A stretch of 57,837 nt of DNA from a virus: positions 1 through 57,837 of IMG/VR virus record IMGVR_UViG_3300000553_000044; one strand, 5' to 3'. Positions 1-57,837 of the stretch are shown here, piece after piece (within the stretch, counting starts at the first letter, position 1; each line of letters begins with the position of its first letter). A program made the position numbers and the translations under genes. The notes below the pieces were generated by a model, which did not search any database, was not told where the DNA came from, and saw nothing but the letters and a program-made list of their open reading frames with translations.

Positions 1-1
1 T

Positions 2-24
2 TTGGTGCCGCTTGCCTGCACCAA
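2..24 (-). terminator. Hairpin at the end of the leftward operon (possible terminator)
   Basis: A perfect 7-bp inverted repeat (TTGGTGC / GCACCAA, positions 2-8 and 18-24) with a 9-base loop lies downstream of the last leftward gene, whose stop is at 66. The window edge cuts off the bases where a U-tract would follow on the minus strand, so terminator function cannot be judged. A weaker 5-bp stem (CTCAG/CTGAG) lies between it and the gene. Confidence 0.3.
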
Positions 25-65
25 TGACCTATATAGAATATAGCTCAGATGACTGAGTGTGGGAA

Positions 66-299
66 TTATGTGGGGTTCTCTTTTAAGTATCTCATTAACT
101 CAGCTCCTGTAATACGTCCATCAACTGCACGGATCTTACGTTCCTCTATTCGCTTAGATAGAGTCTTTGAGCTAATCCCTAGCTGCTTAGCAGCATCAGT
201 AAAGTTATAAGTTACTAGACACATAATGGCTTGTCTAGCCCCCTCTTCCCCTGCCTGTCGGATTAGCTCATAGAGCTCAAGTCTGCCGATAGTAATCAC
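66..299 (-). CDS. Small Fis-type helix-turn-helix protein
   Basis: A 77-residue protein. Residues about 32-60 (NFTDAAKQLGISSKTLSKRI) read as a Fis/NtrC-C-terminal-like HTH: Ala-Ala-x-x-Leu-Gly-Ile-Ser, then a recognition helix rich in Ser, Lys and Arg. It starts with GTG, which overlaps the TGA stop of the giant virion gene (GTGA), so it is translationally coupled and last in the leftward operon. A DNA-binding role is inferred from the HTH alone. It could be a late regulator or a candidate reader of the intergenic CATACTAAC motif. No partner domain is present. Confidence 0.75.
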   Translation of the reverse strand: MITIGRLELYELIRQAGEEGARQAIMCLVTYNFTDAAKQLGISSKTLSKRIEERKIRAVDGRITGAELMRYLKENPT

Positions 300-3200
300 T
301 CTGACCTCTGGCGTAAAAATCCAACATTAGATTTCCTACCAGCAACCCCACCTATCACTAATTTTTGACGCTGTATCTGTGCCTGTGGAGCTTTTAATAG
401 TTCAGATAATGGAGTTTTAGTAAACCCGTTTTTTACTTTAGCATCTTGGAGTTTGCTCCATTCTTCACGAGCTTTAGAAATAGCCGCATTATCTCCATCT
501 TTTTTAGCTTCTATATAGTCTTGCTTAACTTCAGAAGTCTTTTCTTTATAGAACTTTTCATACTTAATTAGCTCAGACTGTAAATACTGGCGATCAGTAA
601 TTTTGGTAGTCGGCAACCCAATAGCTTGCCCAACAATGTCAGCAAAGCTCATCTCATCTGCGGAAAGAAGTTGGTCTCCATTAGTTGCAGTTACTCCATC
701 TGTGGCAAATCGAAGAGCTTTTAAGCCATTGGACACTCCACTTGGCAATACTTCTTCCATACCTTTATAGATATTTCCATTAGCCATCTTCCCTACACCA
801 TCTACCATTTTTGGTAATAACCCACCAATAAAAGGCCCAGCTAACCCAAGTATGGCTTTTTCAGCCCCGCTCTTAGTAGCGCTTACATCTGTATAAGGTA
901 GCAAAGACCCAACATTTTGCATGCTTAGTTTACTTAGATCTACACCTACCAAATTAGGAACGCCATGGGCTAAAGTAGTCCCACAATGCTTAATTAACCA
1001 TGCTTCAAAATCTTCTGGATCGTCATCATCCCCACCAATACCTTTAGCAAGAGAATAGGCAAGTGAAGCTAATGCGTAAATTGGAACACCTTTCAAGCCA
1101 CCAAGTACTGCAGTATGGGCAAATAAGAACATAAATTGTTTAGCTGCAATTTTGCGCTCATCGTATGTAACATCTTTACCCAGCATCTTTTGGAATTCAC
1201 GAGCCAGCATAGATAACTGGATAACTTGAAACTTCTTAAATTGGGTAACTGATCTTACGAATCCATGACCACCCATGTAACGTGGAGTATTAAATCCATC
1301 GTACGAACCATGAGTAACGTGAATTACTTCCCTAGCAGCATTAGTAGCTTTAGTTTTATCACCAGACTTAATCATCTCCAACCGATATGCTGCTGCAGCT
1401 GCAGTAACACGGTTAATAGTTTCTACGTTATTAATACCACTACGTAAAGCATTAGTTACTTTTAGGTATGATGTTCTTGGGTCTAATGCAGATCCTTGAT
1501 CGCTATAAAAACCACGAGACTCAGCTTCTTGTCCAATAGTAATTTTTCCTTCTTCTACTAAATGGCGTATTACCTCACGAATATCAGTAGGCAACTTTTC
1601 TAAATCAAGGCTCTTATCTTTTAATAAAGTAAAAATATCCTTGTAGGCATTATTAAGTGCCCGAACAGATTTAAAATAGCCATGCTGACCAGCCATCCAA
1701 GGTAAAGAAAGCACATATGATTGCGTAGCTTGTTGGAAATAGAAACCTGGGGAAAAAGTTAAGAACATATCCCCCGTAAGGCGATTGACACTATCCCATA
1801 TGCTAGGCTGACGCATTGCTAATGACATTTCTTCATGCATCAATAATTCATTAAGTAAAGGGTTAGCGTTGGTACGGTCTCCGCCTTCTTTAGCTTCTTT
1901 TTGCATATCGACCATAGATTTAGTCATTGCTGCTCTAGTCTGGATATTAGCTAGGTAATGCTCTTTTGCCATTCCTTGAGTAAAGAACCCACGCAACATA
2001 TCAGTATTAAATCCATGTACTTTCTTACGCTCCATCTCGGATTTACGGGCACTAGCATTAGCTAAAGACATTAGGTATAGATCATTAACCATACCCTTAA
2101 GCTTGGAGGCAATCTTCTTATCAGAATCACTAGCACCTTCATCAACATCAAGCAATTTAGAAAGCGAATTATCTAACTTAGCAAATGCATGAATTAAATC
2201 ACGCCCTTCTTGGGTTTTAGTTCTTTCAAATGGAGTTTCTACATTATCGTATCCAAGATCAATAAGCTTTTGGTAAATCTGTTTACCTTCTCCCATGCTT
2301 TCCGCAAATTGAACTGTACGATGATTTTCATCTGACTCATGGTCAGACATCCATTTAGTATCTTTACTCTTTTCTGCCGCTAACCATTCTTTTGATTTGG
2401 CTACAACAACATAATTACCAAATCGATTAAGTGGTGCATATGGAGTATTCGGATCAGTTTTCATAATGGCATCAAACTTCTTAAGAGCTAATGATTTCTC
2501 TTTTTCTATTTTTGCTATTTCTTTTTCATCTGATCCAGCTGCTTTAACTTGAGAGGCAAATAGTTCGTTAACTAAATTTGTATGTATCGACTTCTCACGC
2601 AATAATTGCTCCCGCCCAGAAGTAAAGACATCTTTAATAACTTCCTGCTCTTGCTTGCTTAATTTATCAAACGCAGCTATATTTTTTGGGCTAGTAGTTA
2701 CAGCGATAGGAGTTCCATTAATATCTTTTAGTTTTGGATCATAACCCCAATGCCCACTAATAGTCATATCTGCTAAAAGCTTATTAACGTTAACTCTTTG
2801 TGCATTTGTTAATGCTTGGGCCTTAGCAGTAATATTAATGATGTTTTGCTCACCAATACGTATTAGAGCTTGTTTTTGCTTAAAGGCTGCGACGAAATCT
2901 TTACTAGACTCCATATACTTTTGAGCCATATGAGCCACATCTTCAGTAATAGCAAAACCTAAACCATGTTTCTTAGCTCCATAGAAAGCAGAAGTAAACG
3001 CACTTATAGTTGGCTGCATCCATGTTGGAGCTTTATTAGTTGCAGCTTTTGCATTTTCTGTAGCAGTATGAATAGCTTTAATACCAGAAGCTAATGAGAA
3101 CTGAATATCCTCTTTTGGAGCCATAGACTCTTTACTAGGTCTATTACCATCATTCATAGTGAGATGAGCTGCGCCATAAGCAAAATCTACTAAATCTTGT

Positions 3201-6200
3201 GCTGTTAAGTTTGCAGGGTTTAATCCCAATTTACGAATAGAGTTTTGGAAGGCTGTCCATAAAGCACGGAACCACTTAGCTAGTTCAGACTTATAGTCTA
3301 AAGCTCTAGGATTAACCCCAGCATTAATAGCCTCTTCAATAAAATAAGCTAGTAGTTCTGAATTAGCATGGGCATCTTTAACCCCAGCAAGGGACACTCT
3401 TTCTAGTGCAGCTTTTGCTATTTTACTTTCAATTGATCCGTCATTACGTTCTGACCATTCAGTAATCTTATTAATTAAAGTATCAAATTGCTCATCGTTA
3501 AGATTTTCTTCAAGCCCTAAGTGAGCCCCAACCTCATGCATAAATACTGCACGTGTTTTTCCTGGTTCAATATTGTCTGCAATAAGATAAGCATTACCCG
3601 TACCAGCTTCAGTAACAAATCCCTGTGGGTTTCTATTGGAAATAGACTTTTGCAAACCGATAGGTAAGTCTTTAGCTGATTGAACAATCTTAAGTCTAGA
3701 ACCTAGGTTCCCAATAAATGCTTCAAGGTCTGCACGAACTGCTTTGACGGTAGAACCTTCAGCTATTTCTGATGACGAACCATTCTGACGGTTTAAAACT
3801 ACTTGATTATTCTTATATATCTTTGTAGTAGCCCCAGGTGTAACACCTTTACGCTGTTCATCTGTAAATGAGTTTCTAGCTTGCACATCTCTGGCCTCTA
3901 CTTCACCAGCAATAATTCTGTACAGTTCATTTTTAATACCTGAATTACCAACTGCTGTATTAATAACACCTTTAATTACATCTTCGGTAGCTTTAATATT
4001 ATTTCTAATTTCACTTTGCTCTTTGTAGAGCTCATTACGTTCTTTAGCTAACTTCATCCATTCTGATGATTTAGCAGTTTCCATGCGCTGACTTAACTTA
4101 GAGACTTTAAATTCGTTGAGGTTAAGGACAGATTTAGAAGTATCTAGTTCTTTATATAGCTTAGTAAGATCCTCTGATAAAAGCTTTTCTATAGCAATAT
4201 CAAGTTTTTCTAATTTACTTTTATTAACTAATAAAGCACCAGTATTTTCTTTGGCATCTCTAGCAATTTCTAGATCTATTGCATTATCTTCTAGTGCAGT
4301 TCCAACTTGATCTTTTAGTTTAGTAAGCGCTTCTTTATTATCCAAGCGAATAGAAGTGTCATTTCCCCCAGGAGCAAAACCTTCTTCATTCTGAATCCAA
4401 TGCTGAACTTCATGAAGCAATGTAGATAGTGGATCACCAGCATATGGAGTAATATTAATAGTGTTATTTACATCATCATATGAACCTTGTTGCATACCCC
4501 ATATATCAAGGAACGCACCTTTACGAGTTACAGTAGTGTTAGCTAAATTTGGGTAGGCTGCAAATATTTCTGGAAAATTTAAAATCTCGCCTAGAGTGAC
4601 AGATTGCTTGTCTTCTTTTGGCCCAATTGATTCGAGTACTACTTTGCCATCTTTAGTAGTAAGTTTTGCACTAGAATCATTAATCTCAAAACGCCAATGC
4701 CCATCAGCGCCTTTATACCATCCAGTCTCTTTCCATATGGCGTTATCAGACTTTCCTTGAGACTCCATTAAGCGAGCTGTAACTAAATCTGCTACTTTAG
4801 AAGTAGCTTGAGTAGCTTTTTTCCCAGCAAAAGAATACTGAACCTTATTGCGGTTAAGCAATGTGAGCATGTCTTTGACTTTATCGTTACCAGTCTTAAC
4901 ATGATCGATCCACTCATCTTGAGCTTTAGCACTAAGAGTACTAAATAGTGGGACATTGATCTGAGCAGCGAGTTTATCCCAAATCTTAGGAGCTTCTTCT
5001 TTAGCTACTGTAACCTTCTCTTCTACCTTAGCAGCTTTCTTCTCAGCTACCTTTTTAGTTTTTTCTTTAGTTAATTTTTTACCAGTTTCTTCGTCAACAG
5101 CAGCAGCGTTTCTTAATTTTCTATTATTTGCTTCTGTTTGTTTCTTAGTAAGCTCAAGAAGTTTTTTAGACTCTTCCATTAATGCTTCTTCTTGGGCATG
5201 TAATTCATCTAGCTTAGCTTGCTTTTCTTCATTCCCCATTTCTAGGTCATCTTCAATAGCAGCTTTTTTATCTGTAATACTATTTAACTTTTCAAGTAGC
5301 TTGTAATGTTTTTGGTTAGTAGTGGTAACAGTGTTACCACGCTCAGATACACTTAAGCTTTTTCTATTATGGATAAATATTTGGCTGCTTTCGTTTGAGG
5401 CTTCTCCTTCAGCATTACCAGTATCCCCATCAGATTCTGCATCAGATTTTGTAATAGCATCAGACTCGGCATTAGATTCTTTTTTAGCTTCCTCTAATCG
5501 TAGGTTTTCATAGTCTGAGCTACCTTCATTATTTTTTGTATTGGTGATACTTTGACCATCTGCCTGGATCAATCCATGCCCATTACTTTCAATAGAAGCA
5601 TTTTTAACGCTATTTGCAATTAACCCAAGAACATCTTCTTTAGACATCCCGTGAATGTTAGCTACTTTATCTACTGCCTCTTGTATAGCTTTGCTATTGT
5701 CCTCTAGGAATGTAGGCATTAACGATGCCCATCTTTGTGATGTTCTTTCGCCTATTCCATGAGCCGCAGCAACTTCCATATGTTTATCATCTAAAGGGCT
5801 ATGCAAATATGCTGCTACAAAATCTCTATATTTCTGAGTTAGTTTATCTGACCTACCTTTTTTCCCATTGGGAATTACATGCTGCAATACTTCATCGGCA
5901 ATGTTATGAATCTTATGCTGGTTGGCAGTATCGTCTGCAATTTTTTGGCTTAAGTGGGCAAGGTTTTCTTGGAGCAATCCATTAGCTTTACCTCTTGATA
6001 CTTCCTCTACCCATTCTTTTTGTAGGTGAACTGGTAAGTCATAAAAACCTGTACCAGATGCATCCATATCTGACCATGCTATTTCTGCTTTTTGGATTTG
6101 CTCTCTAAGTCCAGTATGTGCTGGAGTAGCGTTAGGTGCCCCTTGCGTATTACGTGTTTGTGCTCCGCTGTCAGCTTGGATGGTGCTTCCCCCTCCCGTT

Positions 6201-8032
6201 TTTCCAGCTCCCGTTGCTTGAGCTGTTCCGACACCGACATTGGCTTGATCTTTTTGTCCAATTGCATCTCCAGTTAAATTATCTCTAAAGTTCTGCAGCA
6301 TACCCACTTGGGCTTGGTCTGCTTTACCTTTTTTAGCACTCAGTTCTGCTAGCTTAACATCAATACGGTCAATAACTTCATGGATACCTGTATAGCCTTC
6401 GCCAACAGTTTTCTTAATCTCAGAAGCAAGTCTAGAGGATGTTAGTGGTGGCTTAGAACCATTGTTATTTTTATATGCAGCTAAGTATGCATAGTCAACT
6501 GCTTGTGCTTCTGGTGACTTCTGTTGTTCTTCCTCGCTAAGTTTATCAATAGCTTTTTGCAGTGTTACAGAAGGACCACCATTATGAAAGAAGTGATTTT
6601 GTCCGTTAAATGTATTACCAACTTGACGTGAGCTATCCTGATTCATTAGTGGAGTAGCTCCACCATACTTATTAACTATTTCATCACGATGAGCTTGCAT
6701 AGCTTCTTGGTTAGCTGCGTCTTGCTCAGTTTGTTGTTGCTGTTTAGCTTGCGCAATTTGTGCAGGTAATGCATTAGCTTGGTGAAGGGATAACTCACCT
6801 TGGGTAAGTTCACGCTCAATACCTGTTGCTGGGTCACTTACACGCACTCCACTTGGCTCGTCCATAGCAGCTTTCATATCTGCTTGGCGTTGCGCTAGGA
6901 TCTTTTTGTTTTGCTCAACTACACCTGCGGCTTGGTTAATAATATCTTGGGTAGATAAGCCTGAATCACTATGGATATTGATTGCAGTATTTAAAGCATC
7001 AGAATCTGAGCTTGCGGAATTTCCACCATTGAGTAAAGTATCTCCAGCAGACTTATGTTTGCCCCCGAACATACCACCACCAGCACCCATTACGCCTTCA
7101 ACTAATCCACCAGCAGCAATAGAATTAACACGTTGATCGTATTTCTGAGCATCAGTTAAGTTTTTATTGAGGGACATCTCCAATTCATTTTGGATACCTT
7201 CACTAGTAGCACCAGTTAAGCTCTGTACTCCAGCAGTCTTACCCATACGAGTTAGTAAGTTGCCAGTAAACCCATGGCTACCACCCATCAACATCGCTTC
7301 AGGTAGCGTTTCTGCTAAAGCATGTGGAGCTCCAAGAGCTAAAGCTTTTAATCCGGCATTGTCTTCACCACCATCTAAAGCAGATTGATATTCAGAACCT
7401 ACACCAGTTGCATAGTTAAATGCACCGCCACCAACTAACTGCTTAGCAAATCCCATGCCGCCTTCAAGCGCAGCTTTCTTCGCACCAAATTCAGCACCAG
7501 CTTCAGCCCCTGCAACAGCTAATCTACCAGCCATACCACCGCCACCCATTAATCTTGGGAGGAAAGCAGCAGCTCTAGCAATACCCGCAGGGATAGCAAC
7601 CTCAGGTGTAACCATACCAGCAACAACACCACCGATTAAGTTAGGGATTTGTTTTGCTACTTGATACCCTAGATAAGGAAGTGCAGAACCTGCTGTTTGA
7701 TCTCTAATATTATCTAGGTCTGGTCGACCATTAAGTTCAGATTGAACTTGGTTATCTTTAGCCCAACGATTAAACTTATCTCTTACACCAGTAGCTCCAA
7801 GAGCATCAGCCCCAGCAGCAATTGCAGATTGGCCTAAGCCTTGTAAATCATCGATTCCTGAGGAAACACCTGCCCCCATAAAGTTTCGATTGTCATCTAC
7901 TTTTACACCAAGCTCTTTTGCAACATCTCTAATGGGCATCCCCGTTAGCTCAGAACCCTTTGAAATAATTTCTTCATCGGATAAATCTTTAGCCCACGGT
8001 GCTGCTTGTCGAATCTGGTCAAACAATGGCAT
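296..8032 (-). CDS. Giant internal virion / polyvalent protein with zincin-like motifs
   Basis: At 2578 residues this is by far the largest gene. Residues about 50-330 are rich in Gly/Ala and hydrophobic residues, as in ejected internal virion proteins. Around 860-900 there is a Ser/Asp/Glu/Asn-rich linker, and around 920-1050 Lys/Glu-rich coiled coil. A clear HExxH site (LLHEVQHW, near residue 1207) suggests a zinc metallopeptidase; a second similar but irregular site (MHEVGAHLG, HExxxH, near 1499) lies further on. A segment near 2235-2290 (SYDGFNTPRYMGG onwards) resembles large polyvalent-protein domains of the LPD38 type; this assignment is from memory of the family. Such proteins are carried in the virion and enter the cell with the DNA. 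Position after the tail genes fits. Peptidase activity is inferred. Confidence 0.8.
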   Translation of the reverse strand: MPLFDQIRQAAPWAKDLSDEEIISKGSELTGMPIRDVAKELGVKVDDNRNFMGAGVSSGIDDLQGLGQSAIAAGADALGATGVRDKFNRWAKDNQVQSELNGRPDLDNIRDQTAGSALPYLGYQVAKQIPNLIGGVVAGMVTPEVAIPAGIARAAAFLPRLMGGGGMAGRLAVAGAEAGAEFGAKKAALEGGMGFAKQLVGGGAFNYATGVGSEYQSALDGGEDNAGLKALALGAPHALAETLPEAMLMGGSHGFTGNLLTRMGKTAGVQSLTGATSEGIQNELEMSLNKNLTDAQKYDQRVNSIAAGGLVEGVMGAGGGMFGGKHKSAGDTLLNGGNSASSDSDALNTAINIHSDSGLSTQDIINQAAGVVEQNKKILAQRQADMKAAMDEPSGVRVSDPATGIERELTQGELSLHQANALPAQIAQAKQQQQTEQDAANQEAMQAHRDEIVNKYGGATPLMNQDSSRQVGNTFNGQNHFFHNGGPSVTLQKAIDKLSEEEQQKSPEAQAVDYAYLAAYKNNNGSKPPLTSSRLASEIKKTVGEGYTGIHEVIDRIDVKLAELSAKKGKADQAQVGMLQNFRDNLTGDAIGQKDQANVGVGTAQATGAGKTGGGSTIQADSGAQTRNTQGAPNATPAHTGLREQIQKAEIAWSDMDASGTGFYDLPVHLQKEWVEEVSRGKANGLLQENLAHLSQKIADDTANQHKIHNIADEVLQHVIPNGKKGRSDKLTQKYRDFVAAYLHSPLDDKHMEVAAAHGIGERTSQRWASLMPTFLEDNSKAIQEAVDKVANIHGMSKEDVLGLIANSVKNASIESNGHGLIQADGQSITNTKNNEGSSDYENLRLEEAKKESNAESDAITKSDAESDGDTGNAEGEASNESSQIFIHNRKSLSVSERGNTVTTTNQKHYKLLEKLNSITDKKAAIEDDLEMGNEEKQAKLDELHAQEEALMEESKKLLELTKKQTEANNRKLRNAAAVDEETGKKLTKEKTKKVAEKKAAKVEEKVTVAKEEAPKIWDKLAAQINVPLFSTLSAKAQDEWIDHVKTGNDKVKDMLTLLNRNKVQYSFAGKKATQATSKVADLVTARLMESQGKSDNAIWKETGWYKGADGHWRFEINDSSAKLTTKDGKVVLESIGPKEDKQSVTLGEILNFPEIFAAYPNLANTTVTRKGAFLDIWGMQQGSYDDVNNTINITPYAGDPLSTLLHEVQHWIQNEEGFAPGGNDTSIRLDNKEALTKLKDQVGTALEDNAIDLEIARDAKENTGALLVNKSKLEKLDIAIEKLLSEDLTKLYKELDTSKSVLNLNEFKVSKLSQRMETAKSSEWMKLAKERNELYKEQSEIRNNIKATEDVIKGVINTAVGNSGIKNELYRIIAGEVEARDVQARNSFTDEQRKGVTPGATTKIYKNNQVVLNRQNGSSSEIAEGSTVKAVRADLEAFIGNLGSRLKIVQSAKDLPIGLQKSISNRNPQGFVTEAGTGNAYLIADNIEPGKTRAVFMHEVGAHLGLEENLNDEQFDTLINKITEWSERNDGSIESKIAKAALERVSLAGVKDAHANSELLAYFIEEAINAGVNPRALDYKSELAKWFRALWTAFQNSIRKLGLNPANLTAQDLVDFAYGAAHLTMNDGNRPSKESMAPKEDIQFSLASGIKAIHTATENAKAATNKAPTWMQPTISAFTSAFYGAKKHGLGFAITEDVAHMAQKYMESSKDFVAAFKQKQALIRIGEQNIINITAKAQALTNAQRVNVNKLLADMTISGHWGYDPKLKDINGTPIAVTTSPKNIAAFDKLSKQEQEVIKDVFTSGREQLLREKSIHTNLVNELFASQVKAAGSDEKEIAKIEKEKSLALKKFDAIMKTDPNTPYAPLNRFGNYVVVAKSKEWLAAEKSKDTKWMSDHESDENHRTVQFAESMGEGKQIYQKLIDLGYDNVETPFERTKTQEGRDLIHAFAKLDNSLSKLLDVDEGASDSDKKIASKLKGMVNDLYLMSLANASARKSEMERKKVHGFNTDMLRGFFTQGMAKEHYLANIQTRAAMTKSMVDMQKEAKEGGDRTNANPLLNELLMHEEMSLAMRQPSIWDSVNRLTGDMFLTFSPGFYFQQATQSYVLSLPWMAGQHGYFKSVRALNNAYKDIFTLLKDKSLDLEKLPTDIREVIRHLVEEGKITIGQEAESRGFYSDQGSALDPRTSYLKVTNALRSGINNVETINRVTAAAAAYRLEMIKSGDKTKATNAAREVIHVTHGSYDGFNTPRYMGGHGFVRSVTQFKKFQVIQLSMLAREFQKMLGKDVTYDERKIAAKQFMFLFAHTAVLGGLKGVPIYALASLAYSLAKGIGGDDDDPEDFEAWLIKHCGTTLAHGVPNLVGVDLSKLSMQNVGSLLPYTDVSATKSGAEKAILGLAGPFIGGLLPKMVDGVGKMANGNIYKGMEEVLPSGVSNGLKALRFATDGVTATNGDQLLSADEMSFADIVGQAIGLPTTKITDRQYLQSELIKYEKFYKEKTSEVKQDYIEAKKDGDNAAISKAREEWSKLQDAKVKNGFTKTPLSELLKAPQAQIQRQKLVIGGVAGRKSNVGFLRQRSE

Positions 8033-8041
8033 GGTAAACCT

Positions 8042-9367
8042 TTATTTTAATAAAGCAGCTGCTTGTTGTTTTTGTTTTGCATTTAATTCCCCTGTGTTAA
8101 GCCAACCAGCAAGAATTGCTTTACCTTGAGTATCTCCGGATCTAGCAGCATCTAACCAATGGTTATAGGCAGGATCGCTATAGTCTGTTTCGAATGGCTT
8201 AATTACTTGTTTACTTGGAGATTGCCCATTAGGTCCTGCATTCGCAAAAGCTGCTACTACTGCATTAGGTTTTGAATTAGGTAATCCTGTAGCGGGTATG
8301 AAATCACCTGCTTTTGCTGGATTAGAAATGTATAAAACCCCGCCTGAAGTAATCATTCCTGTATTAGGATCTATTTTGATACCTTGATCTTTTGCATTAG
8401 GATCTTTTAGAAGTGCTCCATACCCAGCTTTTAATGCAGCTGCTGGCTCCCAGGGTTTACCAGTTTTGGGATCGTTCTCACCACTTCCAGTTAATGCAGC
8501 TGCGTAGTCACTTGCCTTAGAGGATAAAGATTCTTTACCATGATTGCTTTTATAGTAATCAGCTCCAGCCATTGACATTGCAGCGGAAGCATTATTTTTA
8601 TTAATGTCAGAAGGTGCAGTATCTTCTTTGACTTTAACTTCACGCCCTTTAAAGTTGAGCTCCATACCTTCTTTAAACTTACCTGGCAGCATTGAATACT
8701 CATTACTAGCCGCACGTGTAATCATCTCTCTCGCTGTTTCTGGAGTAATTGGAGTACTAGAGATTACTTTGCCTTTACTATTTACTTGAGCTACTGAATG
8801 GCTGTTGTCAAGCCCAGGAGTGATTTCAGCAGTATGCCCATCATCAAACCCACTACCTTTTATTGGGTTGTTATAAGTAGGTTGGATTAGCTTAACGGCA
8901 GCTACTGGATCACTATCCACTAAAGACATAGCTTTAGTATATTTATCTGACCAGTTATCTTCTGACTGTGATCTTTTCTCAGTTCTAGCTGCTCCTGATA
9001 TCTGCATAGCTTTTAATGGGTCAACCCCTGCAGCAACAGATCTTTGTAATAACTCAGATGTTTTTTGGCCATCGGAATATGGAGTAGCTTGCATTTGAGC
9101 AGTAGGCCCTTGCTGTCCATTTGGTAAAGCCGATTGCCCAACAGTACCTGGAACAGTTTGCTGACGTGTTGTAGCCGGATTAAATATCGTATCAGCTGCT
9201 ATTGAAGATAATGCTTTTTGATGATCTTGCTCTTGTTGCCAAGCTTCAAATTGTGCTTTTTGTTGTTCAGCAAGTTGTTGCTGACGAGCATCTTCATTGA
9301 GCTTTGTATATGTGTTTACTGCTGTAGTACCTAAGGCACCAGCAAATGCTCCAGCGTTAAATCCCAT
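8042..9367 (-). CDS. Probable internal virion protein, Gln-rich
   Basis: A 441-residue protein, not recognised by family. The N-terminus is Ala/Gly-rich (GFNAGAFAGALG) and is followed by a Gln/Ala/Glu-rich coiled stretch (residues about 25-55), then long polar sequence with no obvious catalytic motif. The ATG directly follows the TAA of the upstream gene, with AAAGGTGA as ribosome site inside that gene. Lying between the S74-type protein and the giant ejection-type protein, it is probably a smaller internal or ejected virion protein. This rests on context. Confidence 0.65.
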   Translation of the reverse strand: MGFNAGAFAGALGTTAVNTYTKLNEDARQQQLAEQQKAQFEAWQQEQDHQKALSSIAADTIFNPATTRQQTVPGTVGQSALPNGQQGPTAQMQATPYSDGQKTSELLQRSVAAGVDPLKAMQISGAARTEKRSQSEDNWSDKYTKAMSLVDSDPVAAVKLIQPTYNNPIKGSGFDDGHTAEITPGLDNSHSVAQVNSKGKVISSTPITPETAREMITRAASNEYSMLPGKFKEGMELNFKGREVKVKEDTAPSDINKNNASAAMSMAGADYYKSNHGKESLSSKASDYAAALTGSGENDPKTGKPWEPAAALKAGYGALLKDPNAKDQGIKIDPNTGMITSGGVLYISNPAKAGDFIPATGLPNSKPNAVVAAFANAGPNGQSPSKQVIKPFETDYSDPAYNHWLDAARSGDTQGKAILAGWLNTGELNAKQKQQAAALLK

Positions 9368-10525
9368 TTAGTTCACCTTTGAATAATCAACAGCTTTGTA
9401 TCCTGAGTTTGTTTGGAATACAGCTTCAGGGAAAACATCCTCTACTTCGTGGGCCATATGCCCTCTAAATCTGCCATGCCCAGCTAGATTGTTGTCTTTA
9501 AACTCTTGCTTGTATTCGTATTCATAAACTGGGAGTCCGTTAAGTGCGGTACCCACAAGTTCAATATTTTCTTTTGTGCGGATATCAGAGAAAAAAGCGG
9601 CTACGCTTCCGGCTTTACCAATACCGCTCATAAGTCCGCCACCAAGAGCGCCTAGCCCTGCCCCTAATCCTGCAGATGATTGAGCATTAGCTTGTTGTTG
9701 AGAGTTGTAGGCAGAGATTTGACCGTTGTAAGAAGCAACACCAAGTTGACCAACGTTGTTCCATCCTTGCATAGCACCACCATAACCTTGGGCGTAACTA
9801 CTACCTAAGGCTTGAGCGTTCTGCATAGGGATCTGACCAGCAGCTAAGGAACTGTTACCAGCGTTTAAAGCCAATCCTGTTGATGTTGCTTGACTACCTG
9901 ATAGACCCTGTCCTAGACCAATAGCATCCATTGACTTAGCCCACCCTAATTGCTCTGCTGCAGTACGGGCTTTTGTAGAGGCTGCTGCTGCCGTTGCTGA
10001 CTGCATTACGCTATTAGCGTTAGCTTGTCCTTGATAAGAACCCGATGTTGGGTTGATACCGTAAGAACGCATAGTCATATTATTGTTCTTGTTAGTAATA
10101 TCTGATTGAGCGTTTACATCGCCTACAGCTAGAGCTGCTTGGCGTTCAAAGTTACCCTGCGTGTTGTAGGAATTAGCTTCGTTGACGAGCTTATCCTGAG
10201 CTGGGTAGAACTCATTTTGCATACGTTGTTGGTACGAATCAGCTAACGCAGAATTCTTTTGGGTTAGGTCATACTGCTGTTGCTGGACTTTGTTAGACAT
10301 ATCTAACTGTGATTGGGACTGCGCTTGCATTGTTGGCCAAACGTTAGTCTTAAAGTCCTCATATTCAGCACTAGCTAAGTCAGCTTGTTTCTGTGCTGCA
10401 AGTCCAATATTAGGATCTGGGGATGGGGCTGATCCACCGCCTCCACCTTTACCACCACCGTAGCATGTGTATATATCCATGAATGCACGGATATCCCAAA
10501 AGTATCTAAATAAACCACCTATCAT
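9368..10525 (-). CDS. Virion protein with C-terminal S74-type chaperone domain
   Basis: A 385-residue protein. The longer reading from 10549 is less likely: the ATG at 10525 has GGAG eight bases upstream and overlaps the TGA of the upstream GNAT gene (ATGA). After a Gly-rich N-terminus, residues about 40-120 are Gln-rich helix, then Ala/Ser/Gly/Asn-rich low complexity. The last about 75 residues (SDIRTKENIELVG..., ...GHMAHEVEDVFPEAV) match the Peptidase_S74 intramolecular chaperone, which normally trims itself from trimeric fibres or spikes. Finding it on a protein in the internal-virion position is unusual. It may be a tail spike or a trimeric internal component. Confidence 0.75.
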   Translation of the reverse strand: MIGGLFRYFWDIRAFMDIYTCYGGGKGGGGGSAPSPDPNIGLAAQKQADLASAEYEDFKTNVWPTMQAQSQSQLDMSNKVQQQQYDLTQKNSALADSYQQRMQNEFYPAQDKLVNEANSYNTQGNFERQAALAVGDVNAQSDITNKNNNMTMRSYGINPTSGSYQGQANANSVMQSATAAAASTKARTAAEQLGWAKSMDAIGLGQGLSGSQATSTGLALNAGNSSLAAGQIPMQNAQALGSSYAQGYGGAMQGWNNVGQLGVASYNGQISAYNSQQQANAQSSAGLGAGLGALGGGLMSGIGKAGSVAAFFSDIRTKENIELVGTALNGLPVYEYEYKQEFKDNNLAGHGRFRGHMAHEVEDVFPEAVFQTNSGYKAVDYSKVN

Positions 10526-10941
10526 CGTCTCATCTCCAGCCAACGGCATTCTTCTTTAAGCATGCCGTATAAAATAAAGTCTGTACCGTCAGAAGCTCCA
10601 CGGCGTATTACCCCTTCACGGACAAAACCTAGGTGTTCATCGAACTTTTGAGCTGCAAAGTTGTCTGTACGTACTAACCCAGTTACCCTGTTACATTCTA
10701 ACTGAATAAATGGATATGCGAAACACCTATATAAAAAATCTCTTGTTAGCCACTCTTTACCAGTTCCAGCCACATGCATAGCAATCGAGGGGCCTGTGTA
10801 CCAGTTAAACACTACTCCAGCCACTAATTCACCATCTTTTTCTAGCCCGATCGTATTGCACTTACCAAAGTCATCCTCATCGATCTGCTTACCAACCCAC
10901 TCTATTACTCGGGCATCTTGGTTATATATGACTTGTTTCAT
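10522..10941 (-). CDS. GNAT-family N-acetyltransferase-like protein
   Basis: A 139-residue protein with the fold order of a ribosomal-protein/small-molecule GNAT: GELVAGVVF (beta-strand), ALQLECNRVTG-like region (here FIQLECNRVTGLVR), then NFAAQKFDEHLGFVREGVIR, the typical Asn-xx-Ala-xx-xx-Glu-x-x-GF-x-xEG C-terminal motif. The acetyl-CoA loop (Q/RxxGxG/A) is not obvious, so activity is uncertain. It sits inside the tail operon between the tail-assembly chaperone and the S74 protein, with 4-base overlaps on both sides. It may modify a phage or host protein. The target is unknown. Confidence 0.75.
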   Translation of the reverse strand: MKQVIYNQDARVIEWVGKQIDEDDFGKCNTIGLEKDGELVAGVVFNWYTGPSIAMHVAGTGKEWLTRDFLYRCFAYPFIQLECNRVTGLVRTDNFAAQKFDEHLGFVREGVIRRGASDGTDFILYGMLKEECRWLEMRR

Positions 10942-11360
10942 GGAGTAGGCTTTGTAGGCGCTACTGGGAACATCCCATTTTTGAAGTCATCTTCAGTCAT
11001 ATCTCGTAGAGCTTTACGGTATGTAGCCCACATTGCACGGTCATCAGTAGTTAAAGCATTATCTGAAACCTGTGTCCAATCGCTATTGGAGAGTAATTCA
11101 TTTCTTTTTATTCTTCCTAATGCAATTGCTCTGGCTCCATCAGAAACCCACTGCTTTGTAGCATAGTCAAATTTCCAGTAGCCATCCGGTTTATCTGGAA
11201 TAGCAATAAAACCATTGTCCCAATAATATTCACTATCAGAATAGCTACCTTCTGCTATATCGTTACCTTGCCCTGGTACTTGTGCCGCAAAATGTTCCTC
11301 GGGGCATGCTCCTGTCCATAAGACCTGGCCTGTAGATCGGTTATATACCGTATAGTCCAT
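10938..11360 (-). CDS. Tail fibre assembly chaperone-like protein
   Basis: A 140-residue protein. The C-terminal half (RNELLSNSDWTQVSDN...WATYRKALRDM) carries the signature of the phage tail-assembly chaperone family: R-x-x-L-L-x-x-[ST]-D-W-T ... W-x-x-Y-R-x-A-L-R-D. The N-terminus (VYNRSTGQVLWTGACPEEHFAAQ) is a short beta-rich module common in proteins downstream of fibres. The start overlaps the stop of the J-like fibre by one base (TAATG), as expected of a chaperone coupled to its client. Family identity is good; the client is inferred. Confidence 0.85.
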   Translation of the reverse strand: MDYTVYNRSTGQVLWTGACPEEHFAAQVPGQGNDIAEGSYSDSEYYWDNGFIAIPDKPDGYWKFDYATKQWVSDGARAIALGRIKRNELLSNSDWTQVSDNALTTDDRAMWATYRKALRDMTEDDFKNGMFPVAPTKPTP

Positions 11361-13402
11361 TAACGTTTTACCTCAAGAACTGAAATAAGAGAGTTAGCTA
11401 GACCACCCCATGGCGTGAAATAATTCCAGTCGCCACCTTGAGTCCATATATTGTATGTAACTAGCCCGGCATAAGTTGATGTATCTAGATAGGATAGATA
11501 TAACCCTGTGCCTGGGGCTGCTTGTGTTGCTATAAGAAAGTTTCCATAGAACACACCATGACCAGCACCAATCCAAGGGGGTGATCCATTTGTATTTAGG
11601 GCCGCTTGCATTGAATTTGAAGCCCCGTTATTTTGACCGCAGAATGTAATTACTTTTGGCGCACCTGTCGAATAAAAAGACACCGTTAGGGAGATACCCC
11701 AGCCGTAATTATTGTCTCCAGCACCTCGCTCCCCTGCTACAAAAGCGCTAACTGGTATTGTTACAGCTTGCCCTTGAATACTTAAGGTGCTAACAGCGGC
11801 ATTAGCTATTTTGGCATTATCAATAGCAGCAGAGGCAATCTTGGCATTAGTAATGTTTCCATCTGCGATATTAGCTGCGACGATAGTAGCTGAGGCTATC
11901 TGAGCGTTTGTAATAGTTGCGGAGGCAATATTAGCTGCAGTAATCGTAGCACTAGCTATATCAGCAGAAGTAATCGTAGCATCAGCAATTTGAGCGGAAG
12001 TAATTGTTCCATTAGCTATTTGAGCGTTTGTAATAGAGGCATTAACTATCTTTGCAGCTGTAATGCTTGCATCAGCAATATTTGCTGTACCAACAGCTAG
12101 GTTGGCGATCTTGGCATTAGTAATAGCTGCATCAGCGATCTTCGCTGTAGTGATATTGGCATCAATAATTTTGGCAGCCGTAATGGAAGCATCCGCCATT
12201 TTTGCCGTACCAACAGCTAGGTTGGCGATCTTTGCAGAATCAACAGCTAGGTTAGCGATCTTGGCATTAGTAATAGCTGCGTCTTGGATAAAGGCGTTAA
12301 CCATCGCCACTCGAGTAACCCCATCAACAACACCAATAGCAAATGGAACACTCGGAGTTTCCCCAGTACTAGAAGGACTTACTACTGCAAATCTATCAGC
12401 AATAACTATAAAACTAGATGTTGGAGTTCCACCAGTTGTTGTAGAAGCCAAGCCAAACCCAGCGACCCGACCATTGATATCGACCTTAACTGTGTACTGA
12501 GCTAGTAACCCACCATCTACACTTGCTCTAGTTGTTGCCTCTGTTGAGACAGCTGCAGTTAACGTAGTGTTATTTGTATTTACAGTTGACTGGAGCGTTG
12601 TAATGCTTGTTGACAACGCACTATCGGCATTTGCTCTTGTAGTTGCCTCAGACTGAATAGATGCATTTAAAGTACTTTGATTAGTACTTACAGTAGATTG
12701 CAGTGTAGTAATAGAACTTTGGAGCGCACTATCAGCAGTTGTCCTGCTTGTAGTTTCTGTAGTTAATCGTGCATTTACACTCCCTGGTACTGACGGATCG
12801 GCAGTAATTAAATTTATTTTGCTTGATAAGTCAGCGTAGAGCTGGCTTTCAGTAATCTGCCCCCGAAGCACAGACATCACATAAGCAGGATCTAGAGCAG
12901 TTTGACCAAGAGTTCCAACAGGACTGTTATATGGCCCAGTGATATTTGCTTGTGATACAAATCGAATCCAGTAATAGTATGTTGAATTATTACCAACAGT
13001 ATCTGTATAAACAGAACCCGGGGCAAACCCTATTAGAGCCGCTGTAGAGAGTACGTTAGTTGTAGATCTCCATACCTCTGTATATGCATGGTTCAGATAT
13101 GCAGCATCATCCCAACTCATAATGATATTAGTAAAGGCTCCCATAATCGAGAAGCCAGTGGGCATAGGCGGGGGAGTGTAGTCTGTTAGGGGGTTATAAG
13201 CAGATGTATTGGGAGAATTACTGACAGACGTTAGATTCTGAATACCTGTACTAATTACTTGCCCATTAGGTAATGGAGCCCCTGTAACCATACTTCCAAG
13301 AATCTCTAAAGACTCTTTCATTGGGCGAAGAATAGCTGCAATCGTTTGATCGGTTACGGGGGTAACCGTAGGGATACCAGGTAGGTTTGGGATATCTGCC
13401 AT
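11360..13402 (-). CDS. Tail fibre / J-like host-specificity protein with tandem repeats
   Basis: A 680-residue protein. Residues about 65-170 resemble an FN3-like beta-sandwich (W-R-S-T ... YYYWIRFVS). Residues about 200-300 hold repeated TTxxSALQSSITTLQSTV-like coiled repeats. Then comes a DUF1983-like segment (ADRFAVVSP...VPFAIGVVDG) as in lambda J-type tail-tip proteins, followed at about 367-540 by more than 15 short repeats of the form (I)-T-x-A-x-I-A-x-A. The last about 130 residues form a distinct domain, perhaps receptor binding. The downstream neighbour is its assembly chaperone. In a short-tailed phage this is probably an adhesin. Confidence 0.85.
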   Translation of the reverse strand: MADIPNLPGIPTVTPVTDQTIAAILRPMKESLEILGSMVTGAPLPNGQVISTGIQNLTSVSNSPNTSAYNPLTDYTPPPMPTGFSIMGAFTNIIMSWDDAAYLNHAYTEVWRSTTNVLSTAALIGFAPGSVYTDTVGNNSTYYYWIRFVSQANITGPYNSPVGTLGQTALDPAYVMSVLRGQITESQLYADLSSKINLITADPSVPGSVNARLTTETTSRTTADSALQSSITTLQSTVSTNQSTLNASIQSEATTRANADSALSTSITTLQSTVNTNNTTLTAAVSTEATTRASVDGGLLAQYTVKVDINGRVAGFGLASTTTGGTPTSSFIVIADRFAVVSPSSTGETPSVPFAIGVVDGVTRVAMVNAFIQDAAITNAKIANLAVDSAKIANLAVGTAKMADASITAAKIIDANITTAKIADAAITNAKIANLAVGTANIADASITAAKIVNASITNAQIANGTITSAQIADATITSADIASATITAANIASATITNAQIASATIVAANIADGNITNAKIASAAIDNAKIANAAVSTLSIQGQAVTIPVSAFVAGERGAGDNNYGWGISLTVSFYSTGAPKVITFCGQNNGASNSMQAALNTNGSPPWIGAGHGVFYGNFLIATQAAPGTGLYLSYLDTSTYAGLVTYNIWTQGGDWNYFTPWGGLANSLISVLEVKR
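11780..12300 (-). repeat. Short tandem coding repeats in the J-like fibre
   Basis: About 520 bases made of imperfect repeats of roughly 30 bases, each encoding the pattern I-T-x-A-x-I-A-x-A. Copies differ mainly at third positions and between NAKIANLAV, TAKIADA and SAQIADA types. Such arrays vary in copy number by recombination and set fibre length. They also create open antisense frames on the plus strand that are not genes. Confidence 0.75.
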
Positions 13403-15963
13403 TATTGCTTAGTCTCTGTCATCGTAGAAGCTAGCAGAACAGACCTGACTGGTACATTACCGAGCACTTCTATTTCCCAGTTCACTGCTTTAAATCCTGC
13501 TGGAAGTCTTACGGGGTCAGATGAAGTTACATTTGCATCGTATTGCTTTACCCCGTCAGCATAGACTTTGATATTGATGTAACTACCCGCATTAGCAGCC
13601 ATGAATATATAGTCTGCATAAACTTGAAGAGCCCCAAAATTACTTGGTAGAGGGCATTGGAATATCTTTGATTTCCAGTCATAGGTACTATTAGTTGCCC
13701 CCGCATCTATCTTATAGATCTTATTATCTGTATTCGATAAAGCAAATAGGTAGCCTGTACCTGGCTCTACAAATACTGCATTAGCTGGAAAACTAAAGTT
13801 TACTAGGGGTGGATTGTCATTACGTTGAATAATGATTGCGTTATATGTTGACCCTACTTTATAGAAGCCAAAGTACATATTGTTATATAGTGCCCCAATC
13901 AAGGAGGATGGGTTAATAGCTTGCCATTCATCTCGTGAGTACAGAGCAGTTGTTACTACATCTTGTGATCCTGGGCCAATAGAAACTAAGCCATTAGGAC
14001 TTGCGTACATAACCCCAAACTGATCACAGGTAATAGACTTCTTAGATACACAAGGCTGGTTAATCGCTAGCTTTTCTTGCGTCATCATCGTAGGAGTTGA
14101 TCCTGAAACTATGTATGGATTCTTTGTAGTTCCTACAAATAGAGAATTATTAAATACTCCTAAACCCACAATTGGATACTCGGTAGTCAACATGTAAGTT
14201 GATGGCCAGGCATGAGGCATATACGGTTCACAGAACCAAATCTGGTTCCCAACAAAACCCGCCAGTATGCCGTTTGGCATGGAGACTAAGCCTTGTAGCC
14301 CAGTAGGTGGAGGTGTGAAATATAGAGAAGGAAGTACAAGTCCTAGCCCAGTAGCATCGATACTGTCTACGTATGATGAAGATGCAATAGGGATCTCAGC
14401 AACTAGCTGGTAAGTTGTTGTATTCGCACCAACTACAGTTCTATAAATACGTCGGTACTTAAAGTTATAGTTCCCAGTAGGAGGCGTAGTAAAGCCATTA
14501 ACAGTTACTGATGCCCCAGAATAAGTACATATACATGTTCCTGCTGGGCTTGGGGCAGATTCTTCTGCTACCGTTCCAAATTCAGTTACATTGGTATAGA
14601 TATAGCTTCGTGTTTCAAGCGTATCAAAAACAGCTTCAGCTGTTGCACCTACTCCACCACCACCTGTAATAGAAATAACGGGAACAGTTGAGTAGTTTGA
14701 CCCACCATTAACAACCGTTATACCTTGAACAGATCCTGAAATCGCTGCTGTAGCTGCAGCCCCAGAACCACTGGTGCTAGTAAAAGAAACTGTAGGTGGA
14801 GATAGATACCCACCACCAGCGTAATCTACATTGATACTCACTACTGAACAGCTAATAGTAGCTGTTGCTACGCCACCGATACCTGAAGTACTCGAGAACA
14901 AAACACTAGGAGCAGATGTATATCCAGTACCACCGTTAGTTATAGTTACCCCAGTAATAGCCCCTGCAGATACAGTAGCAGTAGCAGTAGCACCAGAACC
15001 TCCGCCACCAATAAATGAGATTGCAGGAGCTGTTGTAAAGCTTGAACCACCACTATTTAGGGCGATAGCTGAAATAGATCCACTGATAACAGCAGTTCCT
15101 ACAGCACCAGATCCACCGCCAATAATTGCAGTAGCCGCTCCGCCAGTTCCACCACCACCAGTGATGACAACGTTAGGCACTAGAGAATACCCAGAGCCGT
15201 TATTAGTAATGACGATTTGAGATAGAGCTCCATCTTTAACAATGGCAGATGCAGTTAAGCCTGTCCCGTTACCCCCTGTAAAGCTAATTGCAGGAGCAGA
15301 TGTATACCCAGTACCAGCAGCAGTTATATTTATTGCGTAGATAGATGTTGAAGTTAACGTAACAGCGGGAGGAGTTTTGTACCCTGTACCACCATTAGTA
15401 ACTGTGTATGACTTAATTGAAGCTGACATAGCTGCGGAAGCTATAAGGCCAGTACCGCCGCCGCCTGTAGCTGAAACTGTTGGGATACTTGTATACCCAG
15501 AACCAGGGTTAGTTAAGTTAATCGTTGTAACAGCTTGAACCACGTTAAGATTTGGTGCATCTGTTGGCGCTGGAACACCCATCTCATAGTATGCATTTGG
15601 GTAGGGGGCTGCTCCACCACCATTCCCAGTCGCTAAAGACCAGTTTGTTTTACGGGGTGTAAATGTATCACTTGTGTAATAAAGACGGTATTCAGATGTA
15701 TCGGCTACAGGGCCAACTACGTAGTCAGTATTTTGAGCTGATTCTAACCAGACAGGATTAGTTCCTGTAGCACCAGTAAATTTGAATATAGCCTTAACCC
15801 CAGTTGCAATCGGAGAATATTCAAAGACTGGAGTTTTCCATGCTCTAAGTTCCCCGGATTGAATCTTTACATTACTTGCTACTTGAGCTTGTGCATCGTT
15901 TAAGTTAGTTGGGCCAAGCTTGGGTACTATCCCCGAAAAACTTTGTAGTTTTATTACTGGCAT
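13402..15963 (-). CDS. Tail nozzle / stabilisation-type protein with Gly-rich beta repeats
   Basis: An 853-residue protein. The N-terminus (LQSFSGIVPKLGPTNLNDAQAQ) and C-terminal half (NGILAGFVGNQIWFCEPYMPHAWP, FGVMYASPNGLVSIG) resemble the beta-propeller nozzle proteins of short tails, P22 gp10-like or T7 gp12-like. Between them, residues about 150-447, is an insertion of roughly nine repeats of about 30-40 residues with consensus G-G-[ST]-G-Y-T-S-x-P-x-[IV]-x-[FI]-x-G-G-G-G-x-G-A. Such repeats probably form a stalk or carbohydrate-binding decoration. The 3-prime end overlaps the fibre start (TAATG). Nozzle assignment is moderate; the repeats are plain in the sequence. Confidence 0.75.
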   Translation of the reverse strand: MPVIKLQSFSGIVPKLGPTNLNDAQAQVASNVKIQSGELRAWKTPVFEYSPIATGVKAIFKFTGATGTNPVWLESAQNTDYVVGPVADTSEYRLYYTSDTFTPRKTNWSLATGNGGGAAPYPNAYYEMGVPAPTDAPNLNVVQAVTTINLTNPGSGYTSIPTVSATGGGGTGLIASAAMSASIKSYTVTNGGTGYKTPPAVTLTSTSIYAINITAAGTGYTSAPAISFTGGNGTGLTASAIVKDGALSQIVITNNGSGYSLVPNVVITGGGGTGGAATAIIGGGSGAVGTAVISGSISAIALNSGGSSFTTAPAISFIGGGGSGATATATVSAGAITGVTITNGGTGYTSAPSVLFSSTSGIGGVATATISCSVVSINVDYAGGGYLSPPTVSFTSTSGSGAAATAAISGSVQGITVVNGGSNYSTVPVISITGGGGVGATAEAVFDTLETRSYIYTNVTEFGTVAEESAPSPAGTCICTYSGASVTVNGFTTPPTGNYNFKYRRIYRTVVGANTTTYQLVAEIPIASSSYVDSIDATGLGLVLPSLYFTPPPTGLQGLVSMPNGILAGFVGNQIWFCEPYMPHAWPSTYMLTTEYPIVGLGVFNNSLFVGTTKNPYIVSGSTPTMMTQEKLAINQPCVSKKSITCDQFGVMYASPNGLVSIGPGSQDVVTTALYSRDEWQAINPSSLIGALYNNMYFGFYKVGSTYNAIIIQRNDNPPLVNFSFPANAVFVEPGTGYLFALSNTDNKIYKIDAGATNSTYDWKSKIFQCPLPSNFGALQVYADYIFMAANAGSYINIKVYADGVKQYDANVTSSDPVRLPAGFKAVNWEIEVLGNVPVRSVLLASTMTETKQ

Positions 15964-15978
15964 GGCCCGTCCCTTTAA

Positions 15979-16224
15979 TTACTTAGATGCTTTAATAACT
16001 GGAGCTTCTTCTTTAGCAGGTGCTTTTTCTTCTACGTAGCCTTCAGGTTTGCCATAAGTCCCAGCTTCGATCTGGTCGGCAATTAATTGGCCTTCTTCAT
16101 TCAAAGTAAATGTTCCATCTGCGTTACCAACAAATTTACGATCTGCACGTTCACCAACGATCAATTGACCGCCTACTACTTCTGCGTTAGTTGCTTCAAT
16201 AAATTCTTTTAAGCTAATTGCCAT
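15979..16224 (-). CDS. Small hypothetical protein
   Basis: An 81-residue protein, not recognised. It begins MAISLKEFIEATNAE and contains a beta-rich middle (GERADRKFVGNADGTFTLNEEG) and a Lys/Glu/Ala/Pro-rich tail, without membrane segment or cysteine. AAGAGGAG precedes the start on the minus strand, a strong ribosome site. It lies between the endolysin and the nozzle gene and may be a minor virion or lysis accessory protein. No function is assigned. Confidence 0.65.
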   Translation of the reverse strand: MAISLKEFIEATNAEVVGGQLIVGERADRKFVGNADGTFTLNEEGQLIADQIEAGTYGKPEGYVEEKAPAKEEAPVIKASK

Positions 16225-16241
16225 TTGTAAAACTCCTCTTG

Positions 16242-16787
16242 TTATAAAACCATTGAAAGGGCTTGTGCCCTAACTACTTTCACACGACGCAGCCAACCTT
16301 CTCCATATATAGGAAACAGTTTGAGAGTCTCGTAATACTGGGCATGTGCATCGCAAAATTCGTTAATGATGGTCTTGAGGGATTCGCCTTTGAACTGAGA
16401 AACAGCGGCCATAGTAACGCTGCCAAAACCGCCATCAGGCACAGTCCCGACAATCCCCTGCAAAATCTTAATCGCACGTCCTGGCCCGGAATTAACAGCA
16501 ACATCGAAAACAACATAGTCAAGACCAGCCATAAGCTCATCAGCTCTGCAAGCATCCCAGTATTTCCTTTTATAGATTGGAGCTACGTTAGCGGCTGTTA
16601 AATTCCGCATGTAGCTATTTGTTACGGGGTGATGTAGCCACTCTTCCATTGAAGCTTGAGTTACACCCAAATTAGTACAACCAGAACGACCATCAGAAAG
16701 AGCGTTCCCAGTATCTCGGGGGTCATCTTGGTATCCACCTTCGCTCTCCAGTAAATGGGTTAAGCAGTTAGAAAAGTTAGTAATCAT
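16242..16787 (-). CDS. Endolysin, GH108-type muramidase
   Basis: A 181-residue protein. The N-terminal motif LLESEGGYQDDPRD matches the glycoside hydrolase 108 active site, with catalytic Glu16 in E-G-G-Y; CTNLGVTQ follows, as in the family's G-x-T-N-x-G-[IV]-T. The C-terminal half (YWDACRADEL, VVFDVAVNSGPGRAIKILQ, VPDGGFGSVT) is the usual peptidoglycan-binding-3 module. There is no signal or SAR sequence, so release needs a holin. It overlaps the holin gene by four bases (ATGA). It cleaves peptidoglycan at the end of infection. The insertion between the DP and CTN motifs is slightly longer than usual. Confidence 0.92.
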   Translation of the reverse strand: MITNFSNCLTHLLESEGGYQDDPRDTGNALSDGRSGCTNLGVTQASMEEWLHHPVTNSYMRNLTAANVAPIYKRKYWDACRADELMAGLDYVVFDVAVNSGPGRAIKILQGIVGTVPDGGFGSVTMAAVSQFKGESLKTIINEFCDAHAQYYETLKLFPIYGEGWLRRVKVVRAQALSMVL

Positions 16788-17281
16788 TTGTTTGGTGTGC
16801 TGTTGTAGAGCATTTGGTCTTTAGCATGACTAGCGTTGGTAGAACCAAACCAGAAAGCCACTATAGAGATCCAAGCAGTACCTAAAGAGCCAAGCATAAT
16901 AAGCAAAGGCTGGTTGTTATCTTGAGCGTAGCCAAGCATGAGTGAAGCTAGAATCCCAAAGAATCCCATAGTGATTCCATAGCTAAGAACTGCTGGAACT
17001 GCAGACTTGGTAAGCCCTTGCATCTCACGAGCAGATTTTCTGTCATCTACCGCTAATTGTTCAAAGTTCAAGCCTAGTGCTTGAGTCTGTTCTTTGAACT
17101 TAATTTCTTCCATCTGTACTGCTGCGATTTGATCTGCTGATAACTTATTGTTATCGATCATCCCTTTTACTTCGTCGGGAGCCACCCCAAATACTTTAGA
17201 CAAAGCAGTAACTGCCAGCCCAGCAAGAGGGCCACCAAGACATGTAGCAATAGTTGGTGCAATTTGGGTTAACCAGTTCAT
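16784..17281 (-). CDS. Holin, GTA-type three-TM family
   Basis: A 165-residue protein. An N-terminal amphipathic/hydrophobic segment (IAPTIATCLGGPLAGLAVTAL) is followed by a charged helix with E-[IL]-x-F-K-E-Q and D-D-R-x-S-A-R-E-M, then two clear TM segments at about 98-118 and 125-145. This is the layout of the holin 3TM family found in gene transfer agents and many phages. The start directly follows the TAA of the upstream membrane gene, and its stop overlaps the endolysin start. It probably permeabilises the inner membrane to let out the endolysin. Confidence 0.85.
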   Translation of the reverse strand: MNWLTQIAPTIATCLGGPLAGLAVTALSKVFGVAPDEVKGMIDNNKLSADQIAAVQMEEIKFKEQTQALGLNFEQLAVDDRKSAREMQGLTKSAVPAVLSYGITMGFFGILASLMLGYAQDNNQPLLIMLGSLGTAWISIVAFWFGSTNASHAKDQMLYNSTPNK

Positions 17282-17563
17282 TTAGAGTTTGGGTGCATTA
17301 CCCGTTTTAATAAGGATGGCTAGGCCAATTAGACTTAGGAAACCAGTTGTTATGACTTTTACAGTAGTTGACCATGCTGCTGCTTTTGTTGCTCTCCATG
17401 AATCTAAAAGCCCACGAAGTTCTTTTACGTCTGTCCCCGCATCTTCATCGTGTAAACCTAAGTCAGCTAAGGCTTTACGAGCACCCCATTCGGCAGCTTC
17501 CCGCATCATCTCTTTCATTTGAGCGTGTGAGGGGTTATCAATATCATCAAATGGAGTTAACAT
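17282..17563 (-). CDS. Small membrane protein, DUF6127-like
   Basis: A 93-residue protein with a soluble N-terminus (EMMREAAEWGARKALADLGL, then DVKELRGLLDSWR) and a single C-terminal TM segment (about 69-88). This is the DUF6127 pattern, usually found beside phage or GTA lysis genes. It is first in the lysis cassette DUF6127-holin-endolysin and lies directly downstream of an intergenic region with two CATACTAAC-type motifs. It may be an antiholin or second holin component. The function is inferred from position. Confidence 0.7.
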   Translation of the reverse strand: MLTPFDDIDNPSHAQMKEMMREAAEWGARKALADLGLHDEDAGTDVKELRGLLDSWRATKAAAWSTTVKVITTGFLSLIGLAILIKTGNAPKL

Positions 17564-17638
17564 AGCTCACCTCAATTAGTCTGTATTACGGTAAAAATGC
17601 ACATAGTTATCCCATCTGTTTGGGGTTTTTCATAATAA

Positions 17639-17681
17639 TATACTAACAGATTATATGCATAATACCCACATACATACTAAC
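17639..17681 (-). promoter_or_regulatory. Regulatory region ahead of the lysis genes: two GTTAGTATG-type motifs
   Basis: In the 124-base gap between the 121-aa gene and the lysis cassette, CATACTAAC (17673-17681) and TATACTAAC (17639-17647) lie as direct repeats. Read on the minus strand, the first is followed seven to eight bases later by TATTAT and then by a perfect TATAAT. The motif itself then occupies roughly the -35 position for that TATAAT, and no TTGACA is present. A lysis promoter controlled through the motif is inferred. Confidence 0.5.
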
Positions 17682-17687
17682 AAATAG

Positions 17688-18053
17688 TTATGCAGATGGT
17701 ACAGATATGTCTGGAGTAGGTGCTATTGATTCTATTACTGGAACCCAAGGAATAGGCAATTGAACAATTGGAGGATTCTTTTTAAGTGCTAAAGCAGCGT
17801 CTAAAGATGCTTCAAGTGTAGGTACGTCTAATTTAGCTTGCACCCAACCAATAACCTCAGATTCAGTAAGAGTTGAATACGGCTTAAATGAGGCTGCATC
17901 AGGTGCTTCAAAGCTAACAGAACCATATGATCCTACAAAATCAGTTCCATCTGTGCAATCAACTAGGTAATGCGCTGTTACTACTACGTCAACTAATCCA
18001 TCTACGGATTTAGCTGTATCGAGTGCTGCAATTTTATATGTGTATGTGTTCAT
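17688..18053 (-). CDS. Hypothetical tail-fibre-associated protein
   Basis: A 121-residue protein, mostly beta-rich in the first 70 residues (TYKIAALDTAKSVDGLVDVVVTAHYL) with a Pro-rich C-terminus. It starts two bases after the stop of the large S74 fibre. Small proteins of this kind are common directly downstream of S74-type fibres in environmental phages, where they may act in fibre assembly. I do not recognise a characterised family with confidence. Confidence 0.65.
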   Translation of the reverse strand: MNTYTYKIAALDTAKSVDGLVDVVVTAHYLVDCTDGTDFVGSYGSVSFEAPDAASFKPYSTLTESEVIGWVQAKLDVPTLEASLDAALALKKNPPIVQLPIPWVPVIESIAPTPDISVPSA

Positions 18054-18054
18054 A

Positions 18055-20751
18055 TTATTTTCCTTCTAGTGCAGTTAAGCGAGTTGTTAAGTCTGTGATT
18101 AAGGCTTGTTGCTCTTGGATTGCCGCTGTGAGAGTAGCTACTAAAAATGATGTATCAATTCCCTGGTAAATTGGTTTTCCTTCAGTATCTACAGCATCCT
18201 TTTCTCCTGTTACGCAATCAGGAACTATAGCTTGCAATTCGTGGGCAATAAAACCTTGACCTTTTGAGCCATCAGTTTTCCAGCTATAAGTTACTGGTTT
18301 AAGTTGTTGCACTACATTCAATGCATTTTGCATTGGTAATACATTTTCTTTTAATCTATAGTCTGATGATGTATTGAAAGCAGTAGTGCTTCCACCAGAA
18401 GTTATTGTTCCAACAGTTCCATTTGGGTTTACAAAACCAATTTGCGCTGTACTTGTTGTTGAATTACAAATAACTGCTATGCCTGCACTTGTTCCGTTTG
18501 TTGATGGAACTTGTAGAGGGCATGTACCAATTGCTCCATCAGCATAAGCGGTTGTTCTTTGGATTAATACATGACCACCAGAGTCAATACGCATACGTTC
18601 GTTCCAAACGCCAGCACCATAATTCCAAAACTGTAGATTACCTAAGCCTGCTTGAATTGCTATAGTATTGTTGGCAGCGCCATCAGAAAAGGTAATGTTA
18701 GGAGCATTTTGAATTGTAGTGGCAGAGGTAGAGCGATTAATTGCTATATCTTTAGTTGTGTCGGTAGAAGCATAACCTTGAACAGTAAGCCTGCCGTTTG
18801 CTGTAGTGCCGCCAATTAAAACGTTACCAGAAGCATCAATACGCATTCTCTCAGATGCACCAACGCCAAATGCTGTAAATGCAGCAGAGTTTGTTTCATT
18901 GTTGTTTAAATAAAAACCGCCGCTACGATACTTGATAATATCAACTACAGCAGACCCAGTATTTGCTACATTAGATGTTATTAAGCGTAAATCAACAGCT
19001 CCAGTACCTGTGTCAGAGTTGTAAATATCAAAATAACGTGCAGTATTAGGAGCTGTTGCAGTATTGCCAATTTGAATATTTCCGCTATAGTCAATATTCA
19101 TCCTACCAGTATTAGCAGTGCCAAATGCTAAGTATCCAGTAGCAGAAGCTGCTCCTTGAATATAACTAACATTAGAACTAGCATTTCCAGTATTGTTATT
19201 AAATATTAATGCACTTAAATTATCAGATGCTCTACCACGCATTTGAATTGCAGGACTTCCTGATGTTGCTAATACATCTAATGTGTAACTAGGGTTTGTG
19301 ACCCCAATACCCACATTACCAGAGGAGTCAATACGCATCCGTTCGGCGTTGGATGTTCCAAAAGTTAATGGAATGGCATTGTATGTTTTTAAATTAAAAA
19401 CGCCAGTAGCATTGTCTGAATAAACAACAGAACCTCCACCGCCAGCAGCACTAGATGTAATCATCCATAAATTGCCATCATTTGATGCAGTTCTTAATAC
19501 TGCAGTTGCGGATGAACCTGTGTTGCTATTTTGTACTACTGTTGATAAGGTAGAATTTGCAGAAGTTGCAATAGAAATATTACCTGCATTATCAATACGC
19601 ATACGTTCTGTAGGTGTATCAGTAGTACTTGTACCAGTTAAAAACCGCATTGACCATGATCTGGGTGTAGTATCGCCACCATTCGCACCGTACTCAATAG
19701 CACCAGAATAGCGAGTTCCATAATCTGTTCCTGCCCAGTTATTGGAAAATGTAGACCCAAAAGTAATTCTGGAATCTTGACCTAAAGATCCTCCTGCTGG
19801 ACCGATAGATAAATTATTGTTTGTACCTACAGTAGTTCCAGAAACGATTGCTAATCCAGTAGCTAATGAGCTTGGAGTAGTAGTACCAATTCCAACAACC
19901 CCAGCAGCATCAATACGCATACGCTCGGTATTAGCAGAGCCATTATAAAAATATAAAACGCCATTTGAATCGCTTGCTATTCTTGACGTTTGAACTGAGT
20001 TTACTAAAAAATCTAAATAAGCTGCGTTTCCAGTTGCAGAGTTTATAGACAGGTCGGCATAACCAGTAGGAGAATTAATTGCAAATGTTGTATTAGAGCC
20101 TAACCCTAAAGAGGCTTTTTGAGTTTGTGCAAAATCTCTGTAAATAATTCCTGACGCATCAAAATAATTATTTCCGTTGCCCAAGTAATCCAATGTAAAT
20201 CTACTTGCTACACCATTAATAACGACAGCCGTTGTTGAGGCCGTTGCTTGTGTTACTGTGAGCTTTCCTGCTGCTGTGGTAGTTCCAATACCTACGTTAC
20301 CACTTGTATCAATACGAAGTCTTTCGCTACCGCCTGTGTACATTGTTAGTGGTAGGTATGTGCCTGTTCCACGAATCAATGAAGAAATCCGTGAGTCTGA
20401 ACCACCAACAACTATCATTTGTACTTCTGAACCATTTGTTGCTGCTGAATCTGATAATGCGCTTAAGCCAGCATTAGTCGATGTTCCATTTGGAATAATA
20501 AAAAATGTAGTTTGTCCATTGACGGTACTTGTTTGAAATGCAGCACGACTAGCTATAGTAGTGTTACTAAAATCACCAGTAATACGGTTACTAGTTCCAG
20601 TAAAGGTTAGGTTTCCTGAATCAGTAATCCCTGCAAAAGACGGGCTAGCCCCCGATTGATATTTATCAGCGTTTAAATTGCTAAAGTTAGTATCTAACTC
20701 AGTATTTGTAAGGGGGCTTCCCTTTGTATTCCGCAGTACTATCGTGGACAT
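18055..20751 (-). CDS. Tail fibre/spike with S74 intramolecular chaperone
   Basis: An 898-residue protein. The N-terminus (LRNTKGSPLTNTELDTNFSNLN) is a common fibre anchor motif. Residues about 140-780 hold around ten copies of ERMRID-[SA]-[SA]-G-N-[VI]-x-I-G-x-T, each separated by 50-80 variable residues, giving a trimeric beta-structured shaft. The C-terminal about 100 residues (SDYRLKENVLPMQNAL, GFIAHELQAIVPDCVTGEKDAVD, then a coiled coil) are a complete S74 chaperone, with the expected SDxRLKxN start that is the self-cleavage site in the family. It should be released as an autoprocessed trimer on the virion. Confidence 0.92.
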   Translation of the reverse strand: MSTIVLRNTKGSPLTNTELDTNFSNLNADKYQSGASPSFAGITDSGNLTFTGTSNRITGDFSNTTIASRAAFQTSTVNGQTTFFIIPNGTSTNAGLSALSDSAATNGSEVQMIVVGGSDSRISSLIRGTGTYLPLTMYTGGSERLRIDTSGNVGIGTTTAAGKLTVTQATASTTAVVINGVASRFTLDYLGNGNNYFDASGIIYRDFAQTQKASLGLGSNTTFAINSPTGYADLSINSATGNAAYLDFLVNSVQTSRIASDSNGVLYFYNGSANTERMRIDAAGVVGIGTTTPSSLATGLAIVSGTTVGTNNNLSIGPAGGSLGQDSRITFGSTFSNNWAGTDYGTRYSGAIEYGANGGDTTPRSWSMRFLTGTSTTDTPTERMRIDNAGNISIATSANSTLSTVVQNSNTGSSATAVLRTASNDGNLWMITSSAAGGGGSVVYSDNATGVFNLKTYNAIPLTFGTSNAERMRIDSSGNVGIGVTNPSYTLDVLATSGSPAIQMRGRASDNLSALIFNNNTGNASSNVSYIQGAASATGYLAFGTANTGRMNIDYSGNIQIGNTATAPNTARYFDIYNSDTGTGAVDLRLITSNVANTGSAVVDIIKYRSGGFYLNNNETNSAAFTAFGVGASERMRIDASGNVLIGGTTANGRLTVQGYASTDTTKDIAINRSTSATTIQNAPNITFSDGAANNTIAIQAGLGNLQFWNYGAGVWNERMRIDSGGHVLIQRTTAYADGAIGTCPLQVPSTNGTSAGIAVICNSTTSTAQIGFVNPNGTVGTITSGGSTTAFNTSSDYRLKENVLPMQNALNVVQQLKPVTYSWKTDGSKGQGFIAHELQAIVPDCVTGEKDAVDTEGKPIYQGIDTSFLVATLTAAIQEQQALITDLTTRLTALEGK

Positions 20752-20767
20752 AAAAACCCTAGTCTAA

Positions 20768-21217
20768 TTAAGATACTGTTACTGTCCAAGTTACTGTCAT
20801 CGAGTCGCCAGATTGTTTGTTTACTACTGGGAATACGGTATGGCAAAGCATTGTTCCTGCACTAGCAGCATTGAAAATACCAGCTTCAGTAATTGCCCCA
20901 GTACCTACACCTGCTCCAAAAGTAGCAACATAAGTAATAGTGTTAGTTAGCACAGTAGTAGAGATAAGCACTACACGGCTACTAGCAATCTCAGCACCTA
21001 AAGCAGTATCAGCGGCAACGGCAGCTGTAGCTGATGTTCCAACACTCATATTAGACATCGCTGTAGCAGTTGCATCTTTCATTCTGCTAACGATATAGTT
21101 TAGACCTGTTGAAACAACTAAGTTTTTAAAGTCATGTGTTTCACGGATTTTTCCATCAGAGCCTGTAAGAACTACTTGGAGCTCTCCGTTAAATTTTAAT
21201 TTTTCGATTTGTTGCAT
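20768..21217 (-). CDS. Hypothetical tail/fibre structural protein
   Basis: A 149-residue protein. It begins with a beta-rich segment (LKFNGELQVVLTGSDGKI) and contains ITEAGIFNAASAGTMLCHTVFP, a motif seen in phage tail proteins near fibre genes. Ala/Thr-rich central repeats and no cysteine cluster or membrane segment. It lies between two fibre-type genes. Probably a minor tail or fibre-base component; family not named. Confidence 0.65.
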   Translation of the reverse strand: MQQIEKLKFNGELQVVLTGSDGKIRETHDFKNLVVSTGLNYIVSRMKDATATAMSNMSVGTSATAAVAADTALGAEIASSRVVLISTTVLTNTITYVATFGAGVGTGAITEAGIFNAASAGTMLCHTVFPVVNKQSGDSMTVTWTVTVS

Positions 21218-21229
21218 TTTTAAACCTTA

Positions 21230-22315
21230 TTAAAAAGATTGCGATGAGCCTACATAGTCACTAGCAAAATATGAAATATCACAATAGCCTGTTATTACCA
21301 AAAAACCATTGTCAATTTTACTAACTGAATCTGTTAGTTGTTTCCCACTAATAATAACGCTAAAATCGCTTTTTAGCACGGATTCTGCGGATATTTTTCC
21401 ATATGCTAGTGAGGGATCATCATCCAATAGTGCAAGGTGTGTATATAGATCTGCAGGATGAACTAACTCAGTAAAAGTCTTGCTTATTAAAAATGTCTTT
21501 TGCTCTGCTGTTATTGAAGCGTCTGTAAAAGGTTTAGTAGTAGATGTAGTATGAAATTCATTAGTACTAGCTGCATCAACACTTTTCTTTGCGTAGTTAC
21601 TTATAGCAGTATCTGATTTTGAAAACAGTTCAGAAAAACTCTTAGATACACCTAAGGACAATAGTTCTAAAGTACTAGAAGCATCATCTAACGGCTCTTT
21701 TGTATTTCGTATAAAGCTAACAAGCTCACTAGTCTGAGCAGCATCGGAAAGTAATTTATTAAATAAACGTACGCTAGACTCACTAGTAGTTGTTGTATCT
21801 ATAGATACTTTAGAAGATTGTTTTTTTGCTAACTCAGAGCTAGTGGAGCTATCGTTTAATTTCTTACTATTAAAAACATATGCACGTTCTATAGTTGTAG
21901 AGTAATCAGTAGAAGATTTACCTATGGCTAATAACCTACTTTCTGAAGTATTAGCAGGGTCAGCAACTGGTTTAATAAGACTAGATTTTTTTAGATCTAA
22001 TGTGTTTGCGCTATCACTATTTACTTTTTTTAGGGCAATAACACTAATATCAGCTTTAGCTAAAATATCAAAAAGACGCTTATTTACTCCAAGTATAGAG
22101 GTATCGAGTGCATACTTAATATCGATAATAACGGGGTTACGGCCAATCGGATCAGGCTCAGCCATGACCGTCATCAATACGCAGCTTAGCTTAGCTATAG
22201 GAATTAAATAGCTTGTAGTAGCTAAAAACTCATTATGTTCTGCGTTTGCTACTGGTACTTCGATGTATACCGATGCAGCAATTCCGCTTGAAATAGCGCC
22301 TGAGCCAACGGCCAT
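21230..22315 (-). CDS. Structural protein with degenerate internal repeats
   Basis: A 361-residue Ser/Thr/Lys-rich protein. From about residue 85 to 290 it carries repeated units of the form K-x-[LF]-x-[DE]-x-[ASD]-x-[TS]-[ST]-E, such as DDASSTLELLSLGVSKSF and DAASTNEFHTTSTTKPF, each about 30 residues. The C-terminus GYCDISYFASDYVGSSQSF is a conserved ending of tail proteins in freshwater and marine phages (G-Y-C-D-x-x-Y-F-A-x-D-Y-V-G). Probably part of the tail or fibre attachment complex. Confidence 0.65.
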   Translation of the reverse strand: MAVGSGAISSGIAASVYIEVPVANAEHNEFLATTSYLIPIAKLSCVLMTVMAEPDPIGRNPVIIDIKYALDTSILGVNKRLFDILAKADISVIALKKVNSDSANTLDLKKSSLIKPVADPANTSESRLLAIGKSSTDYSTTIERAYVFNSKKLNDSSTSSELAKKQSSKVSIDTTTTSESSVRLFNKLLSDAAQTSELVSFIRNTKEPLDDASSTLELLSLGVSKSFSELFSKSDTAISNYAKKSVDAASTNEFHTTSTTKPFTDASITAEQKTFLISKTFTELVHPADLYTHLALLDDDPSLAYGKISAESVLKSDFSVIISGKQLTDSVSKIDNGFLVITGYCDISYFASDYVGSSQSF

Positions 22316-22696
22316 TTAGAATTCCTGACGGATCTGGAATTTCAGTACGTCATATACAGTTTGGATAGTTCCATCGCTGTAGTCAACGACAATTTCACCT
22401 TCATAGTTACCTGCTGGTTGGTTTAAATCTCCAACTGCCCAAGGAAACTGAGCACGTCCGCCTTTGCCAGGGACGTTATATGGGGCTGTAGAGTTAATTG
22501 TTCCATCGTCAAGAACAATTCCCGCTAACTTAATAGCAATAGATGTTGCCAAGATCGTAGTTGTACCAACTGCACGAAACTTCAATAGTACTGTTGCCGC
22601 ACTAATATCAATTGGGTCACCTGTTGCAGTATCAGTCAGGCTAATCACGATTAACGGCTTAGTATCCCCTTGGACTAGTAAAATTTTATCGCTCAT
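22316..22696 (-). CDS. Small beta-sandwich tail protein, BppU N-terminal-like
   Basis: A 126-residue protein. The pattern QGDTKPLIVISLTDTATGDPIDISAATVLLKFR...YEGEIVVDYSDGTIQTV matches the small beta-sandwich domain seen at the N-terminus of baseplate upper proteins and in isolated tail proteins (Q-G-D-t-x-P-x-[IL] ... G-x-Y-x-x-x-[IV]). It overlaps the start region of the upstream adaptor by four bases. It probably joins a fibre to the tail. Confidence 0.7.
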   Translation of the reverse strand: MSDKILLVQGDTKPLIVISLTDTATGDPIDISAATVLLKFRAVGTTTILATSIAIKLAGIVLDDGTINSTAPYNVPGKGGRAQFPWAVGDLNQPAGNYEGEIVVDYSDGTIQTVYDVLKFQIRQEF

Positions 22697-23340
22697 ACAA
22701 ACCTCGCAAATTCAACCTGTACCGCAGAACGGGACAAGCCTTTATTAATATTCGTTCTTACAGATGAAATAGCCTCAAGGAACTTACGTTCATATTCAAT
22801 TGATGAGGGCTTATCAAAATAAGGTTGTTTTGGAGTGCCATAGAGACGAGCTCTAGCTCCATAGGAAATGTACTCTAGGTAAGACTCATAAATGTCTTGG
22901 TCAACCCCAGTTGATGCTCTAGTTGGGGCTAGCGCAACTCGCATAGTAAGTCCTGAGGAGTTATTTACTAGCGGAGCAGGTACTAGCATGATTTCGCTTG
23001 GGATAATCTGAGTTATGTATAGAGGGCTAGAAACTAATGCTCTCCAGTCAGTAAACCTATACATTCTTGTAAGCTCTTCAGTACTTTTAGGGATAAGTAA
23101 AACTCCGTTAAACCATGCTTCAATAACGCTAACTAATTTAGTCCCTGAGGGTGTGTCAATACTGCAAGATGATTGCCCTGCATATACCATCTGAGGGTCA
23201 AGGTCTACTTGCCAATAACGTGTTTTTTCACAGAACTCTATACAAGCTTGCTTAATAGCATTTGTAGCTAGTAATTCTGGAACATCAGGGCAGTACTGCA
23301 TTACCTCTGGTAGAAAGACATCATAGGATACGGTGCTCAT
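22693..23340 (-). CDS. Tail adaptor-like protein (tail tubular A / gp4-like)
   Basis: A 215-residue protein. The N-terminus (LPEVMQYCPDVPELLATNAIKQACIEFCEKTRYWQ) is the helical start of head-to-tail adaptors such as T7 gp11 and P22 gp4, with the usual A-x-x-x-F-C-x-x-[ST]-x-x-[WY]. A beta-rich centre and a C-terminal helical region (SYLEYISYGARARLY) follow. It overlaps neighbours by four bases on each side and sits third of three adaptor-type genes after the capsid. It probably binds below the portal. Confidence 0.75.
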   Translation of the reverse strand: MSTVSYDVFLPEVMQYCPDVPELLATNAIKQACIEFCEKTRYWQVDLDPQMVYAGQSSCSIDTPSGTKLVSVIEAWFNGVLLIPKSTEELTRMYRFTDWRALVSSPLYITQIIPSEIMLVPAPLVNNSSGLTMRVALAPTRASTGVDQDIYESYLEYISYGARARLYGTPKQPYFDKPSSIEYERKFLEAISSVRTNINKGLSRSAVQVEFARFV

Positions 23341-24023
23341 GACTCAGCTCCAGGTTGTGTAGTATTACGAGATGGAGTCAGTGAGAGATTAGGAGAATTA
23401 TCCGACTCTGCTTTTTCTTTTGCTCCAAGAGCTGCTGAGAATGAACTCCAATATCCTTGAGCCACTTGTAATGCAGCAGGATCACCTACTTCTTTGCTAA
23501 ATGCTCTGAACAAAATGTAATCAAGAATTGTTGTCTGCAAAATATCATTAACAGAAATTGATTGGGTTTCACTAGTTAAGTCTGTTGGGACTTTTGCATA
23601 GTTAAGTTGGATATACCCAGTACCTGTATTAGGGGGATAAACCCAAAATGCAGTTTGGTCTTGAATATCGTACATATAGCTTTTTGCTACTGAAGTTGCG
23701 CTATCGTAGTGCCAGCCTGGATTAAAACTATCCATAGCTTCTTTAGAAGTAATGCGAATCGCTCGTCCTGGAGCAGTACCTGTAATACCCATATTCCTAT
23801 ATACATCAAGTAGTACCCAACCATCAATAGGTATAGTTTGTCTACTACCTGGAATTAGTTGCACTACTGTTGTTGCATTTGAAGAATTAGGGGCGATTAA
23901 TATAATCTGGCGTTGCCCATCATTGAGATACCCAAGTAACTCTGAACGTGGCCATTTAATATTGTTTTGGTCAGTAAGTAACTTAGCTGCCTTATTAATT
24001 ATGGTGGAGGCTAATACTGACAT
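23337..24023 (-). CDS. Phage adaptor protein, DUF6682-like (copy 1)
   Basis: A 228-residue protein. TIINKAAKLLTDQNNIKWPRSELLGYLNDGQRQI is the hallmark N-terminus of DUF6682 adaptors. It has a clear paralogue directly upstream (24023-24652): both share I-I-N-K-A, [KR]W-x-R-[SA]-E-L-L, IP-[IM]-DGW-[VL]-L, R-N-M-G and F-W-V-Y-P-P. The Ser/Pro/Asn-rich C-terminus is unique to this copy. It probably forms part of the connector between portal and nozzle. Confidence 0.8.
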   Translation of the reverse strand: MSVLASTIINKAAKLLTDQNNIKWPRSELLGYLNDGQRQIILIAPNSSNATTVVQLIPGSRQTIPIDGWVLLDVYRNMGITGTAPGRAIRITSKEAMDSFNPGWHYDSATSVAKSYMYDIQDQTAFWVYPPNTGTGYIQLNYAKVPTDLTSETQSISVNDILQTTILDYILFRAFSKEVGDPAALQVAQGYWSSFSAALGAKEKAESDNSPNLSLTPSRNTTQPGAES

Positions 24024-24652
24024 TATGCGGCTTCCTTATCGATTATCCCCAACATGGCATTGAAGGTACTTAAGTAACCAGCAGCAAGTTGTAATCCAGC
24101 AGCATATTCTGCATCTTTTGAGCATGCTTTATACATAACGTAATCAAGCAACGCTGGCTCATAAACGTCTAATACTGTGATTACAGAGGACTCTGTAGTT
24201 AACTCAGTTGGGGTTTGTGAATACACAACTTCGATCTTGTTGCCTGAAGCGTCCGCAGGGGGATATACCCAGAATACATTTTTAAGTATTGGTGCATATG
24301 AATATGCTACTGCTGAACCTGTTGCTGTATCGCTAGACCAAGTTGGGTTATTTTTTGTAAGTTCTTCTTCCTGAACCAATTGCAATACACGTCCTGATGA
24401 AGTTCCAGAAGAACCCATATTGCGATTAGCTCTTATTAAAAGCCAGCCATCCATAGGGATAGTTTGTTTAATCCCGGGTACTGTTGTTACCATACCTGTT
24501 GTTGCCCCAGTACTTGGAGCGGCTAAAATCATTACCCTTTGGGCATCACTTAGCCATGTGAGTAATTCTGCACGAGTCCAGCGGACAGCACTAAGGTCAT
24601 TCAGTTGAATAACTGCTTTATTAATAATCGACGCTGCAGTAAGTGTGCCCAT
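24023..24652 (-). CDS. Phage adaptor protein, DUF6682-like (copy 2)
   Basis: Read from the ATG at 24652 (209 residues), since the longer frame from 24661 begins with TTG just after a hairpin and GGAA precedes the ATG. It is a diverged tandem copy of the downstream adaptor: SIINKAVIQLNDLSAVRWTRAELL, IPMDGWLLIRANRNMG and VFWVYPP align with it throughout. The two genes overlap by one base. Paired paralogous adaptors could form two stacked or alternating rings, or one may be a relic. Which one is essential cannot be told. Confidence 0.78.
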   Translation of the reverse strand: MGTLTAASIINKAVIQLNDLSAVRWTRAELLTWLSDAQRVMILAAPSTGATTGMVTTVPGIKQTIPMDGWLLIRANRNMGSSGTSSGRVLQLVQEEELTKNNPTWSSDTATGSAVAYSYAPILKNVFWVYPPADASGNKIEVVYSQTPTELTTESSVITVLDVYEPALLDYVMYKACSKDAEYAAGLQLAAGYLSTFNAMLGIIDKEAA

Positions 24653-24670
24653 ATATTCCAATAGTCAAAG

Positions 24671-24690
24671 CAAGGGCCGAAGCCCTGCTT
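24671..24690 (-). terminator. Hairpin with UUCG loop after the capsid-region genes
   Basis: On the minus strand AGCAGGGC-TTCG-GCCCTTGCT folds into a GC-rich stem with a TTCG tetraloop and one bulge, followed by TTTGACT. It lies between the 83-aa gene and the adaptor genes. It resembles the partial terminator placed after the capsid gene in T7-type phages, which lowers expression of downstream tail genes. Position and fold are seen; function is inferred. Confidence 0.55.
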
Positions 24691-24691
24691 A

Positions 24692-24943
24692 TTAAGGTGT
24701 TACATCTAGTTCAGCATCAATAGCTGGCATAGCTGTAGTAGCCCAAATGCCTTGCTGAACCATTACATCCAAATTTGCTGCTGTTTTATTAACGTCATAC
24801 GCATGAATAGCTTGAGCTTGAGTTACTGAAAACCCAGCTGTTACTAAACCATTAGTGTTATCGCCATTAGTGTCTTCATCAATAACGGCTTGCGCTTGTG
24901 GAAGCGACATACCGCTTGAAACTAAGTCATCAATTAAAGCCAT
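24692..24943 (-). CDS. Small head-associated hypothetical protein
   Basis: An 83-residue acidic protein (pattern SSGMSLPQAQAVIDEDTNGD and TAGFSVTQAQAIHAYD: two similar units of about 30 residues, each with [FM]-S-[LV]-x-Q-A-Q-A-[VI]). The duplicated Q-A-Q-A-x-I motif suggests a helical repeat. CTATAGGAGAAC precedes the ATG, a good ribosome site. It lies between hairpins, directly after the major capsid gene, so it may be a minor head or decoration protein. Family not known. Confidence 0.65.
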   Translation of the reverse strand: MALIDDLVSSGMSLPQAQAVIDEDTNGDNTNGLVTAGFSVTQAQAIHAYDVNKTAANLDVMVQQGIWATTAMPAIDAELDVTP

Positions 24944-24961
24944 TTTGTTCTCCTATAGATA

Positions 24962-24989
24962 GGATGGGTGGGTTTTACCCCACCCTACC
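24962..24989 (-). terminator. GC-rich hairpin directly after the capsid gene
   Basis: GGGTGGG and CCCACCC form a 7-bp stem, extended by GG/CC across a small mismatch, around a short loop (plus-strand centre about 24975). It begins within a few bases of the capsid stop at 24992. No U-tract follows (the next bases are the ribosome site of the 83-aa gene), so it may protect the capsid mRNA 3-prime end or be an RNA-processing signal rather than a strong terminator. Confidence 0.5.
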
Positions 24990-24991
24990 AA

Positions 24992-25993
24992 TTAACCTGC
25001 TGCTACTAAGAGAGCTACTGCATCTGGCTGAGCTACTGCACATCCGTATACGTTTAAGCCACGAACCAATGTACCGAAGTCATTAGGATTCTGGAGGCTT
25101 TCAACCTTAGCGATTTGTGAAGCAAATGTGATACCAGACTTATGGCCAGCCATAATTGCATGACGCTTAGCAGAAGTATTAACTCCGCCAGTCCATGAAA
25201 CGTTAGCAGCTGCACGTGGTGTTAAGTTACTTACATAAACAGTGAAGCGGTCAATAGAACCAATTTTGCCGTTACGCAATACGCTTGTACCGTCGCCCAT
25301 GAACTGAGCTTGTGCCAAGTTAGATTGCATCAAGATTTGACGCTCTGTAGGAGTGATAATTAACCAACGATCTGTTTCAGGAACGTTTGCTTCGTCTAAT
25401 ACTGAAGACAATGCAGTGATGTTTGAAAGGATGTTAGAAGCTGTCAAGGTAACAGGAGTTGCATCTGTACCGAGGTTATAGCCACCAGAGATCTTACCTG
25501 CTGTTGCGCCTTGGTTAGTAGCTGCGCCACCGTTGAAAGTGCTAAGCAATACATCTTGGTCAATCTTGATCTTCATTTGCATTGCAGCGTCATTGGTGAA
25601 TACATCCATCAATTTTGGCTTAGCTTGCAATTCGAGCAAGTTATTAACGTTCACACCGAAATACTTACCTTTGTTGATTGTCAAAGTAAGTGTAGATGGA
25701 GCTGGTACTTCGTAAGCCAAGTTTTGACCAACAGAGTAGTTGTTAATAGTGATGGTTGGGATTGTATTGATAATTACTGTATCACCAATACCAGAGATGT
25801 CGCCTTGCCAATCAGTGTTAGCGATTTCGCCAAATACTGTAGATGCGTAGAACTTCTCAGCCAATTTACCAGACCAGAGAGCTGGGATAAACGAACCAGA
25901 GTAAGCAGTACCTGAGTATGCTGTTTGGCCAGCTGGTGAATTAAAACCACCAGAGTTAATGGGGTAGGTTGCTGCTGCGGTAATTGTAGACAT
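24992..25993 (-). CDS. Major capsid protein
   Basis: A 333-residue protein. It matches HK97-fold coat proteins of short-tailed phages: Ala/Ser/Gly-rich N-terminus, IPALWSGKLAEKFYASTVFGEIANTDW, GDTVIINTIPTITINNY, then LTLTINKGKYFGVNVNNL and the KIDQDVL helix. Late landmarks are RWLIITPTERQILMQS and GSIDRFTVYVSNL, the usual coat-protein receptor-strand region. It lies between scaffold and adaptors, has AAAGGAAA before its ATG, and is followed by a strong hairpin. Codon choice appears more uniform than in neighbours, as expected of a highly expressed gene; I did not measure this. Confidence 0.92.
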   Translation of the reverse strand: MSTITAAATYPINSGGFNSPAGQTAYSGTAYSGSFIPALWSGKLAEKFYASTVFGEIANTDWQGDISGIGDTVIINTIPTITINNYSVGQNLAYEVPAPSTLTLTINKGKYFGVNVNNLLELQAKPKLMDVFTNDAAMQMKIKIDQDVLLSTFNGGAATNQGATAGKISGGYNLGTDATPVTLTASNILSNITALSSVLDEANVPETDRWLIITPTERQILMQSNLAQAQFMGDGTSVLRNGKIGSIDRFTVYVSNLTPRAAANVSWTGGVNTSAKRHAIMAGHKSGITFASQIAKVESLQNPNDFGTLVRGLNVYGCAVAQPDAVALLVAAG

Positions 25994-26048
25994 ATTATTT
26001 CCTTTTGAGATGCCTTGTTACTAATTAGTCGCTACCCCATTTAGAGAG

Positions 26049-27011
26049 TTATCGAACTCTTCCTTCAGAGATAGCGGATTGGATTTCCTGCTCAATACGT
26101 GCCGCTTCTTCTGTGCTTAGAAACCCACGTCGCTTATCTGAATAAAATCTTTCGACATCTGAATTACTCCAGAGTTTGAAACTTGATTCAGTAGCAGTCG
26201 TTGTCGCTTGAGCCCTAGAGCGTGTCGGCGTTACTTGACTCTGAAGTTGTTCACTTGGTTTTGGTTTATTTTGTTGAGAGGTAGGAGCTAACGTTGCTTT
26301 GTAAGCATTGAAAATCGTGGCTACACGATTGGAATCAAAAGCTTCTGCTGCACTAGTTAGAGCCATTTGGCGGGGAATTCCATAAACTGCATCTACTTCA
26401 CCAAGCCACTGTAAAAATGCAGGGTCAGTATTTAACTGCTCCCACTCAGGTACTCGTTGTCCTAGACTCATCAAAAATCTATCCTGATCGGATACACCCT
26501 GACGACTGGAAACACTTCCTAATTGCTCATTAATCCTATCTATCTGACTTACTAACTCTGCTTCACGTTGTCTAAATGTTTGCACTTTAGATTCAGTTGC
26601 TCGATCAATAAGATCCAATAAATCACTTCCGAATGCTTCTTTGTCTTGTTCAGTGACTAGAGACTTAACGGGTTCCGGTTGTCGTTGTTCTGCTTTAGCT
26701 CTTAAGGATGCTTGTTCTGTTAGGAACTGCTGTTGTTGCGCTTTCATCTCCCGCAAATCTGCATGCAATCTTGGAACTTCTGCTTCAAACTTTCCTTGGA
26801 GCACGTGGTATTTTCTTTCCCATGTCTCTTCTGGAATCTGGTTAACCTGTTGAGGCTCATTTGGAATTACTTCATTTGCCTGGGGTACTGGATCAATTGA
26901 TTGGGATTCGGTGCTAGTCTCTGGTTGTTTACCAGGCTCTTCACCTTGTAGTCCTGCTGCAATACGATCTGCTTCTTCTGCTTGTTGCTGTACAGCCTTT
27001 GGCAATGCCAT
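26049..27011 (-). CDS. Capsid scaffolding protein
   Basis: A 320-residue, Gln/Glu-rich, highly charged protein. It has a low-complexity N-terminus with many Pro/Gln/Glu, coiled coil at about 68-155 (WERKYHVLQGKFEAEVPRLH, then REMKAQQQQFLTEQA), and a basic/helical C-terminus (SNSDVERFYSDKRRGFLSTEEAARIEQEI) that in scaffolds contacts the coat protein. It lies directly ahead of the major capsid gene, the universal position. AAGGAGATAGGAAT precedes the ATG. It should be removed from the procapsid on packaging. Confidence 0.88.
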   Translation of the reverse strand: MALPKAVQQQAEEADRIAAGLQGEEPGKQPETSTESQSIDPVPQANEVIPNEPQQVNQIPEETWERKYHVLQGKFEAEVPRLHADLREMKAQQQQFLTEQASLRAKAEQRQPEPVKSLVTEQDKEAFGSDLLDLIDRATESKVQTFRQREAELVSQIDRINEQLGSVSSRQGVSDQDRFLMSLGQRVPEWEQLNTDPAFLQWLGEVDAVYGIPRQMALTSAAEAFDSNRVATIFNAYKATLAPTSQQNKPKPSEQLQSQVTPTRSRAQATTTATESSFKLWSNSDVERFYSDKRRGFLSTEEAARIEQEIQSAISEGRVR

Positions 27012-27026
27012 ATTCCTATCTCCTTC

Positions 27027-27084
27027 GCGCCGACTACGTTCATTGCGCCGACTTTACGGTCTGCTCTGTTCGATACGGTCTGCT
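27027..27084. repeat. Two interleaved pairs of short direct repeats
   Basis: In the 111-base gap between scaffold and the 76-aa gene, GCGCCGACT occurs at 27027-27035 and 27045-27053 (18-base period) and TACGGTCTGCT at 27055-27065 and 27074-27084 (19-base period). ACTAAC at about 27106 and GTTAGC near 27122 form a nearby inverted pair related to the phage-wide motif. It may be a regulatory region for scaffold and capsid. No convincing -10/-35 pair is seen. Confidence 0.45.
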
Positions 27085-27122
27085 ACTTTGTTAACTTCAA
27101 AAATGACTAACTTTCTTTACAG

Positions 27123-27353
27123 TTAGCGCTTTAATTTGGCAATTAATGCATCTGCACCTTCAACTTTTTGGAGAATTTCTCCTAAAGCTACGACCCTGCC
27201 TTGTAGCCGATAAATTTGTTCTACATCTATTACTTTTATTAACAACTCCAAAGCCGCTTGACGCTCAGCTTTTAAATATTCCAAAAGCGGTGTAAATTCT
27301 GTTGCTCTTAAGTTGCCAAAACAACGTGCTACTCTTTCATCAAACTGTGCCAA
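27123..27353 (-). CDS. Small hypothetical head-region protein
   Basis: A 76-residue helical protein (LLEYLKAERQAALELLIKVIDVEQIYRLQG and LGEILQKVEGADALIAKLK). The length, the all-helical pattern and its place between portal and scaffold fit small packaging- or portal-associated proteins of podophages. Its ATG directly follows the stop of the 60-aa gene. No catalytic motif. Family not named. Confidence 0.7.
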   Translation of the reverse strand: MAQFDERVARCFGNLRATEFTPLLEYLKAERQAALELLIKVIDVEQIYRLQGRVVALGEILQKVEGADALIAKLKR

Positions 27354-27536
27354 TTACTTGCACAAGCCTGTAGTTTTTGCAGATTCAACAGCAATTTCTT
27401 TACCACTACGCTTGAGTTCACCAAATACTTTTGAACCACCACCGTTAGTGCTGCCTTTACACATACCATCAGTTTTTGCTGTTTCTACGGCAATTTCTTT
27501 ACCGCCACGCTTTAAAGTACTAAAAATCTCAGCCAT
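27354..27536 (-). CDS. 60-aa protein made of two tandem repeats
   Basis: Two copies of a unit of about 27 residues, pattern F-[SG]-x-L-K-R-[GS]-G-K-E-I-A-V-E-[TS]-A-K-T-x-G-[ML]-C-K, joined by a Gly-rich linker (GSTNGGGS). Both end in Gly-x-Cys-Lys. AAAGGAG precedes the ATG. A duplicated, basic, single-cysteine module in the head region suggests a minor virion or DNA-binding protein. No known family is recognised. Confidence 0.7.
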   Translation of the reverse strand: MAEIFSTLKRGGKEIAVETAKTDGMCKGSTNGGGSKVFGELKRSGKEIAVESAKTTGLCK

Positions 27537-27546
27537 TTTGGGCTCC

Positions 27547-27605
27547 TTTATATAGGGTACATACTAACATAATTACTTTTTAACACTCTGTTAGTAACTT
27601 GTCAA
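27547..27605 (-). promoter_or_regulatory. Promoter/operator region between portal and scaffold genes
   Basis: On the minus strand TTGACA (27600-27605) includes the TGA stop of the portal gene. One base later GTTACTAAC (27590-27598) occupies the spacer, and 17 bases after the -35 comes TAAAAA. A second motif, GTTAGTATG (27560-27568), lies further downstream, followed by TATAAA (27547-27552) close to the ribosome site. This matches the layout ahead of the portal gene. The promoter is inferred; the -10 is weak. Confidence 0.5.
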
Positions 27606-29746
27606 CCGTTAGGTCTTTGTTGAAAATTATTTGTTACAGGTGCTCCATTTTGCAATTGCTGTCCTGGACCTGGTGGTGCAGTTGGCGAACCTCCTGCTTG
27701 TGCTTGTCCAGTCTTTTGTTGCATAGCTATCTGAGCTTCTTGTTGTTGCTGTGCTGCTTGAGCTTCTTGCGCTGCTGCCCATCTCTGCTTAAGTACTGCT
27801 AAAGGCGGAACAATATCGTCCTCATTAAGGTCAAGAGTCTTAGCTGCTTCACGCATTAATACTGCAATACCTTCTTTACCAACAATATCTTGGGCGATTG
27901 GGTTAGACAACGCAAGTTGTAAGAACTGACCTTGTTTCTGTGCAGCACTTTCTTTCTCAATTAGAGACTCTGCTCCACGAGCAACAACACTAATATCACC
28001 TTTAAGATCCGTGTCATCTGAATAACGCATGTTGTAGTAATACAAGCGATCAATTACAGGCTCAATAACTTTTTCATCAATGTTCGAGATAACCTGTTTA
28101 ATAGCTTTACCTGCATTGCTCATCAACATCGACATACCTGAAGCTGTGCGCCCTGCACCGCCTGTAGGACTATCCCCAGTCATGTAGCGTGGGATACCTG
28201 TGTATTCATCTGCGAGTGTTGCAAACTTTTCATATACCGCCATGAGCTCTGGTGCTTGTGAGCTTGGTTGGAAAAAGTCGATGGGTTTGCCTCCACCATT
28301 CATTGGGTCGGAGGTGACTTGCCAAATTTTCCAAGGGAAAATCTGAGTGATGTTTTCACCAGGAGGAAGTCGATCAATGTTGTATACAACCTGCGGCCCT
28401 GAAGCTAACCCCATGTTATTAACTAGGGAGCGAGCTGCGGCGTTACAAACGTCTTGGGTATCTCGGCATAGATCTGCTACAGAATTGCCCCAAAAGGCCC
28501 CTGGAACCTCTTCATATGACGCTTTGAAGTAGGGCTTGCGTCCTAATGGATCTGGGTTGATAACCGCTTTGATAATCCAACGACCAATAAGCCAAGCTTC
28601 AATCGGATACTCTGCTAATTCATCTGGCACTTCATCTTCAGTCATGCCCCATTCACGGAGTAACTTACCTTGGATATTTCCCCAGTACTGAAGCGCATCA
28701 ATGAGCTCTGATGGGTTTGTAGCCGTACCAATAGTCGATTTACCTTCAGCAGCTGCTTTAGATACGTCAACATAGATCCAGTCACGCAATCCACCTTTTC
28801 CGTATTCATTCAGCACTTGTCTAATAGCTAAATTGCTATAGCCTTCTACATCAAGAAGCGCAACTAAGTCAGCACGTTGGAGTTTATGACGTTCAATTAA
28901 ATAGCCATCGTTAATATTTGAAGCATCGGGTGCTGGGTACATATTAAATGGGTCAACACGCTCCCACTCTAGACAATAGGTATCTTGTAGGTCTAAAGCA
29001 TAGTGACCACTTTTGTCAGGAATCCAATGCATCTTAGGTTTCTTGCGTACTACAGGTCCCTTCATAACTGCTGATGGGAAAGTAACGATATCGTCTAAGA
29101 AGTCTGCAAATGATTGAACCCAGTTACCTTCAATGAGCTGTTGCTGCATTTTCTTTTCCATACGCTCGCAATCTTGGATTGCAATATCTCGTATGTGGCT
29201 ATTAGCCTCGTCTTTTAGATCAAGGAGCATTTGACGTACTTCTTGTTGGCTAGGGTTTTGCCCTTGCATCAATGTTTGTTGGATCTGGATCTGGGCTTTC
29301 TGCATCAACTCTTGCAGCATATCTGGGGGCATATCTGGAACTGGCCCAGGCTGAATTGTCCAAGGTTTATCGCCAGAAGTAGTTACCAATACATCACGAA
29401 GCCAGCTAGATGCCGCACGGCATTTATTGCTGGTAAGCATCATGTAGATTGTTGTACTACCCTGCTGAGTTAATTGCGCCAGCTTATCTGGTTCATACTG
29501 ACCCCGACGTTGTCTAACGGATTTGAGCATCTTTTGCTCTGCTGTCGACTCTTTAGCAGTCCTAGCGGAAGTCCATAGTTCTTTTATATGGCCTACTAAA
29601 CGCTGTACTACAGGCTCGTTATTAGCTGCAAGTGCGGCAGCTTTTTCTTCTTCAAGCATGTGTTTTATGGACTTAATAGGCACGATACCGCCTACCGAGG
29701 TGACACCAGGTGCATTTGCGCCAGTAATATTTAGTGCTTTCTGCAT
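27602..29746 (-). CDS. Portal protein
   Basis: A 714-residue protein. Length and landmarks fit the large portals of short-tailed phages: SIKHMLEEEKAAALAANNEPVV at the N-terminus, WVQSFADFLDDIVTFPSAVMKGPVV, WERVDPFNMYPAPDASNINDG, then GNSVADLCRDTQDVCNAAARSL and a long helical region with TGIPRYMTGDSPTGGAGRTASGMSM. The C-terminus is Gln/Ala/Gly/Pro-rich (from about residue 650), consistent with a barrel or flexible tail. It lies right after the large terminase. It forms the dodecameric DNA channel. Confidence 0.92.
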   Translation of the reverse strand: MQKALNITGANAPGVTSVGGIVPIKSIKHMLEEEKAAALAANNEPVVQRLVGHIKELWTSARTAKESTAEQKMLKSVRQRRGQYEPDKLAQLTQQGSTTIYMMLTSNKCRAASSWLRDVLVTTSGDKPWTIQPGPVPDMPPDMLQELMQKAQIQIQQTLMQGQNPSQQEVRQMLLDLKDEANSHIRDIAIQDCERMEKKMQQQLIEGNWVQSFADFLDDIVTFPSAVMKGPVVRKKPKMHWIPDKSGHYALDLQDTYCLEWERVDPFNMYPAPDASNINDGYLIERHKLQRADLVALLDVEGYSNLAIRQVLNEYGKGGLRDWIYVDVSKAAAEGKSTIGTATNPSELIDALQYWGNIQGKLLREWGMTEDEVPDELAEYPIEAWLIGRWIIKAVINPDPLGRKPYFKASYEEVPGAFWGNSVADLCRDTQDVCNAAARSLVNNMGLASGPQVVYNIDRLPPGENITQIFPWKIWQVTSDPMNGGGKPIDFFQPSSQAPELMAVYEKFATLADEYTGIPRYMTGDSPTGGAGRTASGMSMLMSNAGKAIKQVISNIDEKVIEPVIDRLYYYNMRYSDDTDLKGDISVVARGAESLIEKESAAQKQGQFLQLALSNPIAQDIVGKEGIAVLMREAAKTLDLNEDDIVPPLAVLKQRWAAAQEAQAAQQQQEAQIAMQQKTGQAQAGGSPTAPPGPGQQLQNGAPVTNNFQQRPNG

Positions 29747-29773
29747 AGTGGTTATCTTAGCCTAATAATTTCG

Positions 29774-29802
29774 AATATACCTCTTACATACTAACACGTC
29801 AA
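29774..29802 (-). promoter_or_regulatory. Promoter ahead of the portal gene with motif in the spacer
   Basis: On the minus strand TTGACG (29797-29802) is followed by exactly 17 bases and TATATT (29774-29779), a good sigma-70 arrangement. The TGA of the -35 is the stop codon of the large terminase. GTTAGTATG (29787-29795) starts one base after the -35 and fills positions 2-10 of the spacer. This is where a repressor or spacer-binding activator would act. Regulation through the motif is inferred. Confidence 0.6.
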
Positions 29803-31199
29803 GCCCAAATGAAAGCACTCTTCTGGATTTCTTTAGCTTTAGTTACTAACGTATCCCCACTAAGGTTGCCATCCGCATGAAGGCATGCATACTGAAAAGC
29901 ATCAGCAATATGAGAATAGGAGTTCTTTTCCGGTTTTTCATCCGTTTCCCCGTTCGATTTAATCTTGTAGCGATACCCGCCTCGTAGTGCATTAATTAAT
30001 TCTCGGCAGCTAGGATCAATTAGCAACGCTGGTTTGCCATCTACAGAACGTGTTAACAGCTTATCGACTGCACTAATACGTGCCACAATGCTGTTGGTTT
30101 TAGCGGGGATAACTCTAAAGCCTTCTTGTTTTAGGATATCGAATACGCTGCGCTCATCTGTCTGAGCTCTCTGGCTACCTGCAGGGTCGCCAATCACAAT
30201 CATATTCATGCCTGGGAACTTGTTGGTTAATAATGGCTTTAATTTCTCACGCACAAAACGTAAAGTACCCATACCTTCTGAAGTTAAACAAGAATAGGTA
30301 AGAAATCTTCCCATTGGGTCTACTTGGCTAATGGTGCAAGCTGGTGTTAATCCAAAGTCCATACCTAAAATTAATGGATATGTAGAAGCTTTAATGTAAT
30401 TTAATGGGCCTTTTGCTACATGGCTATCGCTATTAAATGCACGGAATACTGGTTGGCCGCTTAGGGATTTACCAAACTTCGCATTGATATATACGTCTAC
30501 CCAGTCTTCAGTTTTGCCTTCTGCTAAGTTAGCGTAGTAATCATCAGGTAAAAAGTCTACCCAGTCTGCTTCAGCACTTAAGCCTGATGGCTGGAAAAAG
30601 ATCTCGGCATTTTTTGGTGGCTCAGATAAATACTTTTCCCACCAGGTGTCCATGTCGGGAGGGTTTGTTGCTCCCCAGATATGAGCATTGGATAGACCAT
30701 CATCAGTGACACAACCCACAGTGTTATCAAGCTTAGACGGATAGCGACCCAAACGGCCTTGAAGTGCATTGAAGATGTCTGGGGAGATCTCTCGAAATTC
30801 ATCCAAGATGCCAAAAGATGCTTGTAGAGATAAAAGCCGACGAGTATCGTTAGCATCGTCCAAACCACGAAACAACACATCACATTCGACATCGCCAAAC
30901 CTCATAGAAAAAGTGTAATTAGTCTTTGCATAGGCTCCAGCTTCACCATCGGGATACCAGCGCAAGAAGTCGGGAATACTTGTATCTCGTAACTGCTCTT
31001 TCGTATTACGTACCCAGATCGCTCTTGACCTGCGGATACCATCTTTACAAGGTGCCATACGGCTAGCGTGGTACGCAATCTTAATAATAGATGCCGTGGT
31101 CTTGGTACTACCAACTGGCCCAACGATTAAAGATACAAAGCTCTCTGAGGTAAGGTATGGCTCAACTGACTTAGGCGGAGTATACGTAAGTGCACTCAT
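29799..31199 (-). CDS. terL: Terminase large subunit
   Basis: A 466-residue protein. The ATPase Walker A is GPVGSTKT (residues 27-34); Walker B is LDEF near 131-137. The RNase H-like nuclease shows its acidic triad in GMDFG (near 280), IGDPAG (near 335) and HIADAFQYA (near 431). Length is usual for podophage-type terminases. It starts nine bases after the small subunit stop, with no clear ribosome site, so coupling is likely. It powers DNA packaging through the portal and cuts genome ends. Packaging type (cos, pac, or direct terminal repeats) cannot be told. Confidence 0.95.
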   Translation of the reverse strand: MSALTYTPPKSVEPYLTSESFVSLIVGPVGSTKTTASIIKIAYHASRMAPCKDGIRRSRAIWVRNTKEQLRDTSIPDFLRWYPDGEAGAYAKTNYTFSMRFGDVECDVLFRGLDDANDTRRLLSLQASFGILDEFREISPDIFNALQGRLGRYPSKLDNTVGCVTDDGLSNAHIWGATNPPDMDTWWEKYLSEPPKNAEIFFQPSGLSAEADWVDFLPDDYYANLAEGKTEDWVDVYINAKFGKSLSGQPVFRAFNSDSHVAKGPLNYIKASTYPLILGMDFGLTPACTISQVDPMGRFLTYSCLTSEGMGTLRFVREKLKPLLTNKFPGMNMIVIGDPAGSQRAQTDERSVFDILKQEGFRVIPAKTNSIVARISAVDKLLTRSVDGKPALLIDPSCRELINALRGGYRYKIKSNGETDEKPEKNSYSHIADAFQYACLHADGNLSGDTLVTKAKEIQKSAFIWA

Positions 31200-31208
31200 A
31201 GGTAAGTA

Positions 31209-31754
31209 TTATTCATCAGCAACCTTTTTCTTTTTTGCTTTAGGTTTAACTTCTTCGATCATCTTTACGTCATCGACATGTTTTGCCAGTGTGTCGATTG
31301 TTTGCGATTTTTTCGACAAATCGCCATGAGTGCCTAAGTTAATCGTTACTGAAAAGCCCTGCCCTGCTACATTCGCTTGTACTTGGGGCTTAGGTTCCAT
31401 ATCTCCAAGCTTTGCTCCGAACTTCAATACTTCCAGCTTTTGCATCAGTGTCGAGTCATTACTTTTGGCTATGCGATAAACATCGTCATAGAGGTCCTCA
31501 GTGAGTGCTCTGACCTTCGTACGGAATGTGTAACCCGATGCCTCGAACTCTGCTCTTTGCTTCGCTACAGCGTCTAAAAATGGCTTCCATGTGGATAGCT
31601 GCTCCCACTTCGGCCCTTCAAACCCATAACGTGATGCTATTTCTTTAGGCTCCTCCATCCCCGTGGCCATTGCAAGCACCATTTCTGCGGGGATATCGAG
31701 CGGCACTGCCAGTCTTTGAGGCAGGTACTCTACTTCGTCTTCACTTCTTGACAT
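31209..31754 (-). CDS. terS: Terminase small subunit-like protein
   Basis: Read from the ATG at 31754 (181 residues); the longer frame begins with TTG. The N-terminal half has an HTH-like pattern (VLAMATGMEEPKEIASRYGFEGPKWEQL), then a helical part (LTEDLYDDVYRIAKSNDSTLMQKLEVLKFGAKLGDM), a beta-like GFSVTINLG, and a very basic C-terminus (KPKAKKKK). This is the domain order of DNA-recognising small terminases, and it is next to the large subunit. Sequence similarity among small subunits is low, so the call leans on position. Confidence 0.8.
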   Translation of the reverse strand: MSRSEDEVEYLPQRLAVPLDIPAEMVLAMATGMEEPKEIASRYGFEGPKWEQLSTWKPFLDAVAKQRAEFEASGYTFRTKVRALTEDLYDDVYRIAKSNDSTLMQKLEVLKFGAKLGDMEPKPQVQANVAGQGFSVTINLGTHGDLSKKSQTIDTLAKHVDDVKMIEEVKPKAKKKKVADE

Positions 31755-31890
31755 CAAGATCTAAGCTCTTAGTCAGCATTTGACGAATCACTTCACTAAT
31801 GGTCATTTGCTTAGCCATAGCTTGGTGTTGTAACCCTTCCCAAATGCGATCTGGCAAAAAGAAATTATGCCGTTTCATTGGAGTACTCAT
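31741..31890 (-). CDS. Ribbon-helix-helix DNA-binding protein (49 aa)
   Basis: A short frame of 49 codons. It reads MSTPMKRHNFFLPDRIWEGL at the N-terminus, then helices AMAKQMTISEVIRQML and a final TKSLDLDVKK. The KRHNFFLP strand followed by two helices with T-[IV]-S-E-[VL]-I-R is the Arc/MetJ/CopG ribbon-helix-helix pattern at its usual length. Its ATG overlaps the preceding TAA (TAATG) and its stop overlaps the small-terminase start by 14 bases, which argues for a real coupled gene. RHH dimers bind short repeated half-sites, so it is a good candidate reader of the CATACTAAC motif. Confidence 0.8.
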   Translation of the reverse strand: MSTPMKRHNFFLPDRIWEGLQHQAMAKQMTISEVIRQMLTKSLDLDVKK

Positions 31891-32081
31891 TACTCGGCTA
31901 CTACTTCTACTGGAGCAGCTTCTGCAGCAGCTTTTTCTGCAGCTTGTTGCGCTTCCAATTGTGGGGTTACTTGTGCACGGATCTTGTTTACCAATGCTTC
32001 AACTTGGCCCATAGGTTGGGTAGCTAATGCATTAACAACGCCTTGTACTTCTGCGATATCGAGGTCTAATTTCAAAGCCAT
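31890..32081 (-). CDS. Small hypothetical protein, Ala/Glu-rich tail
   Basis: A 63-residue protein. Residues 1-42 form a helical domain (LDLDIAEVQGVVNALATQPM, then QVEALVNKIRAQ) and the remainder is Ala/Glu/Gln-rich. AAGGAAAACAC precedes the ATG. Similar short proteins occur beside terminase genes in many podophages, where their role is unknown. Confidence 0.7.
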   Translation of the reverse strand: MALKLDLDIAEVQGVVNALATQPMGQVEALVNKIRAQVTPQLEAQQAAEKAAAEAAPVEVVAE

Positions 32082-32090
32082 GTGTTTTCC

Positions 32091-32264
32091 TTATTTACGT
32101 TTTGTGGTTTTTACTGCGGGTTTCTTTACAACTGCTTTTTTCACTGCAGGTTTGCGTTTAACTTCAACCTTTGGTGTAGCAGGTGCTGGGGCTAATGCTG
32201 GAATAGAAGGCTTAACTACGCCTACAGGAGTTGCTTTAAAAAGCCCTACAAGTTTCTTTAGCAT
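32091..32264 (-). CDS. Basic Lys/Ala/Pro-rich 57-aa protein
   Basis: A short frame from ATG 32264 to TAA 32091. It starts MLKKLVGLFKATPVG and continues with Pro/Ala-rich, then Lys/Val/Pro-rich sequence (KPAVKKAVVKKPAVK) resembling histone H1-like tails. Its ATG lies inside the end of the upstream gene (7-base overlap), with CTAAAGGC as ribosome site. Possibly a DNA-condensing or nucleoid-binding phage protein. No family is recognised beyond composition. Confidence 0.6.
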   Translation of the reverse strand: MLKKLVGLFKATPVGVVKPSIPALAPAPATPKVEVKRKPAVKKAVVKKPAVKTTKRK

Positions 32265-32413
32265 TTTTTGCCTTTAGGAGCTGGGAACTTAGGGCTTTTC
32301 TCGCCTTCAGCTTTCTCACCCTTTAAATAAGCCTTTTTGCCTACTTTTAACTCTGTTTTTTCTTCTTTTTTGCTCTCTTTACCAGCAAAAATCTTCTTCA
32401 AATTCACAGCCAT
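32258..32413 (-). CDS. Small Lys-rich hypothetical protein (51 aa)
   Basis: Read from the ATG at 32413, which has AAAGGAG seven bases upstream, rather than 32452, which would start inside the regulatory motif. The protein (MAVNLKKIFAGKESKKEEKT onwards) is Lys/Glu/Gly-rich with a Pro-Ala-Pro-Lys C-terminus ending in Lys-Lys-Cys. It is first of a run of small genes leading to the terminases. Function unknown. Confidence 0.65.
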   Translation of the reverse strand: MAVNLKKIFAGKESKKEEKTELKVGKKAYLKGEKAEGEKSPKFPAPKGKKC

Positions 32414-32441
32414 GTTAGCTCCTTTGTGTGTTGATTCGACA

Positions 32442-32470
32442 CATGTTAGCATGTTTTACAACAGAATCAA
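32442..32470 (-). promoter_or_regulatory. Motif-bearing promoter candidate downstream of the HNH gene
   Basis: On the minus strand TTGATT (32465-32470) contains the TGA stop of the HNH gene. After 16 bases comes TAACAT, which overlaps a CATGCTAAC motif (complement of 32445-32453). It lies ahead of the 51-aa gene. The motif position differs from the other promoters, covering the -10 rather than the spacer start. Promoter strength is doubtful. Confidence 0.4.
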
Positions 32471-32844
32471 GGGCTTTTTTTACGTTTCTTCGCTTTTTTG
32501 AGCTCCATACGCTCATCGTAGTGGTGTATTCGGTGGCAATTTGCACAAAGTACTACACATTTCTTGATCTCTTCATATGCTTTTGTAAACATCCCACTAC
32601 TTATCAACATATGAACGTTGTACTCTTTTTCTTGGGGGTTAACATGATGAAAATCCAAGGTGGCTGGGTGGCATTGTTTACATTTCCAGCAGTGTAGTCC
32701 GGTTTTGAACTCCGCCCATTTCGCTCGTCCTGCCTTTTTAGTCGCTGCTGTCTTAAGCTTTATGCGCTCTTTGTTTGCTTCGTAATGCTCTGCTGATTTT
32801 ATCTTTAGGTAGCTCTTACGTTTTTCTGGATCTTTATACGGCAT
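32467..32844 (-). CDS. HNH endonuclease with Cys4 zinc site
   Basis: Read from the ATG at 32844 (125 residues), which overlaps the stop of the GNAT gene (TAATG). It opens MPYKDPEKRKSYLKIKSAEH, a common N-terminus of phage HNH proteins. The nuclease core is CWKCKQCHPATLDFHHVNP ... CVVLCANCHRIHH: two Cys pairs for structural zinc, the D-F-H-H metal-finger motif, and the final His. It probably nicks or cuts DNA. Closeness to terminase genes allows a packaging role, known for some HNH-terminase pairs; homing is the alternative. Confidence 0.88.
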   Translation of the reverse strand: MPYKDPEKRKSYLKIKSAEHYEANKERIKLKTAATKKAGRAKWAEFKTGLHCWKCKQCHPATLDFHHVNPQEKEYNVHMLISSGMFTKAYEEIKKCVVLCANCHRIHHYDERMELKKAKKRKKSP

Positions 32845-33269
32845 TAGAGCTTTTTGATCCAGTAACACGACTCTTTATATGCCCAGGGGCTTCTAGGGTC
32901 ATACATTTTCATGCCGCATGAAATCAAGCTATTTGCGCTTGCGGGGTTATCTCGTGTATCAGTTACTACGTGAGTAAAGTCCAACTTCTTTGCATACTGC
33001 ATTCTTGCTTTAATAAGTTTCTTTTGTACTCCATGTCCTTGGCAGACTCTTAATACTCCCGCTCGACAAAGATATCCGGTGCCATGCCACTGCGATGATT
33101 TAACTAATCCTGCAAACGCCACGGGCATGTCGTTGTAATACCCAATCCACCACCAACCTTCTGCTACGTCATACACGGTATCGCAAGGCAGACAGCTTTT
33201 CTGCAGCTTTTTTAGAGCTTGCGCTATTACGGGATTGAGTGGGTTCACTCGTTTGATAACGACTTGCAT
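32844..33269 (-). CDS. GNAT-family N-acetyltransferase
   Basis: A 141-residue protein. The acetyl-CoA loop is RVCQGHGVQKKLIKARMQYAKK (first residues RVCQGHGV, the [RQ]-x-x-G-x-[GA] motif), preceded by a beta-strand (LCRAGVLR) and followed by THVVTDTRDNPASANSLISCGM, the usual Asn-x-x-[SA]-x-x-x-[LM] motif. It is complete. It lies between the two HNH genes at the head of the leftward operon, so is expected early in it. Substrate unknown: small molecule or host protein. Confidence 0.88.
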   Translation of the reverse strand: MQVVIKRVNPLNPVIAQALKKLQKSCLPCDTVYDVAEGWWWIGYYNDMPVAFAGLVKSSQWHGTGYLCRAGVLRVCQGHGVQKKLIKARMQYAKKLDFTHVVTDTRDNPASANSLISCGMKMYDPRSPWAYKESCYWIKKL

Positions 33270-33394
33270 GCCGCTATGTTAGCTTGTTTCTATGCAGTTT
33301 GTTAGTAGTTACCCTAATATTTTTAGGTACGAATTACTCCGGTATGAAATCTTCCGGTTTTTTGGTAGTTTTGCGAACAACCTGTATGTCTACC

Positions 33395-33889
33395 CTACGC
33401 ATGCCAGTTATTACTCTTCTTAATATTTTCTTTAGCTGGGATAACTTGAAGGTTCCAGGGGACATGAAGGCCACAAACCGTTTTACCTCTTAAAGGCACT
33501 ATGTGGTCCACGTGGTACTCAACGCCAGTTGCCTGTTGTTCTTCTTTTGCCTTTCTATAAACTACTCTAATTTCTTTTTTATGCTGCTCTGTTAACCACG
33601 GTGGGGTTCGTTTTAGCTCTGCGCATTTACGGGTCTTTCTCTGCGCAGCCTGTTTGTCTGGGTTCTTTTCGATATATCTTCTCTTTGAGGCTGCCACTTT
33701 ATCTGGGTTAGCTCGTTTCCATTTGCGTTTTGTCTCTCTAATTTTGTCAGGGTTTAACACTTTATACTGCTTCGCTTTTAAAGCTTTACATTGCCTACAA
33801 TCAGATCTAAGCCCGTCTTTTGTGTCTTTTTGCTTAGAGAATTCTATAGTTAGTTTTGGTGTTTTACACCTAGAGCATGTTTTATACAT
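33395..33889 (-). CDS. HNH endonuclease, first leftward gene
   Basis: A 164-residue protein. The N-terminal zinc ribbon has CSRC and CRQC pairs (residues about 5-36). A Lys/Arg-rich linker of N-P-D-K repeats follows (NPDKIRETKRKWKRANPDK), then the HNH core VDHIVPLRGKTVCGLHVPWN, ending with the LQVIPAKENIKKSN segment. The ATG at 33889 lies within the first half of a 20-bp inverted repeat and has no ribosome site, so translation may be leaderless or repressed by whatever binds there. No later ATG precedes the zinc ribbon. Confidence 0.88.
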   Translation of the reverse strand: MYKTCSRCKTPKLTIEFSKQKDTKDGLRSDCRQCKALKAKQYKVLNPDKIRETKRKWKRANPDKVAASKRRYIEKNPDKQAAQRKTRKCAELKRTPPWLTEQHKKEIRVVYRKAKEEQQATGVEYHVDHIVPLRGKTVCGLHVPWNLQVIPAKENIKKSNNWHA

Positions 33890-33906
33890 ACTAACATGTT
33901 AGCATG
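33887..33906. promoter_or_regulatory. 20-bp inverted repeat of the motif over the HNH start codon
   Basis: CATACTAAC (33887-33895), the dinucleotide AT, then GTTAGCATG (33898-33906) form an inverted repeat with one mismatch. It is the most symmetrical copy of the phage-wide motif and shows it is a half-site. The HNH start codon is inside it, so bound protein should block expression of the leftward leading gene. Confidence 0.6.
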
Positions 33907-34042
33907 TGTTTGGTATTTTAAGGTGAGTATGCGTATATAGAACGTGTGTATGTACCTAAAAAATAGGAATCGCACTATTGCCAATACGTAAAGCCACCCC
34001 CCACGCATACCAGTCTAGCGCCACCCCCTGTACCCTCCTTAC

Positions 34043-34070
34043 TTGGCGGTCTCAGGGCTTAGTTTATACA
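34043..34070 (+). promoter_or_regulatory. Candidate early rightward promoter
   Basis: TTGGCG (34043-34048), a 16-base spacer and TATACA (34065-34070) match the sigma-70 consensus at four of six positions each. Transcription from here would run through the boxA-like leader into the 163-aa gene. A second pair, TTGGTA and TATATA with 18-base spacing near 33910-33940, is an alternative. Neither is strong by eye. Confidence 0.35.
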
Positions 34071-34165
34071 GGGTTGCATTATTTCTGTTAGCTAGTTTCA
34101 CTGCAACATCACACTAATGGTGCTGATCGGGCGGATGAGAAGTACCAAGCTATCGGATCTCAAAC

Positions 34166-34209
34166 CCTCCTCTTTAACAATTTGTAAACCCCCCTATGGC
34201 ACTAGGGGG
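34166..34209 (+). promoter_or_regulatory. nut-like element: boxA-type sequence followed by hairpin
   Basis: CTCTTTAACAA (34170-34180) equals the rrn-type boxA core bound by NusB-NusE (S10). Ten bases on, CCCCCTA (34190-34196) and TAGGGGG (34203-34209) form a perfect 7-bp stem with a 6-base loop. The order boxA, short spacer, hairpin is that of lambda nut sites. No U-tract follows, so it is not a simple terminator. It suggests host Nus-dependent processive antitermination of the early operon; no N-like protein was identified. Confidence 0.55.
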
Positions 34210-34270
34210 AGGCATGAAGATTCTTTACTAAGCTAGTTTTATATGCTCGGTTTAGACAAGGGATTTTCAA

Positions 34271-34285
34271 CCTCCTCTTAACTAT
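34271..34285 (+). promoter_or_regulatory. Second boxA-like sequence before the first early gene
   Basis: CCTCCTCTTAACTAT repeats the first boxA region (CCTCCTCTTTAACAAT at 34166) with one base deleted and one changed, 105 bases downstream. CTCTTAAC is also close to the lambda boxA CGCTCTTA. The repetition argues against chance. It ends just before the AAGG ribosome site of the 163-aa gene. Confidence 0.4.
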
Positions 34286-34298
34286 AAGGTATTGAATC

Positions 34299-34790
34299 AT
34301 GAAAACATTAGCTAATTACATCGCTGAAAATGAAGTTTCTTTTGCATCTGCACAAGTCATCGTTGTAGGTAAAACTGTAACGGAGCGCAAATTAAGTGTT
34401 TTGCCTACTGCATCACCACAGGCTCGCACCTTTTTGGCTTCAACATCGGGTAAGGTTGGTGTGGCTTGCCGTCAAGGTTTGCGTGAGCAAGGCGCAGTTG
34501 AAATCGCCACTCAAGCCCGTCAAGGTAACTACAACCCTTTAGCCCAAGCTATTTCTGCCCTTACAGGCGAATCGCTCTCAATTCCTAACCGTGCCTCATT
34601 CGAATCACTGAATGATCGTTATAACGACAAACTCTTAGACCTTGAGTTATCAAGAGGTCGTGGCTACACCATAACCGTAAGTAAAAAGACTGGCGAGCAG
34701 ATTGTCAAGCCATCAAGCAAGCGTGTTTTATTAAATAACGTCATTAGCTTGGTGAGTGTTGTGCAGGATATCGCTAAGTCCATTCAATAA
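34299..34790 (+). CDS. First early gene, hypothetical protein
   Basis: A 163-residue protein, not recognised. It opens MKTLANYIAENEVSFASAQV; the middle (LASTSGKVGVACRQGLREQGAVEIA) is Ala/Gly/Arg-rich and the C-terminus (SSKRVLLNNVISLVSVVQDIAKSI) is helical. ATAAGGTATTGAATC precedes the ATG. It is alone between the antitermination-like leader and a strong palindrome, so it may be highly expressed at once after entry and could take over a host function. Codon use (TTA/CTT Leu, AAG/AAA Lys) resembles its neighbours. Confidence 0.75.
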   Translation: MKTLANYIAENEVSFASAQVIVVGKTVTERKLSVLPTASPQARTFLASTSGKVGVACRQGLREQGAVEIATQARQGNYNPLAQAISALTGESLSIPNRASFESLNDRYNDKLLDLELSRGRGYTITVSKKTGEQIVKPSSKRVLLNNVISLVSVVQDIAKSIQ

Positions 34791-34819
34791 TCTAATAATC
34801 GGATTATGTCGTGTGCCGA

Positions 34820-34841
34820 GGGGAGATAATATTATCTCCCC
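34820..34841 (+). terminator. Perfect 22-bp palindrome after the first early gene
   Basis: GGGGAGATAAT followed directly by its reverse complement (34820-34841). As RNA it would form a 9-bp stem with a 4-base ATAT loop, then CCATTTAATAA, a weak U-tract. It could be a terminator after the 163-aa gene or, as a perfect DNA palindrome, an operator. Neighbouring sequence on both sides is rich in AATAAT. Confidence 0.5.
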
Positions 34842-34871
34842 CATTTAATAACTTAATAATGAGATTATTAT

Positions 34872-35123
34872 ATGAATAATGAGCAGTTAATAATGCGAGA
34901 GATAATCAAGGCTATTAATGATTATCAGCATATTATATTTAAACCTAAAGTTAATGTCGTGCGTCGTGTTCCCATGGGTACATTTAGTGGATTATATCCA
35001 TTGCATTATTTAGTGGGTGATATTGGTCGAGTGCATCCATCAAGACCGCCAAGCTCCAAGACTACCAACTCGGATTGTATCTATGACCATGCTCGTACTT
35101 TTGGGATCAGGACTAGGATTTAG
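34872..35123 (+). CDS. Doubtful small ORF
   Basis: An 83-residue frame. The first half (MNNEQLIMREIIKAINDYQH) could be a real helical protein. The second half (RVHPSRPPSSKTTNSDCIYD) looks like translation of non-coding DNA. No good ribosome site is present and the start lies in a run of AATAAT words. It may be a truncated gene at the edge of the origin-like region, or not a gene. No match is recognised. Confidence 0.3.
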   Translation: MNNEQLIMREIIKAINDYQHIIFKPKVNVVRRVPMGTFSGLYPLHYLVGDIGRVHPSRPPSSKTTNSDCIYDHARTFGIRTRI

Positions 35124-35133
35124 CCCCACTTTG

Positions 35134-35492
35134 CAATAATTGAGGTTTTAGGGGTCATATTATTCCACAATAAATGCACTTTCCTTATTCCATAAGGCCT
35201 AGCGGGTTGTAATAATTGAATTATTGAATAATTGATGTAAATGTATATGTTACGTGTGAGACGTGTTGAGTTATTGCGTGGTGTTTTTGCTTGCACTTGG
35301 GACTTCCACGAATTCTCAGATATGGGGATACCCTTTCGAAAAACTCAATAATTCAATTATTGTATACACACGTTCACGACATAGCCTTATCCATCATGCC
35401 TCACAGGGCGATTTGTAATAATTGAGCATTTCCCCCTCATTCAATAATTGCACCACTACATTTCAATAATTACCCCATCCACGCAATAACTT
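35134..35492. repeat. Iteron-like cluster of AATAATT words (candidate replication origin)
   Basis: Within about 360 gene-free bases, CAATAATT or its complement occurs about ten times: 35134-35143, 35211-35219, 35219-35228, 35226-35235, 35346-35362 (an inverted pair), 35417-35425, 35442-35450, 35464-35472, with weaker CAATAA copies near 35271 and 35484. Consensus is (C/T)AATAATTGA. The copies are in both orientations with AT-rich stretches between, and one TTATCCA near 35388 partly resembles a DnaA box. An origin or a multi-site regulator-binding region are the options. Confidence 0.55.
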
Positions 35493-35580
35493 CACCATCA
35501 GGTAACTCTTTTTTTAGGGCACCTGTCACGATTGACCACGCAATGAACTTGATGATTAGGGTTTACCCCACTATCGAGTA

Positions 35581-35612
35581 CCTACTAACATACATACAAT
35601 TAACTTACTAAC
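35581..35612 (+). promoter_or_regulatory. Two degenerate motif copies ahead of the small early genes
   Basis: CCTACTAAC (35581-35589) and CTTACTAAC (35604-35612) lie 23 bases apart as direct repeats, with TACATAC between. The second ends next to AAGGTGAG, the ribosome site of the 44-aa gene. This places the phage-wide motif at the start of the rightward small-gene operon. No clear -35 is visible. Confidence 0.4.
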
Positions 35613-35623
35613 AAGGTGAGAAG

Positions 35624-35758
35624 ATGACTAACAAACATAGCATTTCATACACACAACTACGTAACGAGGAATGGATAGCAACCCGAAATCAGTTGGCAGT
35701 ATGGGTAGGTTTGACCGCAGTTCTATTTATGGGGATATATATCGGGGTGAATATATGA
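35624..35758 (+). CDS. Small single-TM protein (44 aa)
   Basis: A short frame, MTNKHSISYTQLRNEEWIAT followed by RNQLAVWVGL and a hydrophobic stretch (about residues 27-42, TAVLFMGIYIGV). AAGGTGAGAAG precedes the ATG and its TGA overlaps the next ATG (ATGA). One TM helix near the C-terminus suggests a small inner-membrane protein. Such early phage peptides may affect host membrane proteins; no function can be assigned. Confidence 0.6.
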   Translation: MTNKHSISYTQLRNEEWIATRNQLAVWVGLTAVLFMGIYIGVNI

Positions 35759-35952
35759 AAGCCCAAGTTAATGCCAAACATAATGCCCGAGTTAATACCC
35801 CATTACATCAGTCCCACCAATATTTCTGCACCGAATGTGTAGGTGGTTTAGTTAGTAAGTTAATGGTAGAAACCTTCAACAAAGCCAAGATGAAGCCATT
35901 ATGTAATGCCTGTTTTAACCATAAATACCCTGAACACTTAATAACGGAGTAA
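35755..35952 (+). CDS. Small zinc-finger protein (65 aa)
   Basis: Read from the ATG at 35755, coupled to the TM gene by an ATGA overlap; the longer frame from 35671 runs through that gene in another phase. The sequence has HQYFCTECVGGLVSKLMVE and, 25 residues later, CNACFNHKYPEHL: two C-x-x-C pairs that fit a single structural zinc. It could be an RNA- or protein-binding finger. No characterised relative is recognised. Confidence 0.65.
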   Translation: MKAQVNAKHNARVNTPLHQSHQYFCTECVGGLVSKLMVETFNKAKMKPLCNACFNHKYPEHLITE

Positions 35953-35955
35953 CTC

Positions 35956-36129
35956 ATGACTAAGAACGAGAAACTAGTTGCCTATATAGAAACAACTGAA
36001 AACGCCCGTAAGTCTTATATCGATTCAGACTTTGATAGCGATAACACAGAGCATGAAGAAATCTATATCGCTGGGTATGTAGCCCATTGGAGAGAATCAT
36101 TGAGCGAGGTAGAGCGCTGTGTCGAATAA
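35956..36129 (+). CDS. Small acidic hypothetical protein (57 aa)
   Basis: A short frame from ATG 35956 to TAA 36129. It starts MTKNEKLVAYIETTENARKS and has DSDFDSDNTEHEEIYIAGY, strongly acidic. ACGGAGTAACTC precedes the ATG. It overlaps the next GTG start by 11 bases. A small acidic protein may mimic DNA or bind a host factor, but nothing identifies it. Confidence 0.6.
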   Translation: MTKNEKLVAYIETTENARKSYIDSDFDSDNTEHEEIYIAGYVAHWRESLSEVERCVE

Positions 36130-36526
36130 CAAACCTCACACAGTTAGCCAAGTTATGTGGGAACTCATGAGTGCGGAGCAACAGCAATCGATCATGTACC
36201 AAGAACTTATAGCGAGGCTAACTAGTAGGAAAGACCTAATGAAACCAGACCACAGAACCAGAACCTTAGTAGTTAAACCCATCGAACCTAAGCCACAACT
36301 AGATAACCCAAACACATGGAGCATAGCAACACTTAATAACCCAACGTATGAATACCTAGACTCACCCCAAGCCTTAGCCCATCGCATCCATGTATGTATG
36401 TTAGATACGTTCTTTGCACTTAATGATGTAGATGACGAGGTATCCAGAGCTAGGGCGAGGCTATCACTAAGCGAAGCACTCTATCTATATGAAGGTAAAG
36501 AGTTCAAAGGAGAACTATATGAGTAG
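36119..36526 (+). CDS. Hypothetical protein, paralogue of the next gene at its C-terminus
   Basis: A 135-residue protein starting with GTG. The first 80 residues are polar (PHTVSQVMWELMSAEQQQSI). The C-terminal part HRIHVCMLDTFFALNDVDDE ... SLSEALYLYE aligns with the next gene's HRINVLTESAFYALLEKDDK ... LLSEALVLQT. It is thus a two-part protein whose C-terminal domain was duplicated. Function unknown; located among early small genes. Confidence 0.65.
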   Translation: MSNNKPHTVSQVMWELMSAEQQQSIMYQELIARLTSRKDLMKPDHRTRTLVVKPIEPKPQLDNPNTWSIATLNNPTYEYLDSPQALAHRIHVCMLDTFFALNDVDDEVSRARARLSLSEALYLYEGKEFKGELYE

Positions 36527-36785
36527 GACTAATGCACTACAGAAAGAAGAGTTTTGGCAGGATGAGTTACTAGAGCCTAACTACCCCGAGTATGCACCTG
36601 ATATATGGGATGAATACTTCCAGTCACGTGAGCACCGTATCAATGTACTAACCGAGTCAGCGTTCTATGCACTACTGGAGAAAGACGATAAGGCAACGTG
36701 CTTGGAGTTATTAAGCGAAGCCTTGGTATTACAGACCGATACATTTCAATCACCTGTCATAGAACGCACCCATGGAACTAACTGA
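36519..36785 (+). CDS. Hypothetical protein (88 aa)
   Basis: Read from the ATG at 36519, which has CAAAGGAGAAC just upstream, overlapping the previous gene by eight bases. An acidic N-terminus (QKEEFWQDELLEPNYPEYAPD) is followed by the helical domain shared with the previous gene. Together they look like a small gene family arising by local duplication. No known domain. Confidence 0.65.
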   Translation: MSRTNALQKEEFWQDELLEPNYPEYAPDIWDEYFQSREHRINVLTESAFYALLEKDDKATCLELLSEALVLQTDTFQSPVIERTHGTN

Positions 36786-37035
36786 AGCAGATAAAGCAAC
36801 GCTAATTGAATGGGTGAAGCTAGGTAAAACACCAGAATTTAAAAAGCTAGCGCACACCAAAGAGTTTATAGATGCAATCTTGAGAATGTCCGAGCAGTAC
36901 GGTAAACAGTGTTTCTATAACTATATAGACGACGCCCTACGCTCACAAGGTATTGAAGTAAAACCGCAAGTAAACCCGAAGTATGGATGGATAAGAGATA
37001 AGCCGTTACTAATGGAGGTTAAACCATGCCAATGA
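36772..37035 (+). CDS. Hypothetical protein (87 aa)
   Basis: An 87-residue protein with helical N-terminus (LTEADKATLIEWVKLGKTPE) and a basic, aromatic C-terminus. It overlaps both neighbours by about 10-14 bases, typical of this tightly packed operon. No membrane segment or metal motif. Not recognised. Confidence 0.6.
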   Translation: MELTEADKATLIEWVKLGKTPEFKKLAHTKEFIDAILRMSEQYGKQCFYNYIDDALRSQGIEVKPQVNPKYGWIRDKPLLMEVKPCQ

Positions 37036-37208
37036 TTACCGTAAGAATTAAGAATGTGTATGGCGAAGATAAGTACTACCCCGTGTGTGAGATGGCTAAG
37101 TTATTCGCAAGGATAGCCCACCAAACCACACTAACAGCCGCAAATATAAAGATGATTAAAGAGTATGGATATGCAGTAGATGTAGAGCAACAAGAACTAA
37201 CAGTCTAA
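37026..37208 (+). CDS. Hypothetical protein (60 aa)
   Basis: A 60-residue protein starting MPMITVRIKNVYGEDKYYPV. The pattern of two beta-strands followed by helices (CEMAKLFARIAHQTTLTAAN) suggests a small alpha/beta domain. ATGGAGGTTAAACC precedes the ATG. Similar short proteins appear in early regions of many phages without known function. Confidence 0.65.
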   Translation: MPMITVRIKNVYGEDKYYPVCEMAKLFARIAHQTTLTAANIKMIKEYGYAVDVEQQELTV

Positions 37209-37234
37209 CTAGCACCCCCAAATGAAGGACTTGT

Positions 37235-37567
37235 ATGGCAAAAATCACTAACAACGAAGCACGTAGCTATGTAATGCGTAAGGAGAACTTTGACACCGTT
37301 AACGAAACGATGTTTGCTAAGACTATTGAAGATCACAAAGCGCATACCTACACAGTTTATTCGTATGGGCATCACTTCCCAATGTATGTCTATGACTACA
37401 AGACAGGCGAGTGGTACGGCAATAAGGATAAGTTTAGTAGGACAACAAGTAAGCACCAATCAATAGCTAAACCCCATGGGGTTGATACATGGTTTGACAC
37501 AAAAATGCTTAACCGTATCAGCTTGGTTGGATTAACAGGATTAGTAGAACAAAGATTAGCAGCATAA
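37235..37567 (+). CDS. Conserved phage hypothetical protein (110 aa)
   Basis: A 110-residue protein. NNEARSYVMRKENFDTVNETMFA is followed by an aromatic beta-rich region, YTVYSYGHHFPMYVYDYKTG, and KDKFSRTTSKHQSIAKPHG. The combination of a YSYG-HFPM/I motif with a TTSKH motif is one I have seen in phage proteins next to MoxR-type ATPases, but I cannot name a biochemical role. It directly precedes the MoxR gene by 16 bases and may belong to that module. Confidence 0.7.
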   Translation: MAKITNNEARSYVMRKENFDTVNETMFAKTIEDHKAHTYTVYSYGHHFPMYVYDYKTGEWYGNKDKFSRTTSKHQSIAKPHGVDTWFDTKMLNRISLVGLTGLVEQRLAA

Positions 37568-37583
37568 CCCAATAGGAACCCCC

Positions 37584-38570
37584 ATGAAATTCTCAGACCT
37601 TGAAATTAGTATTAAAGCGCAATTTGAATCAGGCCATAAAGTACCGTTTATGTTACTTGGTGCACCAGGCGGAGGTAAGTCTGCCCTCGCCCGTAAGATA
37701 GGAAAGGATATGGGATTTGATAATGTAGTCGAGTTCAATGCCTCACTCCGTGACCCTGTTGATTTGCTTGGCACACCGAATAACAACGGAGAAACTACGA
37801 AGTGGATCAAGCCAGATGACTTAGCCGTATTAGAGTCGGGTCGTAACCTGTTAATCATTGAAGAGATTACTGACTGTATTGCCTCAATGCAGAACGCCTT
37901 ATGCGGATTGATCTATGACGGAAGTGTAGGCAACCTTCACCTATCACAAGACACCTACATTATTGCCTCTGGTAATCGTACCGAAGATAAGTCAGGCGCT
38001 AATCGCTTAAGCACTAAGTTAGCTAATCGTATGCGTATCTTAGACTTTGATGTAAACACCAATGACTTTGTAGATTACTGGCTTACCAACGGCATGGACT
38101 TAGTGCAGATTCAGTTCTTACGATTCCGTGAGTCTTTGATCTCAGCGTTTGACCCTAATGCAAGAGTATCTCCTACTCCTAGAGCTTGGGAGCGGGTGTC
38201 TAAGATCCCTACTAACTTGCGTAGTGATTTGTACTTTGCCAATGTAGCTGGTGATGTGGGTGAAGGTGCTGCCGCTGAGTTCGTAGCGTTCCGTCAGATC
38301 TATCAGAACTTACCTAACTTAGATGAGTTGATGATGCACCCAAGCAAGGCTGAAGTACCTACCAAGATGGATGTGTTGTATGCGCTTACTGGTGCTATTG
38401 CCAACCGTATTGATAAAGATAACTTTGACCGAGTAATTGAGTTCATTGATCGTATGCCCCCTGAGTTCTCAGTAATGTGCGTATCAGATGCGATGCGTCT
38501 TAAGCCTGAGATCAAGCAGACTAAAGCGTTCGTTAAATGGGCAGTATCTAACTCTGGATTGGTAATCTAA
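37584..38570 (+). CDS. MoxR-type AAA+ ATPase
   Basis: A 328-residue protein. Walker A is GAPGGGKSA (residues about 26-34), Walker B LLIIEEI (about 88-95) and sensor 1 IIASGNR (about 130). LGTPNNNGETTKWIKPDDLA is the pore/insert region typical of the MoxR/CbbQ/AAA_5 group. These ATPases act as rings with VWA-domain partners to remodel or metallate target proteins. The zincin-VWA protein 2 kb downstream is its likely partner. AATAGGAACCCCC precedes the ATG. Confidence 0.9.
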   Translation: MKFSDLEISIKAQFESGHKVPFMLLGAPGGGKSALARKIGKDMGFDNVVEFNASLRDPVDLLGTPNNNGETTKWIKPDDLAVLESGRNLLIIEEITDCIASMQNALCGLIYDGSVGNLHLSQDTYIIASGNRTEDKSGANRLSTKLANRMRILDFDVNTNDFVDYWLTNGMDLVQIQFLRFRESLISAFDPNARVSPTPRAWERVSKIPTNLRSDLYFANVAGDVGEGAAAEFVAFRQIYQNLPNLDELMMHPSKAEVPTKMDVLYALTGAIANRIDKDNFDRVIEFIDRMPPEFSVMCVSDAMRLKPEIKQTKAFVKWAVSNSGLVI

Positions 38571-38879
38571 ATGAGCGAAGAGAACCTAGACATTAAGGTA
38601 ACACTTAACCAGCAAGAGGTTATGACTAACCTAAACAATGCTGTAGCCCATGTGCTTAAATCAGAAATGATTAAGTCAGTTAGAGACGAATGGAAAGGCT
38701 ATCACTTTGAACATGAGATGAGTAAGAAGCTCAGAGAAATCATGCTTGAAGAAGGCGAGAAAGTAATTAGAGAAATCTTAGCTGACTTTGAACTCATGAA
38801 AAAACGTGTTGAAGAACAAGTCTATCGCTCTATGTCAGCAAGAGTAGCTAAGACTATCAAACGAATGGAGGAAATATAA
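38571..38879 (+). CDS. Coiled-coil protein in the MoxR module
   Basis: A 102-residue, all-helical, charged protein (NLNNAVAHVLKSEMIKSVRD, later LMKKRVEEQVYRSMSARVAK). Its ATG directly follows the stop of the MoxR gene. Short helical proteins in such modules may bridge the ATPase and its partner, but this is context only. Confidence 0.65.
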   Translation: MSEENLDIKVTLNQQEVMTNLNNAVAHVLKSEMIKSVRDEWKGYHFEHEMSKKLREIMLEEGEKVIREILADFELMKKRVEEQVYRSMSARVAKTIKRMEEI

Positions 38880-39473
38880 ATGCAACCACAACAAGCGCAA
38901 GTAGTAGTTAACGACTACTGGGATTTCTACCGAGTAATGAAACATAACTGTATTACAGATACAACCGTTACATGGGACTTAGGCAAGCTAAGCAAGATCA
39001 GCAAGAACCGTGTAATTAAATGGATTGATATTGGTAGTACACCATTTAGAGGTGGACAAGCTGCAGAAGCATATAACAAAGTGATCGAATATGTAGGTGT
39101 ACCTAAGATCATAATCCCTGATGGATTAAGTAAGTTTAAGTCTAGTAACTACTATGACTTTAAAACTATCGAATTTAACGGGGTTAATGAAGAGATATAC
39201 AACCACTTAAATGATCTATATAAAGCGCAAAGAGTTATCTACAGGCTAGAGCACGGTGTTGACCACGGATATTTTAAATGGCACTACCCAAATGAAAATC
39301 TTTCAGCGAACGCTAAGAACCTATACATAGCTAGTGCATGTGACACAAAAGAACTAAAGAAAGCAGTTAAAAAGCTGATGGATAGTAATGAGTTTGTTAA
39401 GCGTATTGAACATGCAAAGGAGTTAGTAAGTTCAGGAGGAAAAATCCAAATTGCAATTAAGAAAGCACATTAA
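38880..39473 (+). CDS. Hypothetical protein in the MoxR module (197 aa)
   Basis: A 197-residue protein. It begins MQPQQAQVVVNDYWDFYRVM, has a beta-rich middle (PKIIIPDGLSKFKSSNYYDF) and a helical basic C-terminus (KELKKAVKKLMDSNEFVKRI). ATGGAGGAAATATAA precedes the start. No catalytic motif stands out. It lies between the MoxR ATPase and the DUF3150-like gene and is probably co-expressed with them. Confidence 0.65.
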   Translation: MQPQQAQVVVNDYWDFYRVMKHNCITDTTVTWDLGKLSKISKNRVIKWIDIGSTPFRGGQAAEAYNKVIEYVGVPKIIIPDGLSKFKSSNYYDFKTIEFNGVNEEIYNHLNDLYKAQRVIYRLEHGVDHGYFKWHYPNENLSANAKNLYIASACDTKELKKAVKKLMDSNEFVKRIEHAKELVSSGGKIQIAIKKAH

Positions 39474-39474
39474 T

Positions 39475-40365
39475 ATGAACACACCACAAGTAACACCACT
39501 CAATGCTAAGGCTATGTTAGTTAAGCTAACAGTACGACGGGCTAACCTAACCAAACGTGACACCTTTGCGGAAGCGGTTATCCAGCAAGAGATGGGCGAT
39601 GGTAGCTTGATCGTTAGTAGTAAGTTGTTTCGTGATACCAGTAACCCTGTTAATCAAATCATGTCTCGGGCTTCTCTTGTGTATACAACACACAAAACTA
39701 ACACCATACCTTATGTAGATAAGGGCCCAAGGATGCTTCCGAATGGGTATTACATGGAGTACTCGAAGATGATGCGTGACTTGATAAGCTCAGTGGATGA
39801 GCTACTTAATAAGCACATGCCTAACTACGATACATATGTACAGCTTGATATTGCTACTCGTCAGCGTAACGCTGATCCTACTAAGCCTAGTCGTGCGTCA
39901 GTTAAGGACTACCCAACGGCTGAAGAGTTTAGAGAGAAGATGGGATTTGATCTACGGTTTACCCCCCTTCCTGATTCATCACACTTCTTATTCGATGTAA
40001 GTGATAGTGACAAGCAAGCTCTATCTAATGCTGTTAAGGAAGCTGAGCAATTAGCCCGTGCAGATAACATTAAGCGCATGCTTGAACCACTAACACATTT
40101 AGTAGATAAGTTAAATAAGCCAATTGGTACGGAGGGTGCGATCTTTCGTGATACAGCAATTACTAATGTGGTCGAAGGCTTAGAGATGGCACGTAAGTTG
40201 AACATTGACGACAACCAAGAACTCAATCAAGTTATCAATCACCTGTCACAATCATTCACGATTTACAACCAGCACAAAGATGTATTGCGTGAATCACCAG
40301 TAGTACGTATGCAAGCAGCAAGTAAGTTAGATGCTATTGCTAAACAAATGCAAGGATTCTTTTAA
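39475..40365 (+). CDS. DUF3150-like protein of the MoxR module
   Basis: From the ATG at 39475 the protein is 296 residues. A TTG at 39451 has AGGAGG 11 bases upstream and would add eight residues; the start is unsettled. VRRANLTKRDTFAEAVIQQE, then DKGPRMLPNGYYMEYSKMM and YPTAEEFREKMGFDLRFTPLP, match the DUF3150 family, which accompanies MoxR ATPases and VWA proteins in phages. The rest is helical. It is probably a structural or adaptor partner in the complex. Confidence 0.75.
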   Translation: MNTPQVTPLNAKAMLVKLTVRRANLTKRDTFAEAVIQQEMGDGSLIVSSKLFRDTSNPVNQIMSRASLVYTTHKTNTIPYVDKGPRMLPNGYYMEYSKMMRDLISSVDELLNKHMPNYDTYVQLDIATRQRNADPTKPSRASVKDYPTAEEFREKMGFDLRFTPLPDSSHFLFDVSDSDKQALSNAVKEAEQLARADNIKRMLEPLTHLVDKLNKPIGTEGAIFRDTAITNVVEGLEMARKLNIDDNQELNQVINHLSQSFTIYNQHKDVLRESPVVRMQAASKLDAIAKQMQGFF

Positions 40366-40562
40366 TGGATAACACACTAAGTTTCGCCCTAGCATGGGCA
40401 ATTACAGCAAGCCTATCTACTATCTACTACGTAAGAAGAACTACTAAGCTAATACATATATGTGATGCTTGTATGTTGGGCTTTAAAGCAATAGCAGAAG
40501 GCAACGCAACCATATCACTAACCAAAGATGGTATTCGCATAAAGGGTAAAGATAGTGAATAG
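40365..40562 (+). CDS. Small membrane protein (65 aa)
   Basis: A 65-residue protein with an N-terminal TM segment (about 4-24, TLSFALAWAITASLSTIYYV), a C-x-x-C pair (CDAC) just after it, and a soluble basic tail. The start overlaps the previous stop by one base (TAATG). It could anchor part of the MoxR module at the membrane. Function unknown. Confidence 0.65.
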   Translation: MDNTLSFALAWAITASLSTIYYVRRTTKLIHICDACMLGFKAIAEGNATISLTKDGIRIKGKDSE

Positions 40563-40734
40563 CAAGCAAAGACGCAAGCTAGGCAGAAAGCATAAAGAAA
40601 ATATCCGTATGTTACGGATAGTTAATAGGTTAGAAGGCGGGGATGGTTTTAATGCATTTACTAACTATGAAATAGCAAGAGATCAAGTATTTATGAAATC
40701 AATGGGCTTAATACAAAAGGTTAAATTCACATGA
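40555..40734 (+). CDS. Small basic protein (59 aa)
   Basis: A short frame starting GTG at 40555 (8-base overlap with the preceding gene) and ending TGA at 40734, overlapping the next ATG (ATGA). It opens MNSKQRRKLGRKHKENIRML and is strongly basic in the first 22 residues, then has ...DGFNAFTNYEIARD. It may bind nucleic acid. The overlap on both sides supports it as a gene. Confidence 0.55.
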   Translation: MNSKQRRKLGRKHKENIRMLRIVNRLEGGDGFNAFTNYEIARDQVFMKSMGLIQKVKFT

Positions 40735-41849
40735 GACAAGCAACGAAGTTAGATAAAGCAAAAGTAGCTATTGGCTTAGATGCGCCATTTTTCGCCTCGA
40801 TTTTGTACAAGCGTAAGTTAGTTGCTCGTAATGATATCCCTACCCTAGCGGTATCGGATCGTGGAACTATTTATTACAACGAAGAATTCATTGAGTCTTT
40901 ACCAGTACAGCAGATTGTATGGGGTTTAGCGCATGAAGTCGGACACGTCATTAACCAGACTGCACTACGCCAAGGCAAGCGTGACCATAAGAAGTGGAAC
41001 TATGCGACTGATGCTTGGATCAACGACACGTTAGATGAGTGCGGTGTAGGTCAGCGTATCCCAAACTGTATTGATATGAAAGGCTCAAAAGATAAGACCT
41101 CTGAGCAAATCTATGACGAGTTACCTGATATGCCTAATGGTGGTGGTAGCTATATGGATGGTGATGGTATGGGCGATGATGTAATTATCGAAGGTAGTCC
41201 CATGACTGAATCAGAGATGGCTGAGGCTGAAGGTCAGATGAAAGTTGAGTTGGCAGAAGCTGCACAAGTTGCCAAGATGCGTGGCAAGCTCCCAGGTAAG
41301 TTAGCCCAGTTCGTTAACGACCGTATCAATTCCAAGATTCCTTGGTATGAGCACCTCGAGAAATACATGACTGGCTTAACTGCGTCTGATTACACATGGA
41401 CACGTCCTAACCGTCGTCATATCGGGGCTGGTGTATACATGCCATCAACAGGCAAAGTACCTACTATGGGTGAGTTAGCTATTCAAGTAGACATTAGCGG
41501 TTCAATTAGTAAGCAAGAGATCGCTCATTACAACGGACACCTGAAACGTATTGTCGAGCAATGCACACCTGAGAAAGTCCACGTTATTTACACCGATACT
41601 CAAGTACAAAAGTATGAGGTATTTGATGCTGGTGAAGAGATCGAGATCAAGTTCTATTCAGGCGGTGGCACTTGTATGGAGAACGGCTTTAAATACTTAG
41701 AAGAAAACGGTATAAATCCGTTAGTATGTGTTACACTAACCGATGGGTTCGATAGTTACACAGAAGCTCCTAACTTCAATACAGTCTGGTGTGTAAGTAG
41801 CGACCAAGTACCCCCGTATGGGGATGTTATTCACTTTGATATGGATTAG
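40731..41849 (+). CDS. Zincin-like peptidase with C-terminal VWA domain (DUF2201-like)
   Basis: A 372-residue protein. An HEVGH zinc site (HExxH, near residue 68-72) lies in WGLAHEVGHVINQT, followed by DAWINDTL as the expected downstream Asp. An acidic Gly-rich linker (about 145-175) leads to a VWA-like domain starting near residue 250, with MIDAS DISGSIS (about 254-260) and later TDGFDSY. This is the DUF2201 putative metallopeptidase architecture, which pairs with MoxR ATPases. Together they probably cleave or remodel a specific target; the target is unknown. Confidence 0.88.
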   Translation: MRQATKLDKAKVAIGLDAPFFASILYKRKLVARNDIPTLAVSDRGTIYYNEEFIESLPVQQIVWGLAHEVGHVINQTALRQGKRDHKKWNYATDAWINDTLDECGVGQRIPNCIDMKGSKDKTSEQIYDELPDMPNGGGSYMDGDGMGDDVIIEGSPMTESEMAEAEGQMKVELAEAAQVAKMRGKLPGKLAQFVNDRINSKIPWYEHLEKYMTGLTASDYTWTRPNRRHIGAGVYMPSTGKVPTMGELAIQVDISGSISKQEIAHYNGHLKRIVEQCTPEKVHVIYTDTQVQKYEVFDAGEEIEIKFYSGGGTCMENGFKYLEENGINPLVCVTLTDGFDSYTEAPNFNTVWCVSSDQVPPYGDVIHFDMD

Positions 41850-41851
41850 TT

Positions 41852-42412
41852 ATGGGCATATGGGTAGATATTAGTGGTAAACGGTATGGTTTGTTAGTAG
41901 TTAAGGAGTACTTAGGGGGTAGCAAGTGGAGAAGTATATGCGACTGTGGTGGAGAGTCCGTAACAGTAACCAACCACCTGAAAAGTGGAAACACAACTTC
42001 ATGTGGATGCCGTAAAAAAAGTGTGCTGGGGGAATCAACTACTAAGCACGGCATGGCTGGCACACCTACCCATCGAACATGGAAAGCTATGCGTAATAGG
42101 TGTAACAACCCAAATACCCCCCGATATAAAGACTATGGTGGTAGAGGTATTACGGTATGCGAGCGGTGGGATAAGTTCGAGAACTTCTTAATAGATATGG
42201 GGGAAAGACCAGAAGGCATGAGTATCGATAGAGTAGACAACAACAAGGGCTATTCAAAAAGTAATTGCAAGTGGGCAACAGGTAAAGAACAGAGGGCTAA
42301 TATGAGAGATTCAATCATAGTTAACGGTAAATCGCTGACACAAATAGCTAGCAAACTAGGAATCACCTATCATGCTGCCTACAAACGACTCAAGAAAAAT
42401 AGACTGGAGTAA
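41852..42412 (+). CDS. HNH/AP2-type phage endonuclease
   Basis: A 186-residue protein. The first about 60 residues form a zinc-binding region (CDCGG ... SCGCRKK). The central motif is TWKAMRNRCNNPNTPRYKDY, GGRGITVCERW, then SIDRVDNNKGYSKSNCKWAT, a family of HNH-like homing endonucleases in phages. The C-terminus (SLTQIASKLGITYHAAYKRL) is an HTH. It interrupts the early operon behind the MoxR module, so it may be a mobile endonuclease inserted between genes. Confidence 0.85.
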   Translation: MGIWVDISGKRYGLLVVKEYLGGSKWRSICDCGGESVTVTNHLKSGNTTSCGCRKKSVLGESTTKHGMAGTPTHRTWKAMRNRCNNPNTPRYKDYGGRGITVCERWDKFENFLIDMGERPEGMSIDRVDNNKGYSKSNCKWATGKEQRANMRDSIIVNGKSLTQIASKLGITYHAAYKRLKKNRLE

Positions 42413-42414
42413 GT

Positions 42415-42627
42415 ATGACTAATGAGGATATGGAGAGACGAGGGCTTACTTGGCATGAAGGTAAGTGGCTTACAGGTAAGCAACTCTTAAAGTTAGTAGA
42501 AGAGACAAGGCAACATAGAAAAGCTATGACTTTGGAAGTAAGCATAAGAGCGAAATTTATAAATTTTATGCATCTCGAAGATGAGTTTACAGCATGGAGA
42601 GTAACTAACAGAATGGAGGCAGCATGA
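42415..42627 (+). CDS. Hypothetical protein (70 aa)
   Basis: A 70-residue charged protein (MERRGLTWHEGKWLTGKQLL, then a basic helix KLVEETRQHRKAM). It starts two bases after the HNH gene and overlaps the next by four (ATGA). No known domain. Confidence 0.6.
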   Translation: MTNEDMERRGLTWHEGKWLTGKQLLKLVEETRQHRKAMTLEVSIRAKFINFMHLEDEFTAWRVTNRMEAA

Positions 42628-42848
42628 CTAACCATGAATGGATTTACTACATAGGAGGATCATGTGGATTTAAAAACCGTGGCACTAGAAAAGTAGACGC
42701 AAGGATTGAACATAGAGATCAAGATGTATATGAAGCGTTAATAGTAAGGCGCAACAACGGGGAAGTTAGTGGGTATTTTCCACTTGGAATATTTAATAAC
42801 ACAACTGACGCAGAGAGCGTAATAGAAAAGGCGTATGGGTATGACTGA
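42624..42848 (+). CDS. Hypothetical protein (74 aa)
   Basis: A 74-residue protein with beta-rich pattern (NHEWIYYIGGSCGFKNRGTR, then VYEALIVRRNNGEVSGYFPLG). AATGGAGGCAGC precedes the ATG. It overlaps the following small gene by eight bases. Not recognised. Confidence 0.6.
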   Translation: MTNHEWIYYIGGSCGFKNRGTRKVDARIEHRDQDVYEALIVRRNNGEVSGYFPLGIFNNTTDAESVIEKAYGYD

Positions 42849-43008
42849 GCTAGAAAAGAAACTGCTTAACTGCTTAATGGAACTATATGTACAAGTAGAT
42901 GAAGACTGCCTACACGAATTCCGAACTAGACATTTACACGATGCAATTGAAGAAGCAAGATGCTTAATAGATGAAACGATTCAACTTACTAAAAGGCTAC
43001 CAACATGA
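42841..43008 (+). CDS. Small helical hypothetical protein (55 aa)
   Basis: A short frame, ATG 42841 to TGA 43008, reading MTELEKKLLNCLMELYVQVD and later HDAIEEARCLIDETIQLTKR. All helical, with three cysteines. Overlaps of eight and four bases with its neighbours argue for a genuine coupled gene. Confidence 0.6.
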   Translation: MTELEKKLLNCLMELYVQVDEDCLHEFRTRHLHDAIEEARCLIDETIQLTKRLPT

Positions 43009-43322
43009 ACACGTATAAAACATTACTACTATCAATGTTACTAACAGGCATTGTGTATGCACAAGCACCACGCACTACATTCTTTAATGATCAATATGGG
43101 ATGCCACAAGGTAGCGCAACGCAATCAGGTAATACAACATTCTTTAATAACCAATACGGTATGCCCACAGGATCAGCAACACAGTCAGGTAATACCACAT
43201 TCCTAAACGATTCATACGGAATGCCCATTGGTAGCTCAACTAGTACACCAAGTATGCCAAGTTATCCACAGCCTATCCAACCTATTGCACCTATTCAACC
43301 ACTACAACCAAGTTGGAGATAA
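43005..43322 (+). CDS. Exported protein with three tandem repeats
   Basis: A 105-residue protein. Residues 1-21 are a good Sec signal peptide (MNTYKTLLLSMLLTGIVYAQA: Lys, hydrophobic core, Ala-x-Ala). Then come three copies of a 24-residue unit, T-T-F-[FL]-N-[DN]-[QS]-Y-G-M-P-x-G-S-[AS]-[TS], followed by a Pro/Gln-rich tail. The repeats are also near-identical at DNA level. It should go to the periplasm or outer membrane. A role at the surface, such as superinfection exclusion, is a guess. Confidence 0.75.
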   Translation: MNTYKTLLLSMLLTGIVYAQAPRTTFFNDQYGMPQGSATQSGNTTFFNNQYGMPTGSATQSGNTTFLNDSYGMPIGSSTSTPSMPSYPQPIQPIAPIQPLQPSWR

Positions 43323-43324
43323 GT

Positions 43325-43918
43325 ATGGATACACAGGAACTACTTGAAAAGAATAGGTATTTCAATGTCGATTACGACTGGTGGGAAGATGAATACAGCC
43401 TATTTATGGATAAGATGGAAGAGCGTGGAATTACTATCTTAAGCCCTAAAGATATCTGCTTTAGTGGGTTTTGTAGTCAGGGCGATGGGGCTAGCTTTAC
43501 GGGCTACATCCACAGGACAGACCTATCACGCTTTATAGAACTTCACAAATTATCAGAGGGGTATGCAGCAACCTACTATTTAGCAAAGTTAGAAGAAATA
43601 GATATTAAGTTAGTGCGTAGACATAGTATGTATTGCCATTCCAATACCGTTGTACTTGATATCGAAGATATGGGAACTTCAGCCCTTGAGGAAAGAGGGA
43701 AAGATGATTTTAGGCAAGTGATACAAGCCACTATGTTCACGCAATATCTAAAGGAACTTAATAGTTTTGAAGAAGAAGTTATAAATATCTGTAGAAGTTA
43801 CATGGATCAGTTATATGACCAACTAGAACGGCAGTACAACTACCTAACAAGTGATGAAGCAATACTTGAGAGTTTAGAAATGAACAACCTATACATACCA
43901 CGCAAATTAACAGCATAA
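43325..43918 (+). CDS. Hypothetical protein (197 aa)
   Basis: Read from the ATG at 43325, since TTGGAGATAAGT gives a ribosome site six bases away. The sequence is acidic, with RYFNVDYDWWEDEYSLFMDK, an aromatic-rich N-terminus, then GFCSQGDGASFTGYI, an alpha/beta middle and a helical C-terminus. The GFCSQGDGASF motif is one that occurs in phage proteins with an unassigned fold. I do not know its function. Confidence 0.7.
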   Translation: MDTQELLEKNRYFNVDYDWWEDEYSLFMDKMEERGITILSPKDICFSGFCSQGDGASFTGYIHRTDLSRFIELHKLSEGYAATYYLAKLEEIDIKLVRRHSMYCHSNTVVLDIEDMGTSALEERGKDDFRQVIQATMFTQYLKELNSFEEEVINICRSYMDQLYDQLERQYNYLTSDEAILESLEMNNLYIPRKLTA

Positions 43919-43928
43919 GGGAAAGATC

Positions 43929-44552
43929 ATGGCATACGTAGCAATTAGCGGTAACTTAGAAGAACGCACAAAAGATATTATTTCAGCAATGCGTAGAGCT
44001 GAAGTTGAATCAATTCCAAAATATGAACCCGTTATGTCAGTTGATAGTGACTTTATCAATCGGACTGTATGGAAAGAATATTTACACCTTAAAACTCAGA
44101 TGCCTGGGAAATGGTTACATAGCACAGAAAATATCAATGTAGAATTTAAAGTTGGCGAAAAAACAGCTACTCATGGTTTTAAGATGGCTTCTCCGTACCT
44201 TATTCCGCCACGTGTAGCTCCATACCAAGTACATGAAATCCCTGACACCGAAACAGACCCTGAGTTTTTGAATTGTCTTAGATACTATAGCGTACTACTA
44301 GAGATACATGCACGGTGGAATAAGGTAGATAAAGATGTTCGTAACTTTCTTAACTCTTGTAAGTCACTAAACGAAGCTGTGAAGTTATGGCCAGATGTAA
44401 CCATGTATATCGATCCTGAAGATATTAACCGTATGGGTGTTAAACGTGAGAAAGCCCGTGAGTCTGAGGCCTTAGCTGCCCTTGCTAGTATGGATACCGA
44501 TATGTTGGTAGGTGCAGCAGTAATCTCTCGTATGTCACAAGCAGCAGCATGA
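43929..44552 (+). CDS. Nucleotide-modification-associated-like protein (Nmad5-like)
   Basis: A 207-residue protein. ERTKDIISAMRRAE, a W-x-x-x-x-[ST]-x-x-[IN] beta region, and the C-terminal V-x-N-F-L-N-S-C-K-S-L-N-E-A-V-K-L-W-P-D-V-x-x-[YF]-I pattern resemble the Nmad5 family (putative nucleotide modification associated domain 5). The assignment is from memory of that pattern and only moderate. The ATG follows GGGAAAGATC. It precedes the sigma-like gene with a 4-base overlap. Confidence 0.6.
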   Translation: MAYVAISGNLEERTKDIISAMRRAEVESIPKYEPVMSVDSDFINRTVWKEYLHLKTQMPGKWLHSTENINVEFKVGEKTATHGFKMASPYLIPPRVAPYQVHEIPDTETDPEFLNCLRYYSVLLEIHARWNKVDKDVRNFLNSCKSLNEAVKLWPDVTMYIDPEDINRMGVKREKARESEALAALASMDTDMLVGAAVISRMSQAAA

Positions 44553-44722
44553 AAACAAGAACCCGAGCCAAGCCAACTAGCGATTACGCAATGACCTGGG
44601 ATGAAGTAGCAGAAGCCCTAAGTATTAACCAAAGTACTGTTGGGGATACAGAGAAACGTGCAATAGCTAAAGTTAGGAAGATATTTGAAGAACGTGGAAT
44701 ACGATTGGAGGACTTACTATGA
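44549..44722 (+). CDS. Stand-alone sigma-70 region 4-like HTH (57 aa)
   Basis: A short frame, ATG 44549 to TGA 44722. The core MTWDEVAEALSINQSTVGDT followed by EKRAIAKVRKIFEERGI aligns with sigma-70 region 4.2, whose pattern is T-L-x-E-[VI]-[AG]-x-x-[LF]-x-[VI]-[ST]-x-x-x-[IV]-x-x-x-E-x-[KR]-A-[LI]-x-K-[LV]-R. No region 2 or 3 is present. Such a mini-domain could bind the -35 DNA or the RNA polymerase beta flap and redirect transcription. It overlaps both neighbours by four bases. Confidence 0.75.
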   Translation: MKTRTRAKPTSDYAMTWDEVAEALSINQSTVGDTEKRAIAKVRKIFEERGIRLEDLL

Positions 44723-45096
44723 GTGAGAACCAAAAGCCTGTAACAGAAGACTATCGGACTAACTGGGGTGAGATATTTATGAGCAATAAATTAACCAATA
44801 ACCCACTTAATGTTCAAGATATTGAGCAGTTCACGAAACATGAACAGGAAAATAAAATGAATACTGAACCAGTAGCGTGGATTTGCGATGCTTTTGAAGT
44901 TGATTTTGAAGAACAAGGATGGGCTATTGCTACGCCACACAAAGATAAAGAAAGATTTATTCCACTCTACACCCATCCAGCAAAGACACTAAGCAAAGAT
45001 GACCTGCTGAAATTAGCTGAAGAATTTGATATTTGGCTTGGAAATGATGATATTAAATTTATTCAATTTGTACTAAGAAAGGCACAAGAGAAATGA
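44719..45096 (+). CDS. Conserved phage hypothetical protein (125 aa)
   Basis: A 125-residue protein. The motif EPVAWICDAFEVDFEEQGWA followed by FIPLYTHPAKTLSKDDLLKL is widespread in phage proteins of the P-V-A-[WY] ... P-L-Y-T-[HR]-P type, whose function is unknown. An internal ATG at about 44779 could give a shorter form. TTGGAGGACTTACT precedes the first ATG. Confidence 0.7.
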   Translation: MSENQKPVTEDYRTNWGEIFMSNKLTNNPLNVQDIEQFTKHEQENKMNTEPVAWICDAFEVDFEEQGWAIATPHKDKERFIPLYTHPAKTLSKDDLLKLAEEFDIWLGNDDIKFIQFVLRKAQEK

Positions 45097-45185
45097 CAAC
45101 AAAAGAATTGTTAGAGGGATTGAGAAAAGCCTTTGCTAAGTTACAAAGGGACTTTGATAAAAGAAAGGCTCAAAACAATGAGTAA
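45093..45185 (+). CDS. Very small ORF (30 aa)
   Basis: A frame of 30 codons, MTTKELLEGLRKAFAKLQRD followed by FDKRKAQNNE. It overlaps the previous stop (ATGA) and the next ATG. Helical and charged. The overlaps suggest it is translated. Nothing more can be said. Confidence 0.4.
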   Translation: MTTKELLEGLRKAFAKLQRDFDKRKAQNNE

Positions 45186-45381
45186 ATGGAACTATGGAGT
45201 AGATAAGACTTATTCGACAGCAAGTGAGGCGTTTAGGGACGCAGACTACGCAACTGGTTTATGGAAGTGTGAGACAGATAAGGACAAAGCAATTCGATAC
45301 ATAAAGGACGGCTCAATCTTTTTCTTACTTGGAGGTGCATTTCTAGCAGTAACAACAATTATTACGAGATTTACCCATTAG
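45178..45381 (+). CDS. Small tail-anchored membrane protein (67 aa)
   Basis: Read from the ATG at 45178; the longer frame from 45133 overlaps the 30-aa ORF and lacks a ribosome site. A soluble N-terminus (KWNYGVDKTYSTASEAFRDA) precedes a C-terminal TM segment (IFFLLGGAFLAVTTIITRF, about 47-65). It closes this small-gene operon before a regulatory gap. Confidence 0.6.
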   Translation: MSKWNYGVDKTYSTASEAFRDADYATGLWKCETDKDKAIRYIKDGSIFFLLGGAFLAVTTIITRFTH

Positions 45382-45385
45382 CCTA

Positions 45386-45435
45386 TTGCATACATACTAA
45401 CAATGTAATAACATACATACCCTACACATACTAAC
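45386..45435 (+). promoter_or_regulatory. Promoter/operator with two exact motif copies
   Basis: TTGCAT (45386-45391), a 17-base spacer and TAACAT (45409-45414) form a weak promoter. CATACTAAC (45393-45401) starts one base after the -35, the same place as in the portal promoter but in the other orientation relative to transcription. A second exact copy is at 45427-45435, next to the gene start at 45443, with ACATACATAC between them. Confidence 0.5.
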
Positions 45436-45442
45436 ACTACAT

Positions 45443-45871
45443 ATGACTACCGTAAAAGAAACAAACCCGAAGGATATCGTAGGAACCTCTAAGGCGCCAA
45501 TGAGTACTGTAAGCGCACCTGTCATAGCGGAAATCGGTGTAGCCATGCTAGAAGGAGCTTGTAAGTATGGAAGGCATAACTATAGAGCTGTAGGAGTTAG
45601 AGCATCGGTGTACTACGACGCAACCATGAGGCACTTAATGGACTGGTGGGAAGGACAAGACATCGATCCTGATAGCGGTATGAGCCACGTAACAAAAGCT
45701 ATTACATCGTTAGTAGTACTTAGAGACGCAATGATTCAAAACATGGTAACAGACGATAGACCACCAAGTAGTCAAGACTTCTATGTTGAACTTAATAAGA
45801 AGGCCGCAGCAATCATCGAGAAGTACAAAGATAAGTCACCAAGACATTACACGATAGAGGATACGAAATGA
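45443..45871 (+). CDS. dATP/dGTP diphosphohydrolase-like protein (DUF5664)
   Basis: A 142-residue protein. NPKDIVGTSKAPMSTVSAPV, then MLEGACKYGRHNYRAVGVRAS, MRHLMDWWEGQDIDPDSGMS and HVTKAITSLVVLRDA match the DUF5664 family, annotated as N-terminal dATP/dGTP diphosphohydrolase. The helical, MazG-like pattern (K-Y-G-x-x-N-[YF], R-H-x-x-x-[WY]-x-x-G, D-x-x-[ST]-x-x-x-H-x-x-[KH]-A) supports nucleotide binding. It may adjust the dNTP pool during replication. It heads its own transcription unit. Confidence 0.8.
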   Translation: MTTVKETNPKDIVGTSKAPMSTVSAPVIAEIGVAMLEGACKYGRHNYRAVGVRASVYYDATMRHLMDWWEGQDIDPDSGMSHVTKAITSLVVLRDAMIQNMVTDDRPPSSQDFYVELNKKAAAIIEKYKDKSPRHYTIEDTK

Positions 45872-46119
45872 ATACCGCAACAGAAATACTACAAGATGTA
45901 GAAGATCAAGCAGAACAAATTAACGAGTGTGCAATAGCGATCTTTAACACTATGAAACGTATGGTCTCACCACATATCGGAGTGGGAATCTTATTAGACA
46001 TGGCATCACAGCTTGTTATTGCTAATGGAGTTGCCAAAGATGCGTTCCTTAAAGCGGTAGGAGATGCGTATGACCTTTCAGTACAAGCTATTAACGGTGT
46101 AGTAGATGAGGCAGAGTAA
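45868..46119 (+). CDS. Hypothetical helical protein (83 aa)
   Basis: An 83-residue protein (ILQDVEDQAEQINECAIAIF; GVGILLDMASQLVIANGVAK). Its ATG overlaps the previous stop (ATGA). All helical, with hydrophobic stretches too short and polar for TM segments. No known family. Confidence 0.6.
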   Translation: MNTATEILQDVEDQAEQINECAIAIFNTMKRMVSPHIGVGILLDMASQLVIANGVAKDAFLKAVGDAYDLSVQAINGVVDEAE

Positions 46120-46345
46120 GTTAGGAAGTTTATATGAAGCTCTCATCAATGTGGGGATTGGTTTTGGAATCAATTACATGGCTAATCTTCTTATCCTGCC
46201 TTTGTTTGGTTTTCATATTAGTCTTCTTGGAAATTTCTACATGGGTCTTATGTACACGGTTATCAGCGTGGTTAGGTCGTATGTTATCCGCCGTTGGTTT
46301 GACGAGAAGATCCATAAAGCAGCACTAAGAATGGCAAAGGAGTAA
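46106..46345 (+). CDS. Two-TM membrane protein (DUF7220-like)
   Basis: A 79-residue protein with two TM segments (about 13-33, ALINVGIGFGINYMANLLIL, and about 42-59). It is followed by VVRSYVIRRWFDEKI, a basic cytoplasmic end. The SL-x-E-[AS]-x-x-N-[VT]-x-[IV]-G-[FY] start and R-S-Y-x-x-R-R-x-F-[DN] end fit the DUF7220 family in phages. It might be a holin-like or membrane-remodelling protein, but it lies in the replication arm. Confidence 0.7.
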   Translation: MRQSKLGSLYEALINVGIGFGINYMANLLILPLFGFHISLLGNFYMGLMYTVISVVRSYVIRRWFDEKIHKAALRMAKE

Positions 46346-46347
46346 AA

Positions 46348-46665
46348 ATGTTTCCAGGAATTATGAACGCAATAGGAGCTGGGCAACAAGCCGATCCACT
46401 CGTAGGTATTGGAGCTGGTTATCTAAGTAACGCTGCACAGAATAGCGCATACCCACAAGGCCAACTTAGTAACTACATAAATACTGTAAGCCAGCAATTT
46501 CAACCAAAACGTGAAAAAGAATACCCTGAGTACGACATAAGTATTAGGGGCACAGAGAACGGATTTATTGTTGATTTTGAGGATAAAACATATATCTGTA
46601 CAACAGCTATTGAAGTTAGCGAGCGGATCGCTGCATGTATGGTGGAGGATAAATTAGAAAAATGA
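46348..46665 (+). CDS. Hypothetical protein (105 aa)
   Basis: A 105-residue protein. The first half is Gly/Ala/Gln/Asn-rich (GAGQQADPLVGIGAGYLSNA), the second a small alpha/beta domain (YDISIRGTENGFIVDFEDKT then helical AIEVSERIAACMVED). The C-terminal domain (RGTxNGF-I-V-x-F) is common in small phage proteins. Function unknown. Confidence 0.65.
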   Translation: MFPGIMNAIGAGQQADPLVGIGAGYLSNAAQNSAYPQGQLSNYINTVSQQFQPKREKEYPEYDISIRGTENGFIVDFEDKTYICTTAIEVSERIAACMVEDKLEK

Positions 46666-46913
46666 GATGGCTACGAAGAGTTATTAAAGATTGGTTAGAA
46701 GATAGGCACCCAGTACAGACACCTAATTACCTAGGATCTAGTCCTATTATGGATAACCATAGACAACTCAATTTTGGAGTAATAGAAGCTGAGAATGGCC
46801 AAGTAATGAAAGCTTACGATCCAGCAACAGATAAGTTGAAATATTGGATTGTCCCCGAAGGTAAGACTATTGGAAACATGGTTGATACACATTTAGTAGC
46901 AAGGAAACTATGA
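46662..46913 (+). CDS. Hypothetical protein (83 aa)
   Basis: An 83-residue protein with basic N-terminus (MRWLRRVIKDWLEDRHPVQT) and a beta-rich C-terminus (FGVIEAENGQVMKAYDPATD). It overlaps the flanking genes by four bases each. Not recognised. Confidence 0.6.
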   Translation: MRWLRRVIKDWLEDRHPVQTPNYLGSSPIMDNHRQLNFGVIEAENGQVMKAYDPATDKLKYWIVPEGKTIGNMVDTHLVARKL

Positions 46914-47116
46914 AGAAGTTTTGGATGTTATTTGTAGAAGGACAAAGTTCCCCTACTCGCAAACACGAAAGCTATCTTGATGCATTACAAGAAGCACGAC
47001 GTATAGCAGATGCATCAAATTTTAAAGGGGCAAGGATATATGTATTAGAGGCAACAGGAGTAATGGCAGTTCAGCGCACCGTAGAACTAGTACACAAAGA
47101 AATTAAATATGACTAA
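46910..47116 (+). CDS. Hypothetical protein upstream of DNA polymerase (68 aa)
   Basis: A 68-residue alpha/beta protein (KKFWMLFVEGQSSPTRKHES, then YLDALQEARRIADA). The W-x-L-F-V-E-G-x-x-x-P-x-x-x-H-x-[ST]-Y-x-x-A-x-x-E-A pattern is a compact phage domain of unknown role. It overlaps the polymerase start by eight bases, so they are coupled. Confidence 0.65.
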   Translation: MKKFWMLFVEGQSSPTRKHESYLDALQEARRIADASNFKGARIYVLEATGVMAVQRTVELVHKEIKYD

Positions 47117-48956
47117 ATTAATCACAATCGACTTTGAGACGTTTTATAGCAAAGACTTTTCACTAAGCAAGATGACTACGGAAGCTTATATCCGTTCACC
47201 TAATTTCCAAACTATTGGAGTGGGAGTAAAGATCAATGACGAAGAACCTACTTGGTTTTCTGATACCGATGACAACATTAGGGATTATCTTCATAGCCTT
47301 AATATCCCCGATTCAAAGCTTATCGCCCACAACATGGCCTTTGATGGAGCAATTCTCTCATGGCGTTACGGACTGCGTCCTAGCTACTACATCGATACAT
47401 TGTCTATGGCCAAACCAGTTACTGCAGCAACTGTTGGTGGGTCGTTAAAAGCCTTAGCAAAGATGTACCAACTAGGAACCAAAGGTACTGAGGTAGTTAA
47501 CGCACTCGGCATGAGGCGTGAGGACTTTGGGTTTACTCAGCTACATGAGTATGGAGAGTACTGCAAGAACGACTGCCAGTTAACCTACGATTTGTTGCAC
47601 AAGTTAATTCCTGAGTCCACAAAGAAAGAGATGTACATCATTGACTTGATGCTCCGTATGTACACAGACCCAGTATTAGAGTTAGACAAGTCGGTATTAG
47701 CAGAGCACCTGACTGTAGTACAAGAGCGCAAAGAGAAGTTAATGTCTCGGCTTGATGCATCGATTGGACGTGATGCCTTAATGAGTAACCCACAGTTTGC
47801 TGAAGTACTAACTAAGCTGGGTGTTCAACCCCCAATGAAGATCAGTCCTGCGACTGGGAAAGAAGCTTATGCCTTTAGTAAAACAGATGTTGCGTTCAAA
47901 GCTCTCCTCGAGCACGAAAATCTTTACATCCAATCCGTTGTATCAGCGAGGCTTGGTATCAAAAGTACGTTGGAGGAAACCCGTACTGAATCGTTTCTTG
48001 GTATTGCGGAGCGAGGCGCTCTTCCCATCATGCTCACTTACTATGGGGCGCACACAGGTAGAGCGAGTGGTGGGGACAAAGTTAATCTACAAAATCTCCC
48101 ACGGGGTGGTGAGTTACGTAAAAGTATTCGAGCACCCAAGGGCCATAAGATTGTGGCGGTTGACTCGGCTCAAATCGAAGCACGGGTCGTTGCTTGGCTT
48201 GCGGGTGAAACTGAGTTAGTAGAGAACTTTGCTAAGGGTGAGGATATCTATTCCAAGTTTGCTACTGAGGTATACGAGAAGCCAGTAACTAAAGCAGATA
48301 AGGTTGAACGGTTTGTTGGTAAGACCTGCATCCTTGGACTTGGCTACGGCATGGGTAAGGATAAGTTCAAGTCCACGCTAAAGATCGGGCAAGCTGGAGT
48401 ATCAGTTGATCTACCCATTGAAGACTGTGACCGTGTAGTAACACTATATAGGGCGAAGTACAGTAGCATCCCTGCCCTATGGAAGCAAGGTCAAAAAGCA
48501 TTGGCAGAAATGGTCGCTGGTAGAGCTGGTGAGTTTGGTACAGGGATCAAGCTAGGCTATGACCAAGCAGGTATTCGATTACCCAATGGCATGTTGATGC
48601 GCTACAAGAACTTACGCAAAGAAGATGACCAGTATGTGTATGACACTCGGTATGGCCCAAATAAGATATACGGTGGTAAGTTAATCGAGAACGTGGTGCA
48701 AGCCCTGGCACGGATCGTTGTGTTTGACCAAATGGCCAAGATAGACCAGCATTTACGCAAGAAAGACCATACAGATGGTAGGTATAAGGTAGCACTAACA
48801 GTACACGATGAAGTAGTGGTTGTAGTGCCCGAGAGCTATAAAAACGATGTTGAAGCCCTAATGCTAGAGATTATGTCCTCTGCACCAAGTTGGGCACAGG
48901 GCTTACCTGTTGCATGCGAAGGCGCAAGCGGTGATAATTACGCTGATTGCAAATAA
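47109..48956 (+). CDS. Family A DNA polymerase with 3'-5' exonuclease
   Basis: A 615-residue protein. The exonuclease has Exo I TIDFET (Asp8, Glu10), Exo II LIAHNMAFDG (about 71-80) and Exo III YCKNDCQLTYD (about 149-159). The polymerase has HTGRASGGDKVNLQNLPRG before motif A (VDSAQIEARV, Asp near 351), motif B TCILGLGYGMGKDKF (near 405) and motif C HDEVV (near 564). All catalytic residues are present. Motif B has the Y-G-x-G form. It is the phage replicase; no 5'-3' exonuclease domain is fused. Confidence 0.96.
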   Translation: MTKLITIDFETFYSKDFSLSKMTTEAYIRSPNFQTIGVGVKINDEEPTWFSDTDDNIRDYLHSLNIPDSKLIAHNMAFDGAILSWRYGLRPSYYIDTLSMAKPVTAATVGGSLKALAKMYQLGTKGTEVVNALGMRREDFGFTQLHEYGEYCKNDCQLTYDLLHKLIPESTKKEMYIIDLMLRMYTDPVLELDKSVLAEHLTVVQERKEKLMSRLDASIGRDALMSNPQFAEVLTKLGVQPPMKISPATGKEAYAFSKTDVAFKALLEHENLYIQSVVSARLGIKSTLEETRTESFLGIAERGALPIMLTYYGAHTGRASGGDKVNLQNLPRGGELRKSIRAPKGHKIVAVDSAQIEARVVAWLAGETELVENFAKGEDIYSKFATEVYEKPVTKADKVERFVGKTCILGLGYGMGKDKFKSTLKIGQAGVSVDLPIEDCDRVVTLYRAKYSSIPALWKQGQKALAEMVAGRAGEFGTGIKLGYDQAGIRLPNGMLMRYKNLRKEDDQYVYDTRYGPNKIYGGKLIENVVQALARIVVFDQMAKIDQHLRKKDHTDGRYKVALTVHDEVVVVVPESYKNDVEALMLEIMSSAPSWAQGLPVACEGASGDNYADCK

Positions 48957-48992
48957 ACGTGTGTATATGTATGTGAGCAGCTACTAGCGTAC

Positions 48993-49009
48993 ATAGGGAT
49001 CTTCCCTAT
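48993..49009 (+). terminator. Weak hairpin after DNA polymerase
   Basis: ATAGGGA (48993-48999), loop TCT, TCCCTAT (49003-49009): a perfect 7-bp stem in the 130-base gap after the polymerase stop. The following bases (CTAGCTATTTATG) are only partly T-rich. It may slow transcription or stabilise the polymerase mRNA. Confidence 0.4.
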
Positions 49010-49086
49010 CTAGCTATTTATGTGCGTATGTTTGCGGTAGGATGTCGTAAGAAGTTTTAATTTTTATAGATAGTGGAGGTATACCA

Positions 49087-49698
49087 ATGATTCGTTACGA
49101 CTTAAGCAGAGCCAAACAAGCTGTACAGCTCTTGGTCGACGTATCGCATTTTAACGACTATGTAAAAACCATTAAGAAAAATGTAGCCCGTCCCAGAGCC
49201 TTGCCCTATAAGGATGACAAGGAAGTTATCAATGAACTTTTAATCATTGGTCGTCAGGATATGAAAGCACTTGATAACTTAATAGCTATTGCAGCTTTTA
49301 AGCGTAGTGCTCCTGAGGAGAAGAAGAATGAGTACCAGCGTGAGTTTATGGCAGCGAAACGCAAGCGGGATAAAGCTATGTGCCTACTTGAGGAAACTCT
49401 AACTGGCCGCAAGCTTACTGCTGAAAAGCGTCGTATGCTATTACTCAAACAATATCAACGCTGGAACGCCGAGAAAGAAAAGCACCTATCATTATGCGGA
49501 GATATCTCTTGGGCTGAAAAGAATGCAATTACTAAAGACTTTTGGTATTCCAAAGATTTAGAGATTGCTAAAGCACAAAGCGAAGCTTATGCAGCGCAAG
49601 TTAAAGCGGCAAGTAAAAAGAAAACTGCCCCAGTTAAGGTAGCTAAGCAAAGCCTTGTTAAGTCTGCCCTGATAAAAGCTATTGACAAGTATCGGTAA
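49087..49698 (+). CDS. Hypothetical Lys-rich protein (203 aa)
   Basis: A 203-residue basic, mostly helical protein (LSRAKQAVQLLVDVSHFNDY; later REFMAAKRKRDKAMCLLEET) with a Lys/Ala-rich tail ending KSALIKAIDKYR. AGTGGAGGTATACCA precedes the ATG. It is flanked by hairpins on both sides and is therefore perhaps a separate unit. No catalytic motif. Possibly a nucleic-acid-binding protein. Confidence 0.7.
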   Translation: MIRYDLSRAKQAVQLLVDVSHFNDYVKTIKKNVARPRALPYKDDKEVINELLIIGRQDMKALDNLIAIAAFKRSAPEEKKNEYQREFMAAKRKRDKAMCLLEETLTGRKLTAEKRRMLLLKQYQRWNAEKEKHLSLCGDISWAEKNAITKDFWYSKDLEIAKAQSEAYAAQVKAASKKKTAPVKVAKQSLVKSALIKAIDKYR

Positions 49699-49736
49699 GT
49701 AAGTAACATGTAGTTCTGTTAGTAAGTAAGCAGTAG

Positions 49737-49762
49737 CCCCAAGCATATTCCATGTCTTGGGG
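49737..49762 (+). terminator. Rho-independent-type terminator
   Basis: CCCCAAG (49737-49743) and CTTGGGG (49756-49762) form a 7-bp stem with a 12-base loop, followed by TATTTACTTT. The ATG at 49752 lies in the loop, which supports the later start (49782) for the next gene. Confidence 0.55.
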
Positions 49763-49781
49763 TATTTACTTTGGGGTGATT

Positions 49782-50432
49782 ATGGCAATACCATCATGGA
49801 CGTACTCGCAATTAGAGGCATATGAGACTTGTCCTAAGAAGTTCTACCACCTTAGGGTGCTTAAAGACTTCAAAGATCCACCAAATGAGTATTCTGCATG
49901 GGGTGAACGAGTTCATACAGCACTAGAGAATCGAATTAAAGACGGCACACCACTACCTGACGGGATGACTCAATGGGAAGGGATAGCAGGAAAGTTAGAA
50001 GCCCTCCCAGGAGAGAAACTAACTGAGCATAAGATGGCAGTAGATAGTGCATTTCAGCCAGCAGATTGGAAGCAAGCATGGTCACGAGGAATTATTGACT
50101 TGTTAGTAGTACATGGTAAGAAAGCAGTTGTAGCAGACCATAAAACAGGTAAACGTAAGATGACTGAGCAGTTAGAACTTTATGCTGGGTATGTTTTTTC
50201 GCATTATCCAGAGGTTGAAGAAGTAACTTCTTGCTTTATTTGGTTGAAAGAGAAACGAATAGATAAACAAACATACTCACGAGAAGATGTGTATAGTATC
50301 TGGAAGGGTTTTTTACCGAGAGTGACGAAGTTAGAGTCATCGTATGAAAGAGACAGCTGGTTAGCCCGTCCAAGCGGATTATGTAAGGGTTGGTGCCCAG
50401 TAACAAGCTGTGAATTTAATTCGAGGAAGTAG
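49782..50432 (+). CDS. PD-(D/E)XK nuclease, RecB/Cas4-like
   Basis: From ATG 49782 (216 residues, TTTGGGGTGATT upstream). The N-terminus PSWTYSQLEAYETCPKKFYH is the [ST]-x-S-x-[LI]-x-x-[FY]-x-x-C-P-x-x-[FY] start of the PDDEXK_1 family. Active-site residues are GERVHTALE (His), GIIDLLVV (Asp) and VVADHKTGK (D-x-K). C-terminal cysteines (about residues 203 and 211, CKGWCPVTSC) with the first Cys may hold an iron-sulfur cluster as in Cas4 and AddB. It should be a DNA exonuclease in recombination. Confidence 0.88.
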   Translation: MAIPSWTYSQLEAYETCPKKFYHLRVLKDFKDPPNEYSAWGERVHTALENRIKDGTPLPDGMTQWEGIAGKLEALPGEKLTEHKMAVDSAFQPADWKQAWSRGIIDLLVVHGKKAVVADHKTGKRKMTEQLELYAGYVFSHYPEVEEVTSCFIWLKEKRIDKQTYSREDVYSIWKGFLPRVTKLESSYERDSWLARPSGLCKGWCPVTSCEFNSRK

Positions 50433-50464
50433 CAAACTAACAAGAAGGATGAGGAACTTTTAGT

Positions 50465-50737
50465 ATGAATTACACAGAATTTGCTGTCTTAGATGATGAA
50501 GAACTGATATCGTTTACCCTTACACAAGCTAACGTAAGTAACTTAGAAATAGAGTTAGCGCAAAGAATGGGTGTATTACTCGATATGGTGAGCGAATTCC
50601 AACAAGAAATTGAAGTGGAAATATTTAGTACGAATAATGCAATTATTGAGATTGATGAGATTAAAGCTAATTGCCAGCTTGAATTAGGAAGGTTGTATGA
50701 GCAAGACCCCAGAAGCAAGAGTAAAAGATTCAGTTAA
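50465..50737 (+). CDS. Hypothetical acidic coiled protein (90 aa)
   Basis: A 90-residue acidic helical protein (AVLDDEELISFTLTQANVSN; IELAQRMGVLLDMVSEFQQE). The start follows AAGGATGAGGAACTTTTAGT. Its 3-prime end overlaps the VRR-NUC gene by 41 bases. Possibly a partner of that nuclease. Unrecognised. Confidence 0.6.
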   Translation: MNYTEFAVLDDEELISFTLTQANVSNLEIELAQRMGVLLDMVSEFQQEIEVEIFSTNNAIIEIDEIKANCQLELGRLYEQDPRSKSKRFS

Positions 50738-51035
50738 AAAAGAACTAGACAGTAGAGGGTTCTGGAAAGCAGGAGCAGCAAAACCAGTTACTGTTAGTGG
50801 GTGGTACTACATGCCAGTTAGTAATGGTATGGGAACCCACGGGATTCCCGACTTCGTTTGTTGTTGGTTAGGTAAGTTTTTCTCTATCGAGACCAAGGCA
50901 CCAGGAGGTAAACCAACACCAAACCAGTTAAAGAGACATGAAGAAATACAAGAAGCTGGTGGGGAAGTATTAGTAATCGATGATGTTAGTAACTTAAGGA
51001 AGTTTTTCGATGGCGGACATAGCAGATCTAGCTAA
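50697..51035 (+). CDS. VRR-NUC domain endonuclease
   Basis: A 112-residue protein, the size of phage-type single-domain VRR-NUC nucleases. PEARVKDSVKKELDSRGFWK is the N-terminal helix with catalytic Glu; GTHGIPDFVCCWLGKFFSIETKA holds the G-x-P-D and E-x-K residues; the final QEAGGEVLVIDDVSNLRKFF is the usual C-terminus. It probably cuts branched DNA (Holliday or flap structures). It is coupled to genes on both sides by long overlaps. Confidence 0.92.
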   Translation: MSKTPEARVKDSVKKELDSRGFWKAGAAKPVTVSGWYYMPVSNGMGTHGIPDFVCCWLGKFFSIETKAPGGKPTPNQLKRHEEIQEAGGEVLVIDDVSNLRKFFDGGHSRSS

Positions 51036-51207
51036 CGAACAAGTAGCAAAGCTAGAAGAATTGGCAATGCGAAAGTTCCGAGCAGAGAAACATAGATTAA
51101 AGGCTGAGCACACTGGTAAGTGTCTCAATTGTGAAGAGGTTGTCGACCCACCTAAAAGATGGTGTGATACCGATTGCCGAAATGACTGGGAGAGGAGAAG
51201 TAAATGA
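51010..51207 (+). CDS. Small zinc-finger protein (65 aa)
   Basis: A 65-residue protein. After a helix (ADLANEQVAKLEELAMRKFR) comes CLNCEEVVDPPKRWCDTDCR: C-x-x-C ... C-x-x-x-C, which would bind one zinc, with an acidic/aromatic end (NDWERR). Similar phage proteins have a C-T-x-C-x-x-x-[IV] ... R-[WF]-C-x-x-x-C-[RA] pattern and unknown roles. It overlaps the VRR-NUC and HNH-like genes. Confidence 0.75.
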   Translation: MADIADLANEQVAKLEELAMRKFRAEKHRLKAEHTGKCLNCEEVVDPPKRWCDTDCRNDWERRSK

Positions 51208-51470
51208 GTAATAAAGGAAGCGCAGCTAAGCAAGCGTACGATAAAGCATACGAAGCAAAGCCAGACCAAGTTAAAAAGCGTGAAGAACGTAACAAGGCTA
51301 GAGCTACATTAGCTAAAGAAGGCATTGTGCGTAAAGGTGATGGTAAAGATGTAGACCATAAAAAGATGCTTGATGCAGGAGGTACTAACAGCAGATCAAA
51401 TATGCGAGCAGTATCAGCTACCGAGAATCGTGGTTGGAGAAAAGACCACCCTAAAACGTATGGCAAATAA
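51204..51470 (+). CDS. Small HNH-like endonuclease-type protein (88 aa)
   Basis: An 88-residue, Lys/Ala/Arg-rich protein. GDGKDVDHKKMLDAGGTNSR and SNMRAVSATENRGWRKDHP keep the D-H and N-x-R-x-V-x-x-x-x-N elements of HNH nucleases but without Cys pairs. It is often annotated as HNH in phages. The final catalytic His is not certain (DHPK). Active nuclease or a relic; the order next to the zinc-finger gene is conserved-looking. Confidence 0.7.
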   Translation: MSNKGSAAKQAYDKAYEAKPDQVKKREERNKARATLAKEGIVRKGDGKDVDHKKMLDAGGTNSRSNMRAVSATENRGWRKDHPKTYGK

Positions 51471-51714
51471 ATCTAGTAGCTTTTTATTAAATTACCCGTA
51501 TTACCATAGAGTACCAGAAGATCACTACTTTACATTTTTTGGGTGTAAGTTTGATAATATTGAGTCGATTTCAGAAGCAGTAAGCCCTGAGACTTTATGT
51601 AGATGCTTTCATTGGCAAACACGTACAGGTGAAGTTCATAAGTATAAATTCCAACAAGAAGGTAATCATATGGACGATATAAATGCTCTAATGGTTATGC
51701 TAAGGATGAGTTAA
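51460..51714 (+). CDS. Hypothetical protein (84 aa)
   Basis: Read from the ATG at 51460 (overlap of 11 bases); the frame from 51370 would overlap the HNH-like gene by 100 bases. It contains YPYYHRVPEDHYFTFFGCKF and ETLCRCFHWQTRTGEVHKYK, aromatic and Cys/His-rich. Its stop overlaps the helicase start by one base. Not recognised. Confidence 0.55.
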   Translation: MANKSSSFLLNYPYYHRVPEDHYFTFFGCKFDNIESISEAVSPETLCRCFHWQTRTGEVHKYKFQQEGNHMDDINALMVMLRMS

Positions 51715-53276
51715 TGGCTACGATACTGCGAGATAAAAAGGCAGTTATATTTAAGTTGCGTCAGCCTGAACGGATTACTACAGTAATTCCAACGGCTAAG
51801 TTAGTAAAGCATAAGGGGGATACCCTTGTAGCTGTGCCTCATCGTCCAGATGAAACAAGAGTATTACGGTCTTTAGGTTTCGATGTACCTGATCCAATGA
51901 ATTACTACTATGACTGGCCAGGAAGGTTTAAACCTTTTGATGCTCAGGTCGAGACAGCTAGTTTCTTGGCAATGAATGATCGTGGGTTCTGCCTTAATTC
52001 AATGGGACTAGGTAAGACAGTTACATCCCTATGGGCTTATGACTACCTACTAAAAGCCAAGCAAGTGAGAAGTGCTTTAATTGTTTGCCCTCTTTCTACT
52101 ATGGAGAGAACATGGGCTGACGAAGTATTTAAGACATTCCCTCACTTAGATTACACAGTACTCTACGGCACACGAGACAGAAGGCTAAAGCTACTTAAGC
52201 AAAAGTCCCATGTTTACATTATCAATACTGATGGATTAAAGATTATTGAAGATGCTCTAGCTGAGCGTGACGATATCGACCTGATTATTGTTGATGAGAT
52301 TGCCATGTTCCGTAACGGTTCAACAGATCGCTGGAAGACACTAAATACGATTGCTAATAAGCAGACACCCCGTAAGGTGTGGGGTTTAACTGGTATGCCA
52401 ACTCCTAACTTACCTACTGATGCTTGGGCTCAATGCCGGGTTGTAGTACCGACAAGTCTTGATGTACCTAAATATTTTGGTAAGTTTAGAGATATGACTA
52501 TGGATAAGCGTAGCCAGTACAAGTGGGAGATTAAGCCTAATGCTAATGATGTAGTAGCAAAGATGCTTCAACCGTCTATCCGTTTTGCATTAGATGACTG
52601 TATTGACTTACCTGAACAGATCTTTATTAACCGTGATGCCCAACTAAGCGATGAACAGCGTAAAGCCTACAAGGACATGTTGTCTAAGCTAGCCACCGAA
52701 TATGAAGGTGGTCAGATCCTTGCAGTAAACGAAGCCGTGAAAGCCAATAAGCTAGTACAGATTGCCTGTGGAGTTGCGTATGCCCATGGAGGGGAGCAGG
52801 TGATACTGCCAGCCCAAGATAGGATGAACGTGCTTAAGGAGCTCATAGAAGAGTCCGAAGGTAAGGTAATTGTGTTTGTGCCGCTTACTGGTGTACTTGA
52901 ACACCTGGCTGCTGAACTCGGTAAGTACTGGACAGTAGAAGTCGTGCACGGTGAGACTAAGAAGACAGAACGAGATAGGATCTTTAGCGAGTTCCAAACT
53001 ACCCCTAACCCCCATATTCTGATTGCTAACCCAGCAACCATGAGTCATGGATTAACTTTAACCACAGCTACCAACATTATTTGGTACGCCCCTATCCATT
53101 CAAATGACATCTATAGTCAGGCGAACGCTAGGGTAAGAAGGCCAGGGCAGAAGCGTACTACGGTAATTGCCCACATTGCAGCATCAGAGATCGAGCGGCG
53201 CATATACGCACGACTGAAAGATAAACAACATATGCAGGGAATTCTTTTAGACCTCATGAAAGATGGAATCCCTTGA
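51714..53276 (+). CDS. SNF2-type DNA helicase/translocase
   Basis: A 520-residue superfamily 2 protein of minimal SNF2 type. Motif I is SMGLGKT (about 96-102), motif II VDEIAMF (about 192-198, DEIA in place of DEAH), motif III GLTGMPTPN, and the C-terminal lobe ends with QANARVRRPGQKRT (motif VI, near 472). ALIVCPLSTMERTW is motif Ia. No extra domain is fused. It probably remodels protein-DNA complexes or replication forks. The VRR-NUC gene upstream is a common genomic partner. Confidence 0.93.
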   Translation: MATILRDKKAVIFKLRQPERITTVIPTAKLVKHKGDTLVAVPHRPDETRVLRSLGFDVPDPMNYYYDWPGRFKPFDAQVETASFLAMNDRGFCLNSMGLGKTVTSLWAYDYLLKAKQVRSALIVCPLSTMERTWADEVFKTFPHLDYTVLYGTRDRRLKLLKQKSHVYIINTDGLKIIEDALAERDDIDLIIVDEIAMFRNGSTDRWKTLNTIANKQTPRKVWGLTGMPTPNLPTDAWAQCRVVVPTSLDVPKYFGKFRDMTMDKRSQYKWEIKPNANDVVAKMLQPSIRFALDDCIDLPEQIFINRDAQLSDEQRKAYKDMLSKLATEYEGGQILAVNEAVKANKLVQIACGVAYAHGGEQVILPAQDRMNVLKELIEESEGKVIVFVPLTGVLEHLAAELGKYWTVEVVHGETKKTERDRIFSEFQTTPNPHILIANPATMSHGLTLTTATNIIWYAPIHSNDIYSQANARVRRPGQKRTTVIAHIAASEIERRIYARLKDKQHMQGILLDLMKDGIP

Positions 53277-53301
53277 CAACTACTAAGAAACATACTAACC
53301 T
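53273..53301 (+). promoter_or_regulatory. Promoter candidate overlapping the helicase stop
   Basis: TTGACA (53273-53278) contains the TGA stop of the helicase. After 17 bases comes TAACCT (53296-53301), a poor -10. The spacer starts with ACTACTAAG and ends in the exact CATACTAAC copy (53291-53299), which covers the -10. It would drive the 128-aa, SSB-like and primase genes. Confidence 0.45.
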
Positions 53302-53325
53302 GATTTCCCCACGGAGGATGTAGTA

Positions 53326-53712
53326 ATGAAAATAGACGAATTAGTAGCGAAGTACATAGAAGGACGTGATAGAAAAACAGCATTAAAGCAGGAGTTTGAT
53401 GCTAAAGTAGCAAAGATTGACGCAGTAATGGACATGATTGAAGGTAAGTTTTTAGAGGTCTTAGATGCTAACGGCATGGATAACATGAAGACTGCATTTG
53501 GAACCGCCATGATTGTGAACCGTACCAGCGTTACTGTTGCAGATAAAGAATCATTTATGGAGTACATAAAGTCCCATGATGAGTGGCCGTTGTTAGAAGT
53601 TAAGCCATCGAAAACAGCAGTTGTAGATTTCAAAGAAGCCTCAGGCGGTGAACTCCCACCAGGGATTAACTGGAGATCTGAGCGAGTAGTACAAATTAGA
53701 CGTGCATCTTAA
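53326..53712 (+). CDS. Hypothetical protein, Gp157-like (128 aa)
   Basis: A 128-residue protein. The helical N-terminus (YIEGRDRKTALKQEFDAKVA) and the pattern FGTAMIVNRTSVTVADKESF ... LPPGINWRSERVVQIRR resemble phage proteins of the Gp157 / siphovirus type found beside recombination genes. ACGGAGGATGTAGTA precedes the ATG. It may support the SSB-like protein downstream. Confidence 0.7.
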   Translation: MKIDELVAKYIEGRDRKTALKQEFDAKVAKIDAVMDMIEGKFLEVLDANGMDNMKTAFGTAMIVNRTSVTVADKESFMEYIKSHDEWPLLEVKPSKTAVVDFKEASGGELPPGINWRSERVVQIRRAS

Positions 53713-53730
53713 TTACCCACCGGAGAAATA

Positions 53731-54657
53731 ATGAGTAACCTCATCCCTTTTGAATCAGCCAAGCTCCCCGCTTACCTTAAAAACCGTGAAGTATCTTCAG
53801 TAAACGAAGACTTAATCTCACACCAAAGCGGTGGATTTCTATCAATTAGTATTAAAGGCAAAGTATTCTCTGTTGTACGTGATGGAGAACGTAAGGTACT
53901 TCCTAACCCTAAAGATCCTGAAAGCCCAGCAACGGCAATCGAAGTAGTTATCCTTAAAGGTAACAAGGGTGTATCAAAAGTATTCTATGCAAAAGGATAT
54001 GTAGAAGGCGAAGCAACTAAGCCTGATTGCTATTCCAATGAAGGTGTACGCCCTGAAGCTAACTCTACTGATCCACAATCTAAGTTATGCGCTACTTGTC
54101 CTAAAGCGCAGTGGGGTTCTAAGATTGGTGAGAATGGTAGCAAAGGTAAAGCATGCCAAGACTCTAAGCGCTTGGCTATTGCAACAACAGACCGCCTTGA
54201 TGAGCCATACCTCTTGCGTATTCCACCAGCGACATTACGTGCATTGAGTGATTACGTAGCAGAGTTAGCACGTCGTAAGTTTGACTACAACACAGTTGTT
54301 ACTCGTATTGGCATGGATGCAGATTCAGCTACTCCTAAGTTAACTTTCAAAGCAATGGGGTTAATTAATGATGAGCAATATATCCAAGCCCAAGATACTA
54401 TTCACTCTGAAACTGTTAGCAGTATTTTAGGTAGCGCATTTGTTACTGCAGATGAAGCTGTTGCCGATGATGGGACTGCTGATCCAAAGCCTAAAGCTAA
54501 GCCAGCACCAGCTGTTAGCAAAGCTAAGAAGGTAACTGAAGACGAAGTAGAAGCTGCTATCGAAGCTGCTGTAGAAACCCCAGCCCCAGCTCCTAAAGCT
54601 GAAAAGAAAGAAATGTTAGTTGACTTGGATCTTGATGATCTGAACTTCGACGACTAA
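53731..54657 (+). CDS. ssDNA-binding-like protein with acidic tail
   Basis: A 308-residue protein. A beta-rich core (FLSISIKGKVFSVVRDGERK; AIEVVILKGNKGVSKVFYAK) contains a zinc-like Cys group (CYSNEG, CATCPKAQWG, CQDSK). The C-terminal about 70 residues are Ala/Pro/Lys-rich and end LVDLDLDDLNFDD, a strongly acidic tip as in T7 gp2.5 and bacterial SSB that recruits replication proteins. It is thus probably the phage SSB. It sits with polymerase, helicase and primase. Confidence 0.75.
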   Translation: MSNLIPFESAKLPAYLKNREVSSVNEDLISHQSGGFLSISIKGKVFSVVRDGERKVLPNPKDPESPATAIEVVILKGNKGVSKVFYAKGYVEGEATKPDCYSNEGVRPEANSTDPQSKLCATCPKAQWGSKIGENGSKGKACQDSKRLAIATTDRLDEPYLLRIPPATLRALSDYVAELARRKFDYNTVVTRIGMDADSATPKLTFKAMGLINDEQYIQAQDTIHSETVSSILGSAFVTADEAVADDGTADPKPKAKPAPAVSKAKKVTEDEVEAAIEAAVETPAPAPKAEKKEMLVDLDLDDLNFDD

Positions 54658-54744
54658 GCAATACCGGGGGGTGCTCCAACGTCGAGTGGACGTGACTGCT
54701 GGAGAGACAGCAATCAATGCAGAAGTAACTAACAGGGACAATTT
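54658..54744 (+). ncRNA. Structured leader before the 83-aa gene
   Basis: The 87-base gap after the SSB-like gene is unusually GC-rich and folds: ACGTC-GAGTG-GACGT (5-bp stem) is followed by TGCTG-GAGAGA-CAGCA (5-bp stem), and CTCC upstream can pair with GGAG in the second loop. It ends with ACTAACAGGGAC next to the ATG. It could be a translational control element. No known riboswitch is recognised. Confidence 0.35.
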
Positions 54745-54996
54745 ATGGCATATAACATCGAGCCTCGTAAAGTGGCAGGGGTAGTCATCGAAGTAAATAA
54801 GGCATTAGCAGGAAAAGAGTTTAATTCTGGAGAAGTATTGTTAGGACTTTCAGAGTTATTGGGTAGAACAATCGTAGCGACAGCAGAGACCCACATTCAA
54901 ATGAAAGACATGGAGAAAGTAGTACATGCCCATCTGAATCAAACCATCACCGTTGGGTCAGGTGCCACAGGAAAAAGACTGATCGAGCGTGTCTAA
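54745..54996 (+). CDS. Hypothetical protein (83 aa)
   Basis: An 83-residue protein (EPRKVAGVVIEVNKALAGKE; VLLGLSELLGRTIVATAETH). Mixed alpha/beta with no cysteine. Its stop overlaps the primase start (TAATG), so it is coupled to it and may assist replication. Not recognised. Confidence 0.65.
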   Translation: MAYNIEPRKVAGVVIEVNKALAGKEFNSGEVLLGLSELLGRTIVATAETHIQMKDMEKVVHAHLNQTITVGSGATGKRLIERV

Positions 54997-57837
54997 TGAA
55001 TACTCTCGAGTTCTTCCAATCAATACTGCCACCAACAGGTAGTTACTACCTAGCAACAATTAGCAAGCCACGCAAAGGTAGTAAGTCTAAGTCGTTTACG
55101 ATTCACTATGACTATGATTCGTTAGAAACTCTAGCTGCAGGTGTAGAAGCCCATAAGAACAATAAAGGGATCAATCTATATCATGCATGTGGTTCTTACA
55201 AGGAGCCATTCTTAGAAGTTAACGGACAAAAATCTTATCGAGTAGAAGATAACTGGGCAGAAGCCAAAGCCCTATGGATTGACCTAGATTGCGGTCAAGA
55301 TAAGTTCGACAAAGGTGAAGGCTACCTCAATCAAAAAGAAGCATGGTTAGCTATCGGCAAATTCTGCAAAGAAGCTAACTTCCCATTACCGATGGTAGTT
55401 AACTCTGGGAACGGAGTACATTGCTATTGGCCATTAACTAAGGCTATCCCCGCTGCGAAGTGGAGAGTATTAGCCACCACATTTAAGTCTGTACTCGCTC
55501 ATCATGGAGTATTGGCTGACCCAACATGTACTGCTGACTTCGCACGTATCCTCCGCCCTGCTGGAGCATTTAATAACAAAGGGGATGAAGGTAAGCTTGT
55601 CAAAGTAATGAAGCAAGTAGAGCCTATCAAGGCTAGCTTTATCGCAGAGAGACTTAAAGAATTAGTTGCACAGGCAAATATTCAGCCTGAAGCTGTACGT
55701 TCGTATTCAAGTATTAACGATGACTTGATGACCCCCATCACAAGAATTCCTAGTTATGCAGATGAAATTGCCAATCATTGTGAGCAGTTTCGTAATGTTA
55801 GAGATACACAAGGTTCTGGTAACTATGAAACATGGAGACACGTAATAGGTTCAATGTCTTTGTGCGAAGAAGGTATTGAGTTAGCGCATCAATGGAGTGA
55901 GCGACGTGCTGAGTTAGGCCATTCAAATACTGATACTGAAGTTAAGTTTAGTACTTGGAATGGTGGAGCATCTTTGTGCAGTACGTTTGAGAAGAACAAT
56001 CCATCAGGATGTGAAGGCTGCCCTCACAAGGGGAAGATTAATTCACCAATCTCGTTGGGTTACAAAGAAGTTGCTCAAGTTGAACTGCCAGTAGAAGAAA
56101 CTATAAGTGAAGCTGAAGAAGTTATAGCAGAGGAAGAAGATTCACCAAAGCTCCCACAAGGATATTCATACCAAGCTGGAATTATGATTCGTCATATGAA
56201 GGACAAGGATGGAACTCCGATTGCTTTCTCATTTAGTAACACCCTTTTCTACCCTACTAAGAGAATCAGAACTGAAGATGGTACATATGCTCTTGAGATG
56301 TGCATGCACATTAATGGTCTAGTACGTGTCTTTGATATCGAAACAAAATCACTTAATACTCCAGCCAAGATGATGGATGCATTAGGTCAGTATGAAATAA
56401 CCACAACAAATAATAAGGATGCCGTTATGCACTTATCAGCATATATGCGAGACAGCCTAGAGAAGTTAAAGCGTGAGACCCAAGAAGTTGCTACGTTACT
56501 TAACTTTGGATGGAGTAGAGAGAAAGACTATTACTTACTAGGCACAACGCTGTACCACAAAGATACAACAACCCGTCAGGTATTACTGGGTGGGAAAGCT
56601 AAGGATGAAGTAGCAAAGTACCCACCACCAAAAGGCGATCATAAGCTGTATGGTGAGCAGTTGATTAAGCTATACGCAGAGAAAGGCTATGAGCATTACC
56701 AAGCTACGATTAGTTCTTTATTTGGATCTTGCTTGATTCCACTTCACCCTACTGAAACCTACAATGGAATTTTGTTTAATCTATATGGTGATTCAGGATA
56801 TGGAAAGTCCACAGTAAACAACGCTGGGTTACTAGCATTTGGTTCTCCAAAAGAGCAGACCATTAATGGTTCCCCAGAAGGCACAACTACCAATGCTTTG
56901 TACACAACCTTTGCTGCTGTAGGTACTCAACCGTTACTGATGGATGAAATAGCAAAGATACGTCAAGAGATGCTTTCTGGATTACTTTATAACTTAGTAA
57001 CTGGTAAGGATAAACAACGTAATAGCTATGCCTCTGGTAAGAACCGTAAAGAAGCTGCTGACCCATTTGGTCTTATGCTCCACGGAACATCGAATCAGAG
57101 TTTGCTAGGTACTCTTGCATCTAATAACGGAAACACTTATGCAGAAGCTTTGCGTATGGTTGAGTTGAACATGAATAGTTTTGCTAAGCCTCATCAATCT
57201 ACTGATGAAGTAAACGCAGCGATTAGTATCATGGCTGACAATATGGGTTCTGCAGGTGCAGCGTATATAAGGCACTTAGTTGCGAATATCCCTACTATAA
57301 AAGACCGTACTGCTTATTGGGAAAAACGAATTGCGGTTAAGTTACCTGATAGTGATCTACGTTTCTATCGTGGTTGGTGCGCTTGTACTATGGCTGCAGC
57401 TGAGATTACTAACACCCTAGAAATTACTGCATGGGATATCGAAGCTTTGTTTGCTTTCACAGAGAGCATGCTTTTAGGTCAGATTAAACGGGTTAAAGCC
57501 AATAACATTATTAGTCCTGAAGCTGCGCTCAGTATGTTCTTGAGTGACTTGCAAGGTCACATTATTGTTACTAGTGAATACCGAGATAGCCGTCACCAGT
57601 CTGGACTTCAGACTTCTCAAGCTGTTGTTATTGGGGAAGCTAAAGCTAGATTAGTAACTGGTGTAGCAGGGCCTAAGCAGATGGATCATTACCATGGAAG
57701 ACTGTACTTCAAGAAGAATGCTTTAAAGACTTGGTGCAATACCAATAATAGAAAGCTAGATCCTGAAGCCATTATGGGTTACATAGAGTCCATGAATTTA
57801 AGGATTCCAATTGGTACAGCTCAAGACCAGTTCACTG
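54996..57837 (+). CDS. Primase-helicase (AEP primase plus DUF927-type helicase), 3' end outside the window
   Basis: Open for 947 codons from ATG 54996 to the window end with no stop. The archaeo-eukaryotic primase part has WIDLDCG (Asp96, Asp98) and SGNGVHCYW (His142), then CTADFARILRPAGAFNNKG. A zinc-like CEGCPHKGKI follows near residue 345. Later, the helicase has Walker A GDSGYGKST (about 598-606) and Walker B LLMDEIAK (about 648). The arrangement matches phage primase-helicases with a DUF927-like ATPase. It should prime and unwind DNA for the family A polymerase. Confidence 0.92.
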   Translation, partial: MNTLEFFQSILPPTGSYYLATISKPRKGSKSKSFTIHYDYDSLETLAAGVEAHKNNKGINLYHACGSYKEPFLEVNGQKSYRVEDNWAEAKALWIDLDCGQDKFDKGEGYLNQKEAWLAIGKFCKEANFPLPMVVNSGNGVHCYWPLTKAIPAAKWRVLATTFKSVLAHHGVLADPTCTADFARILRPAGAFNNKGDEGKLVKVMKQVEPIKASFIAERLKELVAQANIQPEAVRSYSSINDDLMTPITRIPSYADEIANHCEQFRNVRDTQGSGNYETWRHVIGSMSLCEEGIELAHQWSERRAELGHSNTDTEVKFSTWNGGASLCSTFEKNNPSGCEGCPHKGKINSPISLGYKEVAQVELPVEETISEAEEVIAEEEDSPKLPQGYSYQAGIMIRHMKDKDGTPIAFSFSNTLFYPTKRIRTEDGTYALEMCMHINGLVRVFDIETKSLNTPAKMMDALGQYEITTTNNKDAVMHLSAYMRDSLEKLKRETQEVATLLNFGWSREKDYYLLGTTLYHKDTTTRQVLLGGKAKDEVAKYPPPKGDHKLYGEQLIKLYAEKGYEHYQATISSLFGSCLIPLHPTETYNGILFNLYGDSGYGKSTVNNAGLLAFGSPKEQTINGSPEGTTTNALYTTFAAVGTQPLLMDEIAKIRQEMLSGLLYNLVTGKDKQRNSYASGKNRKEAADPFGLMLHGTSNQSLLGTLASNNGNTYAEALRMVELNMNSFAKPHQSTDEVNAAISIMADNMGSAGAAYIRHLVANIPTIKDRTAYWEKRIAVKLPDSDLRFYRGWCACTMAAAEITNTLEITAWDIEALFAFTESMLLGQIKRVKANNIISPEAALSMFLSDLQGHIIVTSEYRDSRHQSGLQTSQAVVIGEAKARLVTGVAGPKQMDHYHGRLYFKKNALKTWCNTNNRKLDPEAIMGYIESMNLRIPIGTAQDQFT

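Follow-up and report, generated by a model that had tools for sequence, protein, structure and literature searches.

What does a short word do that recurs in the gaps between genes on both arms of a phage genome? A first-pass annotation of the window (the whole stretch of DNA that was analyzed, 57,837 bases) had described CATACTAAC as a phage-wide intergenic motif and had read it as the target of one regulator acting on early and late genes. The phage, a freshwater bacterial virus, is a member of the HMO-2011-type group. Its portal protein matched those of Roseobacter CRP, Pelagibacter HTVC033P, and Puniceispirillum phages (best matches over 80-85% of the length, 27-38% identity), and some of these portal-matching phages are classed as HMO-2011-type (PMC9038755). 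Searches of viral contigs recovered loci whose portal and helicase identities were ~44-77% and 49-74%, respectively. None of the papers searched dealt with promoters or operators in HMO-2011-type phages, and a search for the word brought up nothing but eukaryotic, primer, or clinical texts of no relevance.

Eight exact copies of CATACTAAC were found in the window, with 0.84 expected and none of 100 dinucleotide-preserving shuffles reaching the observed number. Seven lay in the 2,403 intergenic bases and one in the ~55 kb of genes, as delimited by simple gene predictions made in this analysis (161-fold enrichment; Fisher P = 1.6e-9); the equal density in coding sequence that the first-pass annotation had named as telling against its motif was therefore not seen. 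The core TACTAACA was found 12 times in gaps and 7 times in genes (40-fold; P = 1e-12), and CATACTAAC read backward, as a control, occurred in neither the gaps nor the genes of the window. When the gaps were simulated 1,000 times with a first-order Markov model, no 9-mer had more than six copies, so the post hoc choice of the word does not account for its enrichment. A free expectation-maximization search for a wider consensus was set aside, having drifted to a CWWACWWAC pattern with a period of 4.

Sequence searches recovered all seven exact copies and all listed near copies at the positions given before, together with additional intergenic near copies at 33300, 49718, and 50433. The word is not strictly intergenic, and not every gap has it. 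The eighth exact copy (41720..41728, minus strand), the only genic one, lies in the HNH gene 40731-41849, probably by chance, and the exact copy at 33887 overlaps the predicted start codon of open reading frame 33395-33889 by 3 nt. Copies are present on both arms, but only 9 of the 20 gaps of at least 30 nt hold the core TACTAAC, which is absent from the operon-internal gaps at 24653, 24944, 25994, and 27012. The plus strand reads CATACTAAC at all seven intergenic exact copies, regardless of the direction of the flanking genes, which is leftward on the left arm.

Several sites could be placed relative to a predicted promoter. In four gaps (27537, 29747, 49699, and 53277), the best sigma70-type promoter has at most three mismatches to the consensus, with TTGAC, and all four contain the core. 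The portal promoter (TTGACG-TGTTAGTATGTAAGAGG-TATATT, minus strand) carries an exact copy in its spacer (29787..29795, plus). Within the gap at 27537, a near copy, GTTACTAAC (27590..27598, minus), lies inside the spacer of TTGACA-AGTTACTAACAGAGTGT-TAAAAA, opposite in orientation to the portal-promoter copy, and an exact copy (27560..27568, plus) begins 8 nt past the -10 hexamer of the promoter of leftward gene 27354-27536. A near copy, CTTACTAAC (49718..49726, minus), lies 8 nt past the -10 of TTGACA-16-TAACAT, ahead of gene 49752-50432, and an exact copy (53291..53299, plus) overlaps the -10 of TTGACA-17-TAACCT, ahead of gene 53326-53712. Another near copy, CATGCTAAC (32445..32453, minus), overlaps TAACAT, the putative -10 hexamer for leftward gene 32258-32413.

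Promoter scores are poor at 17564 and 45382, and the copies there form direct pairs 34 bp apart. At the former, near copy TATACTAAC (17639..17647, plus) and an exact copy (17673..17681, plus) lie upstream of leftward gene 17282-17563, with its weak promoter TAGTAT-18-TATAAT; at the latter, one exact copy (45393..45401, plus) lies in the spacer of the weak promoter TTGCAT-17-TAACAT, and a second (45427..45435, plus) precedes gene 45443-45871 (dATP/dGTP diphosphohydrolase-like). Near copies CCTACTAAC (35581..35589, plus) and CTTACTAAC (35604..35612, plus), 23 bp apart, are upstream of the rightward early genes. Directly downstream of this pair, 35671-35952 encodes a 93-amino-acid protein with a zinc-finger-like CxxC...CNAC pattern and no relative among the genomes compared. 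The remaining sites are a near-palindrome, CATACTAACATGTTAGCATG (33887..33906), composed of an exact copy and an inverted near copy at the start of open reading frame 33395-33889; a core copy, TACTAACA (33300..33307, minus), in the gap 33270-33394; and an intergenic near copy, CAAACTAAC (50433..50441, plus).

The word proved to be a property of a small clade. Across ~2.8 Mb of relatives (two sets of 1.89 and 0.91 Mb that partly overlap in contigs, several of which are the same phage at ~100% identity and give no independent evidence), CATACTAAC was not enriched, with two intergenic and three coding copies in total, and a family-wide signal was rejected. In a portal tree, contig L006 was sister to the window phage (support 99/98), followed by L005 and L036 (95/90), in both of which the word is absent. 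L006 spans only 13 kb; its control region holds four exact copies and one core copy, including a direct pair at 6182/6216 that repeats the 34-bp spacing of 17639/17673 and 45393/45427. Its portal promoter has a core copy in the spacer, its counterpart of the 27536-gene promoter keeps a near copy (AGTAACTAACAAGATGT) at the same spacer position, and its 32413-gene promoter has GACTAACAT in the same place, with CTAACAT over the -10 as in the window. The portal proteins of the two phages are ~71% identical and the flanks and spacers have diverged, so the word outlives its surroundings. Being absent from nearly all relatives and kept at matching promoters in its sister, CATACTAAC is clade specific, and the expectation that it would recur at the same gaps in related genomes holds for L006 only. 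The analysis thus shows CATACTAAC to be a DNA word that is nonrandom, associated with promoters, and conserved within its clade.

A scan of the collection for two close full copies returned L006 and five other contigs. Among these, contigs L113 (3624-3690) and L116 have two tandem copies of TTGACATACTAACATTATAGTGTTAGTATAG, a palindrome of the same core, and TACTAACATTATAGTGTTAGTA twice, in a promoter-like gap; no homolog of window proteins was reported for these two contigs. Another candidate word, ACCTATCA in G002, G006, and G007, was rejected as not confined to gaps.

The portal, 27536-gene, 49752-gene, and 53326-gene promoters are also present in relatives and so are likely to be real promoters independent of the motif; that of the portal gene is nearly universal among close relatives, with differing spacers. 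On them, the sites lie between -35 and -10, on the -10, or 8 nt beyond it, and in both orientations to transcription. Such mixed orientations and offsets argue for an operator; a core promoter element, serving an RNA polymerase or sigma factor of the phage, would be fixed in both and was rejected. We consider it probable, with some reserve, that CATACTAAC(A) is the operator of a single sequence-specific DNA-binding regulator, most likely a phage-encoded repressor, that acts on both arms. It would bind over the cores of sigma70-type promoters, whether in the spacer, on the -10, or immediately beyond the start site. Host RNA polymerase would thereby be blocked or delayed, and the early, replication, and structural operons may in this way be tuned together. 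We infer protein binding, a repressive effect, and a phage origin of the regulator. The first-pass proposal of one regulator for early and late genes thus stands as the simplest reading, with sites at structural, replication, and early sigma70-type promoters, but for this clade alone. Counting against this reading are the poor promoter scores at 17564 and 45382, the shortness of the L006 contig, and the use of lone asymmetric 9-10-mers without regular spacing, which is unusual for dimeric repressors (pairs in the window and L006 are 34, 34, and 23 bp apart or inverted, and 11 bp also occurs). Moreover, gaps are so few that sites and promoters could coincide in part simply because both are found there.

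The sites might instead be bound by an activator or coactivator, by MotA-like sigma appropriation or similar, that switches on promoters at a set time. The weak hexamers at some copy-bearing promoters (17564, 45382, and 35581) would suit this, as would the isolated sigma-region-4-like protein that the phage encodes (57 amino acids, region 4 only; 44549..44722, plus), a candidate binder from its sequence, whose recognition helix has diverged from its relatives. However, activator boxes are usually fixed in offset and orientation, whereas here both vary and several copies lie on or past the -10; moreover, the best copy-bearing promoters come close to the consensus, and relatives have counterparts of them that lack the motif. 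We therefore regard activation as unlikely.

If the site is an operator, its binder may be among the small DNA-binding proteins of the phage. The HTH_17/excisionase-like protein encoded at 66..299 (minus; 77 amino acids), a weak candidate, could be a dual-purpose protein like Cox of P2 or Apl of 186, although we would not expect this to be right. It has a recognized helix-turn-helix (PF12728, 27.2 bits against a cutoff of 27), it was not found in the portal-set relatives searched or at the matching place in five relatives, and Apl is both excisionase and regulator (PMC7498355). On the other hand, its 52% homologs in two other phages (L282 and L283) lie beside a tyrosine integrase gene in the absence of the motif, and Apl recognizes direct repeats spaced by one helical turn, an arrangement not seen among the sites in the window. 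No integrase was recognized in the window alongside it. The earlier suggestion of a Fis-like binder survives as a weak lead, with the best profile score going to the excisionase-type HTH_17 family.

The ribbon-helix-helix (RHH) protein, also put forward before as a binder, is now disfavored. This 49-amino-acid protein (31741..31890, minus) is Arc-like by profile and present in both the window and L006. Arc binds between -35 and -10, and the spacer placement here recalls by analogy that of Arc at Pant, so that the RHH protein would act as Arc does in P22. Its recognition strand, MKRHNFFLP, is identical in G009, G010, G013, and G016, all without CATACTAAC enrichment, and reads RKNFYLP in the motif-bearing L006; because relatives that lack the word have almost the same strand, the protein is unlikely to explain it. 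Flanking helices could matter for recognition, but we hold this candidate to be quite unlikely. No regulator common to the window and L006 alone was found on the 13-kb L006 contig.

A further alternative is that the site is the target of a host regulator and that the phage taps into the regulon of its host, with variation among relatives following their hosts. A host regulon would explain why a small clade has a word to itself without an obvious repressor gene, yet CATACTAACA occurred no more often than its backward control across 100 genomes from the order of the closest metagenome-assembled contig found (Oxalobacteraceae), which may not be the order of the host, and we judge this explanation improbable. 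A TerL query against the bacterial genome collection gave no match. Most improbable is a replication, partition, or packaging signal in place of a transcription signal, for although iteron-like repeats flank most L006 copies, in the control region, those in the window are scattered over 36 kb, at promoters and outside the AATAATTGA array at 35135-35417. A role of the operator beyond transcription is possible, since the array of AATTATCCA-type repeats that contains most L006 copies is a possible replication origin.

An operator scattered in this way resembles several known systems in part. The operators and stoperators of cluster A mycobacteriophages (L5 and TipsytheTRex) are likewise short asymmetric sites spread genome-wide over promoters and short gaps, and their immunity specificity differs among related phages (PMC9283540, PMC6550527). 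L5-type sites are, however, 13-mers, more than 20 in number, whose orientation follows transcription and which are inactive when reversed, and their repressor is known, a protein of about 183 amino acids with a helix-turn-helix and a stoperator domain (PMC9283540, PMC6550527); the sites in the window have a core of 9-10 bp, number about 16, and are oriented independently of transcription. No repressor with a helix-turn-helix and stoperator domain was recognized in Pfam, PHROGs, and NCBIfam scans of most predicted proteins, and unannotated open reading frames remain. Cox and Apl share the use of short asymmetric promoter sites, and an excisionase-like helix-turn-helix protein is encoded in the window, but Apl binds its direct repeats in one switch region and att (PMC7498355), whereas the sites here are scattered. 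Since both the orientation rule of L5 and the spacing rule of Apl failed, the word was assigned to neither system. Arc of phage P22 is alike in spacer placement and in the Arc-like protein of this genome; the difference is that motif-free relatives retain the recognition strand of the RHH protein.

A second word showed the family-wide distribution that CATACTAAC lacks. (T)ATACACAC(G) was enriched in gaps of the 1.89-Mb set (ATACACACG, 70 intergenic versus 23 coding copies, 28-fold), in counts that include near-identical contigs and so overstate independence. It points with transcription in 83 of the 87 cases in which a downstream ortholog could be assigned and often lies ~45 nt upstream of orthologs of genes 49752 and 53326. 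(T)ATACACAC(G) may be a second regulatory element, common to the family, at several conserved promoters. In the window it occurs at 33951 (minus), 35364 (plus), 35647 (plus), and 48966 (minus), but the promoters of genes 49752 and 53326 have CATACTAAC-type sites instead.

Other noncoding features were also seen. Many relatives, and L006 as well, share a conserved block, TTACGTA...TTTTTAGG-ATACACAC (33951-34000, minus), upstream of the left arm. A cluster of AATAATTGA repeats (35135-35417), possibly a replication origin, lies near the GC-skew switch, and the matching region in relatives has a cluster with other units (AATTATCCA, AATATTCC, and CTATTATCC). A noncoding leader at 27012-27122 carries the repeats GCAGACCGT and GTCGG, which rank with the best-conserved intergenic words across the family; the RNA fold predicted for the leader was not stable (z = -0.17), and the leader had no Rfam match.

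An operator common to early and late promoters and scattered over the genome would offer a handle on gene timing in such a phage. We put forward tentatively, as a possibility short of an expectation, that the clade of the window phage and L006 kept its promoters but swapped the ATACACAC-type elements at several of them for CATACTAAC, and gained a new master regulator of both arms in a phage without recognizable lysogeny control. Such a clade-specific replacement over conserved promoters would allow the rewiring of regulation among close relatives to be put to the test.
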